Of a DNA stretch of 64,000 nucleotides, positions 1-64,000 are shown piece by piece. The DNA comes from Eublepharis macularius. Lineage: Eukaryota; Chordata; Lepidosauria; Squamata; Eublepharidae. Numbering within the stretch: the first letter of the stretch is position 1; each line of letters opens with the position of its first letter. The stretch covers positions 8,434,501 to 8,498,500 of the forward strand of contig NC_072798.1 in assembly GCF_028583425.1 (NCBI RefSeq), read 5' to 3'. A program made the translations under genes and the position numbers. A model generated the notes under the pieces. That model saw only the letters and a program-made list of their open reading frames with translations, ran no database searches and was not told where the DNA came from.

Positions 1-91
1 CCCAGCTATTCTATTGCCACATATTGCTGTGGTGGCCCCTACTTTGTCCTATACACCTGCAGAGGTTCATCAGTCTAGTGTTGCTCTTGCT
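1..91 (+). CDS. TRIM24: Possible further TRIM24 exon end
   Basis: An open frame ends in residues reading HQSSVALAG before a weak GT (gtctat). It would join exon 344 in the correct phase to give LAG followed by AVIIS. Human TRIM24 has a similar SSVPSPGLAG at the equivalent boundary. Similarity is thin and the donor is poor, so this is only a candidate. Confidence 0.25.
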
Positions 92-343
92 GGTCTATAT
101 CTGTGGGAACTGAGGCTGCAAGTCCGAGGTCGAGAGCTTCATCTCAAGCCTTCAGCCAGCTTTGCCTTTTAAAGCTGTACCTGCAGCTTTAGACTCCATT
201 TTAGATCCTGTCGGGTAACTTCATTAAGGGGAAAATAAAAAGTGTTGGACTGTGTCTTTCGCTCAAATAATTAGATGCTCTAAAATATAACAGGAAGTGT
301 ATAGCAAGATTTGCTTCTAATTTCTTTTTTGTTGATGACTTAG

Positions 344-416
344 GGGCAGTTATTATTTCTGGCCCTCCTCCTCCAGTTTGTTCAGCAAGTGCCTCCAGTG
401 TTGGAAGTCGAGGCAG
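344..416 (+). CDS. TRIM24: TRIM24 exon, Ser-rich linker
   Basis: Acceptor gacttag at 337-343 and donor gtaagc at 417. Encodes a Pro/Ser-rich stretch ending [10 protein letters not shown]; the last serine codon is split with the exon at 2167. Confidence 0.8.
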
Positions 417-3400
417 GTAAGCAGACTGTCTAGGAAAAGATGCTTGAAACAAATGTTATCTAATGAGTAAGTTTTCCATTATCAGTATTGAGATCTAACA
501 GGTAATTTTGCTTTAAAGGGGGTGGGAAAGTCTGTGCCTTTGGGGTTTGCTATAAAAACCATCAGCAATTAAAAAGGCCAACTTTGTACTGCTTTTGGTT
601 AGTCCGATAGTGATTTTATCAATAGATTAATCCTCCCATACTTTCCCTATGTATGTACTTAATCTTTTGGAATTTAGTTTTTATTGTGGTCCTTAATCTA
701 TGGGTGCGTTATGCTGGAGGTAAAAATACTGGGATGGTGATGGTGTTATGTAGGCGTATCTTGAATGAAAAGAATTGGTGGTCAAGAAGCCTGATTCAGT
801 GGATGCCTGCGGCATTTATTTATTTTATTCATTTTATCATATTTATATCCTGCCCTCCCCGTGAACCAGGTATAAATTTGCTATAGAAAATACAATGCTC
901 TAGGCTACGAAAATTGCGCTTGGAAATGCAAATATGTCAGATAAATGCTGGAAATGTAAAAAGCATGAAGGATCATTGTATCATATGTGGTGGACGTGTG
1001 AAGTAGCTAGACAGTACTGGGGAGATATTTTAGAAGTAATAAATGAGATTTTGCAGACCCAAATAAAGAAGAACCCAGAGCTATTGCTACTGAATTTAAG
1101 TATGGAAGTTGTTCCTATGCAATACCGAACATTACTATTCTACCTGACGACGGCAGCAAGACTTCTATATGCGCAGAAATTGAAGGTGCAAGAAATACCA
1201 ACTATTGAAGACTGGATGTATAAATTGCTGTACATGGCAGAAATGGACAAAATGACAAGAAAGCTGAGAGATCAGAACCTGGCAGAATTCTTTACTGATT
1301 GGGGAAGACTGAAAACATATTTAGAAAAGAAGTGGGACGTGAAAGGGGAACTATGGCAATTCGAAAATTATTAGAATGTTTTTTTTTATTGGAAGAGATG
1401 GAATCTTTACCATATGGAGCGAAGTATTAGCTAATTGTTAGCTTAAATTTAAGTGGATTTGGAGTTAATAGATATTGATAAAATTAATAAAGTAGATATT
1501 TTATTTAATTGTTAGCTTAAATTTAAATATATCTGAAGTTAACAGATAGTAATAGATAACAGATTTTAAGTTAATAATAATAGATCTGAAGCTAACAGAT
1601 AGAGCTTAGCTTAACAAAGCAGAATGTAAACATGATATAATGAGTTATAGAAAAAGGGGATAGATTAGGAATAGATTAAGATATAGGGTTGGAAAGCTGT
1701 TGGAAGTCCTGAAAAAGGGGGGAGGGAAAGGGTGGGGTAAAATGATATTGAGATGTTATTTGAAAGTTGTATGTATTAATATTCTCACCTAATAATTTTT
1801 TTTAAAAAAAGAAAATACAATGCTCTAGTAATAGAAAAAGTTATTCAGGGCCATGTTTGTGAAGATAATTAGTAAGAAAATTTTGTGCAGACCAGTAAGA
1901 AGAAATTACATACATTTTGATGAAAGCTAAGCTTTCTTCTGAGAAAGCCTAGAGGTGTTTCACCAGGCCACCAATCTCATAACAGTTTATAAAAATACTA
2001 CTGATTTATTAGCATTGTTTGTGGATAATAGTCCAATATTCTCATACACTTCACACTTGTATCTGAAAATAGTGTTGTTGTGTTGCTCTTGAGAAGATCA
2101 AGGACATGAATTAGTAACATTTATTTGTTCTTCCCTCTTTCCCCCCACTGCATCTTTTGTGTATAGCTCTCATTCTTCTAGCAGACCATCAGGTGCTGAT
2201 TCAACCCAGAAAGTACCAGTAGTTATGTTGGGGCCCATCAGAATAAAACAAGAGTCTGGCGTACCAAGTGAGAACGATGATTTCCCAGTTGTAATAGTGA
2301 AGCAGGACACAGACAAAGAATCCCGTAGCCAAAATGTAATCATTGTTATAAATAAACTACTCTGAGTGTAGAAGGGTAATTTTAATTTATTGGGAAACCA
2401 GATAAATTCTATTTCAAGGCTGGAAGTATGATGGGAATTGAGTTCTTTAAATTGATCTTAGAACAATCATATAGGACGATGGTTGTTGTGGGTTTTCCGG
2501 GCTGTATTGCCGTGGTCTTGGCATTGTAGTTCCTGACGTTTCGCCAGCAGCTGTGGCTGGCATCTTCAGAGGTGTAGCACCAAAAGACAGAGATCTCTCA
2601 GTTTCCACACTGTGACACTGAGAGATCTCTGTCTTTTGGTGCTACACCTCTGAAGATGCCAGCCACAGCTGCTGGCGAAACAGGAACTACAATGCCAAGA
2701 CCACGGCAATACAGCCAGGAAAACCCACAACAACCATCGTTCTCCGGCCGTGAAAGCCTTCGACAATACAATCATATAGGACCTATGCTTAGGGGTGTGC
2801 ACTTGAAAAAAATGTGGGTTTCCTGCTTTGAGTTTACCCAAAGCAGGAAAAAATCTGGAATAACCTTAAACCTGAAGCAGCAAGCAGCTTCAGGTTCGGG
2901 TATTTAAGCTGCTTTGGTATGCTCTGTAAATATTCCCAGCACAGGGAAGCTCAAAGTAGCACTACCCAGGCTTTTTCATCCCATGGGAGGGGGGAAGAGG
3001 GAACTTCTTCCCCCCTCTCATCAGTGAAAAATAGGTAGGGGAGCTTTGAAAGCAGCAGCAGCAGCACTTCTCTTGTTTGCAAATGGCAAGGAAAGTGCCG
3101 CTACTGCTGCTCTACACAAAGCTTCCCAAAGTGTTCCTAAACGCTTCGGAAAGCTTTGCTTCGGGATTCCCTAATCGGCTCAGCAATCCTGGGGCCAATT
3201 TGGGAACTCTGAATGTATACAATTCAGGCCCAATTCAGGTTAAAATCCCAAATGGGAAACCTGAAGCACGCACCCCTACTTGTGCTATTTATGTATTCAG
3301 TTAGTTTATTTAGAAGAAATGTTTGTTCTTGAACACTTGAGATCTAAATGCTTGGGTTTTTTATATTGTAGGTAGTTTCTAAAAAATGTAAAAAAAAAAC

Positions 3401-6400
3401 GTGTTCTAGTATTTTTAAAAATGCATGTGTATAAAAATAGTAGTGTTACATTTTTCTCAAACTGTGCTCTGGTTTTTCCTCTGTCCCGCAGACTGTTTTT
3501 TCTAGAAATTTACCTACCTCACTGGTGTTGAATACAAATCATAATCACTCCTCTGAAGAAAGAGTTTTGAGAACTGAAGCAGCAGATAGTACAGATGACC
3601 AGCTATCTAGTGGCAAGAGAACATGGATAGCGGCTGCTCATATTGAAGGAAATAGAAAAGATGAGGATCCCAATGAGGACTGGTGTGCAGTGTGTCAGAA
3701 TGGAGGAGAGCTGTTGTGCTGTGACAGATGTCCTAAAGTGTTCCACCTTTCTTGCCATGTTCCCGTACTCAGGAATTTTCCAAGGTACAAAGAACAAGAA
3801 ACTGAGGTGGACTCAAACATCTCACTCTTTGGGCGTCCTCTTTTAAAACTCTTCATAGATGAAAATGTTTCCCTGTACCAGACAGTACAGGTAACCAGAA
3901 ATCCGTTGGCAGAGGAACACGGCTTGTTACCTTAATGGGGGAGGTCTCTTTGCGAGTTGGGGAAGTTATCTGTCAAGAAGATGTAGTGAGAGGGGGTGAG
4001 TGGGAAATCTCTTATCTATGTATACTGAGATTGTTCCCTTAGAGAATGCTCAAATAAACAGGCTGATGTTCTACAGGAAAGGTTTCTTTATTAATAGAGG
4101 AGCAAAAGGCAAGCATACAGAAAACCACACACAGCATATACCCAGAACTAAGAAAACAATGAGGAAAGGGGAAATCAGTGTCGGGGAGAAGAGCAGTATT
4201 TACCAGTCTTAGAGAAGGGGTCCGTGGGAGAGCAGCAAAATGACCAGAAGCCCAAACAAGTTTGAGGGTGTATGGATGGGTCCCAGAACACACGCACTCT
4301 GAGCACATGCTTGGACAGACTGGTTATAGAGCGAAATGTACCCTACGGCAAGGTGGATGTCTTGCTCCTAAAAACAATACCTTAATGGCTTGTCCGGAGG
4401 TGGAACAATATGTTGGGAAAGGTGCGATATGACTATCTGAGCTGGACTATAGGTAAAAATATTGCTTGATGACCTGGTAAGTACTTGGCAGGAAGGCTGT
4501 CAGGCATGCTGAATAGCAATGATTAGGTAAGTACTAGAGGGGAGATAGGGGATTGATGATGCTGATTATTAGGTTGGGAGTCTCCTCAGGAAGCCTTATT
4601 ATCTCTGCTGCTCTCTGGGGGCATGGGGCTGCCGGCCAGTCATTCCCCCCTGTGACTCATGGCTTGGTAACTTTCCAGTCTCCAAGCTGGCTAGCATCCA
4701 CTCTGCCTAGGGCCAGGCAGTGCCTAGGACTTCTGGCAATGGGTTTTTGTTTCATATCCATTAACTGCCCTTTTAGCGTGAGGGAGGGGTTTGGTTGCTA
4801 ACAAGATGGGGTGGAGGAACCTAGGAGCTTTCAGAACTCAGGGGAACGCACACTGAGTTTTGTCTGTCTTCTGTCCATTTACTTAGTGGAGAGTGGATTT
4901 GCTCATTCTGCCATGATTTGTCCAACCCACAAGTAGAATATGATTGTGATAGCCCAAGTCATATGTCTGAAGAAAGAAGAAAACTGAAAGGCAATATTGG
5001 ACTATCACCTAAAGATCAGAAGGTACGAACACAACTTAATTGTATTACATTCATTTTGTAATTTTGAGTGGTGGTGGGGGAGGGGGAATGAAGTCAGAAA
5101 CAATAAAAAATGATAAAACGGTTTTTTTTTTAATAGACATCAAGAATGTGAGAATGCACCCAAATGACAGCTTGCCCCTATACATTTGTTTTGGCCGTGT
5201 ACATCATTCTTTTGCAGTTTTGATAAGTGTATTATTGAACACATGCTATAATTTCATAATTGCAAAAATATGGTTGTACCTCTACCTTGATAGTGTACTC
5301 TGGTCACCCCTTTGATAAACAATAAAATGATTTACAACTCTTGAGTTAAAGCTGTGCCTTACTCTGACAAACTATTTTAACACTTTTTAGTTTCATTTAT
5401 ACAAAACAGCTTTCACGGAGAACTAATATTGGGCTTCAAGCATGGAGTATTCAGCTGCACTGTGTACATTTCCTTCATAGTTTTAGGGAATATACTCCTT
5501 AACCAGTAAACAGCAGAATTGGAGTCCAGTGGCACTTGAGAGGCCAACAAGATTTTAAGGCTATAAGCTTTTGAGAGTCAGAGCTCCCTTCTTCAGATAA
5601 CCAGTGAAACATCTTTCTCTTTGGGATGCACACACTGTCTACTCAAAGTCCAGTTTCTCAATATGTATAGAAAACATGTTGATATCAAAGATTTTTATCA
5701 GGGGAAGCAGGAAAAGAATCACACTATGAAGACTACAGAGCATTTGTAGGTGTTCATGTTGATGTTTTGAGTAACTCCGATCTTTTCTGTTGTACAGAGG
5801 TGTGAAAGACTACTGCTGTACCTTTACTGCCATGAAATGAGCCTTGCTTTTCAAGAGCCTGTCCCTCCCACGGTATGGCTGTCACTTTATTATTTGCTGT
5901 TAAGCGTTTCGTAATATAAATTGGCACCCCTCGTTAATCAAAAAAACGGTTATGAGTGCTGTGAATAATTCCAGCAGGGGAGCATTGATACTATGTAACA
6001 TGTCATTGAATCATGGCTGGGTTTTTTTTCCCAAGTCATTGTTAATACAGTCATTCCCTAAACTGGATATTTGGTTTCCCAAAAACATTAATTGAGGTAA
6101 ATACCCAAAACTGAATTACTTACTATCTTTATACTGAATGTCATTCAAGTCAATTCTAGAGGGACGGCTGTGTTACCTTGAATAGCTTTGTGCTAGAGAA
6201 TGTTTTAGTACCAACCTGTGTTCTCTTTTAAAAAAACAAACAGCTGTTTAGCTTGGATCAATGAAATTACAAAAGGCTAGGATGTCTTTTCGGAAAAGGC
6301 AAGAACTGAAATGGTAGTGTTGTCCCTTGGTTTGTTAATTTATATACGTACACATAGAAAGTAATAAAAAGGCATATGCAGAATTTTGTTTGGGAAGTTG

Positions 6401-9242
6401 TTAAGGAAAAATTGTTAAAAGTACTCTGTGTTCAGATTATATTTCCCTACAGCCATCACCCACAAGTAATCAAGACTCCAAACAGTGATCCATAAAGAAT
6501 TAATAAGCTTTATTTACAATAAAACCCAGATGCTATGCTCCAACATATGCATAAAAAATCAGCCACAGCAGAGTCTTGTATACTTTCCAAAGTTAATTGT
6601 TTACAGAAAAAAGATAAAATTGTTATACAAAACTAGATACATAACAATTCTTAGAATCAAATTTTTCAGGAGACATGGCACCAATACAGGCCCGATTGAC
6701 AAGACAGTAAGCTCTCTCTCTAATATAAACATGCTCCATATCTGGTGCCACAAAGGAACTGTGGGTGTCTTCCCGAGAGGGAGGAGCTTATTCAAGCTGA
6801 ATTCTTGAGTACAAAGTCAAAACGAGAGATAATGTCCTTGCAGTAGGGCTTTCTGACCTTACTTAACCACACTGTCCGAAGGAATCTGCTTAAAAGGAAC
6901 AACTTTTGCCTTCTGTGCGAAAGGTTTACTCCAATAAATGCTCATACATAGGTCTTTTAGAGTAGGGGTCATAGAAATTCCCTAACAGAAGTAAATTGAT
7001 ATTAATATCAGTGTAAAATAAACTCCAGGTCTAAAAATTAATAAAGGTAAATTTAAACTCTCTCAAAAAGATGAAGGTACTCAGAGTGAGTAGGTCCCAC
7101 TGCCCCATTCAAGTAAAGTAGGTCAAAGACCTACACAATTTTTTTTAGTTCCAAGTATATAAAGAAGACCAATTCCAGAAATCCAGAACAAATGTAATAA
7201 AAAGAATGACATATTTACCTCTATAAGCCCACTCAGGATAAATCATATCAAGAACAATGTGTATAGTCACACAGAATCCAGAAGCATCTTCATGTACCAA
7301 TATATCAGAATAATAAGCGAATCACAGTATCCAAGATACACAGATCCCAGCATTTTAACTCAGCAAATATTTCTACCCACATACATCTAGTCTATTCCCT
7401 CATTAAAGCTGGATTGGACTAGAAGCTTCAGTGTAAAGATCCAGAATGTGTCTCTTCTTCAGAAGCTGTTACATCTACAGGCCAATCACCTGGAGACTTT
7501 CAATAACTTGGAATTTCAGCTGCTTATCTGAATGACTCAAGGCCACAAAGTATTTAACAAGCAGAACCCACAACTTCTTTAATCTGTTGCAGGTTCTGTG
7601 CTCACATATGCATGTTTTCACTGGTCTTGTGGTCATACCTACTTACATAAAACTACAATGGCACTGTACATTGTAAATCACACCTCTAGAATTATAATTT
7701 ACAAAGGAGTTTATAGAATAACTTCTAGTTTGAGATGAACCCTGAAATACATTTGTTTTAAGGCACAGACAGCACACTGAATATTTACCACAAGGAAAAT
7801 TGCTCCTTGAAATTCCCCTTCCCTGTATTAAAGTTTTATCTGGACTTGGTTCTTTTAATTTACACCTGGCCAACTTATCTTTAGGGTTCCTGGTACACTT
7901 AAAGGTGAACAACAGGAGAGACTTACCCCTGGTAATCAAAAATGTCTTGCGAAAAGCCTAAGGCCTCATCCTGTGTGATACAGGTTTACAGTAAGTTCAC
8001 ATCCAAAGTCACAAAATCTCAGATTGCACACTATTAATCTGGTTCAGAAAGTCGGTTGTGTCCTTCAGATTATGACCCAGTTTTAGGAATGAAAATTCCT
8101 AAGTGAACCTTTCTAATTTCCTAGAAACTGAAAGTAAAAATAAAAGATTTGGAGTTGCTTCTGAGAATATTGCTCTATTGCTTTTAGGTGCCTGGCTACT
8201 ACAAAATCATTAAGAAGCCAATGGACTTGTCAACCATCAAGAACAGACTGCAAGCTCATCATCCGTCATACACAAAACCAGAAAATGTTGTGGCTGATTT
8301 CCGACTGATTTTCCAAAACTGTGCTGAATTTAATGCGGTTAGGAAATACTATAGTGTGTTTATGTATCTTTCTAGGGAAAGGCTGTTTGTGTCAGAGAGA
8401 ATCTGATTTTGAAATGCTACAATAGTGTCAGAGGGACACAGCTTGATTTTTTTATATGAGTTAATTACCAGACCCCCCCCCCCTTCATAATGTCGGGCCA
8501 ACCTCTTGTCAGGGATCTCACAGAGACTGTTGGCAACCAAGTGCTGAAAATGGTTAGTGGTGGTGGTAATGAGGCTGCAACAGGTAGAGATCAGGGAATA
8601 CTTTCTTCTAGTAAATGTTTGGAAATGCTGTATGAAGAATAGTCTGACAGTATCAAAATACAGAAAATATATTAACTGGGAAACTAAAATAAACTATAGT
8701 CTCAGGAGAGTCAGATGCATCTGACGAAGAGAACTGTGGTTCTCAAAAGCTTATACTACAATAAAGTTGGTTAGTCTTAAGGGTGCTACTGGACTCTACT
8801 ATTTTGTAACAAAAGAGCTGTCAGTGTTGTGTCCCTCCCATCTCCTGGGGGGGGGGGGGGTTGAAAAGTTGGGATCATGTCTCAAGTTGAAATATTCTGC
8901 TAAAACAACATTAAGTGCATGTGTAAATTACATCAGTAGTCTTTGACTATTAATTTCAAAAGTCTGTTTGTAATATCCTGGTACTAAAAATGTAAAAACT
9001 TGACATATTGTTATGTTGAATTTGCCTAACAGCCTGATTCAGAAATAGCAGAAGCTGGCATGAAACTGGAAGCCTACTTTGAGGAACTTCTGAAGAATAT
9101 TTATGCTGACAAAATATTCTCCGTCCAGCCCTATTACCACGCTGAAATAGGTAATCCGGACTTAAAAGACAAGTTGGATGATGACTTTGTACAGCCCCCC
9201 AAAAAACGCCACAAATTGGAACAGAGGGACTTTTTAAAATGA
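344..9242 (+). CDS. TRIM24: TRIM24 (TIF1-alpha), C-terminal exons of the gene
   Basis: Seven exons are supported: 344-416, 2167-2335, 3492-3784, 4887-5022, 5798-5872, 8188-8337 and 9033-9242 (stop TGA). All have AG/GT borders and compatible phases. Translated in order they give a serine-rich linker, the block [15 protein letters not shown], a PHD finger ([14 protein letters not shown]...FHLSCH...WICSFC) and a bromodomain with PMDLSTIK and FQNCAEFN, ending in a basic tail (PPKKRHK). This order and the linker wording match TRIM24 rather than TRIM33 or TRIM28, from memory of the human protein. TRIM24 is a nuclear E3 ligase and nuclear-receptor cofactor; its PHD-bromodomain unit reads histone H3 unmodified at K4 and acetylated at K23. 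The RING, B-box and coiled-coil exons must lie upstream of the window. The nuclear-receptor box looks lost (see findings). Confidence 0.93.
815..870. repeat. Short LINE/SINE-type tail fragment
   Basis: A run reading tatttatatcctgccctccc resembles the better-preserved tail at 9763-9900. Both look like 3' ends of an old dispersed element. Confidence 0.4.
886..1828 (+). mobile_element. 5'-truncated L1 LINE with target-site duplication
   Basis: The insert (904-1810) is flanked by an 18-bp direct repeat, gaaaatacaatgctctag, at 886-903 and 1811-1828. It holds the last ~145 codons of ORF2 (open from 934 to 1374) with [16 protein letters not shown], ending FENY, then an AT-rich 3' UTR and a short A-rich tail. 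The protein is the same family as L1-A and L1-B at 39.8-51.8 kb but clearly diverged, so this is an older insertion. It lies in a TRIM24 intron. Confidence 0.92.
2167..2335 (+). CDS. TRIM24: TRIM24 exon, linker with SUMO-type motifs
   Basis: Acceptor gtatag and donor gtaatc. Encodes [22 protein letters not shown] and VVIVKQD. IKQE and VKQD fit the psi-K-x-D/E sumoylation pattern known in TRIM24. The exon ends in phase 0. Confidence 0.88.
2463..2782. mobile_element. Palindromic PLE-type repeat (family 1, copy 1) with 15-bp target duplication
   Basis: Two inverted copies of one ~125-150 bp unit meet near 2610. The insert (2478-2767) is bounded by the direct repeat acaatcatataggac at 2463-2477 and 2768-2782. 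Each arm carries CTGAAGA, a GCCAGC/GCTGGC stem and GAAAC. The left arm (minus strand, 2532-2572) keeps the following GTC; the right arm (2647-2684) has lost those three bases. The long terminal repeat-like (pLTR) part of a Penelope-like element is the likely source. Confidence 0.75.
2790..3278. mobile_element. hAT-like MITE
   Basis: The ends read taggggtgtgc and, inverted, gcacgcacccct, with imperfect 8-bp flanks (cctatgct and cttgtgct). The interior has no coding capacity. Terminal inverted repeats and flank length fit a non-autonomous hAT-type DNA transposon; the family is inferred. Confidence 0.6.
3492..3784 (+). CDS. TRIM24: TRIM24 exon, first part of PHD finger
   Basis: Acceptor cccgcag and donor gtacaa. 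Encodes the degraded NR-box region (LPTSLVLN), an acidic linker, then [18 protein letters not shown] and [10 protein letters not shown], which hold the first zinc ligands of the C4HC3 PHD finger. The last codon is split (AG|T, Ser). Confidence 0.93.
3785..4886 (+). other. TRIM24 intron, no recognised element
   Basis: Unique-looking sequence with moderate GC. I find no coding exon, clear terminal repeats or SINE boxes in it. Confidence 0.5.
4887..5022 (+). CDS. TRIM24: TRIM24 exon, end of PHD finger
   Basis: Acceptor ttacttag and donor gtacga. Completes Ser-Gly-Glu, then WICSFCHDL with the last two zinc-binding cysteines, then [10 protein letters not shown] and a lysine-rich linker. Confidence 0.9.
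5509..5605 (-). repeat. PLE-type repeat, family 2 (decayed)
   Basis: Contains ggagtccagtggcac and ataagcttttgagag, the minus-strand form of the family whose best copy is at 61366-61449. The hammerhead-like core is changed (GAAA reads AAAA), so it is probably inactive. Confidence 0.65.
5798..5872 (+). CDS. TRIM24: TRIM24 exon, first helix of bromodomain
   Basis: A 75-bp exon in phase 0 at both ends. Encodes [20 protein letters not shown], the start of the bromodomain (helix Z). Acceptor ttgtacag and donor gtatgg. Confidence 0.9.
6490..7950 (-). mobile_element. Penelope-like element, 3' part, decayed
   Basis: On the minus strand, 7939 down to 7643 encodes [24 protein letters not shown] and [12 protein letters not shown]. 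Further downstream VGMTTRPVK and [11 protein letters not shown] follow after stops. This order, Cys motif, GVIY-type motif, YVG, then a FWI-type C-terminus, is that of the GIY-YIG endonuclease end of PLEs. Stops at the joins show it is dead. 7380 to 6490 would be its 3' UTR. It sits in a TRIM24 intron in antisense. The RT part is absent. Confidence 0.75.
8188..8337 (+). CDS. TRIM24: TRIM24 exon, bromodomain core
   Basis: A 150-bp phase-0 exon encoding [18 protein letters not shown] through [11 protein letters not shown]. It holds the ZA loop and the Asn of FQNCAEFN, the family's acetyl-lysine contact. Donor gttagg is non-optimal but GT is present. Confidence 0.92.
8697..8812 (+). repeat. PLE-type repeat, family 2
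   Basis: Carries CTGACGA, a GAGAAC/GTTCTC stem, then AAAA in place of GAAA, then the tail gttagtcttaagggtgctac and tggactct. One change in the hammerhead-like core suggests loss of activity. Confidence 0.7.
9033..9242 (+). CDS. TRIM24: TRIM24 last coding exon
   Basis: Acceptor gcctaacag. Encodes PDSEIAEAG, the last bromodomain helix ([10 protein letters not shown]) and a C-terminal [13 protein letters not shown], with stop TGA at 9240-9242. The tail matches the TRIM24 C terminus. Confidence 0.93.
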   Translation, partial: PDSEIAEAGMKLEAYFEELLKNIYADKIFSVQPYYHAEIGNPDLKDKLDDDFVQPPKKRHKLEQRDFLK

Positions 9243-9760
9243 ACTGTTTATATGTACTGTTAAGTTCCTTGGTATTTATCAGCATCCACTTCCTGGAGGA
9301 AATTTTGAGATGACTTCTACATCTGTGGACCCTTACTGAGATCCATACTTTCTTATTAGTACAGATATACTAAGAATTGAAGTGTGTAGGAGACCTTATA
9401 ACATTTCTATAAAAATGAATCCTCCTTGGAAGCTTATTATACCCCACAATAGAGTGAATGTTGTTCAAATCTTTTATTTTAAAAAGGTTTCTTAAAAGTT
9501 GCAATTGAATTTAATGGTTTTTCTGTCAAAAAATGTGACCCCCCCCCCCGAGATATTTATCTTCCAAAGGCATGTGACTGGCCATACTTCAGTGCCTATG
9601 CATAACCACTGGGGATAGGAGGTGGAGGAGAAAAAACATAATTTGATACTGACTGCTAAAATGAATTGTAGTTGCCCTTAGAGAGTTACTCATACACTGA
9701 AATGTACACTGAAGTGGAGGAAATTAATTAAAATACTTTGAAAAATATTTCAGTGTTTCT
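9243..9760 (+). other. TRIM24: TRIM24 3' UTR (extent uncertain)
   Basis: AT-rich non-coding sequence follows the stop. No clear AATAAA signal is seen before the repeat at 9763, so the real end may be further on or use a variant signal. Confidence 0.5.
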
Positions 9761-9762
9761 TT

Positions 9763-9900
9763 TATTTTCTTTTATCGTATTTATATTGCGCCCTCCCCGC
9801 AAGCAGGCTCAGGGCGGATAACAACATTAAAACATTTAAAACATTTCATTAAACATAAAACATTAAAAACATTGTATAAAGATATTAAAAACAGCAGCAC
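9763..9900. repeat. Dispersed LINE/SINE-type 3' tail
   Basis: Reads tatttatattgcgccctccc, ctcagggcgg, followed by imperfect acattaaaac units. A related fragment is at 815-870. Probably an old CR1- or L2-mobilised element tail. Confidence 0.5.
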
Positions 9901-12462
9901 TCTTTTCTTGGTTTTCGTATTTTGGACATAAGAAATTTTATACCAGTGATTAGTTTCTTGCGGCTTAACATTTAGAAAACTTAATTCCGTGTCTTCTACA
10001 AAAAGATTGTTATCTCCTGTTTTCTATGTTGTGCCTACCGGGTAAACTAGAAGTACACCCCCTTGCTTTTCTTGAATGAGCAGATTAAATTTTCTGTATT
10101 AAACTGGCTTTCATTAAGAACATACTGACAAAGAAACTACCCAGTAGGATTATACAGCAACAGATAAACCAATGGAGTAAGGAAATTTGCCTTTTAAGCC
10201 TCTAAGGTTTTATAGAATCCTGGAGCAGTGATTTGAGTGTGAGGAGTTGATTTCCCAAATGTTAATCTCCAATGCACACATACGCTTTCTCCATCTTGAA
10301 ACCATGAGAGCAAGACATGCTCTTATCTCCATCCATCCTAGTTTAACCAGCTAGTTTAGAATATTATTTCTATCCTATCCTGAATGTAGTTCCTTGTAAT
10401 AATGGGTCCATATATCTTTACCAAAGATAAAGTGTCACCCTATGAACTTCCCTGAGCTGCTAACACATAGTGCCACTGTGCACTCTGCCTCAGCCCCCCA
10501 AAATCTGGGCAGATTATTGTTCTTGGACCATTGAGAACAGTTGGGGGGATAAACATGGAGATGAAGACGTTGGTGCACAGCAAGGAACAGATTGTTCCTG
10601 ATGTCTTTTGCCGATGACACTATAGCTTTGCAAGTGTTTGGGCAACTCATGAGGAAATGCAAGAAGCCAGCAAAGGTACTGAGAAGGCATTTCCCAGAAG
10701 AAAATGTCATGGTGCTCTGCCCTGCATAGCTACTTGCTCTCCCCTCAACTAGTAGAGTTATTCGCATTAACCAGATGCAAGCAAACCTGCCTCATGTTCG
10801 TAATTTGCACAAGTCACAGAATTCTGTTTTATGTGTAGTACAGAATACATTCAGCCTTCATTGTGAGGCACTTTTTGTGCACTTCTAGGAATACCAGTAG
10901 ATGCCTAAGCACTGCTAACTTGAACGGGGATTTGCAAGTGCTTGGGCCTCTATCCTTGTGAGAATAGCAACACTTCGTTTATTTCATAGTAACCAATTTG
11001 CAAGATTATATAACAGGTCATCAAACAGGATTAAGGTTTTCATATCAAAAGGCACTCTGTTCCGACTGGCATCCTCTGACATTCTTTGCTGGCACAAATG
11101 CCCTTCAGAGAGCTGCACATTGAAATAATCTAATTTGAAGTTCTACAAGTTGCTCATCATCTACATAACTGTCCTTTTATATGTGAGGTGCCCATTGGGA
11201 TCAAGCCACTTCATCTCTGTCTCAGGGCCTCTCCACCCATTATGGATTTTCTACCCACAAGTGCCTTCTGGGCAGGAAACCATACAAAATTTGAATTGGA
11301 TGGGATCAGCTATGAGTTCCCAGCAAGTTTACAGCAGGGAAAAACCAACGTGTAAGATTATTAAACGAAGATGCCTTGCAGGTAGGAAATGAGAAATCTT
11401 AAGTCTGATTTTGCCCAAGTCAGGCTAAAGCTAAAATCAGATGTAGCAAGAGAATTACGATTCCCTTTCTCTACTGTGTTTGACTATTGCATATATTCCC
11501 CTATCCCCAGCTATTTTTAATTATTTTTCCCAACTGGACTGTGAAAGTAATCCAATGGGAGGAAAGGGTATTTATAGAGGAGAGTCACCTGGTGTGGAAG
11601 GGATTAAACCTTATTTCCATCACACCCCTCCTCCTGTTCATCCTTGCATTGCCTTTATCTGCAGGCTTGGAAACATGCATTTGCTAAAACAACATCTAGT
11701 TCTGCTCTGTAACATGTGCTTTGCCCCCAATTCCTTATACAGCTGACAATCCCTTCAATGTCAGTCTGTCTCAGCTCATATGCTAGATCAAGATTTCAGC
11801 AGAGTCTAAACAAGAACCTGCAAGCCTTTAAATCAACTACCAGGCATTTGAATTAGGGGCAGGGCTGCCACCTTTTAATATGACGGACTATGGACAGATG
11901 GGCCCTTGACTATTTTTGTGGGGTAAAAAAAAATGAGAAGATTGTGTTTTAAAATGTGACTATAAACCCAAGATGATACATGTAGCATCTCACCCACAAT
12001 AAAATTGTGTCTGAAAACACCATGATCATCTTTGTTATGAAATACGGAGTTTGGAAACTGGTCTTGGTCAGTCATTCCAGTCATTGGAACCTGTCCCTAT
12101 TTTTCCCTTTGGGGAAAGCTTTATTAAAATATTGTTTGTCTGAGTTGCCGGAGTTCCCCTCGTTCTGATTTTTGCTCTCTTCCCTTTGTCTCTAGCAGTG
12201 TTCCTCTTGATTCTGATAGAAAAGGCATACATGAACAGTGTGGCCCCATGGAGTGCATAGCTTGTCCTTCCACATATAGCAGTTGGTCTGCTTAATTGTT
12301 GACAGACTGATAACAGATCGCAGAACAATTATATATGGGTCCCACAGTCCTTCCCCTAATGGTAGCGCTTTGCCTCAGCCCAAGAAGTCTTTCATTGATG
12401 GCACCTTTTGCATCAGCAGAAGGTTCTGTGGGCAGGGCAGCATGGATCCATAGGACCCAACC
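9901..12462. other. Intergenic, nothing recognised
   Basis: No exon-like open frame with homology I know, no clear repeat ends and no RNA gene seen between TRIM24 and the repeat cluster before MTPN. Confidence 0.5.
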
Positions 12463-12560
12463 CTATTTTATTTATATTTAGTATAGTTTAATCCTGCTTT
12501 TCTCCAGATGGGAACCCAAAGCAGCTTACAAAACATAAACTTTAAAGCAAACTTTAAATT
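12463..12560. repeat. Short SINE/LINE tail fragment
   Basis: Reads cctgcttttctccagatggg and cccaaagcagcttacaaaac, a motif set common to old 3' tails such as the one at 14313. Confidence 0.4.
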
Positions 12561-12676
12561 TACAAACACAGTCTACTTGAATATCTTCTTAAAAATATAT
12601 TAAACCTGTTAGTTCATTCTTGCTACATTTTATTATAACAAAGCATGTTTTAAAAGAGCGATTATACATTTTTAAA

Positions 12677-13480
12677 AGATATTTTTATTTTTAACAATAG
12701 GGGGATACAAAAAGAAAAAACAAAAGTTATGTTTACAAAAAGATTAAAGGTACACATTACAAGGACTATTGAAATACTACAACTATATTACATTTTTCGG
12801 GTATATAAGAAAGTGATTATACCTTTTTCATACATATGGATATCTGTGTTTAGGATTGCCAGGTGTCCACCACTGCAGGCCACCCTCCTAGCGGTTTGCC
12901 CCTTTGCCCACTGATTATGGAATGTGGCAAGCTGCCTGGTGAGGCCCACCACTGTGGACACCCTGGACAAACAGAAGTCTTGTTTACCTTTTTTAAACAA
13001 CGTAATTGTAAATGGGTCAATTTTACACGTTTACAGGTCAATTCTATGTCTAAAGATTTTTTTAAAACAAATTTTTTTACAAATTTTCATTTGTACACTG
13101 TTCTCCCTGGGACGCAAAGATTACAAGTATGATAAAAAACAAAGTGTAAAATGTTCATATTACAATTTTCATCTGACTATAGTGATAGCTGACACACTTA
13201 CCTTGAAGCGCATATGTTGAGAAGATGGAAGAACAATGGCTGCGCACAGTTCAGTCGCCTTCCCGGGGTTTACTGGAAAACATTCAGAGGGAAGTAGCAT
13301 AAGCGTCTTCTAAACAGGGATGGGATTTTGTGGTTTCCCCATTGCTGGTGTGGCTGCAGATAAAGCATAGCAACAACAGGGTTTTCCTGCAGCTTCCATG
13401 CCCAAATGCTCCCCACCAGAAATAGTAACCCCTCCCAGCCCAACAGGGTTTTTGCATTTTTTTTAAAAAAGCACTAAAAT
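12677..13480. other. Unassigned, partly repetitive
   Basis: AT-rich flanks enclose a 12854-12970 block starting aggattgccaggtgtccacc and ending in ggtgtcc-like inverted sequence, which looks like a MITE. On the minus strand near 13210 an ATG codon precedes a strong donor (gtaagtgtgt). I cannot name any product. Confidence 0.35.
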
Positions 13481-13710
13481 ATTGATGGTTGTTGTGGGTT
13501 TTCCGGGTTGTATTGCCGTGGTCTTGGCATTGTAGCTGTGACACTGAGAGATCTCTGTCTTTTGGTGCTACACCTCTGAAGATGCCAGCCACAGCTGCTG
13601 GTGAAACGTCAGGAACTACAATGCCAAGACCACGGCAATACAGCCCGGAAAACCCACAACAACCATCGTTCTCCGGCCGTGAAAGCCTTCGACAATACAC
13701 TAAAATATTG
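13472..13710. mobile_element. PLE-type repeat, family 1, copy 2, foldback with 13-bp target duplication
   Basis: The insert 13485-13697 is bounded by cactaaaatattg at 13472-13484 and 13698-13710. A ~50-bp left arm is the reverse complement of the end of the right arm. The right arm holds CTGAAGA, GCCAGC/GCTGGT stem, GAAAC and GTC (13573-13613). Confidence 0.75.
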
Positions 13711-13760
13711 TTATACTGTAGTACCAATAGTTGTAGCAGTTTCTCCGAATTCCTGGGTGG

Positions 13761-13952
13761 GGTTGCCAACTCTGGGTTGAATTCCTGAATATTTGGGGGT
13801 GAAGCCTGTGGAGGCCAGGTTTGTGGCAGGACCTCAGCAGGGTGTAAAGCCATGGAGACCACCGCCAAAGCTGCCATATTCTCCAGCAGAGCTGATATCT
13901 AGCCTGGAGATCAGTTGTAACTTCAGGTCCCACCTGGAGGTTGGCAACTCTA
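13761..13952. mobile_element. Small MITE with inverted ends
   Basis: Starts ggttgccaac and ends gttggcaactc, with a non-coding interior containing ctggagatcagttgtaac. Inverted termini indicate a non-autonomous DNA transposon; the superfamily is not determined. Confidence 0.6.
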
Positions 13953-14039
13953 ACTCCATTTTTTTAAAAAAAGTAAGTCTAGAAGAGAAAGTATTTTTCT
14001 TATAGTGATATGGATATACCTTTTTCCTTATATCTCTGC

Positions 14040-14150
14040 TTACTAACAAAAGCTGCAATCCTAAGGGCACTTTCCTGAGAGTAAGCCTCATTGAATACTA
14101 GAGAATGTACTTCTGAGTAGACCTGCTTAGGATGACTTTCAAAGGGTAGC
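14040..14150. repeat. Old dispersed repeat fragment
   Basis: Contains gcaatcctaagggcac, gagtaagcctcattgaat and ctgagtagacctgcttagga. Related fragments occur near 16755-16945, 18060-18165, 37597 and 58050. Confidence 0.5.
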
Positions 14151-14312
14151 TTTTTTGGTCTGCAATAGAAGAGCAAGATTTGGTTCCAGTAGCACCTTAA
14201 AGACCAAAATGTAGTCTGCTTTGGGTCCCATTGGCTATATATGAAAATTTTATTTTTATAATTATTATAATTAATTTTATTTTATAATAATAATTAATAT
14301 AACATTCGATTT

Positions 14313-14533
14313 ATATACCGCCCTTCAGGACAACTTAATGCCCACTCAGAACAGTTTACAAAGTGTTATTACCCCACAACAATCACCCTGTGAGGTGGGT
14401 GGGGCTGAGAGAGCTCCAGAGAGCTGTGACTAGCCCAAGGTCGCCCAGCTGGCTTCAAGTGGAGGGGTGAGGAATCAAACCCAGCTCTCCAGATTAGAGT
14501 CCCGCGCTCTTAACCACTACACCAAACTGGCTC
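14313..14533 (-). mobile_element. tRNA-derived SINE (MIR-like core)
   Basis: On the minus strand it begins with tRNA-like promoter boxes: A-box tggtgtagtggttaagagc and B-box gggtttgattcc. A core gaccttgggctagtcacag follows, then a LINE-like 3' tail. This is the layout of a tRNA-headed SINE of the MIR/CORE kind. Confidence 0.75.
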
Positions 14534-14552
14534 TATAATAATAATAATAAAT

Positions 14553-14748
14553 AATAATAATTTTGATGTATTGTCGAAGGCTTTCACGGCCGGAGAACGA
14601 TGGCTGTTGTGGGTTTTCCGGGCTGTATTGCCGTGGTCTTGGCATTGTAGTTCCTGACGTTTCGCCAGCAGCTGTGGCTGGCATCTTCAGAGGTGTAGCA
14701 CCAAAAGACAGAGATCTCTCAGTGTCAGGATAATAAAATAATAATTTT
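14553..14748 (-). mobile_element. PLE-type repeat, family 1, copy 3 (single unit)
   Basis: A single minus-strand unit. The full core is at 14653-14693: CTGAAGA, GCCAGC/GCTGGC, GAAAC, GTC. Flanks share aataataatttt (14553-14564 and 14737-14748), but in AT-rich sequence, so the target duplication is less certain. Confidence 0.7.
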
Positions 14749-14749
14749 A

Positions 14750-14752
<3 letters not shown>

Positions 14753-14815
<63 letters not shown>
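14753..14815. repeat. (TA)n microsatellite
   Basis: About 31 uninterrupted AT/TA units. Confidence 0.97.
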
Positions 14816-14817
<2 letters not shown>

Positions 14818-15089
14818 GATTTATATTTTTGATTGTATACATATATACACAAATATATATACAAATAAAGATATGTATCTATACATACAAATACATATAG
14901 TTTGTGTGTGTGTACACATACATACAGAAAATATGAGGACATGGAATCTATCTATCCAAAATTAATAAATTACAAAATAAAATAACGTGGACACAGACTG
15001 GACCTGCAAATTGACGGTGGGTTGGCAGGGGCCAGGTTTAAAGCAAAATAATCAGGAGGGTGTCGGTTGATCCAGCGTTGCCTCTTTTC

Positions 15090-15860
15090 CAACCAGGATC
15101 AATTCCCACACGCTGCGCTTATCTAACCTGCGCCTGCGCGCAACTCCTTCATAAGGAGGAAAATGAGGTGCGGCGAATAACGGCCACCGGCGCAGGCGCA
15201 CTCCTGCCGGCTCGCCTCAGAAAAGCGGAGGGCGTCCCAGATACGGAACCGCAAATAATAATAATACTGTTGGTCAGGCGCGTTGCCTTTCGCCGCTGTT
15301 TTTTTTTTCCGTTTGAGGTGGGTGCGCGCGCAGCCTCTGCTCGACCGTTGGGCGGCGGTTGCGAGCGGAGCGGAGGCGGGCCCGCCTTAGCCGCTTCCTG
15401 CGCCGCGCCGCGCCCCTTCCGCCCGAGCCGCTCTCCCTCCGCCTGGCTGCGCCCGTTGTCAGGGCGGCGGCCGGCCGGCGCGATGTCGGACAAGGAGTTC
15501 ATGTGGGCCCTCAAGAACGGCGACCTGGACGAGGTGAAGGGCTACGTCGCCAAGGTGAGGCGCGGCCCTCGCTCCCTCCTCGCGGGGCCGGTTGAGTGAG
15601 TTGGGGGCGAAGGCGAAAGCCCGGCTCCCGCTGAGCGAATGGGCGTGTGTGGCCGGGAGGCCGGCAGGGAAATGGCTTCTCCCTTCCACGGGGCTGGAAA
15701 GCTCCAGCTGGCCGTTTCACGCATTGAGCCTCTGCGAAAGGGACGGGCTGCCTTTTGCTGAGGGGGGCGGTGGTTGGGCTGCTGCTTCGAAGGCCACCAT
15801 CGTGAGCTCCGCCGTGGGTAAGCCGCTCGGCCCGGCTCCCCGGCTGTATTGCGGGGACAG
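15090..15860 (+). promoter_or_regulatory. MTPN: CpG-island promoter of MTPN
   Basis: A sharp rise in GC and CpG (gcgcgcgcag, gcgccgcgccgcgcccc) around the MTPN start codon at 15483, set in otherwise AT-rich sequence. No TATA box is evident, as expected for a broadly expressed gene. Confidence 0.8.
15483..15554 (+). CDS. MTPN: MTPN copy A exon 1
   Basis: 24 codons from ATG in the CpG island to donor gtgagg. No counterpart is visible in the window for copy B. Confidence 0.95.
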
Positions 15861-18800
15861 TAATAATACTAACTCGTTTACTGCTCTGAATGTGCCACTC
15901 ATCTGTCTAGGAGAGCAGTATATAAGTGCAGCTATTTTTCCTACTACTAGCTTCAGGTGGGTAACCGTGTTGGTCAGCAGCAGAGCGGCAGAATTAGAGA
16001 CCAGTGGCACCTTAAGAGACCAAGAAGATTTCCAGAGTATCAGCTTTGGAGAGCCAGATCTCTCTTCTTCAGCTGCATTCAGCAGTGGAAATATGTAGGG
16101 TTTTATACTCTTTCCACATTCTGATTGAACAGACTCCTACATGCTTCCAGTTCTAAATGTATGTGAAATGTCCCAGAAGCTTTGTGTCCCAGAAGCTCAT
16201 TCTCTGGAAATCTTGCTGATATCCATGGAGGCCTTCTGCGTAGAATTGCACCAAGAGTTACTAATGTTAATGAAAGCCTTTTCTCCCTTGGAGTTAGTTT
16301 CAGGTAGGTAATAACAACAACATTCAATTTATATACCACCCTTCAGGACAACTTGATGCGCACTCAGAGTGGTTTACAAAGTATGTTATTATTATCCCCA
16401 CAACAATATCACTCTGTGAGGTGAGTAGTGCTGAGGCGAGCGCCAGAGAGCTGTGACTAGCCCAAGGTCACCCAGCTGGCTTCAAGCGGAGGAGTGAGTC
16501 CCGCACCCTTAACCACTATACCAAACATGGATAGCCGTGTTGGTTGCAGTAGAACAGTAGGGTTTGAGTCCAGTGGCACCTAAGAGACCAACAAGATTTC
16601 CAGGATACAAGCTTTTGAGAGTTTGAAGAAGGGAGCTTTGAGTTCCAAAAGTTTATACCCTGAAAGTCTTGACTCTAAGGTGCCACTGGGCTCAGATCCT
16701 GGTTTTCCAGGCTAGTTGGCAACCCTGGCAGGTGTCCATCCCACAGGAGCATGCTTTTGTTATTAGAGGCAGGTTTACTTCAGACTGAACCCATTGCACT
16801 CAATGGCAGTTATTTCTGAGTCCCCATGTACAGGATTGAGCTTAGAGAAATTCCAGAATGTCCCATTGTAGTTCTGTGCAGGTTTACTCAGAAGCCAGTC
16901 TTAGTTACTTAGAAGTATACAGCTGTGCTCAGTCCCAGGTAAGTGCGTAGGCTGTTAATCTGTTACAGTAAAGCCTGGATAGAGTCTTAATAGCCCCTTA
17001 AAGTCTGAAAGGTTTATGATGGCATGATTTTTTTTTGTGCATGATTTTTTTTTTGTAAACCAGAGTCACTCATTTAACGTAAGCAGCATATGTTACATTG
17101 GCAGGTGTATAAGAAAGAAAATGCATGTGGAGTGGGGGGAATTTTGGTAGGTTCAGCTTGGCTTGTGAGTTGCGAGGAAAGCTGCACCAGTCTCTGTGAC
17201 GCAATGATAGTTTATAGAAGTTTATAAGCTAATGCATACTGCAGAAGAAAGGAAGAGAGAATTGTTTTTGCCTCAGGGCTATAAATTTAGGTCACTCATA
17301 AGATACTCAATTAACAACAGGTGCAGAACAGCCGAAAGGGAAGTTCTCCGTCACATGCTGCTGCTGTAAGATGTGAAAGCTTCTGGGTTAGTACAAGAGG
17401 ATGAGATTTGTGGAGGCAGAGTATTAGCTATGAAGGCTAAATAGAACCTCCATGTTCAAAGGCAATATACATCTGATTGCTAGGTTGTCAGGTACCTGGA
17501 AAAATCCTGTCCTTTTAACAGAGACTTAATGGTATGAAAGGTTTATTGTATTTAGCCATAGGCCATTACAAGTCACAAATAACAAGAATAAAAACAGAAA
17601 CCTGTGCTCGAATGAAATTGATGTGACACAGTCAAGAGACTTAATGGGGGTGTTATTTATCAGGTGATTTCATGTACCTCTGCGCCATGAAAAGATTCAG
17701 CTTCCAGTTTCTACAACATTAAACTTGGAGGAAAAAGTCCTGTCCTGTGGGCATCTCCTTATCTTATCTTTATTTTTATTAAGGGCTTTCAAAAATAATT
17801 CAGTGAACCCACTGCTTTCTCTGCATCTTTAAGTATGCTCCAAAATTTATTAAATGTTTGATGAGAAAGAATACTACAGTTTTACACTGTTGAAGGAAAG
17901 GCATTACGCAAATGCTCAGTGGTGTCTTCTTACAGGATTCTATCAAAACAAACTTCGGAGCTGATCCTTGGTAAAGTCTTGGAAAGAAAGAGGCAATTAA
18001 TTTCAGTAGCCATGCGTCTCTATTATGGCAAAGCTGAAAAAGGGATATTGTACCACCTTAAATGTTTAACGGCAGTCCTAAGTAGATCTACCCAGAATCT
18101 TGTTTGGGTATATTCACTGGGGCTTTTTCCCATGAAATGTGTTTCTAGGATTGCACTGTCATAGTTAAAACCTATTTTATCAGATTCATCAACTCAGTCT
18201 TCACTGAGCAGCAACAGCTGTGCCTGTGAAAAACAAGTGCAAACGCTGGAGTTAAAACTAAGACCATGGTATGCAAAAGGTATAGTTTGTGACATTTCTG
18301 TGCTGGACTCAAGAGTACAAGCAGAGGTGACCATTCACAGCAACCACAAGGGTGCTTGTGTAAATTCCTGTGAATATAATAACCTGCATTGTTAAATCCT
18401 TATTCAGCGATTTGGCTACAATGAATCTGTTAAATGTGTTTGTGGTACCATAATACTCTCCTTTGTTTATAAGGAAAGAGAGTACTTCTTCCACCCATTA
18501 AAATGAATTCCTGTTGTTTTTTTTTCCAAAACTGCAAAATCTGCTCATAGGGGAGGAGAACTGACATCTCCCCACGTTGGCTGCTTGTGACATTTTAGCT
18601 TCTCCCACAAGCAGCAGGTGGGAGAGCTGTGTGCTCAGCAAACTGGTGCCCCTTTTTGTGGTTCAAAGTCTCTCTCTCCCCCTCCCTGGTTGGAGCAGTT
18701 GTGTGCTGAGCATGTGTTTTAACAACATTATGAAGATTGCTGACCCTGTCAAAAATCTCAGCTGAGTTGGGTAGACTTTTAAGTCTAATTGTATTGTATA

Positions 18801-21800
18801 GAAAACAGGTTCGAGTAGCTGGATTTTTTTTAAAAAAAATCATTCCCTGGAGTTGAGCTGTCAGTACGTTCCCGATGTTCTCGAGTATCATGTCTTCTGT
18901 TCTTTGTGCCCTGTGCACTCTGGCATTGAAACTGCAGCACAACAGACCCTATCAATTTCCAGTTCTCAGTAAGGCCTCATAATATCTGTGTCTGCTGATC
19001 TCCTGTTCAACTTTCCATAGACAGCAACTCTGGATCCTCTTCCTAATCCTCCCCTCATCACAATCGTCTTCTCCCTGGGTAGTTTTCCAAGCCCTGTCCT
19101 TTCCCCCCTGCCCCAGCTCCCGATGTTTACAAGCGTTGTGTTTGCATGGCACATCCACTGGCTACTTTTCTGGCATCTTTGACTGTGTGGGTAGCTGTGG
19201 GAGCGTAGAACTGAAATGCCCTTTGTGAAGGCCACATTCCAGTTAAGATAACACGACCAACTTGTCTCCATTCTGCACATCTAGTGCTTGAAAGTCCATC
19301 AATTGATTTTACAGCTCAAGTTGGATTAATTTGGGGGTTGATTGGGTTACTGTGATCACTTCAGCGGATGAGCCTTGGGATGCGCTTGGCGAAGCATATG
19401 CCCTTCAATCATTGTATGAGCGTTGGCGCTGGCTGCCAGAAGGCAAGAGGCCCAGTCTGCTGTTTGCAGGGTCACGTTTGCTTTCATCTCTCTTCAGAAG
19501 CCTACCCAAGGCAGCATTCACGGCATCTTTGGTGTTCTCTTTCCTGTTCTTTCCCTCGGGCAAGTGTCTCATTACACCTCTGTCCTGGGTAATTGCACAT
19601 GACAGAAATAAGTTCCTAAGTCTGCTTGTCAGGTTTGTTCAGGTAGCTGGGATTCATATGTTCAGGGAGCATCTTTCTATTTTCTCCCTACACATCCGAC
19701 TTTAAACATCCTGACTCCTTCACCTCTCAAGTCTTGAAAAGCCCCAGCTCCTGGAATAACCATGCCTTTCTCTGGAAGAAAAGTTTTTTCCCCACAGCTC
19801 TTCTGGTTCCATATTAGGGGTGTAAAATGCAGCATTTTGTATACACTTGCAGTGGTGTATGCTGGTTCTTTCGTGCCATGCGGTACTAAGTTGCTGACTT
19901 CAGAGAGCTTGCTGCTTTGGCCTTACAGCATCTTTCCCCTAAGTAAATACAGCTGTCTCAGAATCTCTCTCTGTGTATATGAGAACCAACTATTGGGCCT
20001 ACTGGCAGGCTCCTTCTCCCTCTGAGTCGGAGGACATCCTGGGTTTTCCCTCTGTCCAATCAGGGAGGCAGGAAAGTTGATCTTTCTTCCCCTTCCTGTC
20101 TGTATGTGGGAACACCCCCTGTACTTCCAGTTCCTTTCCTGCCTCAGGGGAGAGCAGTTCACCTTAGGCTAGCTCTGCACTGCCTTTACTACTTTCTACC
20201 CTGTATCTTCTATTTACACTCTTTCTTCCTCTCACCCCTTTTATCTACTTTATTTCTGCTTTCTACTTCACTTTTATCCTTTCCCCTTCTCCTATATCCT
20301 TCCTACTTGGGACGGCCTAGGAGAAGATTGAAAGCTGAAGCCAGAATGGCCTCTGTGGCCTCGTCTGATTCAGAGGAGAGCTTCATGGAGAGGGCGAGCC
20401 ACCCCCCAGGAGCTGTCTTACCGATGGCGGGGGTGTGCTCAGCCGGCGCCGGTTTGCCTTGCGAGGCTGAGCGGCTCCCCGGCGAGAAGATGGCTCCCGA
20501 GGAAGATCGGCCCTCAAGGAAACGGCCCCGTCTCCAGCAGAGGGCGCCGCAGAGCTCTTCATTCCAGCAACAAGAGGCCCCGAGCAACAGCGACGACGCA
20601 AATTTCTTTTCGGCGGCAAAAGACGGCGCGGCTAGCGTTTTCCCGCCAATGCCAACCGACGCGCTTCCCAACCTCCCGGCGGGAGAAATGGGACAAGAAC
20701 GCGGCTTCGAAGCCCAGAACAACCAAGTAAGTGCCGCCTATCTCTCTATGCCCCCAGAAGTGATGGGTTTCTTACGGCAGACTATGAGGGAGGAGATCGT
20801 GGCCCTGCGTAAGTCTGAAGAAGCACAGTCTTCCCAGCCGTCTTGCTCCAGGGGACACAAGCTTCCCAAGGGAGACCCGATATCGCTGCGCCTTGGCCCA
20901 CCAAGGCAGCTAGAAAGACCCAATCTAATGCTACTGGGGGGACAAGGGGCTGGATAGAGGACGTCCCTTCCCCTAGTGAGGACTCTGAGGGTGGAGAATT
21001 CCTCTCTGAGGAAGAACAGGAGGATGAGTCTTCTAATACTGAACATCCGAACAGGCTGTTCCAGATGGATGATTATCAATATCTCCTTGCAAAGACCCTA
21101 TCTGCCCTCGAACTCCAAGAGTCGCCCAGGGGGGAGGATGAACCATCTCCTAGGGACCCCAGTATCAGACCCAAGGGGAATAAAGAGTTCTTCCCTAGGT
21201 CAGAGGAGAGAACCAAGGTCTTTCCCTTCCCTGAATTCTATGAGAGACAATTAAAAGCTGAATGGGCCACGCCATCTTCTTGCAAACACTTCTCTAATAA
21301 TGTTAAGAAGTTGTATTCTCTCCCCAGTTTTGCCACTGAGCTGTTGCAGGTTCCTGCTGTGGACGCACCAGTAGCCGCTTTGCAATCTCACGGCCTTCTG
21401 TCAGAAGACGGTCAAGGGGCAATTAAAGACAGCCTGGACAAGAAGGGTGACATTGCCCTGAAGCGAACTCATGAGGCGCTCGCCATGGCAATTAAAGCGT
21501 CGGCCATTGCATCTACAGTTTCACGAGCGTCAGTGGTCTGGACCAGAAGACTGATTCAATTGCTGCCAGACAACAGCAAACGTCTCCTGGAGGGAGCAAA
21601 TAGGATGTTGAAAGCCAGCACCTTCACGGCAGACGCCACTCTTGATGCGATGTCCTTCTGTTCCAGAGCTATGGCATCTACCACTGTCACTAGACGTCTG
21701 TTATGGCTCAGAGCGTGGCAGGCCGACATCCAATCCAAGGTCATATTGTCAGCCTACCCCTTCCAGGGGAAGAAGTTGTTTGGAGACCTACTAGACAAAA

Positions 21801-24800
21801 TACTGGTGGAGACAAAGGACAAGAAAAAAGCCTTACCTCGACATCTCAGAGGGAACGAGAGACGACCTTTTCGCTTCCAGTCTTTCAGAACGAGCCATAC
21901 CTTACCCAGACCACGACAAGAGACCAAGAGAAGCTGGTCCTTTCCTAGATCGCAGTCCCGCAGAGGTGCCTTTTCGTCCAGACCTCACAAGCCATCGGGA
22001 CCCCGGAGCTTCAGGTCAGACGTGGAGGACAAAGGTCAGAAGCCCTGACTCGAAGGAGGCCCCGGTGGGAGGGAGACTGCTTCTTTTTCGCCAGCAATGG
22101 GAGACTTCCCAGGTGGACGCCTGGGCTATGGAAGTGGTGTCGTCTGGCTACTTAATAGAATTTTACTCTCTTCCACCGGAGCGGTTCCTTATATCTCCTC
22201 TCAAGAAAGACCCAAGCAGAAGAGCAATAACCATACAAGCTGTGCGTCACCTACTGGATATCAGAGCTGTGGAGCCGGTACCACAACGCGAGAGGGGAAC
22301 CGGGGTATACTCCATCTTTTTCACGGTCCCCAAGTGGAATGGAGACTGGAGATCCATCCTGGATTTAAAGTTCGTGAACCAGTTCATCAGACTGCGACAT
22401 TTCAGGATGGAGACCCTGCGTTCCATCGCGGAGGCGTTGAGACGGGGAGTACCTGACGTCTGTGGACCTGACAGAGGCCTATCTCCACGTACCCATTGCT
22501 CCACCTCACCGACGCTTCCTAAGGTTCTGTGTCAAGGGCATGCACTTCCAGTTTCGCGCCATGCCCTTCGGCTTGGCAACAGCGCCAAGGGTCTTCACGA
22601 AACTGCTAGTTGTTCCGATTGTCCGACTGCGAGAGATGGGTCTACATCTACACCCCTATCTGGACGACATTCTAATACGGTCCAGTTCTCGAGAAGGGTC
22701 AATCAACGACACGCTCCTAACGATACAGACCCTGGAACAACACGGCTTCCTGATCAACAGAGCCAAGTGTTCTTTAGAACCGTCTCAAAGTCTAGAACAC
22801 TTGGGACTGATAATCAATACGCGTCAATGCTCCTTCTTCCTCCCGGAGGGGAAGATCAAGAAAACCAAACAGTGGACAATGAACATCATCAAGCAACGCC
22901 GGTCCTGCATCATGGAGCTGACCAAATTGTTAGGTCTTCTCGTGGCCAATTCGGAAGCCATCTTCTGGGGGCGCTTTCATTCCAGACCTCTACAAGCTCT
23001 GCTACGGCCCTACCAGCACCATATTGCTCAGAAAAGAACCATCAAAATTCAAGTGCCTCTATCGGTCAAGAACAGCCTTCGATGGTGGACCATCGTGCTC
23101 AACCTTCGACAAGGCAAAAGTTTCCTGACTCCTCAGCCCATCCAGGTTTTCACGGACGCGAGCCTCTCAGGATGGGGCGCATCATTGAATGGCCTACCGG
23201 GACAGGGCCGGTGGTTGCCAGCAGAACGCCAACTTCCCATCAACGTGCTAGAGTTGAGGGCAATCCATCTGGCCCTCATTCACTTCCGGGAACATCTGAC
23301 CTTCCAACATGTTCTCATCCGCACGGACAATGTGGCGGCGAAATCATACATCAACCGGCAAGGGGGTTCCAAATCCTCTCGTCTACAGAAGGAAGCGCAC
23401 AAGATCATCAGCTGGGCGGAGGACAACCTTCTATCTCTGCAAGCGGAGCACATCAGGGGAGTGCTCAATGTGGAAGCGGATTGGCTGAGTCGAGAGTCGT
23501 TACATCCGGGGGAGTGGTCTCTCAGCAGAGAAACGTTCACACTGCTAACGGATCACTTCGGCACTCCAGAGGTGGATCTTTTCGCGTCACCGCAGAATCA
23601 TCAAGTGCCGAGATTCTTCTCCAGATACTTTCACCCGGAGGCAGAGGGCACGGACGCCATGACATCGCCATGGCCCAGGGGCCTGCTGTATGCGTTTCCC
23701 CCTCTTCCGATTTTACCGAAACTTCTGAGAAGGATCCAGGATCAAGCAGCCACAGTGATCCTAGTGGCTCCTTACTGGCCCAGGAGACCGTGGTTCTCGG
23801 CCCTGCTGTCGCTATCGACCCACTCACCATTCCGCTTGCCAGTGCTTCCGGATCTGCTTCAACAGGGACCGTTCTGGCATCCTCACCCAGAATGGTGGTC
23901 TTTGACCGGATGGAGATTGAAAGGCGGTCATTACTCAGTGTAGGATATCCAGCGCGTGTCGTGGACACCATGCTTTCCTCAAGAAAGAGATCTACGAATA
24001 GGATCTACAATTCCACGTGGAAAGCCTTCGTACGGTGGGGAAAACGCAAGAAAATTGACCCTATGTTCCCGTCTATACGTGACATCTTGGGGTTTCTACA
24101 AGAAGGCCTAGACAGGGGATTGAAGCCGCCCACCTTAAAAAAGCAGATTGCGGCAATCAGCACGGTGCTTCCAAAGGTGGAGTCGTCCACCTTGTCCACT
24201 CATCCTCATATTAAGAAATTCCTGCGGGGAGCCACCTTACTGAACCCCCCTACGGTGCATCGATTCCCAACCTGGCGATTAAGCGTTGTCCTCAAGGCTC
24301 TTACCAAGCCACCCTTCGAGCCCGTACGGGACATCCACCTCAGGTGGCTGAAATTAAAGACTGTATTCCTAGTGGCCATTACATCGGCACGTAGGATTTC
24401 TGAGCTGAGCGCACTATCAATTAGGCCGGATTTATGCATATTCCACAAAGAGAAAGTGGTTCTCAGGTCGGATCCAACATTCCTCCCCAAGGCGTACTCG
24501 AGATTTCATCGAACGCAAGAGATTATACTTCCTTCTTTCTCACCTAATCCTCAGCATCCAAGAGAAAGAGAGTGGCACACCTTAGATGTGCGCAGAGCAC
24601 TCAAGACCTACATTATTAGGACTGAACACCTACGTAAGACGGACTCCTTATTCGTCAATATTGCCACGCCTAAGGTAGGACAGAGAATGTCTTCATCGTC
24701 CATTGCCTACAGCATCAGGACATGTATTGGCGAGGCATACAAGGCTCTTAAGTTGGAAGTTCCGTCAGGTATTACGGCTCATTCTACCAGGTGTGCAGCC

Positions 24801-27800
24801 ACCAATGCGGCCTTCAGACGGTATGCCTCCATAGAAGAGGTCTGCAAGGCAGCCACCTGGTCTTCTGTTTCGACCTTTATCAGACATTATCAGTTACACA
24901 CGTACTCGTCATCGGATGCAGCATTTGGTAGAAGAGTCCTGCAACACGTCATAGAGGACGAAGATCATCTCCCACCCGGATCTTGAAGGGACTGCTTTGG
25001 GAGCACCCAGGATGTCCTCCGACTCAGAGGGAGAACGGCCCCTTGGATACTCACCGTGAAGGGTCCTTCTCCTCTGAGGTAAGGAGGACATCCTGCCCTC
25101 CCGAGCTCTTCGTCCTCTGCCTAATTGTGTACTAATCTGTTCCTACTCTCCTTCTACCGCTGCATTAACAACCTGACTTCTGTTAATATTCCCTTGTTCT
25201 AACAGTTTCTAGTTAAAAAAGGGTTCATAACTAGTCATAGTCTTGACAGTTCTTTATTTGAAAGTTTGTTCTCGTTTCAGTAATAGTTATCTAGTAGAGT
25301 GACTGAATTGATGACTGCTGTGGGGAGACCTCTGGATCTGGAAGTACAGGGGGTGTTCCCACATACAGACAGGAAGGGGAAGAAAGATCAACTTTCCTGC
25401 CTCCCTGATTGGACAGAGGGAAAACCCAGGATGTCCTCCTTACCTCAGAGGAGAAGGACCCTTCACGGTGAGTATCCAAGGGGCCGTTCTGCTTGAGGGG
25501 GAGGACATGCTAATACATTTGGGTACTCCTTTCCAGAAATTAGACTGAGCTTTCTGACTCTAAGAGGGAGGGAGTGATCGACTTTTAACATTCAAAGACT
25601 TCTGCAACTGGTAATAGTCAATAATGTGACTTGTTTGTTTGAGACCAATATGATCTTTGGGAAAGCTGGCATTACTAACAGCAATACTTTAAGCAACAGG
25701 GAGAGATTGCATAAAAAAACATCATGGAACTGTTTGAGTTGACAGATGGTCTGCGCACGCACACATGCGCGCACACGCACACACCGTAAATTATTGTAAG
25801 TTAGCCAGTAGTGACCCCAATGAGAAGAAAAAGTTGGGTGGGTCTAGGATGCCCTCCTTGGTCTCAAGCAGAAGTTATTACTTCATTGTAAGTCCAAAGT
25901 TCTATTCTTGTTAGAGTGGCAAAGAATATTCTGATACATTTAGCATGTCACCAAGTCAGATTCTCAGTGATGCTACCTCTGACAGAGGTTTGAGAGGAGG
26001 AGGACAGAGAGCCTGCAGAATGCCATGCAAACACTGAGTTGAAAAATGGTGGCTAGCAGAAGGTTATTTGAAAGAAGCCCTGATCAAGAATCTCATGGCT
26101 GTTCTTGAGTGTGAGAAACCTCCAACTTGTGGTAGGACTGGAGCTGACGCTGCCACCTTCCTGTATGAGTTATTCAACCTCAATCTTTGTGCCAAACTGT
26201 CCTGAAGGAAGTGAAGATTTTGCCACATGAGTCTACCAGCAGATGTTTCCCTGTGCACCACCTAACATCCACCTCCCAAGTGAAGTCATATATACATATA
26301 GGATGTGCACAGACACAGTGAGGACAGTGTGTCTTTCTTCCTATAAACACATGAAGCTGCCTTCAAAACACTGGTCCATCAGCATCACTGCTGTCTTCTC
26401 AGTTTGACAGCAGCTCTACAGGTTCTTTCTGACTTGATCTTTGCTGGAGATGCCAGGGATTGAACCTGAGATCCTCTGCACACTAAGCAAATGCTCTGCC
26501 TTTGTGCCACAGCCTGTGAGAAGTCTTCTGAACACAACAGCTGCCACTCATTCTCTACGTGGTTAGCTGGATCTGGGTGGGAGATTAGGCCCTGAGTTAG
26601 CATGTTGGGAGATCTATGCTACTTCCAAGGAGAGCTGTCAGATCCACAAGGCTATAAAACCAGATTCTTCTGACCACAAGTGCCACACACATCATTTCTT
26701 CTCTGGTCTTCATCATCTTGGACAATAAAGGGATTAGAAGGAAGGCATGCAGAAGAAGTGAAGGCCAAGGAGCCAAGAAGGCATTTGTCTGTTCTAATTG
26801 ATGGTACTGGAAGTGAGAGAAGAATCTCTGCAGCTTGTTTTTCACCTCGTGGGAGAATAGATCCACCTGGGGATGTCTGTAGTCCATGGATATTCCCTGG
26901 AATAGATGTGGACTGAGAAACACTGTGCTTGATCTAGTGTGCTCTGATTGAACCAGTATGCTTCTAAATTCAATTAACCCTTGATGTGTTCTGCTCTTAA
27001 GGACTATAGGGGAATAATCTCACCATATCTTGTAAACTAGATTTTGTTCCCCTCATCTATGACAGCTTCCAGATGTAGAATAGTCTGAGGGGGGTGGGGA
27101 GAGATGGCTTTTTGGAAGATGGATAAGGAAGCCATGCAATTCAAAACACTAAATAGTAGACTGCAGATCATACAGAGTTTTGGATTTTCTGGATGGTCTT
27201 CCAGGTATGGGTGGAAATCAGCGTGTTTCATCCAAAGGTTTGCCACTATAGAAATAAAAACATTGGTACAAATTCTGCAACTGGAGGCCAGATCAAAGGG
27301 CACTGCTCTTTGGCAACTCAGAAAGCCACATACCAGTGAAAGCAGCCTGTGTGTAGGGAAGACCAGAACTTTTAGATAAGATTCTGTCAAGTTGATGGAT
27401 ATCATAACACTTCCTGGCTGGAGGGCACCCACAGTTAATTTCAAAGTTTCTAGTTTGAACCTCCTATTCCTCACAAAGCTGTTGAAGAGTTTGAGGTACA
27501 GGATAGCTTGCCAACTGCAGTTTCTCTTGGAAATTGTGGGGAGGAAAATGAGCAGGTATTTCACAATTGCTGATACCACGGCACTATGTCTGTTGCGTTG
27601 ATGATTCCCAGTAGATGGTTGATCACATCTAATTTCTGTTGTTTCTTGAAAGGACTCTGAAACGTAAGGGACATGAATCTGTCTTGGAGTTGAGACAGAT
27701 AATATTGTGTATTGTTGTCCCTTCCTAAAAAGATAACCTACATATAGGGTAGAGGAGGTCTTGAGGGCCATAAAGAAGGGGTGACTAGACGAAGCCCGTT

Positions 27801-30800
27801 TATCTTCAGGGAATCTCTGAATTACTTGCTGTTTAGGAGTGCCTGGTAGTTTGATGCTGTCTTTTCTAAGAGGTTTCTTGATTGCGCTGCTTTTAACTGT
27901 TTCATTTGCCACAAGAAAAAGACCCTCACGCTCGGCATATAATGGGAGCCACTGTGTCCCAGTCACTCACTGCACCATTCCTTAATCCTGTTGCCATTAT
28001 TTACGCCTTTGATAAGTTCTCTTGTCAGCACCAGGTGTCGGTATTGCACACTATGATTTTGTGGCTGAAATACTGTTCTGCAGTGCCCTCTTTCACTGTT
28101 GAATCATGGCTTATGCCTACACGCTCTCTCACCCCCCCCCCCCAAGCTTTGCGGCTTTGGGGCTCATCGACATGCAACTTGGCTGGGCTGTCAGCATGTT
28201 GCTAGCAGATGATGTTTTTCTTCGGTGCACACGCTTCTTATTTTTGGACTTGCTGTTTGCTTAGAATGATCTGGGCTGTTTGTGAAGATGGTATGTTTGC
28301 CTCTGAAAAAGAATGAATGTAAGACATTCTCCTGAGTCCTAAAGTTGAGGCTAAGCAGCATGGCCTGAAGGTGGGAAGGGTGTAGCTAAAAATCCTCCTA
28401 GTGCATTTAATCATTTCAGAAAGCCATTGAAAGACTATTTCCAGAATATCTAGTTCATATATAACTGTTATGGTGGGAAGAGCAAAATGTCAATGGTGCG
28501 ACCTCATTTGGAATACTGTGTACAATTCTGGTCACCACACCTCAAAAAAGATATTATAGCACTGGAAAAAGTGCAGAAAAGGGCAACTAGAATGATTAAA
28601 GGGATGGAACACTTCCCCTAGGAAGAAAGGTTAAAGCGCTTGGGGCTCTTTAGCTTGGAGAAACGATGACTGAGGGGTGACATGATAGAGGTTTACAAGA
28701 TTATGCATGGGATAGAGAAGGTAGAGAGAGAAGTATTTTTCTCCTGTTCTCACAATACAAGAACTCATGGGCACTCAATAAAATTGCTGAGCAGTCGGGT
28801 TAGAATGGATAAAAGGAAGTACTTCTTCACCCAAACAGTGATTAACACATGGAATTCACTGCCACAGGAGGTGGCAGCTTCAAGCATAGACTGCTTCAAG
28901 AGGGGATTGGATAAGTATATGGAGCAGAGGTCCATCAGTGGCTATTAGCCAGAAGGTATAGATGGAACTCTCTGTCTAGGGCAGTGATGCTCTGTATTTT
29001 TGGTGTTTGGGGGAGCAATCAGTGGGAGGGCTTTTAGTGTCCCTTCCCCACTGGCAGACCTCCAGATGACACCTGGTTTTTTGGCCACTGTGTAACATAG
29101 AGTGTTGGACTGGATGGGCCATTGGCCTGATCCAACATGGCTTCTCTTATGTCCTTTGCTAGGCTGGTAGCCATGCAAAATACATTCAGTAGACCTAGTG
29201 ATGCTGAAAAATCTAGGTGCCATAATCTAAATAGCAGCCAGGAAAGATATGAGAGGTTGAAAGATAATGGGGGGGAAACACAAAACTGTATCATGGCTAA
29301 CACTTTGAAGAATGTGTTTCTTGGGTAAAAAAATGGCTTTGCTACCTTGCCTGAATTGCTGTAAGATCTCTGAAATGAGTATTGGATGCAAGGGGTGGGA
29401 CTGCTGATGGCTAGTTTGAGAAATGATTTAACCAACTCATCCTTGTTTTAAAATGTAGCTTTGAGGTCTAACTGCCAGTTCTTCCTATTGAAGGGTGAAG
29501 ATGTGAATCGGACACTGGAAGGTGGGCGGAAACCTCTTCACTACGCGGCCGACTGTGGACAGCTTGAGATCATGGAGTTCCTTCTGCTGAAAGGGGCTGA
29601 TATTAATGTATGTTGTCTCAATCGAACTGGGATAAAATTCTGTGTGAATGGCTAACTGGAGTCAGTTTTGGGGAGATCCTCTTCGATGGTAAAGCCATTA
29701 TTTAGAAGACCCACCTTGTAGGGTAAAGGTATCATCTTTTGTTTCGATGTGAGTTTTGCAGGCATATGTGTCATTTCAAAACTTGGTTTACTAAAAGAGA
29801 TGGTGAAATGAGTTACATGCAAGAAGCATCAGTGTTTCTTAAGACACTTGGGGCTCTGATCAGCTACTCCATATTCAGTCTTTGGTAATGGTGACGGACT
29901 ACTTCAGGTAATTGAATAGAACTAATTGGATTAATCTAGGTGACTCCAATTAGTTTGATTGAACGGTACATCAAAGAAGCTGTGTGAATGCCTCCCCCCT
30001 CCCTGCCACCTTCCTGGCTTCTGTGAATAAATGCATTGCCAGAATGGCTTGTGTCAAACCAATAACAGAATAAGTTGATCTGATGTATTGTTAGCATGCC
30101 AGTATATAATGCATGGTTCACATCATCTTGGAATCCTGTTTGTAGCACCCTGGTGGCCTGTATGGGCCATGATTTCCACCAGTTGCCTTCCTCTGCAAAC
30201 CTTCAGTCCCCATGATTATTTCCTGTCTCCCCAGGAGCAAAGTTTCAGGAGGTTCAGTGAGCTGCGGCAATATTGGGGGGGGGGGGCGGGAATTAGTGGA
30301 AACCTCCCTTCTCCTTTCCAAACCATTCTGTGTATTTAAATGTCCAGAACGTGTGCTTGAACATAGGCAGTTTTTAATTTGAATTAAGTTTCGGAATACA
30401 TGGCAGTATTAAAACTTTATTAAAGTAGTCTACTCTGTATGGATATCTGAACATTTTTAATCAGGCGTGGCCTTTCTTTTTACAGGCTCCAGACAAACAC
30501 AGTATCACTCCACTCCTTTCAGCAGTCTATGAAGACCATGTGTCTTGTGTGAAGTTGCTCTTGACAAAGGTGAGAATTAGAGGGCTTTGGCAGGATCTTT
30601 TTAAGGCCTCCATCAAGCCATAAGCAGCTCTGTTAGTGAAGCCAGAAACAACAGGTTTATAAAGCAAGAAGACAATTTATTATAGTTAGTGCTGAGTGGC
30701 CTCATTCAGAGACCACTGTATCGGTTGTAGCCACTTTTTGTTGGGTTTGTTGTTGTATGAATGAGCTAGCACCCCTCCCCCCCGGCAAGTGTTCAGGGGA

Positions 30801-32512
30801 GCAGCAATGCTTGGTGTAAAGAACATCCTGATACCTTCTTGGGTACATCCCTAGGAGTAGTTGTGCTGGATCAACAACCATCCATCTAGTCTAGCTTCCT
30901 GTGTGGCAATGAGGTGCCTCCAGAGGCCAAAGCAGCAGTCTCACTATAAAAGACCATCCATTTTACAATACACCTCTTGACTGTAGTTGCTGGAACAGCC
31001 TGTGCCCGTGAATTCCGGGACAATGGAGCTCTTGTGTTAGGAGCAGGGCCCTGTTAGTTGTAGTGCTCCAGGTGCGAAACACCCTTTTGTTAAGTATTTG
31101 CCTGCCACTGAGCATTTTGGATTTTTGGTGGTTTTCTAAGTTTGGCTGTCTCTCTCCTCTGTTTGAAACTGGACTGGGATACACTAGCCCGGGTTTTTTG
31201 TATTTGTTTTTTTTGGTAAATGTAGTTTATGTAGTCGGATATTTTCCAGAATTTAAGGAATCTGCTTTTTCTCATTTTTAATACCGTTTATTATCATGCT
31301 GCTGCTAATCTTTTATTTTTAATGCATTTTTGATGTTTTGCTGTGATTCATTTGCTGTCTGAAGAATTATTTGATACAAGTTTGAGGTATAAATACCTGA
31401 AAGAATGTTCTTCCCTTCCGGTTGTGCTTTACATATATTTGAAGATGTTAACAGTGGCTATGCATAGTTGGCTGTGGCACTTAGTAACTGCTAAATGGTT
31501 TCACATTTTAAGTATTATATAGCTCCAAGTGGGTGTAAAAAGAATTATATGCAAGTCTGATTTTGTAGGTCATGTGTAGGTGGAATGTTTGAATTCCACT
31601 GTTTGCTGTCACATGGAATTTGAGAGAGAGCCTTGCCAAAATGGACCCAAGAGCCTTTTTTTTTCTTATTAAAATGTTTCTATGCCACTTTTCTTCTGAG
31701 AAGGAACCAAAATGGCTTCAGAAACTTCCAAAACAGAGCAAATAAATGTTTAAAAGACGGACAACAAACAACAGAAATAAGACCTTAGACAGGTCCTCGT
31801 CTGCTGAGTTTTCTAGACCAAAGGCAGTGCACCTTAGGCTGAGTCAGGAGTCAGAAGCCCCTATGTCCAGTCTAAGCCCATTTTAGGCATCACGTTTTGG
31901 CCAGACTGGAAAGGTTTAGAGATTGAGCTGTGGTTATAAAATTGAGCCTTGAGTTTCAGTTGCTGGTGACAGGCTTGGCAGCAGTTGGGGTTTTTTAGAG
32001 CTAATTACAGATGAGTATTCAGGATAAAAAATGTTGAGTATCAGTGCTGATAAATGACTTGGGCTCAATTCAGCCTGCTTTTACACTATGAAAAAGGGAG
32101 ACGATGGGCGAACCACCATTGAGGATACGCAGGGAGCAGCTTAGAATATAGCCATATGGGATGAGGCCGAAGTAAGGAGGGCAATTAGGTCAAAAGAAAT
32201 GGGAAAGCTGGCTGGATCCAGAACTATGAACACCAGTGTGCCTATGCTGTAAATGTAGGATGAAACTTTGTATGGGACGTAAAATATGAAGAAGTCATTA
32301 TGCATTACGAGACTTGTATAAGCCAAGTAAAGATGAGTGTAGTTCTTCTCATGAGAAACTACTGCTGGTGCGTACAGCTGGACCTTGTCTTCAGAGTGAC
32401 AGCGGCTCTTTTCCTCTTTTGACAGGGTGCTGATAAGACTGTCAGAGGGCCAGATGGACTAACTGCCTTGGAAGCCACCGACAATCAGGCCATCAAGGCT
32501 CTCCTCCAGTGA
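15483..32512 (+). CDS. MTPN: Myotrophin (V-1), copy A, complete four-exon gene
   Basis: Exons 15483-15554, 29494-29607, 30486-30569 and 32426-32512 join in phase 0 to give 118 residues, the normal length for myotrophin. It starts [20 protein letters not shown] and ends NQAIKALLQ. The ankyrin units are visible: [16 protein letters not shown]...LLLKGAD and [15 protein letters not shown]...LLLTKGAD. Myotrophin is a small cytosolic and nuclear ankyrin protein that binds actin capping protein (CapZ) and blocks barbed-end capping. The start has a CpG-island promoter. Compared with the nearly invariant amniote sequence as I remember it, about eight residues differ, including Gly to Asp in the YEGH turn. 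Intron 1 is swollen to ~14 kb by a DIRS element and others. The region from intron 1 onward is duplicated in reverse at 54.8-63.6 kb. Confidence 0.95.
15968..16095 (-). repeat. PLE-type repeat, family 2 (decayed)
   Basis: Minus-strand form with gaccagtggcaccttaagag and ctctcttcttcagctgc; core bases are altered. Confidence 0.6.
16318..16530 (-). mobile_element. tRNA-derived SINE, second copy, partly deleted
   Basis: Matches the SINE at 14313-14533 (cttcaggacaacttgatg, gctgtgactagcccaaggtc, ccttaaccactataccaaac) but lacks part of the B-box region. Confidence 0.7.
16531..16695. repeat. PLE-type repeat, family 2, inverted composite
   Basis: A minus-strand unit (gagtccagtggcacctaaga) is followed by a plus-strand unit (gaagaagggagctttgag ... 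ctaaggtgccactgggctc). This is the same inverted-dimer form seen at 39234-39377. Confidence 0.6.
16755..16945. repeat. Old dispersed repeat fragment
   Basis: Contains cagactgaacccattgcact, caatgg and ggtttactcagaagcc; related to the fragment at 14040-14150. Confidence 0.45.
16946..18849 (+). other. MTPN intron 1, mostly unassigned
   Basis: No exon or clear element apart from a short old repeat at about 18060-18165 (like 14040-14150). Confidence 0.45.
20031..20130. repeat. DIRS left inverted terminal repeat
   Basis: 100 bases identical, by eye, to the reverse complement of 25338-25437. Confidence 0.9.
25009..25094. repeat. DIRS internal complementary region
   Basis: 86 bp whose reverse complement equals the extreme right end (25428-25490) followed by the extreme left end (from ~20016). 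This is the DIRS hallmark used to rebuild a circular DNA junction. Confidence 0.88.
25338..25437. repeat. DIRS right inverted terminal repeat
   Basis: Reverse complement of 20031-20130. A further ~53 bp (25438-25490) extends beyond it to the element edge. Confidence 0.9.
25840..28150 (-). mobile_element. Older DIRS-type fossil
   Basis: On the minus strand, 27966-27037 is similar to the reverse transcriptase of the element at 20-25.5 kb ([30 protein letters not shown]) and 26923-26597 to its RNase H end ([14 protein letters not shown]). A degraded terminus may lie near 25840. It is broken in many places and much older than its neighbour. Outer limits are approximate. Confidence 0.75.
26335..26512 (-). 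mobile_element. tRNA-derived SINE
   Basis: Minus strand shows tggcacaaaggcagagcat (A-box-like) and aggttcaatccctggcatct (B-box-like), with gaagctgcctt at the other end. It lies within or beside the old DIRS fossil. Confidence 0.6.
28489..29152 (+). mobile_element. CR1-type LINE, 5'-truncated
   Basis: Translates with one stop as [31 protein letters not shown], then a 28682-28948 frame with [20 protein letters not shown], the C-terminal end of a CR1-type ORF2. The 3' UTR ends tggcttctcttatg. Arm B carries an empty site (gcaaaacgttctttgccagg on the minus strand near 60.30 kb), so it arrived after the duplication. Confidence 0.85.
29494..29607 (+). CDS. MTPN: MTPN copy A exon 2
   Basis: 38 codons, [14 protein letters not shown] to GADIN, acceptor ttgaag, donor gtatgt. 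All 114 bases are identical to the copy B exon. Confidence 0.95.
30486..30569 (+). CDS. MTPN: MTPN copy A exon 3
   Basis: 28 codons, [14 protein letters not shown] to LLLTK, acceptor tttttacag, donor gtgaga. Three synonymous differences from copy B. Confidence 0.95.
32426..32512 (+). CDS. MTPN: MTPN copy A exon 4
   Basis: 28 codons plus [14 protein letters not shown] to KALLQ, acceptor ttttgacag. Identical to the copy B exon. Confidence 0.95.
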   Translation, partial: GADKTVRGPDGLTALEATDNQAIKALLQ

Positions 32513-35200
32513 TGAACGGACTGCGATCTCGCGTCTCTCCTGTGGCCTCACACTGCTGCCTGTCTGTCACTCTTTGTATCTTCTAGCTTCTTCCACTAAG
32601 GATGGGGGGGGGGGGAAACCATCACAGCACACCTACTTTGTTAGGGTTCCTCTGAAAAAGAGAGAATCCATCTGGCGAGAGTAGAAATCCATGTAACTGA
32701 TGTCTCCTTAGGACTGCTATTTTTCAAGGCACCCTTTTCTCATACAAGTGAGACTGAACATCTGCCAGGAAAAGGGAGAAGAATGTGATCTGAAAGGCGG
32801 CCTATACACTTTTCTAATTCTCCTCTGAGAAATTTTTCAAATGGAAGCACTATTCCGTGCTTTCTTGCTTTATTAAGGCAGTGAAAACCCAGTGCTTTTA
32901 TACCTTCATTTCAAATCAAGGCAGTTGGGGCAGCTTCAGTAGAACTGCGTCCCTGGGCCTTAGATAAACCTTGAAATACCAACATTTGTTAACAATGTCC
33001 CAATATTTAATAATTGGATGCTGTGTTAACTCTTGACTGTTTTAGCAAAGAACACACTGAAGAATCATGTGTGTGTTCCGCTACCCAAGACTTTATACTC
33101 GAGAAGCAGCCAGGTTAGCACGTGGTGCCTCATCCTGGGAAAAATAATGCTCTTGTAAGGTCTCCGATTGGATATTCCTTACTTCTGCATCATAAAAGAT
33201 ACTGAAACAAAGAGGCGGCTCCAGACTCATTGGCGCTAGAGGATGCTTGCTTTGCCCTTTGATTTCGAAGGAAACGTCTTAATTAGTAAGCAGAAGTGGC
33301 TCTCAGTCCTTGGGGCTGCTACCGTTCTTTTAAAGAGAGCTGGAATATTCTTTCTCCAGCTACAGCCTCACCACATTGATCTTAGCTGTGCTGCATGCAC
33401 CTTTGGGATGAGAATCGATTCACTATTTTAGCACTGTATTTAAAAAACCAAAAAAAAAAACACAGTACAACCGGTCTCAGTGGTCAAGTACAGGCTGCAG
33501 TTAGTGCCCAATAAAGGAGGTTGGTTTATACGGGTCCCGTCACCGCCATATTGCAAGGTAGCTTTCGTGGGACATTCATTTGTTATTTTTCGTGTTAGGC
33601 TAAGGTTTGGTTGGCTTGGCCAGTAGAAAGAAAGCTTGGATGCTCTTGCTCAAAAATATGGATAAAATTTGTGCCGCATTAACCTTCCTGGTAAGAGTTG
33701 TCCTGACTTGACATTAAGAGCTGCGATAGCCTCCAAGGTACATGCAGTCAGGTTTTGTATACATATTTATAGTACCGAGTGTACCTTTTTGTATTCTTAA
33801 AGCATTTACTTTCAGAGAAAAATCAAGCAATTGATTCACCATTCTAAAAAGAAGTGAGACTATTATCTGAAAAGTCTTTGTGATCCTTGTGGAACTGGTA
33901 GCTAGTATCACAACTCCAGTGGTGCTTTGTTTCTCTCATCCCCAATACCACATTTAAGCAGAGGAGCTGCTATGAGGGGAACAAACAGTTCTCTAAGTAG
34001 AAGTCTTATAAGTTGAGCCCCATAATCTCTCTCTGCTGTTGGTGCAGAACCGCAGTGCAGCAGACTTCGTATGTGTACAGTCTGTGCAGACTTGTCTTCA
34101 TCTCGATCTTTCTGTGCTACAGGAAAGGTGTTGGTGAAGATGCTGAGCAGTAAGCAGATATTTCATGTTTTGATGCCGCTCTAAAACTTTGGCTTGAATG
34201 GGTGGATTCTGTACCCGAAGGTCTCCTAACCTGGAATGAAAGGAAGCCATTCTGATTGATGTAGCATGGGCTAAATTCTAAGGGTGCTTCACAGCCGGCT
34301 GCCTTCAACTGTAGTCCTTCGGGTACAGTCTCAGGCCGCTTGGATTTTCTTTCTAGCAGTCCTGCACCTGGCTCTTCAGGCACTGCTTCTTTCATTGTGG
34401 TGTAGACATCTCAGTTGTTTTCTTCTTCCACATCTTCATTTCTCCAACGGTAGATGCATTCTGATGACTTCCCAACACATGGCCAGACTCATCACAATAC
34501 TCTTTACTGAAGTAAAATATTCTTCTTTTTGCAATGTATAAAAGGTCCAGCCGTTGATTTCTGGCCTAAACATTACGAGTCTAGTTAACTTTAGATTCTT
34601 CTGCTTAGGGCATGGATAGCCTATAATCTCCACTTAGGGGAAGGGAAATGGGCCTGCTGTTTTCACACACTGACTCTTAAGAGGTGGAAACTCTTGATGT
34701 GAGAATACCTCTTCTAAGTAGTAGACTTTGGGGTGGTTGAAGCTAACAATCCAAATACCAAACCTCTGGCAACAATATACGGTCACTTCCTTTCAGATTC
34801 CACTTTAAACTTAAATGTTTTTGCAGTCTAAAAGCTTTCTGCTCCCGTTTGTACAGGCGTCGCTTTGCTAACGTAGTTTTTGTTCTTGAACGCAAATGGA
34901 TAGAAGACGCTGGCAAAAGTGGACTGTCCTCAGTCGAGCAGTTGCCACTTTGCATGCACTGCCCCCTACCAGTCTTCTGATTTATACATGGAGAAACAGT
35001 CATAACTTTCTACCAAACGAGGGAAGCAAAAGAGTGCTTTGTGCATTTTGATATTTGATCTTCTTCCAGGACAGTAAACTGTTTTCCTAGTGTTGGGCTT
35101 ATTATCATGGTTCACACACCTTCGAATGCTAAAGGATGCTGTGTTTTAAGTTTGTGTTGCAAGAATGAATGGAATAAATTTGAACTGTGTTCTGGAGAGA
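32513..35200 (+). other. MTPN: MTPN copy A 3' UTR
   Basis: Sequence continues colinear with copy B (inverted) past an AATAAA signal at 35173-35178. A second AATAAA at 33510-33515 could give a short form. Within it a 62-codon open frame at 33243-33431 is also open in copy B. Confidence 0.75.
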
Positions 35201-35599
35201 AGTGGAGCTCTGTTGATTTCTCTGTCATCCCTCCAACCGTCACTGTTGTCTCATCTGGCAGTCTGCAGTAACTCAGCTTTTGTAGAACTGCAGCTAGTCA
35301 ACTGCTTTCTTCCTTAAGATTGTTTTGTAGTAGTCAAATAGAGGGAAAGGCCCACATTCCAGAAGAAATCATTTGTTGACCACTGGCCATTGAGCCTAAA
35401 ACCAGCGTTAGCTTCTGAAGGGAGCACTGATTCACCTTGCTGCCTTTGATGAAGAATCGTACTTGGTGTCAAGGATGCCCTGTTTCCCTCTGTGCCTTCA
35501 TCAAACCAGCCCTGTAAAGGTTTCCCAAAAAGACCAAATTTTCTAGGGCAAGATCTGAGGAATCCGGTGTACTTTACCTACACAACGAGACCCCAGTTT

Positions 35600-35706
35600 T
35601 AGGTGGGTTGCTGTGTTGCTCTACAGTAGAGGAGGAAGACTCAAGCCCAGTAGCGCCTTAAAGACCAACAAGATTCCCAGGGTTTAAGCTTTCAAGAGTC
35701 AAGCTC
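35600..35706 (-). repeat. PLE-type repeat, family 2 (decayed)
   Basis: Minus-strand form with cccagtagcgccttaaagac, caacaagattcccaggg and aagctttcaagagtc. Confidence 0.6.
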
Positions 35707-36034
35707 CCTTGCTATTCTTAGTGAGGCCATGTGTAAGCATAATTTGGAGGTTGGAAGCCCCTTCCAAAGCACTCCACTGCATCCTCAGAGCGGGGGGCGG
35801 GGGGGATGCTGTTTTAGGACGGCACAATCTTTCAGTAAACCGGTGAAGAATCTCCTGCCGTGCTGATCGGAGAGCTTCCTGCAAATGCTTCCAAACACAC
35901 TTTCCATTCTAAATACTTGGTTAACTGAAGTCCATCTCTGATGTGTCATTGAGGTCAGTTAGAAGGAAAAAATGAATGCATCTGAAATGACCCTGCTTTG
36001 AATAATTCCGGAGGATTATTTGTGTTAATCTGTT

Positions 36035-36275
36035 AGCGAAAGTATACAAGAGCTGAGTAGTGTAAAAATTCAACATTTATTTCCACGAGCTTTTGTGAGG
36101 CAGAGCTTGCATTCTCAGATGCATAGAAGTGTGTACAACCATAGACTTGATTAAATACTGGAGGGGTGGGGCTTCTGCTGGTTATTTAACCTACCCTTGA
36201 TGTACACTTCTATGCATCTGAAGAAGTGCGCTTGGAGTCACAAAAGCTGGAATAAGTTTTGTCAGTTTTACTTGA
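36035..36275. repeat. PLE-type repeat, inverted composite
   Basis: Left side (caacatttatttccacgagc) and right side (gcatctgaagaagtgcgc ... acaaaagctgg) are inverted relatives. The middle holds two inverted copies of acttctatgcatctga. Confidence 0.5.
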
Positions 36276-36917
36276 ATCATGAGTGAACCTGCTGTTAGTC
36301 CTTTCACTTTTAACACAAACATCTCACATGGTTTTTGTCCATGCAGGTCCCAGGATTCCCAGCATAGCTGTTAACAGTTAGAGGGGTGCCCTCTTTCATC
36401 AATGAAAAGGCTGGATGGATCCAAGCCCCATGTGTGGAAGGCATTCTGAATTGTGAACTCGAAAGAGTTCTCTCCGGTTTCCTGGTTACTCTTTAACAGA
36501 GAGGGCATTCTGGGTGCAGGCCGCTTTTCCTGCTTCTGAGCGCAGGATTCGGCTTAAAAAGGAATACTGTTCAACTTTTCCAGCTAGCAAAACCACCGAT
36601 TTAGCCCAGCGGTTAGTGTGGTATAATGCTTTAAGAAACATTGGAACCTTGCCAGACTATGCAGTCGTATGTGCTGTAATTCTATGAAGCATTGGAAAGC
36701 CACAGAATATGGGGTTTTGTATAGATTTCAGCATACAGAGCATGCCAAGTTTTGTTTTAAGATAAACTTCCTAGTTAACTGAGCTTTTATATGAATTGGT
36801 GTCTAACATTGCACAAAAGCATCACCAACCAACTTTTAAGCTCGAGGTGAAGAAAAGGATTTTAGTTGCGAAGGGCAGAAATTGATGGCCCCTCTGTACC
36901 TTTAGGTGGGAAGGTGG

Positions 36918-37075
36918 CATGGTACAGCCCAATCTTGTCAGATCTTGGATGGTGGAAGAAAACCAAGGAAGACTGGAGAGGAAGGCAATGGCAAATCATC
37001 TCTGCTCCTTGGAAACCACTTGCGGGGGGGGGGGGGGGTTCACCCTAAGTCCGTTTTGACTTAACAGCACACACA
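36918..37075 (+). mobile_element. 5S rRNA-derived SINE, decayed
   Basis: Reads cagcccaatcttgtcagatc then ggcaatggcaaatcatctct and a tail cgttttgacttaacagcac. The head resembles 5S rRNA (gcccgatctcgtctgatctc). A related piece lies at 37210-37330. Confidence 0.6.
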
Positions 37076-38429
37076 CACACATGGCATTTTCATATTCTCC
37101 ACAATTAGCCAAAGCAGTACATATTGTCCTAAAGTCATTTATATAGGCCCCAACTTCTGCTCTTAACATAGGCAACCTTTTGTAGCACATGAGAAAGATG
37201 GGGGGTCTTCCAACTAAGACCAAGGTTGCAGAGGTAGGCAATGGTGAACCAACTCTTGTTAGTCTGTTGCCATGAAAATCCCACCAGGGGTTGCAGTAAG
37301 TCAACTACGACTTGAGGGCAGGATTTCATTTTCTACCAGACTCGGAGCACCCCTCCTACCTCTGGTGCTTTTCTGCCAAAATGATTGCATAAGCAGGAAG
37401 AAGGGGTGCTACTTCTTCCATGCCACTGCCCACTGGACACCCACCCTCGCCCCAGATACTAAGGTTCCAGAGAGTTCACTGGGGGGCAGGAGGGACATGT
37501 ACCTACACAGACAACCACTTGAAGAACAAGTTACAGATAAGCGTAACCCTGTTTTCATTGTGGTTGGTTTGCAGTCCCACATTGGGTAACTAGCAAGCTC
37601 ACTTACAGTGCAATCCTAAGAAGACTTATTCCAATCTAAGGTCATTGATTTCCCAACAGTTGCTCACTGGCCCATATTGGCATTCACCCAGAGGTGCTTA
37701 TAGAGAAGTAGAGAACGCTCTACAAAAGTACCTGCAGAAAAGCGGCAAGGAGAAAACAGCCATGCTAGGGGAAAGGGTACTGAAGAGTCATGCACTCAAG
37801 GCAGGGTGTGATAGCCTCTACCGAAAGTACTTAAGAAGCAGATCTTAACTGGAGGGCTGGAGAGTATGGGAGCAGATGAAACATCGGGTGCCTTGGCCCC
37901 ACGCCATTTAGGACTTTAAAAGGTAAGCAGCACTTCTGAGTTGTGAATTCAATTTTAAGCACATTGCAATCACTCTGGCCCTCCATGGATCTTCAAATTA
38001 TGTTTTCAATGGTCAATACTGTTCACAGCTAAAGTGAAACTGTTAAGAAGCATAACATTTAAATTGTAGGTATAGCAGATAAATGATATATGATCGGTTG
38101 CAGTGTAAAATCCCCTTCAGCCATGGTACCAAGCTATCAAGGATTATTCACAGGTTGCTGCATTTCTCTATGGCCTCTCTATTCTCATTCCCCCCACCCC
38201 AACAAGGAGGATCCAGATAACTTCTTATGAGAATTTTTTTTAATGTTTGCATGATATTGCTGGAGAACAGGAGGAAAGATTTATAATAGATACCTATAAT
38301 AGCATGTGATTGCCAATATTACAGTAGGACTTCCACCTTAGTACGTCTTCATTACATTTAAGGGAAGGAAAACCCTTTCCCAATCCTAGTTTATCATTCA
38401 AAGAGGTAGCCATGTGTTATAGCAAGAAT

Positions 38430-38580
38430 GCCACAAAAGGCCAGTGGCATCTTAAAGACTTAACATTTATTTCACTATGAGCGTTTGTGAATCACTCCTC
38501 AATTCTTCTGTGACTTGTGAAAGCACATATTGGAATAAACGTTGCTTGTCTTTAAGATGCTGCTAGCCTTTTGTCTTATT
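38430..38580. repeat. PLE-type repeat, family 2-like inverted composite
   Basis: Minus form (ggccagtggcatcttaaaga) then plus form (gtctttaagatgctgctagc) of the same unit around a partly palindromic middle. Confidence 0.5.
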
Positions 38581-38621
38581 CACCAGCTCGCTTTTAAAAA
38601 TCCGTCCTCATCAGTGAGATT

Positions 38622-39792
38622 TGTCCTGTGAGGTTCAACAGGGTGTAGCCCTATTCCCCCTTGCTATTCAACCCCGTCAACATGCTGATGACATCCAGCT
38701 TTATCTCTCTCTATTCCAATCTCCTGGAGATGCGGTACAGGTCTTGAGCAGCTGCCTGGCTGCTGCGGTTAAATGGCTGCTGTCACTCCCTTGGGCTAGG
38801 CAGACTGAAGATCTTGCTGACTGCAAAACTGAGGTGGTGTTTTGTTAAAATCTGATTTTTCAGATCTTCAGGTACAATTGAGATCACCTTATCCTATTTT
38901 TGTGATTCATGGGTTTTATTTTGAGATTTCTGGACTATGCGTGTTCTGAACAAATACCAACTGTCTGTTGAACGTTGAGTGGTTCTCTTTTTTGCTGGCA
39001 GATGCGGATCCACTGATAAACACATTCTGTTGCCAAATTTTTGGCAGCAGTGGTTTCTCAAGGCATCCTTATGAGGGTTTTTTATTTTTGTCTCGGTAAA
39101 ATTTTATATGTATATTTTAATACTTATAATTTGATGTTACAGTATTTTATAGATTTTGCTCAAGAATTTGAGAGAGCTTATTAATAAAGGAAGGCTAAGA
39201 GCAAAAACTGAAACCAAATCCCAACAAGACAGAATAGTAGAGTCCAGTAGCACCTTTAAAACTAACCAGTTTTATTGTAGCATAAGCTTTCAAGAACCAC
39301 CGCTCTCTCGTAAAGAGTCTACTGGACTCTGTACTTTTTTGCAACTACAGACTAACACGGCTAGCTCCTCTGGATCTACAAGACAGAGGTAACGGTGGTG
39401 GGAGCAGACGAGGTCTTGAAGGACATTTTGCTTCCCACTTGCAGTGGGCTTCAGGTACCCCATGTCAACTCACTTATAAGGGAGTAGGGGTTATACTGGA
39501 CCCACCATTCTTGCTGGAGAAGTGAACGCAGCTGCAAAAAAGGCTTTCTTCCATCTTCATCTAGCCCAAAAGGTTCCCTATCTTGACTCCGCCACGTGGA
39601 TCCATCAGTAACATCGCAACTATTGTAATGCACTCTGCATTAGTCTGCCCTTGAGGTCAACAGCTCAGTTATTATCAGAAGCTAGGCTGAGCATGGATGT
39701 TATGCTCATTTTGCAGTCGCTTCATTGGCTGCCCATCAGTGACCGAGTTCAGTTCAAGGTACTGGTCATCACATACAAACACCCTTCACGGC
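38622..39792 (+). mobile_element. L2-type LINE remnant, part 1
   Basis: Encodes HADDIQLYLSL with LSSCLAAAVKWL (RT active-site region) and, at ~39.65-39.78 kb, LQSLHWLPISDRVQFKVLVI, a C-terminal motif of L2/CR1-like LINEs. It resumes after L1-A at 51770. Confidence 0.65.
39224..39387. mobile_element. PLE-type repeat, family 2, inverted dimer with 10-bp target duplication
   Basis: The insert 39234-39377 is bounded by acaagacaga (39224-39233, 39378-39387). The left arm is minus strand (gtccagtagcaccttt, ataagctttcaagaa); the right arm is plus strand (ctactggactctgtac, cagactaacacggctagctc). It lies inside the L2 remnant. Confidence 0.75.
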
Positions 39793-40706
39793 GAAAACTT
39801 CCGGTTTGGGATTCATGGAGGTCTAACGCAGCTCCACTTGCGGAGCTGACCGGACTGCCGTTTTAATCGGCCGGTGGGGTGAAAATAGCCCGCGGCCGAC
39901 TGCTCTCAGGCGGGGAGCAGGCAAAGAACGCTCAAGACCCTAGGGTGAGTTAGATCTCGGACGAGGGGGGGCTCTACACAACGGGTCCCCTCCCGATCCT
40001 TGAGGTCCCACCTTGCGACGGGTCGGCTACAATCTCTGCGGCAGTTTTGGGGCCAATTCGGCTGGCATAAGACCTACATACCCAAGCTTCGATTGGGGGA
40101 AGAAACTGAGAGGAGAACTTAAAATCGAAACAGCGATTACAACCCGAGAAAAGTGAAGAGAAGGTAAAGATCATTATCTTCTGATACGGGACAGATTGAT
40201 AAAAACAGAGAGGAAAAAAAGTAGATTTTTAAACTGCAACAGACTAGCGAAAAGGAGGGGAAGACTCGGCAGGAATTGTATTTGAAAAGAGACTAAGTTT
40301 AAAGAAGTTATTAAAGAAATCGGACTATTGTTTTGAATACCTGTGGCTTTGGAGCTGTGAGAAAAAGACACCATCGCGAGATCTGCTGTGGGAAGACGGG
40401 AGACAGGAAGTGCGTAATAACAATAGAGCGGCTGGAGAGAAGCGGCCCTTGCTGGAGGGCAGGAAGTAGGGAATCGCCATTTTTGAAAGGGGAAGGGTCG
40501 CGGCTTCAGCGGAAAAGGAAGTAGGCCATCTTGGATTACAAAATCATAGAGAAACCATAGAGAAAAGACGCCCGACATTTTGGACTCTTTAAAATTTAAT
40601 TTTTGCAAGAAGACCGGGACATTTAAAACAGAAAAACGTTAAATTTTACGCCACGGAGTTAAGGAAGAGAGCGGATTCGTGGGAGCGAGCTAAAGCAAGC
40701 CCCACG
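39793..40706 (+). promoter_or_regulatory. L1-A 5' UTR
   Basis: 914 bp, GC-rich at its start, nearly identical to 43097-44007 of L1-B. It presumably holds the internal promoter. Confidence 0.75.
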
Positions 40707-41489
40707 ATGTCAAAAAAAGAGTGGCAATCGGCAATAGAAAACCTGGATAAAAAACTTTTAGATATGATTAAAGAACTTAAGGACACGAAATTGGAGCTGA
40801 TAAAAGAGGTTAAAGAGGTTACACAGACAGTAAAATCGGAGCTGTCAGAAGTGAAAAAAGGTATGGAAACAATACGAAGTGAATTACAAGGAACGCAGCA
40901 GAGAGTTAAAACAGTAGAAGACGCGATGGAGAATTTAGCAGACACGCAACAAACAGAGATGAGATTGGTGAAGGGGAGAATGTCAGTTGCAGAAACTAAA
41001 CATATGGAGAAGCAGCTACGTTTTCGTGGCTTGCCAGAAGTGGAAGGAAAGTCAGCGCAAGAACAGATGACTGAGGTGTTGGCTGAATACCTGGGGAAGG
41101 AGGAGGAGGAAGTTGTGGCTATCCTAGATGTGGCATACCGTGTGAATTCGAGAATAGCAACCCAAAGGAAACTACCAAGAGATGTGATTGTGCAGTTTAC
41201 AACACGAAATATGAAAGAGAGGATTGTGACAAAACAGTTTCAAGATCCATTGGAGATTGATGGCAAGACGATCATTATAATGAAGGAACTGCCCAGATCA
41301 GTGTTATTGGACCGGAAAAAATATAAAGTGCTAATTCAGATTTTGAAGGACATGAAAATCAGGTACAGATGGGAGTTACCGGAAGGAGTGTCCTTTGAGT
41401 TTGGAGGGGCCAAAAAACGCATCAGATCTGAGCGAGAGATGGAGCGATTCATTAAGGACAATGAAAAAGACTTACCAACAAGATCATGA
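40707..41489 (+). CDS. L1-A ORF1 protein
   Basis: 260 residues. An N-terminal coiled coil (repeats of KELKDTKLELIKEVKE and SELSEVKKGMETI) is followed by an RRM-like part (KQLRFRGLPEVEGKS) and a basic C-terminal domain (RKLPRDVIVQF, ERIVTKQF). L1 ORF1p is a trimeric RNA-binding chaperone that coats L1 RNA. Length is below the human 338 residues, mostly in the coiled coil. Its stop overlaps the ORF2 start as ATGA. Confidence 0.9.
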   Translation: MSKKEWQSAIENLDKKLLDMIKELKDTKLELIKEVKEVTQTVKSELSEVKKGMETIRSELQGTQQRVKTVEDAMENLADTQQTEMRLVKGRMSVAETKHMEKQLRFRGLPEVEGKSAQEQMTEVLAEYLGKEEEEVVAILDVAYRVNSRIATQRKLPRDVIVQFTTRNMKERIVTKQFQDPLEIDGKTIIIMKELPRSVLLDRKKYKVLIQILKDMKIRYRWELPEGVSFEFGGAKKRIRSEREMERFIKDNEKDLPTRS

Positions 41490-43096
41490 ATATGGAGTGT
41501 AAAGTATTATCTTGGAATGTAAATGGACTAAACTCACCGAATAAGAGGAAAAATATTTTTCACTGGCTACTAAAACAAAAATGTGATATTGTTTGTTTGC
41601 AAGAGACCCATATTAGAAAACAGGATGTAAAATATTTAAAATCCGGAAAACTGGGCAAAGAATTTGTAGCGGCCTCCAACAAGAAAAAAAGAGGAGTGGT
41701 GTTGTACATAAAAGAGGAGCTACAGCCAAAATTTGTTATGAGAGATGTGGAAGCCAGATTTGTAGCAGTGGAATGTATTTGGAATTTAAAGAGAGTGTTG
41801 GTAGTCGGACTCTATGCACCTAACGGTGCAAAAGAAAGCTTCTTTGAGGATTTAAGGAAGCATCTAGACGATCTTGCATATGACCAGATAATTCTTGCTG
41901 GAGACTTCAATGGAGTGACAGACTTGGAACTAGACAAAAAGACTACAACGGCACAAAAGAAAAGAGGACTATTACCAAAGCTTTTTTTTGAGTTGATTCA
42001 ACAAGAGACTCTTGAAGATGTATGGAGGAGAGAATATCCTAAAAGCAGACAGTTTACTTTCTATTCTGCAAGGCATTTTACGTTATCAAGAATTGATATG
42101 ATCTGGGCCTCAAAAGACTTAGCGTTATGGACTAAGGAGGTAGAAATAATGCCGATGGTAGGCTCAGATCACAACCCAATTATGTGGAAATTTGGAAAGA
42201 GGAGAAAAAGGAAAGCATGGAGAATAAATGAGGACTTGTTACAGGAAAGAGAGAATATGGAAATATTGAGAAGAGAGACAAAGTTTTTTATACAATACAA
42301 CGTGAATAAAGAAGTACCAACCAATAAAGTTTGGGATGCTTACAAGGCGGTTGTAAGGGGCATACTAATGGATTTAAATGGTAGAGCAAGAAAGAAGAAA
42401 GAGGAGAAAAGACGAGAGATTGAGGAGAAAATAAAAGCCAAAGAAATACAGCTAAAAAAGAGACCAGGGAAAAAGAAGGTATACCAGGAAATTAAAATAC
42501 TTCAAGAACAGCTAATAGCAATGAGCAACAAAGAATTGGAGTGGAATCTTAAAAGACTGAACCAAAAAGCGTTTGAGGGTGCTAATAAACCTGGGAAGTA
42601 CCTGGCATGGCAATTGAAGAAGAAAAGGGAAAAGAAAATAATAAATAAAATTTGTGAAGATAACAAAACGTATTTGGAGCAGACTACCATTAGTAGAGCC
42701 TTTTATAAATTCTACGCTAAGTTGTATAATAAAAAAGAAGTAAACAAAGAATCAATAGCGTCATATTTGGAGAAAACCAAACTTCCAGAAATCTCGGAAG
42801 CTTGGAGAAATAAGTTGAACAGTGAAGTAACTGACGAGGAAATAAGTAAGGCAATACAATCTGCAAATTTAGGAAAGGCGCCAGGGCCAGATGGACTTAC
42901 GGCTAAATTCTATAAGACAATGGCTAATGAACTGGCACCATTCCTAAAAGAGGTGATGAATGGGGTTTTAAGGGATCAAAGGATTCCAGACACTTGGAGT
43001 GAAGCGAATATATCATTGATCCCAAAAGAGGGCCAAGACCTGACTAACGTGAAAAATTATAGACCTATATCGCTACTCAATAATGACTATAAAATT
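41486..43096 (+). CDS. L1-A ORF2 protein, first part (endonuclease and start of RT)
   Basis: 537 codons up to the L1-B insertion. AP-type endonuclease motifs: LSWNVNGLNS, QETHI, GLYAPNG, AGDFNG, RIDMIWA, SDHNPI. Then a lysine-rich linker, GKAPGPDGL, SLIPKEG and NYRPISLLNN. The frame runs a little into L1-B. The rest is at 48927-51077 in the same frame. Confidence 0.92.
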
Positions 43097-44007
43097 GACT
43101 TCCTGTTTGGGATCCATGGAGGTCTAACGCAGCTCCACTTGCGGAGCTGACCGGACTGCCGTTTTAACCGGCCGGCGGGGTGAAAATACCCCGCGGCCGA
43201 CTGCTCTCAGGCGGGGAGCAGGCAAAGAACGCTCAAGACCCTAGGGTGAGCTAGATCTCGGACGAGGGGGGGCTCTACACAACGAGTCTCCCCCCGATCC
43301 TTGAGGTCCCACCTTGCGACGGGTCGGCTATAATCTCTGCGGCAGTTTTGGGGCCAATTCGGCTGGCATAAGACCTACATACCCAAGCATCGATTGGGGG
43401 AAGAAGCTGAGAGGAGAACTTAAAATCGAAACAGCGATTACAACCCGAGAAAAGTGAAGAGAAGGTAAAGATCATTATCTTCTGAGACGGGACAGATTGA
43501 TAAAAACAGAGAGGAAAAAAAGTAGATTTTTAAACTGCAACAGACTAGTGAAAAGGAGGGGAAGACTCGGCAGGAATCGAATTTAAAAAGAGACTAAGTT
43601 TAAAGAAGTTATTAAAGAAATGGGACTATTGTTTTGAATACCTGTGGCTTTGGAGCTGTGAGAAAAAGACACCATCGCGAGATCTGCTGTGGGAAGACGG
43701 GAGACAGGAAGTGCGTAATAACAATAGAGTGGCTGGAGAGAAGCGGCCCTTGCTGGAGGGCAGGAAGTAGGGAATCGCCATTTTTGAAAGGGGAAGGGTC
43801 GCGGCTTCAGCGGAAGAGGAAGTAGGCCATCTTGGATTACAAAATCATAGAGAAACCATAGAGAAAAGACGCCCGACATTTTGGACTCTTTAAAATTTAA
43901 TTTCTATAAGAAGACCGGGACATTTAAAATAGAAAAACGTTAAATTTTACGCCACGGAGTTAAGGAAGAGAGCGGATTCGTGGGAGCGAGCTAAAGCAAG
44001 CCCCACG

Positions 44008-44802
44008 ATGTCAAAAAAAGAGTGGCAATCGGCAATAGAAAACCTGGATAAAAACCTGGACAAAAAACTTTTAGATATGATTAAAGAACTTAAGGACACG
44101 AAATTGGAGCTGATAAAAGAGGTTAAAGAGGTTACACAGACAGTAAAATCGGAGCTGTCAGAAGTGAAAAAAGGTATGGAAACAATACGAAGTGAATTAC
44201 AAGGAACGCAGCAGAGAGTTAAAACAGTAGAAGACGCGATGGAGAATTTAGCAGACACGCAACAAACAGAGATGAGATTGGTGAAGGGGAGAATGTCAGT
44301 TGCAGAAACTAAACATATGGAGAAGCAGCTACGTTTTCGTGGCTTGCCAGAAGTGGAAGGAAAGTCAGCGCAAGAACAGATGACTGAGGTGTTGGCTGAG
44401 TACCTGGGGAAGGAGGAGGAGGAAGTTGTGGCTATCCTAGATGTGGCATACCGTGTGAATTCGAGAATAGCAACCCAGAGGAAACTACCAAGAGATGTGA
44501 TTGTGCAGTTTACAACACGAAATATGAAAGAGAGGATTGTGACAAAACAGTTTCAAGATCCATTGGAGATTGATGGCAAGACGATTATTATAATGAAGGA
44601 ACTGCCCAGATCAGTGTTACTGGACCGGAAAAAATATAAAGTGCTAATTCAGATTTTGAAGGACATGAAAATCAGGTACAGATGGGAGTTACCGGAAGGA
44701 GTGTCCTTTGAGTTTGGAGGGGCCAAAAAACGCATCAGATCTGAGCGAGAGATGGAGCGATTTATTAAGGACAATGAAAAAGACTTACCAACAAGATCAT
44801 GA
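44008..44802 (+). CDS. L1-B ORF1 protein
   Basis: 264 residues, the same as L1-A ORF1 apart from a four-residue duplication near the N terminus (NLDKNLDKK against NLDKK), made by a 12-bp tandem repeat. Coiled coil, RRM-like and C-terminal parts are intact. ATGA overlap with ORF2. Confidence 0.92.
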   Translation: MSKKEWQSAIENLDKNLDKKLLDMIKELKDTKLELIKEVKEVTQTVKSELSEVKKGMETIRSELQGTQQRVKTVEDAMENLADTQQTEMRLVKGRMSVAETKHMEKQLRFRGLPEVEGKSAQEQMTEVLAEYLGKEEEEVVAILDVAYRVNSRIATQRKLPRDVIVQFTTRNMKERIVTKQFQDPLEIDGKTIIIMKELPRSVLLDRKKYKVLIQILKDMKIRYRWELPEGVSFEFGGAKKRIRSEREMERFIKDNEKDLPTRS

Positions 44803-47800
44803 GTATGGAGTGTAAAGTATTATCTTGGAATGTAAATGGACTAAACTCACCGAATAAGAGGAAAAATACTTTTCACTGGCTACTAAAACAAAAATGTGAC
44901 ATTGTTTGTTTGCAAGAGACCCATATCAGAAAGCAGGATGTAAAATATTTAAAATCTGGAAAATTGGGCAAAGAATATGTAGCGGCCTCCAACAAGAAAA
45001 AAAGAGGAGTGGTGTTGTACATAAAAGAGGAGCTACAGCCAAAATTTGTTATGAGAGATGTGGAAGCTAGATTTGTAGCAGTGGAATGTATTTGGAATTT
45101 AAAGAGAGTGTTGGTAGTCGGACTTTATGCACCTAACGGTGCAAAAGAAAGCTTCTTTGAGGATTTAAGGAAGCATTTAGACGATCTTGTATACGACCAG
45201 ATAATTCTTGCTGGAGACTTCAATGGAGTGACAGACTTGGAACTAGACAAAAAGACTACAACGGCACAAAAGAAAAGAGGACTATTACCAAAGCTTTTTT
45301 TTGAGTTGATTCAACAAGAGACTCTTGAAGATGTATGGAGGAGAGAATATCCTAAAAGCAGACAGTTTACTTTTTATTCTGCAAGGCATTCTACATTATC
45401 AAGAATTGATATGATCTGGGCCTCAAAAGACTTAGCATTATGGACTAAGGAGGTAGAAATAATGCCTATGGTAGGCTCAGATCACAACCCAATTATGTGG
45501 AAATTTGGAAAAAAGAGAAAAAGGAAAGCATGGAGAATAAATGAGGACTTGTTACAGGAAAGAGAGAATATGGAAATACTGAGAAGAGAGACAAAGTTTT
45601 TTATACAATACAACGTGAATAAAGAAGTACCAACCAATAAAGTTTGGGATGCTTACAAGGCGGTTGTAAGGGGCATACTAATGGACTTAAATGGTAGAGC
45701 AAGAAAGAAGAAAGAGGAGAAAAGACAAGAGATTGAGGAGAAAATAAAAGCCAAAGAAATACAGCTAAAAAAGAGACCAGGGAAAAAGAAGGTATACCAG
45801 GAAATTAAAATACTTCAAGAACAGCTAACAGCAATGAGCAATAAAGAATTGGAGTGGAATCTCAAAAGACTGAATCAAAAAGCGTTTGAGGGTGCTAATA
45901 AACCTGGGAAGTACCTGGCATGGCAATTGAAGAAGAAAAGGGAAAAGAAGATAATAAATAAAATTTGCGAAGATAACAAAACGTATTTGGAGCAGGCTAC
46001 CATTAGTAGAGCCTTTTATAAATTTTACGCTAAGCTGTATAATAAAAAAGAAGTAAACAAAGAATCAATAGCGTCATATTTGGAGAAAACCAAACTTCCA
46101 GAAATCTCGGAAGCTTGGAGAAATAAGTTGAATAGTGAAGTAACTGACGAGGAAATAAGTAAGGCAATACAATCTGCAAATCTAGGAAAGGCGCCAGGGC
46201 CAGATGGACTTACGGCTAAATTCTATAAGACAATGGCTAATGAACTGGCACCATTCCTAAAAGAGGTGATGAATGGGGTTTTAAGGGATCAAAGGATTCC
46301 AGAAACTTGGAGTGAAGCGAATATATCATTGATCCCAAAAGAGGGCCAAGACCTGACTAATGTGAAAAATTATAGACCTATATCGCTACTCAACAATGAC
46401 TATAAAATTTTTGCGAAGATATTGGCGGAGAGATTGAAGGGGTGGCTCTCGGAAGTCATAGAGGAGGAACAAGCAGGCTTTTTGCCAGACAGACAAATAA
46501 GAGACAACTTAAGGACAACTTAAGGACAGTGATCAATGCTATTGAATATTATGACAAGCGTTGTGACAAAGAGGTTGGTTTCTTCTTTGTTGACGCTGAA
46601 AAAGCGTTTGACAATTTAAACTGGGACTTTATGTTTGCCACTATGGAAAAGCTACAATTGGGAGAAAGGTTCATCAGAGCGATTAAGGAAATTTATAGAG
46701 ACCAGACTGCAGCAATTGTGGTGAATGATGAATTGACCAAGAAATTGACGATAAGTAAAGGAACAAGACAAGGTTGCCCGTTATCTCCATTGTTGTTCAT
46801 TTGACATAATGTTAATTGTAGAGGACCCATTGGAGAACATGCCAAGAGTGATAGATAAGATCAAGGAGTTTGGAGACTTGGCAGGTTTCTTCATTAACAA
46901 AAAGAAGTCAAAGAGTAATGTTTTTGCTACAGACAATACCAATCATCAGAGACTCCAAACAATTTGAAAAATGGCAGAGGAAAATATCAGATTTTGTTTG
47001 GGCAGGCAAGAAGCCTCGAGTGAAAGTGAAAGTTTTACAAGATGCAAAGGAAAGAGGCGGAATGCAACTGCCCAATCTGAGACTTTATCATGATGCAATC
47101 TGCCTAGTTTGGTTGAAAGAATGGATGACATTAAAGAACAAGAAACTATTAGCCCTAGAGGGATATAAAAAAATATTTGGATGGCACGCATATTTATGGC
47201 ATGACAAAGTAAAGGTCAACTCGATGTTCCTGCATCACTTTGTTCGGAGAAGTTTATACATAATCTGGAAGAAGTACAGAATTTATCTACAAGAAGGAAC
47301 CCCTTTGTGGGTGGTTCCATATGAGGTGATAGACCCGAGAGCTGTTGATAATGAACAACAATGTTTAACGTATAAAGAAATAACTAAAACTGAAGCATCC
47401 AAACTTAGAATAAAGACACAAGAGGAACTATCACCTAACTACGATTGGTTCCAGTATAGACAGATCAGAGACTTATATAATTCGGACTCTGTAAAGGGAG
47501 GTATACGAATAGAGAATTCGGAACTAGAGCAGACCCTTCTTAAAGAAGATAAGAAAAGAATATCCAAGGTATACCAAGTACTGTTGAAGTGGTATACCGA
47601 GGATGAGATAGTTAAAACACAAATGGTGAAATGGGCTATAAACTTTAATAAAGAAATAACAATGGAGGCATGGGAATACTTGTGGAAAACTACAATGAAG
47701 ACAACGACATGTATTAATATCAAAGAGAACATTTATAAAATGATCTATCGTTGGTACATGACACCAAAGAAGATTGCGCTAGGGAATTTGAATACTTCTA

Positions 47801-48234
47801 ATAAATGCTGGAAATGTAAGAAGCATGAGGGCTCCCTCTATCATATGTGGTGGTCGTGTGAGGTAGCCAGGCAGTACTGGGGTGAAATAATAAGAGAAAT
47901 GAGTGAAATTTTACAATTTCAAATTAATAAGAACCCAGAACTCCTGCTACTGAACTTGGGAATGGAGGGAATTCCAGCCCAACACAGGACGTTGATATTT
48001 TATATGACAGCAGCAGCTAGACTTTTGTATGCGCAAAAATGGAAAGTACAAGAAGTGCCAACTATTGAAGATTGGACTTACAAATTGCTGTATATGGCTG
48101 AAATGGACAAGATGACAAGAAAATTGAGAGATCTGGACTCAGGGCAGTTCAACACAGACTGGGAGAAGCTGAAACAATACCTGGAGAAGAAATGGGAGGT
48201 GGGAGGAAAACTGTGGCAGTTTGAGAACTACTGA
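44799..48234 (+). pseudogene. L1-B ORF2, broken
   Basis: The endonuclease and early RT are open to ~46.5 kb. Compared with L1-A there is an 11-bp tandem duplication near 46510, a ~98-bp deletion at ~46800 (corresponding to L1-A 49309-49406, taking most of FADD) and a ~239-bp deletion at ~46912 (L1-A 49518-49756). The C-terminal 450 codons (46870-48234) are open, with an intact [10 protein letters not shown] motif. No functional RT is possible. Confidence 0.9.
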
Positions 48235-48908
48235 AGTATTGAAGTAGAGGGGGGAGACTTTACCGGGGGGAGAAGAGATAAATGTGAATTAATAAGCAGT
48301 CAGATTAATAGATTGACATATATATAGATATATATAGGTTAACAAACAGAACATAGAGAAAATAATTAATTATAAGGACTAAATATAAGGAGCGATTAAC
48401 TAACAATATTTTCTTTTTTTTCTGACAAGTTTTGTACCAAACTGAATGTCTGAAGATATAGATGGGTCAAATTGATTGACTACGTGAGGAGAGATATATA
48501 GAACTATTATAAAAAGATAGAATGAGTAATATATATAGAGAATAAGTCAAATTGTTTGATATAAACGAATGTATGATCTATATGGTTTATGATATATAGA
48601 AATACCTGAAATTGAAAAATTGGGATAAATTGTTTATCTAAGATGGAAACAAAGGCTTACAGTTTGGGCATATAATGTTAAAAATAGTTAAGGATGTACT
48701 GCTTAGAATAATGGAAAATATATATTTGTTTTAGATAGAGGAAGCTAATAAAAGTAAGGGAAAGGGGACAAAGGGTTGGAAAGCTGTTGGAAGTCAACAA
48801 AAAGGGGGGGGAAAGGGAGGGGGTTAGAGATGAAAAAATTGGGGAAAATTGAATGTAAATGTGGAAATAATGGATTCTAACCCAATAAAAATTTTTCAAA
48901 AAAAAAAA

Positions 48909-51077
48909 AATAATGACTATAAAATTTTTGCGAAGATATTGGCGGAGAGATTGAAGGGGTGGCTCTCGGAAGTTATAGAAGATGAACAGGCAGGCTTTTT
49001 GCCAGACAGACAAATAAGAGACAATTTAAGGACAGTGATCAATGCTATTGAATATTATGACAAGCGTTGTGACAAAGAGGTTGGTTTCTTCTTTGTAGAC
49101 GCTGAAAAAGCGTTTGACAATTTAAACTGGGACTTTATGTTTGCCACTATGGAAAAGCTACAATTGGGAGAAAGATTCATCAGAGCAATTAAGGAAATTT
49201 ACAGAGACCAGACTGCAGCAATCGTGGTGAATGATGAATTGACCAAGAAATTGACGATAAGTAAAGGAACAAGACAAGGTTGCCCGTTATCTCCATTGTT
49301 GTTCATTTTAGTATTGGAGATTCTGATGATACAAATACGTCAAGATGAGGAAATTCGTGGAATAAAAATAAAGGACTATTCATATAAGGTCAGAGCATTT
49401 GCGGATGACATAATGTTAATTGTAGAGGACCCATTGGAGAACATGCCAAGAGTGATAGATAAGATCAAGGAGTTTGGAGACTTGGCAGGTTTTTATATTA
49501 ACAAAAAGAAGTCAAAGATATTATGTAAAAATATGACTAAGCAGAAACAACAATTATTAACGGAAACAACGGACTGTGAAGTAACAAGTAAAGTGAAATA
49601 TTTGGGAGTCGAATTAACTGCAAAGAACATAGATCTATTCAAAAACAATTATGAAAAACTATGGACTCAGATAGAGAGAGACTTGATTAAATGGAATAGA
49701 CTGAATTTGTCATGGTTGGGTAGGATTGCAGCAGTTAAGATGAATGTGTTACCAAGAGTAATGTTTTTGCTACAGACAATACCAATCATCAGAGACTCTA
49801 AACAATTTGAAAAATGGCAGAGGAAAATATCAGATTTTGTTTGGGCAGGCAAGAAGCCTCGAGTGAAAGTGAAAGTTTTACAAGATGCAAAGGAAAGAGG
49901 CGGACTGCAACTGCCCAATCTGAGACTATATCATGATGCAATCTGCCTAGTTTGGTTGAAAGAATGGATGACATTAAAGAACAAGAAACTACTAGCCCTA
50001 GAGGGATATAAAAAAATATTTGGATGGCACGCATATTTATGGCATGACAAAGTAAAGGTCAACTCGATGTTCCTGCATCATTTTGTACGGAGAAGTCTAT
50101 ACACAATCTGGAAGAAGTACAGAATTTATCTACAAGAAGGAACCCCCTTGTGGGTGGTTCCGGATGAGGTGATAGACCCGAGAGCTGTTGATAATGAACA
50201 ACAATGTTTAACGTACAAAGAAATAACTAAAACTGAAGCATCCAAACTCAGAATAAAGACACAAGAGGAACTATCACCTAACTACGACTGGTTCCAGTAT
50301 AGACAGATCAGAGACTTATATAATCCGGACTCTGTAAAGGGAGGTATACGAATAGAGAACTCGGAACTAGAGCAGATCCTTCTTAAAGAAGATAAGAAAA
50401 GAATATCCAAGGTATACCAAGTACTGTTGAAGTGGTATACCGAGGATGAGATAGTTAAAACACAAATGGTGAAATGGGCTATAAACTTTAATAAAGAAAT
50501 AACAATGGAGGCATGGGAATACTTGTGGAAAACTACAATGAAGACAACGACATGTACTAATATCAAAGAGAACATCTACAAAATGATCTATCGTTGGTAC
50601 ATGACACCAAAGAAGATTGCGCTAGGGAATTCGAATACTTCTAATAAATGCTGGAAATATAAGAAGCATGAGGGCTCCCTCTATCATATGTGGTGGTCGT
50701 GTGAGGTAGCTAGGCAGTACTGGGGGGAAATAATAAGAGAAATGAGTGAAATTTTACAATTTCAAATTAATAAGAACCCAGAACTCCTGCTACTGAACTT
50801 GGGAATGGAGGGAATTCCAGCCCAATACAGGACGTTGATATTTTATATGACAGCAGCAGCTAGACTTTTGTATGCGCAAAAATGGAAAGTACAAGAAGTG
50901 CCAACTGTTGAAGATTGGATTTACAAATTGCTGTATATGGCTGAAATGGATAAGATGACAAGAAAACTGAGAGATCTGGACTCAGGGCAGTTCAACACAG
51001 ACTGGGAGAAGCTGAAACAACATCTGGAGAAGAAATGGGAGGTGGGAGGAAAACTGTGGCAGTTTGAGAACTACTGA
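48909..51077 (+). CDS. L1-A ORF2 protein, second part (RT and Cys-rich end)
   Basis: Resumes at the second copy of the 18-bp duplication. RT motifs: QAGFLPDRQIRDN, FVDAEKAFDNLNW, GTRQGCPLSPLLF, FADDIMLI. The C-terminal motif is [18 protein letters not shown]; the second Cys of CWKC in L1-B and the 0.9-kb fragment is Tyr here. Ends FENY. With the first part it totals ~1,253 residues, close to human ORF2p. Confidence 0.92.
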   Translation, partial: NNDYKIFAKILAERLKGWLSEVIEDEQAGFLPDRQIRDNLRTVINAIEYYDKRCDKEVGFFFVDAEKAFDNLNWDFMFATMEKLQLGERFIRAIKEIYRDQTAAIVVNDELTKKLTISKGTRQGCPLSPLLFILVLEILMIQIRQDEEIRGIKIKDYSYKVRAFADDIMLIVEDPLENMPRVIDKIKEFGDLAGFYINKKKSKILCKNMTKQKQQLLTETTDCEVTSKVKYLGVELTAKNIDLFKNNYEKLWTQIERDLIKWNRLNLSWLGRIAAVKMNVLPRVMFLLQTIPIIRDSKQFEKWQRKISDFVWAGKKPRVKVKVLQDAKERGGLQLPNLRLYHDAICLVWLKEWMTLKNKKLLALEGYKKIFGWHAYLWHDKVKVNSMFLHHFVRRSLYTIWKKYRIYLQEGTPLWVVPDEVIDPRAVDNEQQCLTYKEITKTEASKLRIKTQEELSPNYDWFQYRQIRDLYNPDSVKGGIRIENSELEQILLKEDKKRISKVYQVLLKWYTEDEIVKTQMVKWAINFNKEITMEAWEYLWKTTMKTTTCTNIKENIYKMIYRWYMTPKKIALGNSNTSNKCWKYKKHEGSLYHMWWSCEVARQYWGEIIREMSEILQFQINKNPELLLLNLGMEGIPAQYRTLIFYMTAAARLLYAQKWKVQEVPTVEDWIYKLLYMAEMDKMTRKLRDLDSGQFNTDWEKLKQHLEKKWEVGGKLWQFENY

Positions 51078-51751
51078 AGCACTGAAGTAGAGGGGGGAGA
51101 CTTTACCGGGGGGAGAAGAGATAAATGTGAATTAATAAGCAGTCAGATTAATAGATTGATATATATATATAGATATATACAGGTTAACAAACAGAACATA
51201 GATAGAAAATAATTAACTATAAGGATTAAATATAAGGATTGATTAACTAACAATATTTTCTTTCTTTTTGGTAAGTTTTGTACCAAACTGAATGTCTGAA
51301 GATATAGATGAGTCAAATTGATTGACTACGTGATGAGAGATATATAGAATTATTACAAAAAGATAGAATGAGTAATATATAGAGAATAAGTCAAATTGTT
51401 TGATATAAATGAATGTATGATCTATATGGTTTATGATATATAGAAATATTTGAAATTGGGATAAAGTGTTTATCTAAGATGGAAACAAAGACTTACAGTT
51501 TGGGCATACAATGTTAAAAATAGTTAAGGATGTACTGCTTAGAATAACGGAGAATATATATTTGTTTCAGATAGAGGAAGCTAATAAAAGTAAGGGAAAG
51601 GGGACAAAGGGTGGGAAAGCTGTTGGAAGTCAACAAAAAGGGGGGGAAAGGGAGGGGGTTAGAGATGAAAAAATTGGGGAAAATTGAATGTAAATGTAAA
51701 AATAATGGATTCTAACCCAATAAAATTTTTTTCAAAAAAACAAAAAAAAAA
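51078..51751 (+). other. L1-A 3' UTR and tail
   Basis: AT-rich, with a ggggggaaagggagggggt G-tract shortly before AATAAA and an A-rich end. The G-rich tract in the 3' UTR is a known L1 trait. L1-B has the same at 48235-48908. Confidence 0.85.
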
Positions 51752-51769
51752 ACAAACACCCTTCACGGC

Positions 51770-52132
51770 CTTGGACCTGCATATACGCGGGACGGCCTCT
51801 CCTGCTAGGCTGTGCCCTGACAGCGTCTTCCAGCTGTTCAGGGCCTTTTATAGCCGCCACCTTGAAAATGGGCAAAGTCAACCACTGCCCATACATGTGC
51901 ATTCTCTGTTGGGGTCCCCCGCCTTGTGGAATGGCCTACCTGAAGAGGTCAGGAAGGTGCCCACCCTCCTGGCTTTCCACTAAATAGATAAAACCAGATT
52001 GTTCAGGAATGCATTTGTCAGAACTAGAATTTTCTTCTGCTCTGTTTCAGCATTTCCTCAGCTCTGTATTGGATTTCTGCTTGTTTTCAAATCTTTGCCA
52101 ATTTACATTTATATACCCTATTACATTGCTTA
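51770..52132 (+). mobile_element. L2-type LINE remnant, part 2
   Basis: Continues the element of 38622-39792 after L1-A: PALWNGLPEEVRKVPTLLAF is a typical end of an L2/CR1-like ORF. A 3' UTR follows, interrupted at 52146 and resumed at 52490-52575 with an ataaataacataaacaaac tail. Confidence 0.7.
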
Positions 52133-52489
52133 TTGAAATGTCTCTAGATCCAGAGGAGTTAGCCGTGTTAGTCTGTAGTAGCAAAATCAAAAAGAGTCCA
52201 GTACTTTTGCTACTACAGACTAAAACGGCTAACTCCTCTGGATCTATGACCATGGAAAGCACCGCATTCAGCCGAATGGAGAGGAAATCCATCAACCTCA
52301 TGAAGAAACTGGCACAGATACAAACAGACATCATCTTTCTTTCTAAATGCAAAAGACTGGACATTCTACCCAAGGGACTTTGTGTGAGGAATCCATTGAA
52401 ATCCACTTACTACACAGACTACAGTGAGAAACTATGCAACACCTTATCCAGGAAACTCTTAAATACTGGACTCTTTTTGAAATGTCTCT
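52133..52489 (+). mobile_element. Penelope-like element fragment with family-2 repeat and 13-bp target duplication
   Basis: The insert 52146-52476 is bounded by ttgaaatgtctct at 52133-52145 and 52477-52489. It opens with an inverted pair of family-2 ends (ccagaggagttagccgtgtt ... ctactacagactaaaacggc). It then reads MERKSINLMKKLAQIQTDII, FLSKCKRLDILPKGLCVRN, which fits the N-terminal part of PLE proteins (Phe-Leu...Cys...Ile-Pro-Lys-Gly-Leu). It ends in actggactcttt, again family-2-like. Most of the coding region is missing. Confidence 0.65.
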
Positions 52490-52619
52490 GTAATTGGTTG
52501 CATTGACTCACACTGCATAATCCACCTTAAGTCTCTGAGAGAAAGGTGGATTATAAATAACATAAACAAACAAACCCTATAACAGAATGGTTCAGAAAGT
52601 CATTTTATCAAGGGAAAGG

Positions 52620-52860
52620 GACTGTGGATTATACCACTGTGTATACGGCGTATCTCGTTTGCTATATGTATGATCCTACCATCTTCCTGCTTATTCTGCT
52701 TTGTGATCTGCATCCTGTATTATGTCTAATATTGATTCAGATTTCTGCAATACTAGTAGATTGGTTATTATATCTTATTCTGTTGATTGCTTTGATTTGC
52801 ACTGTGTAACATGCCTCCAGTCTCAGTGATAAAGGACATCTATAAATACAGAAAATAAAA
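52620..52860 (+). repeat. L2-like 3' UTR fragment
   Basis: AT-rich, ending in gataaaggacatctataaat; resembles the 52490-52575 and 62168-62440 tails. Confidence 0.45.
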
Positions 52861-53579
52861 AGGGGGAACGGAATTCCATTCTGTCCTCTTGTAATACCTT
52901 GATGGGTTTGCTTGTAATTAACCTAACTTGCCCTCCAGCGTACAGTGACACATTTTTCTCCCAGTATGTCCCCGAGTACAGTATGGCAGAAAGCCTGCTT
53001 TTAACCCACTGAGGCCCATTATTGCGCCTCCCCCTGCAAAAAAGTTCAAGAATGAAATATAGATCTATAGGTGGCATGTTAGACTGAAATGTGGTGCTGT
53101 GATTTGGACACCAGGCTGAGACTGTCAACGTCCTCCAATCATGGGCCGTTTTCACGCTGCTTACTGGCCACAGAACATTGCACCAGAAAGACGGCGTAAC
53201 ACAGGTGAATAATCAAGCAAATGTATTGTTTGAAACAAACTCTGGTCCCTGCCTACCTTTCTCAGGTATAAAAGGTTTCCTTCTTATCTTTTAGCACGCA
53301 AAGGAGAGAGATCTAAATTGGTTCTTCATTCATTGTGGATCTGATTAAGGAATAGGGTGATGACTGGCCACAAGTGAACGAGGACAAAGTCAGTCCCCTT
53401 CGTAATTGTGTAGAAGAGACTTGACTTTATGTGACAAGCAGGACAGACAAGCAAATCACTGGTCTTAAAGGAACTCTTCCTCAGGTCTTGAGCTTATTGG
53501 AGGTGGGGAAATTAGAATGCTGGCAAGACCCCGATGGTAGCAAGCTGAAAATAGTCCCTGTTTGTAGATTAGTGCCCTG

Positions 53580-53770
53580 ACCTGGATGGCCCAGGCTAAC
53601 CTGACCTCAGAAACAAAGCAAGGTCAGCCTTGGTGAGTACACTGATGTGAGACCACCAAGGAAGTACAGGGTCACTATGCAGAGACAGTCAATGGCAAAC
53701 CCCCTTCCATCTCGTCTTGAAAACCCTCTAGGAGCACCGTGAGCCTGCTGTGACTTGACAGCACCTCTCA
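53580..53770 (+). mobile_element. 5S rRNA-derived SINE
   Basis: Head cctgacctcagaaacaaagc, aaggtcagccttggtgagta and tgtgagaccaccaaggaagt follow the 5S rRNA order; tail gtgacttgacagcacctctc. Related to 36918-37075. Confidence 0.7.
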
Positions 53771-54811
53771 GATTAGCAATGTGGCAACAAAGCCCCAGAC
53801 TGGTGTTCGGTTTGCCACCTTTTAAAGTGGTTCCTCTAATGGTCTCCTTAATACCACTGTCATCACAAATATCCCATAATGGTTTTAACCACCATACCAT
53901 GAAAAGCTGGAACGGGCCACTTTTAGTTTCTATTGAGTGGTAATTGTCAGTGGGCCGAGACTGTCTCACTTCTCCTCTCCTGTAGCAGCCCCAAACGACT
54001 CCCTACATGCTGCTCCTAGAGGACAGGGGACCCTCACGGATGAGGTGTAGCTGTAGATCTGCAATGAGAAGGGAAATTGGCAAAAATCACACTGCCTTTC
54101 CATGACTGGGAATGTATGTGAGATCCAACCTTATCACAACCAATAGCCCACAAATTAGCAGGCAAGCCTTTGGGTTCCCCAGAATCCTTCCTCTGGCTGG
54201 ATATCCAGTTCAAAAAGAGAGGCTGGGGGAAGGGTTAAGACAAAAACAGGAATTAAAAAATGGCTGTCGCGATGCACTGGCTCCTTCCAAGCGACTACAG
54301 GAACACACTGTTTCCCCAAAGTACAGTAGATTCCTATAGTCACCCAGAAGGTACATCCCAACAGTAATCTTTGTCACTTCGTTTAGCATCACGCGGAAAT
54401 GTTTTAGACTAAAAGGTCATAGATATAAAAGGCAGCCTAACATCTGACTGTACCTCCTGCATTTCGTAGCTATTTGACCCAACTTTTTTATTCTAGTTCA
54501 TAAAATGCTTATACTATAACGCAGCTGTTAAGTCTTCACAATGACATTTGATTCTGTTTCCTTTCAACATATCCTCTTCAGCAAGGCAGGCCTTTATGTC
54601 TCCACAGTAAACCTGAGCACATACAATCCTGTACCCAAACAATCCAACTGGTATACATCCCTGCAAAAGTTGAATTCTACTACTTGCAAAAAATGCAAAA
54701 CACAAAAAGAATTTTGCGTAATTTGTTCTGCCTGCTTTAGCAGTGTACATTGTTCAACCTTGGAAACTGGGCAGGAGCCCAATCTTGAAAATCGAAGCAC
54801 AATCTTATTAA
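53771..54811. other. Spacer, right part, nothing recognised
   Basis: Unique-looking sequence between the 5S SINE and arm B. No exon, RNA gene or clear element seen. Confidence 0.45.
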
Positions 54812-54919
54812 GGCAGCAGTTGGCTAGCTGCAGTTCTACAAAAGCATTGAGTTATTGCAAACTGACAGGTCAACAATGAGGGCTGGGGAGGATGACAGAG
54901 AAATGAACAGAGCTACACA

Positions 54920-56849
54920 TTTCTCCAGAACACAGTTCAAGTTTATTCCATTCATTCTCGCAACACAAACTTAAAACACAGCATTCTTTAGCGTTCGAAG
55001 GTGTGTGAACCATGATAATAATAAGCCCAACGTTGGGGAAATAGTGAACTGTCCTGGAAGAAGATCAAATGTCAAAATGAACAAAACACTCTTTTGCATC
55101 CCTCATTGGGTAGAAAGATATGACGTTTCTTCATGTATAAAACAGAAGACTGTTCTGTGGAGGCGGGGGGGGGGGGGTCGCATGCAACGTGGCAACTGCT
55201 CGACTGAGGACAGTCCACTCTCAACAGCTTCTTCTATCCGTCTATCCACTCATTTAGCATTTGCGTTCAAGAACAAAAACTACGTTAGCAAAGCGACGCC
55301 TGTACAAACGGGAGCAGAAAGACATTGAGTTTAAACTGGAATCTGAAAGTGACTGTATATTGTTGCCAGAGGTTTGGTATTTGGATCGTTAGCTTCAACC
55401 ACCGCAAGTCTACTACCCAGAAGAGAAAGAGAAACAAAGCACAATTTGAATTGTGGTACTAGCTTCCAATTCCACAGGGATCACAAAGACTTTTCAGATA
55501 ATAGTCTCACTTTTTTTTAGAATGGTGAATCAATTGCTTGATTTTTTTCTGAAAGTTAAATGCTTTAAAAATACGAAAAGGTACACTCGGCGCTATAAAT
55601 ATGTATACAAAACCTGACTGCATGTACCTTGGAGGCTATCGCAGCTCTTAATGTGAAGCCAGGGCAGCTCTTAATGAGGTTAATGCGGCACAAATTTTAT
55701 CCACGTCTTTGAGCAAGAGCATCCAAGCTTTCTTTCTACTGGCAACTCCAAGCCAACCAAACCTTAGCCTAACATGAAACCTAACAAATGAGTGTCCCTA
55801 GAAAGCTACCTTGCAATATGGCAGTGAAGGGACCCGTATAAACCAACCTCCTTTATTGGGCACTAACTGCAGCCGATACCAGTCCGCTGAGACCTGTTGT
55901 GCTGTGGGGTTTTTTTTGGTTTTTTGAATACAGTGCTAAAACAGTGAATCGACTCTCATCCCAAAGGTGCATGCAGCACAGCTAAGATCAATGTGGTGAG
56001 GATGTAGCTGGAGAAAGAATATTCCAGCTCTCTTTAAAAGAACGGTAGCAGCCCCAAGGACTGAGAGCCACTTCTGCTTACTAATTAAGACATTTCCTTC
56101 TAAACCAAAGGGCAAAGCAAGCATCCTCTAGCGCCAATGAGTCTGGAGCCGCCTCTTTGTTTCAGTATCTTTTATGATGCAGAAGTAAGGAATATCCAAT
56201 CGGAGACCTTACAAGAGCATTATTTTTCCCAGGATGAGGCACCACGTGCTAACCTGGCTGCTTCTCGAGTATAAAGTCTTGGGTAGCGGAACACACACAT
56301 GATTCTTCAGTGTGTTCTTTGCTAAAACAGTCAAGAGTTAATACAGCATCCAATTATTAAATATTGGGACATTATTAACAAATGTTGGTATTTCAAGGTT
56401 TATCTAAGGCCCAGTTCTACTGAAGCTGCCCCAACTGCCTTGATTTGAAATGAAGGTATAAAAGCACTGGGTTTTCACTGCCTTAATAAAGCAAGAAAGC
56501 ACGGAATAGTGCTTCCATTTGAAAAATTTCTCAGAGGAGAATTAGAAAAGTGTATAGGCCGCCTTTCAGATCACATTCTTCCCCTTTTCCTGGCAGATGT
56601 TCAGTCTCACTTGTATGAGGAGGAAAGGGTGCCTTAAAAAACAGCAGTCCTAAGGAGACACCAGTTACATGGATTTCTACTCTCACCAGATGGATTCTCT
56701 CTTTTTCAGAGGAACCCTAACAAAAGTGGATGTGCTGTGATGGTTTTCCCTCCCCCCCATCCTTAGTGGAAGAAGCTAGAAGATACAAAGAGTGACAGAC
56801 AGGCAGCAGTGTGAGGCCACAGGAGAGACGCGAGATCTCAGTCCGTTCA
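54920..56849 (-). other. MTPN copy B 3' UTR
   Basis: Reverse complement of the copy A 3' UTR, with the poly(A) signal kept (TTTATT on the plus strand at 54942-54947). Shorter than copy A because of indels. Confidence 0.75.
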
Positions 56850-56936
56850 TCACTGGAGGAGAGCCTTGATGGCCTGATTGTCGGTGGCTTCCAAGGCAGT
56901 TAGTCCATCTGGCCCTCTGACAGTCTTATCAGCACC
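56850..56936 (-). CDS. MTPN: MTPN copy B exon 4
   Basis: Identical to 32426-32512. Confidence 0.93.
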   Translation of the reverse strand, partial: GADKTVRGPDGLTALEATDNQAIKALLQ

Positions 56937-59923
56937 CTGTCAAAAGAGGAGAAGAGCTGCTGACACTCTGAAGACAAGGCCCAGCTGTACGCACCAGCAG
57001 TAGTTTCTCATGAGGACTACATTCATCTTTACTTGGCTTATACAAGTCCCATAATGCATGACTTCTTCGTATTTTACGCCCCATACAAAGTTTCATCCTA
57101 CATTAACAGTGTGTGCACACAACCGTTCATCTTAAACATACTTAAATTCACAGTTCTGCATCCAGCCAGCTTTCCCATTTCTTTTCACCAAATTCCCCTA
57201 AGTTTGGACCCATCCCATATGACTACCCCCCATACCAATTTTTTTTTAATATTCAGCTCTTTAGCAGTAATTTATTGCAACCAACTAGATGGAGCTGTAA
57301 GTCTTCAAAAACAAGCCAACCGAAACCAGGAAGTTAGAACACAATTTCAGGCATTTATAACCAAATCTCTGTCCAATAGGTATCGGGGTGACCAGATTCG
57401 GATCAGAGGTGAATCTCAATAAAATATCAACTCAACCATCATTAATAACAAAATAAAAATCTACAAAGACTGCCAAAAATGAGACAAGGAGTAACTGGAA
57501 ACCAAGACCTTCCTTATAAGCAGAAATACCCAAGGCACCATTAAAAACCATAAAATCAGTGGGACAACATACTTAGGACAACAGTTTCAGAGGGAGGGAG
57601 AGACAGAAGAAGCACAAGAGGTGTTTTCACCTGGTGTTCCACACCTGGATCGCCACAACTAAGAGGCCCTTGTTCCTCAGGGTGACCCAAATGATGAGGG
57701 TAGATATAAGGAAGAGGATTAGTGCTTCAACTACCAATTTGAACTGGGACAGAAGCGGATCCACAGCCAAGAAAATTTACTGGGATAATAAGCTTGGTTA
57801 AGTGTAGAAGGGACTGGAGTCTTTTAAGAAACAATGTTTTTCTACTTAGAAGAGTTAATTTTCCTTGTTCTTTCAGCAAGCAGTGGTTTAAATATTTCCA
57901 ATTGCTAGCCTTAAGCAAAAGTAGACTCATTCTGGCAACAGCAGACTGAGTGGTCAAAGGTACAAGAAGAGCAGAGGCAGCATACAAAATGCTTACCGGA
58001 GAACACACACCATCATGGAGATGAGGGCTTCAGCATAGATAGCCATGGGGGCCCAATCCTACTCAGAGGTTACTTCTGACACACTTTGTTGTGTATGGAA
58101 TCTTACACAGAACCCGTTTTTAAGCAGATCCATCATGCTGGTATTTATGGGCACAGGCTGTTCCAGTGACTACAGTCAAGAGGTTTATTGTAAAATGGAT
58201 GGCCTTTTCAAAATGGAACTGCTGCTTTGGCCTCTGGGGGCACCTAGCTGCCTCACCGGAAGCTAGACTGGATGGATGGTTGTTGATCCAGCGCAGCTGC
58301 TCCTAGGGAGGTTCCCGAGAAGGTGTCAGGATGTTCTTTACGCCAAGCATTGCTCTACCACATTGCTACTCCCCCGAACACATGCAGGGAAGAAAAGGGT
58401 GCAAGGTAATAGCACAAAGACAAATCCAACATAAAGGAGAGCAGCAGCAACTGATACAGTGGTCTCTGATTGCGGCCACTTAGCACCGACCATAATAAAT
58501 TGTCTTCTTCTCGCTTTATAAACCTGTTGTTTCTGGCTTCACTACAGAGCTGCTCATTCACTAGCATGTCCTCCTTGCCTGATGGAGGCCGTGAAAGGAT
58601 GATGCCAGAGCCCCCCTATGAGGCAGTCCTCTAATTCTCACCTTTGTCAGGAGCAGCTTCACACAAGACACATGGTCTTCATAGACGGCTGAAAGGAGTG
58701 GAGTGATACTGTGTTTGTCTGGAGCCTGTAAAAAGAAAGGCCATGCCTGATTAAAAATATTGAGATATCTATCCAGAGTAGACTGCTTTAATAAAGCTCT
58801 AATACTATCAGGCAGTTATTCCGAAACTTAATTCAAATAGAACACTGGCTGGCGTACAAGCACACATTCTGGAGACTTAAAAACACAGAATGGTCTGGAA
58901 GGGAGGTTGGAGGTTTCCACTAATTCCCCCCCCCCCCCGCTTCAGCATTGCTGCAGCTCACTGGCCCTCCTGAAACTTTGCTCCTGGGGGGGGGGGGGCG
59001 GGGTCCAGAGGAACCACTCTCAGAAACAGTCATGGGGATTGAGGATTTGCAGTGGAAAGGGAACTGGTGGAAATCATTGCCCCCCGCCCATAAATGCCTT
59101 TCGTCTTGAGATGTGTGGCTGCATATGGGCCACCAGTGTGCTGCAAACAGGATTCCAAGATGATGGGGACCACACATTATACACTGGCATCCTAATGATG
59201 AAGCAGATCAATTTATTCTGTTATTGGTCTGATGCAGGCCATTCTGGCAATGCATTTATTATGTACCATCTCAAAAGCTGGGGGAGGAGGCATTCACACA
59301 GCTTGTTTGATGTGCAGTTCAATCAAGCTAATTGGAGTCACCCAGATTAATCCAATTAGTTCTTTTCAATTAACCGGGCTAGCCAGTTACCACCAAAGAC
59401 TGGATAAGAGACATGATGCTTCTTTTATGTATACTCATTCCACTATCTTTTAGTAAACTCGGTTTTGAAATGACACACATGCCTGCAAAACTCACATCGA
59501 AACAAAAGATGGTATCTTTTCGCAGGGTTTTTTTTCTGGGAAAAGAGGTGGCGGAACTCACAAGAAGGAAATGAAGAAGAAACACATGGGATTCTTTGAA
59601 ATAATATTATTTTCAAGCACTATTGCCGAGTATTTTCAAGAGGTGTCGGAACTCCGTTCCACCGCGTTCCCCCTGAAAAAAGCCCTGCCTTTACCCTACA
59701 AGATGGGTCTTCTAAATAATGGCTTTACCATAGAAGAGGATCTCCCCAAAACTGACTCCAGTTAGCCATTCACACAGAATTTTATCCCAGTTCGAGTGAG
59801 ACAACATACATTAATATCAGCCCCTTTCAGCAGAAGGAACTCCATGATCTCAAGCTGTCCACAGTCGGCCGCGTAGTGAAGAGGTTTCCGCCCACCTTCC
59901 AGTGTCCGATTCACATCTTCACC
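56850..59923 (-). CDS. MTPN: Myotrophin copy B, exons 2-4
   Basis: Minus-strand exons 59923-59810, 58725-58642 and 56936-56850 encode residues 25-118 of myotrophin, ending KALLQ and TGA. All splice borders are kept (gtatgt, ctttttacag, gtgaga, ttttgacag). Protein sequence is identical to copy A; the only DNA changes are three synonymous ones in exon 3 (GCA/GCC and two TTG/CTG). This pattern suggests constraint or gene conversion, not a dead copy. Exon 1 and any promoter would lie to the right of the window, so I cannot tell if it is expressed. Confidence 0.92.
58642..58725 (-). CDS. MTPN: MTPN copy B exon 3
   Basis: Three synonymous differences from 30486-30569. Confidence 0.93.
59523..59687. 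mobile_element. hAT-like MITE, copy B only
   Basis: Ends cagggttttttttctggg and, inverted, cccctgaaaaaagccctg. Inner arms ggcggaactcac and gtcggaactccgttcc are also partly inverted. Arm A has the empty site near 29720 (gggtaaaggtatcatctt). Confidence 0.75.
59810..59923 (-). CDS. MTPN: MTPN copy B exon 2
   Basis: Identical to 29494-29607, as are the ~30 bases before it. Confidence 0.93.
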
Positions 59924-61027
59924 CTTCAATAGGAAGAACTGGCAGTTAGACCTCAAAGCTACATTTTAAAACAAGGATGAGTTGGTTAAGCCATTACTCA
60001 AGCTAGCCATCAGCAGTCCCACCCCTTGTGTCCAATACTCATTTCAGAGATCTTACAGCAATTCAGGCAAGGTAGCAAAGCCACTTCTCAGCTCAAGAAT
60101 CAGGAAGAATGGTGAAATTTTTTAACCCAAGAAACACGCTCTTCAAAGTGTTAGCCACAATACCGTTTTGTGTTTCCCCCCATTATCTTTCAACCTCCCG
60201 TATCTTTCCTGGCTGCTATTTGGATCATGTCACCTAGCTTTTTCAGCATCAACAGGTCCACTGAATGTGTTTTGCATGGCTACCAGCCTGGCAAAGAACG
60301 TTTTGCTCTTCCCACTAAAACAATTATGTATGAACTAGGTATTCTGGAAACAGTCTTCCAATGGCTTACTGAAATGATTAAGTGCATGAGGAGGTTTGTT
60401 AGCTACACCCTTCCTACCTTTAGGCTACGCTGCTTAGCCTCAAGTTTAGGACACAGGAGAATGTCTTACTTTAATTTTTTTTCCAGGGCAAACAACTGAT
60501 ATTCACAAACATCCAAGATCATTCTAAACAAATAGCAAGAACAAAAATAATATGCATATGCACCTAAGAAAAATGTCAATTACTAGCATTGTGCTTTTTG
60601 GAGCTGTTCTTTTTATATTTCTACTACACACTTCCAGGATAAGCTTGTCTAGGTAAAATTAACATTTAAATTAAAAGAAATGCTAAACATTCCTGAAAGT
60701 GAAACATGATTATCAAAGCACGATTTATACTGATAAAGCAGTATATTCTAAAATTCTGAAACTTGAAAGATTGTACCACATTAAAATATTCCAGCATATC
60801 CCCTGCTTCTAGCATAACTCCCCAATCCCTTAAAATTGCAATGAATACATTTAGTGATAATCATGCATTTTAGCAATTTTAAATTTATAATTAATTTTAA
60901 AATAATTAAAATAATTTTAAAAGTATTGTTTAAAATACTAATTACTTTCTTTTGTGGAAAATAAGCCAATTGTGTCAAGTAAGCCAACTATCTTTGCTTT
61001 GGGTTCTGCTTTTTTTGCCTTTTCCCC

Positions 61028-61085
61028 CATGGGTCAGTAATGACTCGGTGCTTGCACGGGGGGACTACCTTTACCTTTACCTCTA
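61028..61085. repeat. SINE tail with ACCTTT units
   Basis: Reads gggtcagtaatgactcggtg, then ctacctttacctttacctct. ACCTTT-type tails are known from Sauria SINEs; the body is missing. Confidence 0.5.
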
Positions 61086-61365
61086 TTATTCCACTAAAAA
61101 GTTATGTCTTGGAAAACTATGTCAGTAAAACTGTCAGAGAACACTCATCAGCATCAATGCCACAATCCCCCAAGTATTGTGGCATTGAATGCACACCTCT
61201 TGATCTGATATCTATTCTTATTCTGAACAGCAACAGAGAAACAACAGTCACGCACCTTCCCCTCAACTTGTGACTGCTTACGAGCCTGTTTCCGTCCAAT
61301 AATAATCCCGCTGCTCTTACAATTATGCATAAACTGGTACAAGAAATCTGTGTTAGCATTATCAA

Positions 61366-61449
61366 AAAGAGTCCAGTAGCACCTTTAAGACTAACCAATT
61401 TTATTGTAGCATAAGCTTTCGAGAATCAAGTTCTCTTCGTCAGATGCCT
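61366..61449 (-). mobile_element. PLE-type repeat, family 2, best-kept hammerhead-like core
   Basis: On the minus strand 61443-61407 reads CTGACGA, then a GAGAA/TTCTC hairpin, GAAA, an AGC-TTAT-GCT hairpin, then A. This matches each conserved hammerhead position around the core. The rest is the family tail (gttagtcttaaaggtgctac, tggactc). Flanks share a short atcaaaa. Confidence 0.75.
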
Positions 61450-61520
61450 GATCAAAACAGTTAACATTAGAAACCCTAAGAAATCAAAATGAGCACATTC
61501 ATTCTAAGAAAACTTTCTTA

Positions 61521-61593
61521 AAGTCTGCAACTTCATGGAGAGGTCAAAAAAATGAAAATTTGGATCCAAACTAAAAGGTTTCCACAGAAGTCT
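61521..61593. repeat. Left arm of a 73-bp inverted repeat
   Basis: Matches the reverse complement of 62093-62167 with about three mismatches (ttcatggagaggtcaaaaaa, atttggatccaaa, ggtttccacagaagtct). Confidence 0.9.
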
Positions 61594-61734
61594 GATATTT
61601 GACTTATAATCAGGCTCAGAGCAGATGACAACGTAATAAATATGTATAATAAAAACATCCAGTAAAAACACTGATATCATATAAATACTATATAAAACAT
61701 ATTAGAGCAGCACACAATGCAGCCCACATCACAT

Positions 61735-62045
61735 GTTGGGAGAGCATCTTTCTGTTTCTGCCTTCACATTGGACTTCAAACATCCTGAGTCCTTCACGGC
61801 TTAAGTCTTGACCCCCCCCCCCTCCGCCCCTCAAATGATTATGCCTGGAGGAAAAGTTATGTTCCCCATAGGTCCATTTTGTACCTTTTCTGGTTCTGCA
61901 ATATTTTTCGACAAAAAACAGCACTCTAAAATTCAGTGTATACGCTTCGGTGCCGCATGATGCTATGCTGGCTTAAGGGAGCTTGCTGCGTTGACCCACA
62001 GCTTCTTTTCCCTACGTACTTAGACCAAAGTCAGAATCTGTTTAT
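61735..62045 (+). repeat. Segment flipped relative to the rest of arm B
   Basis: Matches arm A 19670-19985 in the SAME orientation (gagcatctttct, aaacatcctga, gagcttgctgc), while its neighbour 62455-62665 matches 19640-19430 in reverse. So a block of ~310 bp is inverted inside the inverted arm. Confidence 0.8.
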
Positions 62046-62092
62046 TAAAATTATTCCACCACCTGGTGGTTTCTAGTTACCTTGAGGTACTA

Positions 62093-62167
62093 GAAGACTT
62101 CTGTGGAAACCTTTTAATTTGGATCCAAATGTTCATTTTTTTGACCTCTCCATGAAGCTGCAGACTT
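62093..62167. repeat. Right arm of the 73-bp inverted repeat
   Basis: Inverted partner of 61521-61593; encloses 499 bp. Confidence 0.9.
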
Positions 62168-62440
62168 CACCACTATGTTGCCTTATATATCATCTGTTGC
62201 TTGAAATATGTACTCCTAGATACTACCTGTGCTTCATGTTGTCTAATGTCAGTCCTAGAACGGATTATGTTCTGTTTCAGCAATTCTTCAACTCGTACTG
62301 GATCCTTACCAATGCTATGACTTTGTAAAATCCTATGACATTGTTTATGGAAATGTCCTTGATACTGACTGTACTGATCCCACACTATGTAATCCAACTT
62401 CTCAGTGAGACAGACAGACTATAAATTACATAAATAACTA
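62168..62440 (+). mobile_element. L2-like LINE 3' end
   Basis: Reads ctgtttcagcaattcttcaa, gacattgtttatggaaatgt, ctcagtgagacagacagact and ends aattacataaataactaaat; resembles the 52.0-52.6 kb L2 tail. Not present at the matching site of arm A. Confidence 0.6.
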
Positions 62441-62668
62441 AATGAATCCCAGCTACCTGAACAAACCTGACAAGCAAACCTAGGAACATACTTCTGTCAG
62501 GTGCAATTATCGAGGACAGAGACTTAATGAGACATTTTCTTGAGGGAAAGAACAGGAAAGGGAACACAAAAGAAGCTGTGTACGCTGCCTTGGGTAGGTT
62601 TTTGAAGAGCGATGAAAGCAAATGTGACTCTGTGAGTGGCAGACTGGGCTTCTTGCCTTCCTGTAGCC

Positions 62669-62961
62669 TAGGGATCCCCAACCTTTTTGAGCTCTGACAC
62701 AGTGGGTGGGCACAGCAAGAAAATGGCTGCCACAACATGGCTGCCACAAGAGGTAGAGCCAGCCACAAAATGGCTGCTACAGCTTGCCTTCAGTCAGCTT
62801 GTGCTGTGGAAGCAGCTTCTGCCAAAGCAATGTTTTTAAAAACCTGCACAGCCAATAGTCAATCAGAAGTCATGCTTGGCATAAGCCCCACCTGGCGAGC
62901 ACCAGAAAAGATGTCAACAGGTGCAATGGTGCCCGCAGGCACCACGCTAGGGACCCCTGCA
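62669..62961. mobile_element. hAT-like MITE, copy B only
   Basis: Ends tagggatccccaacctttt and, inverted, cgctagggacccctgca, with GTAGCC repeated at both sides (62663-62668, 62962-62967). Arm A lacks it at ~19432. Confidence 0.75.
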
Positions 62962-63580
62962 GTAGCCAGTGTCACCACTGATACAATGACTGAAGGGCAC
63001 ATGCTTGACCCGGCGAGTCCCAAGGCTCATCCGAGCCACAACACAGGAATTTCAACGCTGAAGTGATCACGGCAAGCCAATCAATCCCGTTAATCTAACT
63101 TGAGCTGTAAAATCAACCGATGGACTTTCAAGCATTAGATACGCAGAATGAAGAAAAGTTCGTCACGTTATCCTAACTGGAATTTGGCCTTCACAAAAGG
63201 CATTTCAGTTCTATGCTCCCACAGCTACCCACACAGTCAAAGATGCCAGAAAAGTAACCACTGGATGTGCCATGCAAACACAAAGCTTGTAAACATCAGT
63301 CCCTGGGAGCTGGGGCGGGAGGAGGACAGGGCTTGGAAAACTACTCCAAGAGAAAAGGATCACGAGGAAGGAAGGATTAGGAAGAGGATCCAGAGTAGCT
63401 GTCTACTGAAAGTCGAACAGGAGATCAGCAGACACAGATATTATGAGGCTTTACCGAGAACTGGAAATGGATAGGGTCTGTTGCGGTGCAGTTTCAATGC
63501 CAGAGTGCAAAGGGCACAAAGAACAACAGACATGATACCAGCAGACATTGTGAACATGCGGACTGAGGTGCAAGGATGGA

Positions 63581-64000
63581 GAAGGGGGAGTAGGGGAAAG
63601 AAGAGAGGCATGGGAGCTGGGGCGGGGGGGGGGAGAAGAAAGAGGAAAGTGAATCCTAACAGAGGCAGAGGGGAGACAGAAAGGAAACAGAGCTGGATCC
63701 TTGCAGGGGGGAGTAACAAATTGGGAAAGAAAGGCAGAGCAGGTCTCCAAGGGTGGAGGAGAAATAGTGGGAGCCGGCAAGGGAGCAGACACAGTGCACC
63801 TTTACATTACATTGGTGTGTTTTCAGAATGGAAACAGGATCGAAACAATTGATGCGCATGTTGAAAGAGTCACAACTCTCTGGAAGGCATTTAAGTAAGA
63901 TAAAATACTGCAGGGTGGCCGTTACTTCCCCCATAACTGACAGCATTATCAGACACAGGTGATCTGGTTCTATTAGGCCTGTGTGAAGTAGGACTAAAAG
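63581..64000. other. Right edge, unassigned
   Basis: A purine-rich stretch with a poly(G) run (63625-63634). Past ~63580 I cannot align it with arm A. No gene recognised. Confidence 0.4.

Follow-up and report, generated by a model that had tools for sequence, protein, structure and literature searches.

How can an old and partial copy of a gene keep every amino acid that it encodes? Partial gene duplicates usually decay. The question is raised by a stretch of 64,000 nucleotides from Eublepharis macularius (NC_072798.1, positions 8,434,501 to 8,498,500 of the forward strand; hereafter the window, whose own numbering is used throughout). In this window exons 2 to 4 of MTPN (myotrophin), a vertebrate gene with a regulatory role in muscle and on actin, are found twice, in opposite orientations.

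The arrangement was delimited by self-BLAST, together with a sensitive search between the arms in inverted orientation (eight pieces). Arm A occupies 18,860-35,323 on the plus strand (16,464 bp) and begins within intron 1. Arm B occupies 54,799-63,563 on the minus strand (8,765 bp), and a spacer of 19,475 bp lies between them (35,324-54,798). The arms are collinear reverse complements, running from 18,860/63,563 to 35,323/54,799, and the best self-BLAST piece between them covers 1,700 bp at 94.3% (E = 0). Within the arm bounds, 5,312 columns were aligned in five blocks and 559 of these columns differ. The aligned fraction corresponds to about one third of arm A and three fifths of arm B, the arms being unequal in length. 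The first-pass annotation had proposed that MTPN exons 2-4 lie in an inverted duplication of tail-to-tail type, placing the arms at about 18.85-35.33 and 54.81-63.58 kb around a spacer of about 19.5 kb, and had suggested a self-comparison of the window. This comparison, run as self-BLAST, recovered the inverted arms and, with the sensitive search, upheld the proposal and refined the bounds to those given above.

Each copy has two AATAAA signals, at 33,510 and 35,173 in A and at 55,857 and 54,947 in B, which align base for base. In both arms the last of them is found about 150 bp before the inner arm end, so the duplicated unit extends from intron 1 to just beyond the end of the gene. Introns 1, 2 and 3 are partly alignable between the arms, meaning that intron sequence is present in both copies, and a retrocopy origin of copy B is ruled out by this retention. 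A young duplication is likewise ruled out, by the divergence of the introns. The two arms are thus long, collinear and homologous segments in opposite orientation, which is what defines an inverted segmental duplication. This one is real, old and tail-to-tail, and of MTPN it takes in most of intron 1, together with exons 2-4 and the 3'UTR. A partial and inverted duplication of this gene is unusual, yet it is of a known kind; another inverted segmental duplication with genes in its arms is presumably that of the emerin inversion on the X.

In terms of gene content, the coding part of exon 1 (codons 1-24, with Trp8) was located by tblastn with human MTPN at 15,483-15,554 on the plus strand, with the donor AAG/gtgagg. 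Its surroundings are CpG-rich, with a CpG o/e of 0.97-1.24 in 15.2-15.7 kb. Exon 2 (114 bp) is found at 29,494-29,607 (+) in A and at 59,923-59,810 (-) in B, and the two are identical. Exon 3, at 30,486-30,569 (+) and 58,725-58,642 (-), has three synonymous differences between the copies. The coding part of exon 4, including the stop, is again identical (32,426-32,512, + and 56,936-56,850, -). The first-pass annotation had described the same three exons with intact splice sites in both arms, and this was confirmed, with AG/GT at all; the acceptors and donors at all five splice sites of exons 2-4, as well as the stop codon, are intact in A and in B. Exon 1 and the arm A exons together encode a protein of 118 residues, and copy A is a complete four-exon gene. 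Exons 2-4 of copy B encode 94 residues, all identical to those of A.

We then compared the copy A protein with known myotrophins. The PDB search matched it to rat myotrophin (1myo) over residues 1-118 in one stretch (E 1.1e-71), with some many-repeat ankyrin chains outranking 1myo by summed score. The human MTPN query was checked against 3aaa, with which it agrees at 118 of 118 residues. Eight of the 118 residues differ between the copy A protein and human MTPN (2, 20, 51, 68, 79, 89, 97 and 105), six of them in exons 2-4 and therefore common to A and B. We take this to be much for so conserved a protein. Codon 51 is Met in both copies against Leu in human, which creates an in-frame ATG (context ATCATGG); that a start at this ATG would give a 68-residue product is pure speculation.

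Three residues of V-1, Trp8, Asp44 and Glu78, are critical for capping-protein binding, and the KD for capping protein is 6.4 µM for W8A against 21 nM for the wild type, according to the available text of PMC2897767. The gecko gene encodes Trp8, Asp44 and Glu78 in exons 1, 2 and 3, respectively, and all three residues are kept in the copy A protein. Copy A is like known MTPN (myotrophin/V-1, a capping-protein inhibitor) in these residues and in its length, and its sequence suggests that it should yield a normal capping-protein inhibitor. It is unlike human MTPN in the eight residues listed above and in the double presence of exons 2-4.

The search with human MTPN found exon 1 once in the window, outside arm A, and exons 2-4 in each arm. 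No exon 1 of copy B was found within the 64-kb window, where this copy consists of exons 2-4 only. There is also no CpG-rich start near arm B, the CpG o/e at 63,400-64,000 being 0.27-0.31. The outer edge of B (63,541-64,000, 460 bp) gave no significant match to the sequence upstream of A (9,001-18,900), with a best E of 0.045. The single exon 1, positioned outside the duplication, tells us more about the locus than any other feature and was absent from the first-pass annotation. Since exons 2-4 of B cannot supply Trp8, copy B either has a first exon beyond position 64,000 or is kept by exchange with A.

Next, the divergence between the copies bears on whether B is decaying. Outside the 3'UTR, noncoding sequence differs at 497 of 3,612 sites (13.8%, or about 86% identity), and the K2P distance is 0.161 over a somewhat larger set (3,666 sites). 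Both values come from alignable blocks, so they are probably lower bounds. The proximal 3'UTR of arm A that is common to B (32,513-33,936, +) has 62 differences in 1,412 aligned sites, 17 in the first 901 and 45 in the next 511, and has changed more slowly than the introns.

A contrasting picture is seen in the coding sequence. Over exons 2-4, the 285 bp to which the coding comparison is limited, there are three synonymous differences, all of them in exon 3, and no amino-acid difference, where the noncoding rate would lead us to expect approximately 11.3 synonymous and 27.9 amino-acid changes. With both copies free to change, the probability that no amino acid differs is 7e-13; with only B free, it is 9e-7. 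With none against about 28 expected, copy B is still kept intact and is not a freely decaying pseudogene. A dead pseudogene, intact by chance or through youth of the duplication, would account for the missing exon 1 within the window, but it has to contend with the second of these probabilities, as well as with five intact splice sites and an intact stop. We consider such a pseudogene very improbable, and this reading is strongly disfavoured.

The synonymous sites are quiet too (P = 0.004 for three or fewer changes at the noncoding rate), and this favours another explanation. Copy B may have neither a first exon nor a normal protein, with conversion or inversion crossovers that overwrite or swap its exons 2-4 with those of A. 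Both arms start within intron 1, so exon 1 would still be joined to whole exons 2-4 after an inversion between them. The lack of an exon 1 for B within the window agrees with such exchange. Human inversions that leave exon sequence unchanged, or that swap first exons, are described in the available text of PMC3961182.

Further support for exchange comes from a tract of low divergence around exon 2 (29,440-29,729, +). Here 3 of 176 noncoding sites differ, against 490 of 3,431 elsewhere in the arms (Fisher P = 3e-8, for bounds picked after inspection). The tract ends at a hAT-like insertion that is present in B only (59,516-59,688, -). We also permuted the noncoding sites, taken as independent, under three mismatch penalties and with bounds that were not preset. 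Penalties of 10 and 20 gave best segments of 29,229-29,782 and 29,428-29,765, each reached in 0 of 2,000 shuffles, and at a penalty of 5 almost the entire arm was chosen as the best segment, a result matched in 50 of 2,000 shuffles. The pattern of the tract agrees with gene conversion over a short distance, but it could also have come from a conserved element in the intron. The noncoding flanks of exons 3 and 4 are about 10% divergent (20 of 199 and 19 of 194 sites differ), so conversion tracts there would have to be very short. At about 14% divergence, exchange between the arms should be rare over most of their length. Maintenance of copy B by exchange is, in our view, a tentative explanation and the chief competitor of the one that follows.

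The explanation that we favour, with roughly an even chance of being correct, is that A and B are two expressed genes under purifying selection. In this scheme, exon 1 of copy B would have been lost, or never received, within the window, and the copy would be driven by a first exon past position 64,000, either duplicated or new. Purifying selection on both expressed copies would keep exons 2-4 intact, and local arm-to-arm exchange may have helped around exon 2. We infer the expression of B, the site of its first exon and the precedence of selection over exchange. Two observations stand against this explanation: the low synonymous count and the near-identical flanks of exon 2 are unexplained by protein-level selection alone, and the window contains neither an exon 1 nor a CpG-rich start beside arm B. 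What the window shows of the intactness of B is compatible both with selection, given a first exon past 64 kb, and with exchange with A.

Some other arrangements would also involve both copies. One promoter and exon 1 could face two sets of exons 2-4, inverted relative to each other and interchangeable, between which occasional inversion would switch. Both sets would then stay under selection, with one expressed at a time. We regard this switch as improbable. Alternatively, the inverted copy may act via RNA, with read-through from A into the spacer and B, or in the reverse direction, giving antisense or hairpin RNA that would tune MTPN. The convergent orientation would allow this, and exon 4 and the 3'UTR are near-identical, as seen in the first 901 sites of the latter. 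On the other side, the two AATAAA signals of each copy precede the spacer, and the synonymous-only change in exon 3 is left unexplained. We find regulation of this kind highly unlikely.

As for other features of the 3'UTR, LUZP6, which we take to be located in the 3'UTR of MTPN, had no significant match (best E 1.2). A link between miR-375 and MTPN is also assumed here, and no miR-375-type site (GAACAA/GAACAAA) is common to both arms. The matches to this motif are found at 33,979, in a segment present only in A, and at 54,755 and 54,728, outside arm B; no site is therefore shared by the copies.

Each arm contains segments that are private to it. In intron 1 of A, and not seen in B, there is a DIRS1-like retroelement (20,007-25,462, +), a name that we give by assumption. 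Its inverted ends are 95% alike; one of its frames, open over 500 codons, is of the RT/RNase H type (RVT_1), and another is LAP2alpha-like (PF11560). Two other segments are present only in A. The first (28,491-29,150, +) falls where B is contiguous, at about 60,298, and the second (33,937-34,708, +, 772 bp) is in the 3'UTR region, with B contiguous at 55,428/55,425. Both may be insertions in A or losses from B, as these two events are indistinguishable for private segments without transposon ends. On the minus strand, open frames of 97 and 84 aa overlap the 772-bp segment; the two frames had no Pfam match (E up to 0.001), and one frame, compared with the PDB, gave a best E of 0.81.

In arm B, besides the insertion at the end of the exon 2 tract, a second hAT-like insertion absent from A is found at 62,663-62,961 (-). 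Its ends are CAGGGGTCCC and GGGATCCCTA, and it is flanked by GGCTACTG and GGCTACAG, which are 7/8 alike. We take both insertions to be hAT-like from such ends. Arm A also has a tRNA-like Rfam match at 26,445-26,514 (-), which is marginal (29.1 bits against a cut-off of 29) and for which ARAGORN reported none; it is perhaps a tRNA-derived repeat.

These private segments are relevant to the question of whether the locus is an assembly artefact, in which two haplotypes, or distant paralogous loci, were joined in inverted order. One L1 inside another makes up the bulk of the spacer, and L1 copies 95-98% alike (self-BLAST) are misjoin-prone for assemblers. The older element covers 39,793-51,751 (+) and is split by the inner one, at about 43,097-48,908. 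The L1 label is taken from endonuclease and RT domains. A tandem duplication in the spacer, with direct repeats of 3.3 kb and 2 kb, is ruled out, as these repeats are the one L1 nested in the other.

Both L1 target-site duplications are exact at 18/18 bp, the outer at 39,775-39,792 and 51,752-51,769 and the inner at 43,079-43,096 and 48,909-48,926. Across the L1 block, the outer pair links the spacer's A side with its B side, and we estimate that two 18-mers would agree exactly by chance, in a search this large, with a probability of the order of 1e-6. The spacer is thus contiguous across the L1 block, and a misjoin inside the block is ruled out by the outer and inner duplications; the single-copy joins at 35.3-39.7 and 51.8-54.8 kb lie outside their reach. 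The flanks of the block, when joined and translated, yielded no firm result. An ordinary haplotype misjoin is ruled out by the 13.8% noncoding divergence and the private segments. The presence of such segments in each arm, several with transposon features, makes two joined haplotypes very unlikely. The first-pass annotation had also argued against haplotypes joined in error, and its argument holds given this divergence, the private hAT- and DIRS-like segments and the 18-bp duplication that spans the block. Taken as a whole, an assembly artefact is an unlikely source of the arrangement.

Upstream of MTPN and on the same strand, we found the last exons of a TRIM24/TRIM33-like gene, from the PHD finger to the bromodomain (3,666-9,119, +). 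Its exons match a stretch of human TRIM24 at 61-87%, in a comparison made with TRIM24 only, and the PHD part is slightly closer to TRIM33 (E 7.9e-21) than to TRIM24 (E 1.8e-20) in the PDB. In human, MTPN and TRIM24 are presumably some Mb apart. A short dispersed element is found in the same region at 2,473-2,774, 13,484-13,714 and 14,551-14,727, in direct and inverted orientation and about 96-98% alike, with the last copy adjoining a 63-bp AT repeat (14,753-14,815).

The first-pass annotation had likened the locus to palindromes on sex chromosomes and at amplified loci. This likeness was not supported, since noncoding identity between the arms is about 86%, where about 99% or more would mark a palindrome of the sex-chromosome type, and since a third of A and three fifths of B can be aligned. 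Primate Y and rabbit SRY palindromes have arms about 99.9% identical, and the locus resembles them in its inverted, gene-bearing arms, in the spacer between these and in possible arm-to-arm conversion, as far as the available text of PMC3403216 goes. The MTPN arms, in contrast, are old, unequal and transposon-ridden. The structure is an old, decaying inverted segmental duplication and not a near-identical palindrome.

Human inversion loci offer a second comparison. Like such loci (for example AQP12A/AQP12B, HsInv0241), the locus has inverted arms, a spacer, gene parts in both arms and identical or near-identical exons, and an inversion would leave the gene readable. Unlike them, it has about 86% noncoding identity against 94% for HsInv0209, copy B is without exon 1 in the window, and no inversion was seen (human loci as given in the available text of PMC3961182). 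Among the matches listed for MTPN or myotrophin duplication in the literature, none reports the present duplication, which is not proof of absence; those listed for myotrophin with gene duplication and paralogs are on fish.

Copy B is notable for being old, at about 0.16 substitutions per noncoding site, and yet keeping every amino acid of exons 2-4. With a start of its own, it would count as a second gene for myotrophin, one that may lack the Trp8 contact to capping protein. Without a start, the locus would offer a natural setting in which to see whether a promoterless copy can survive through arm-to-arm exchange outside near-identical palindromes.
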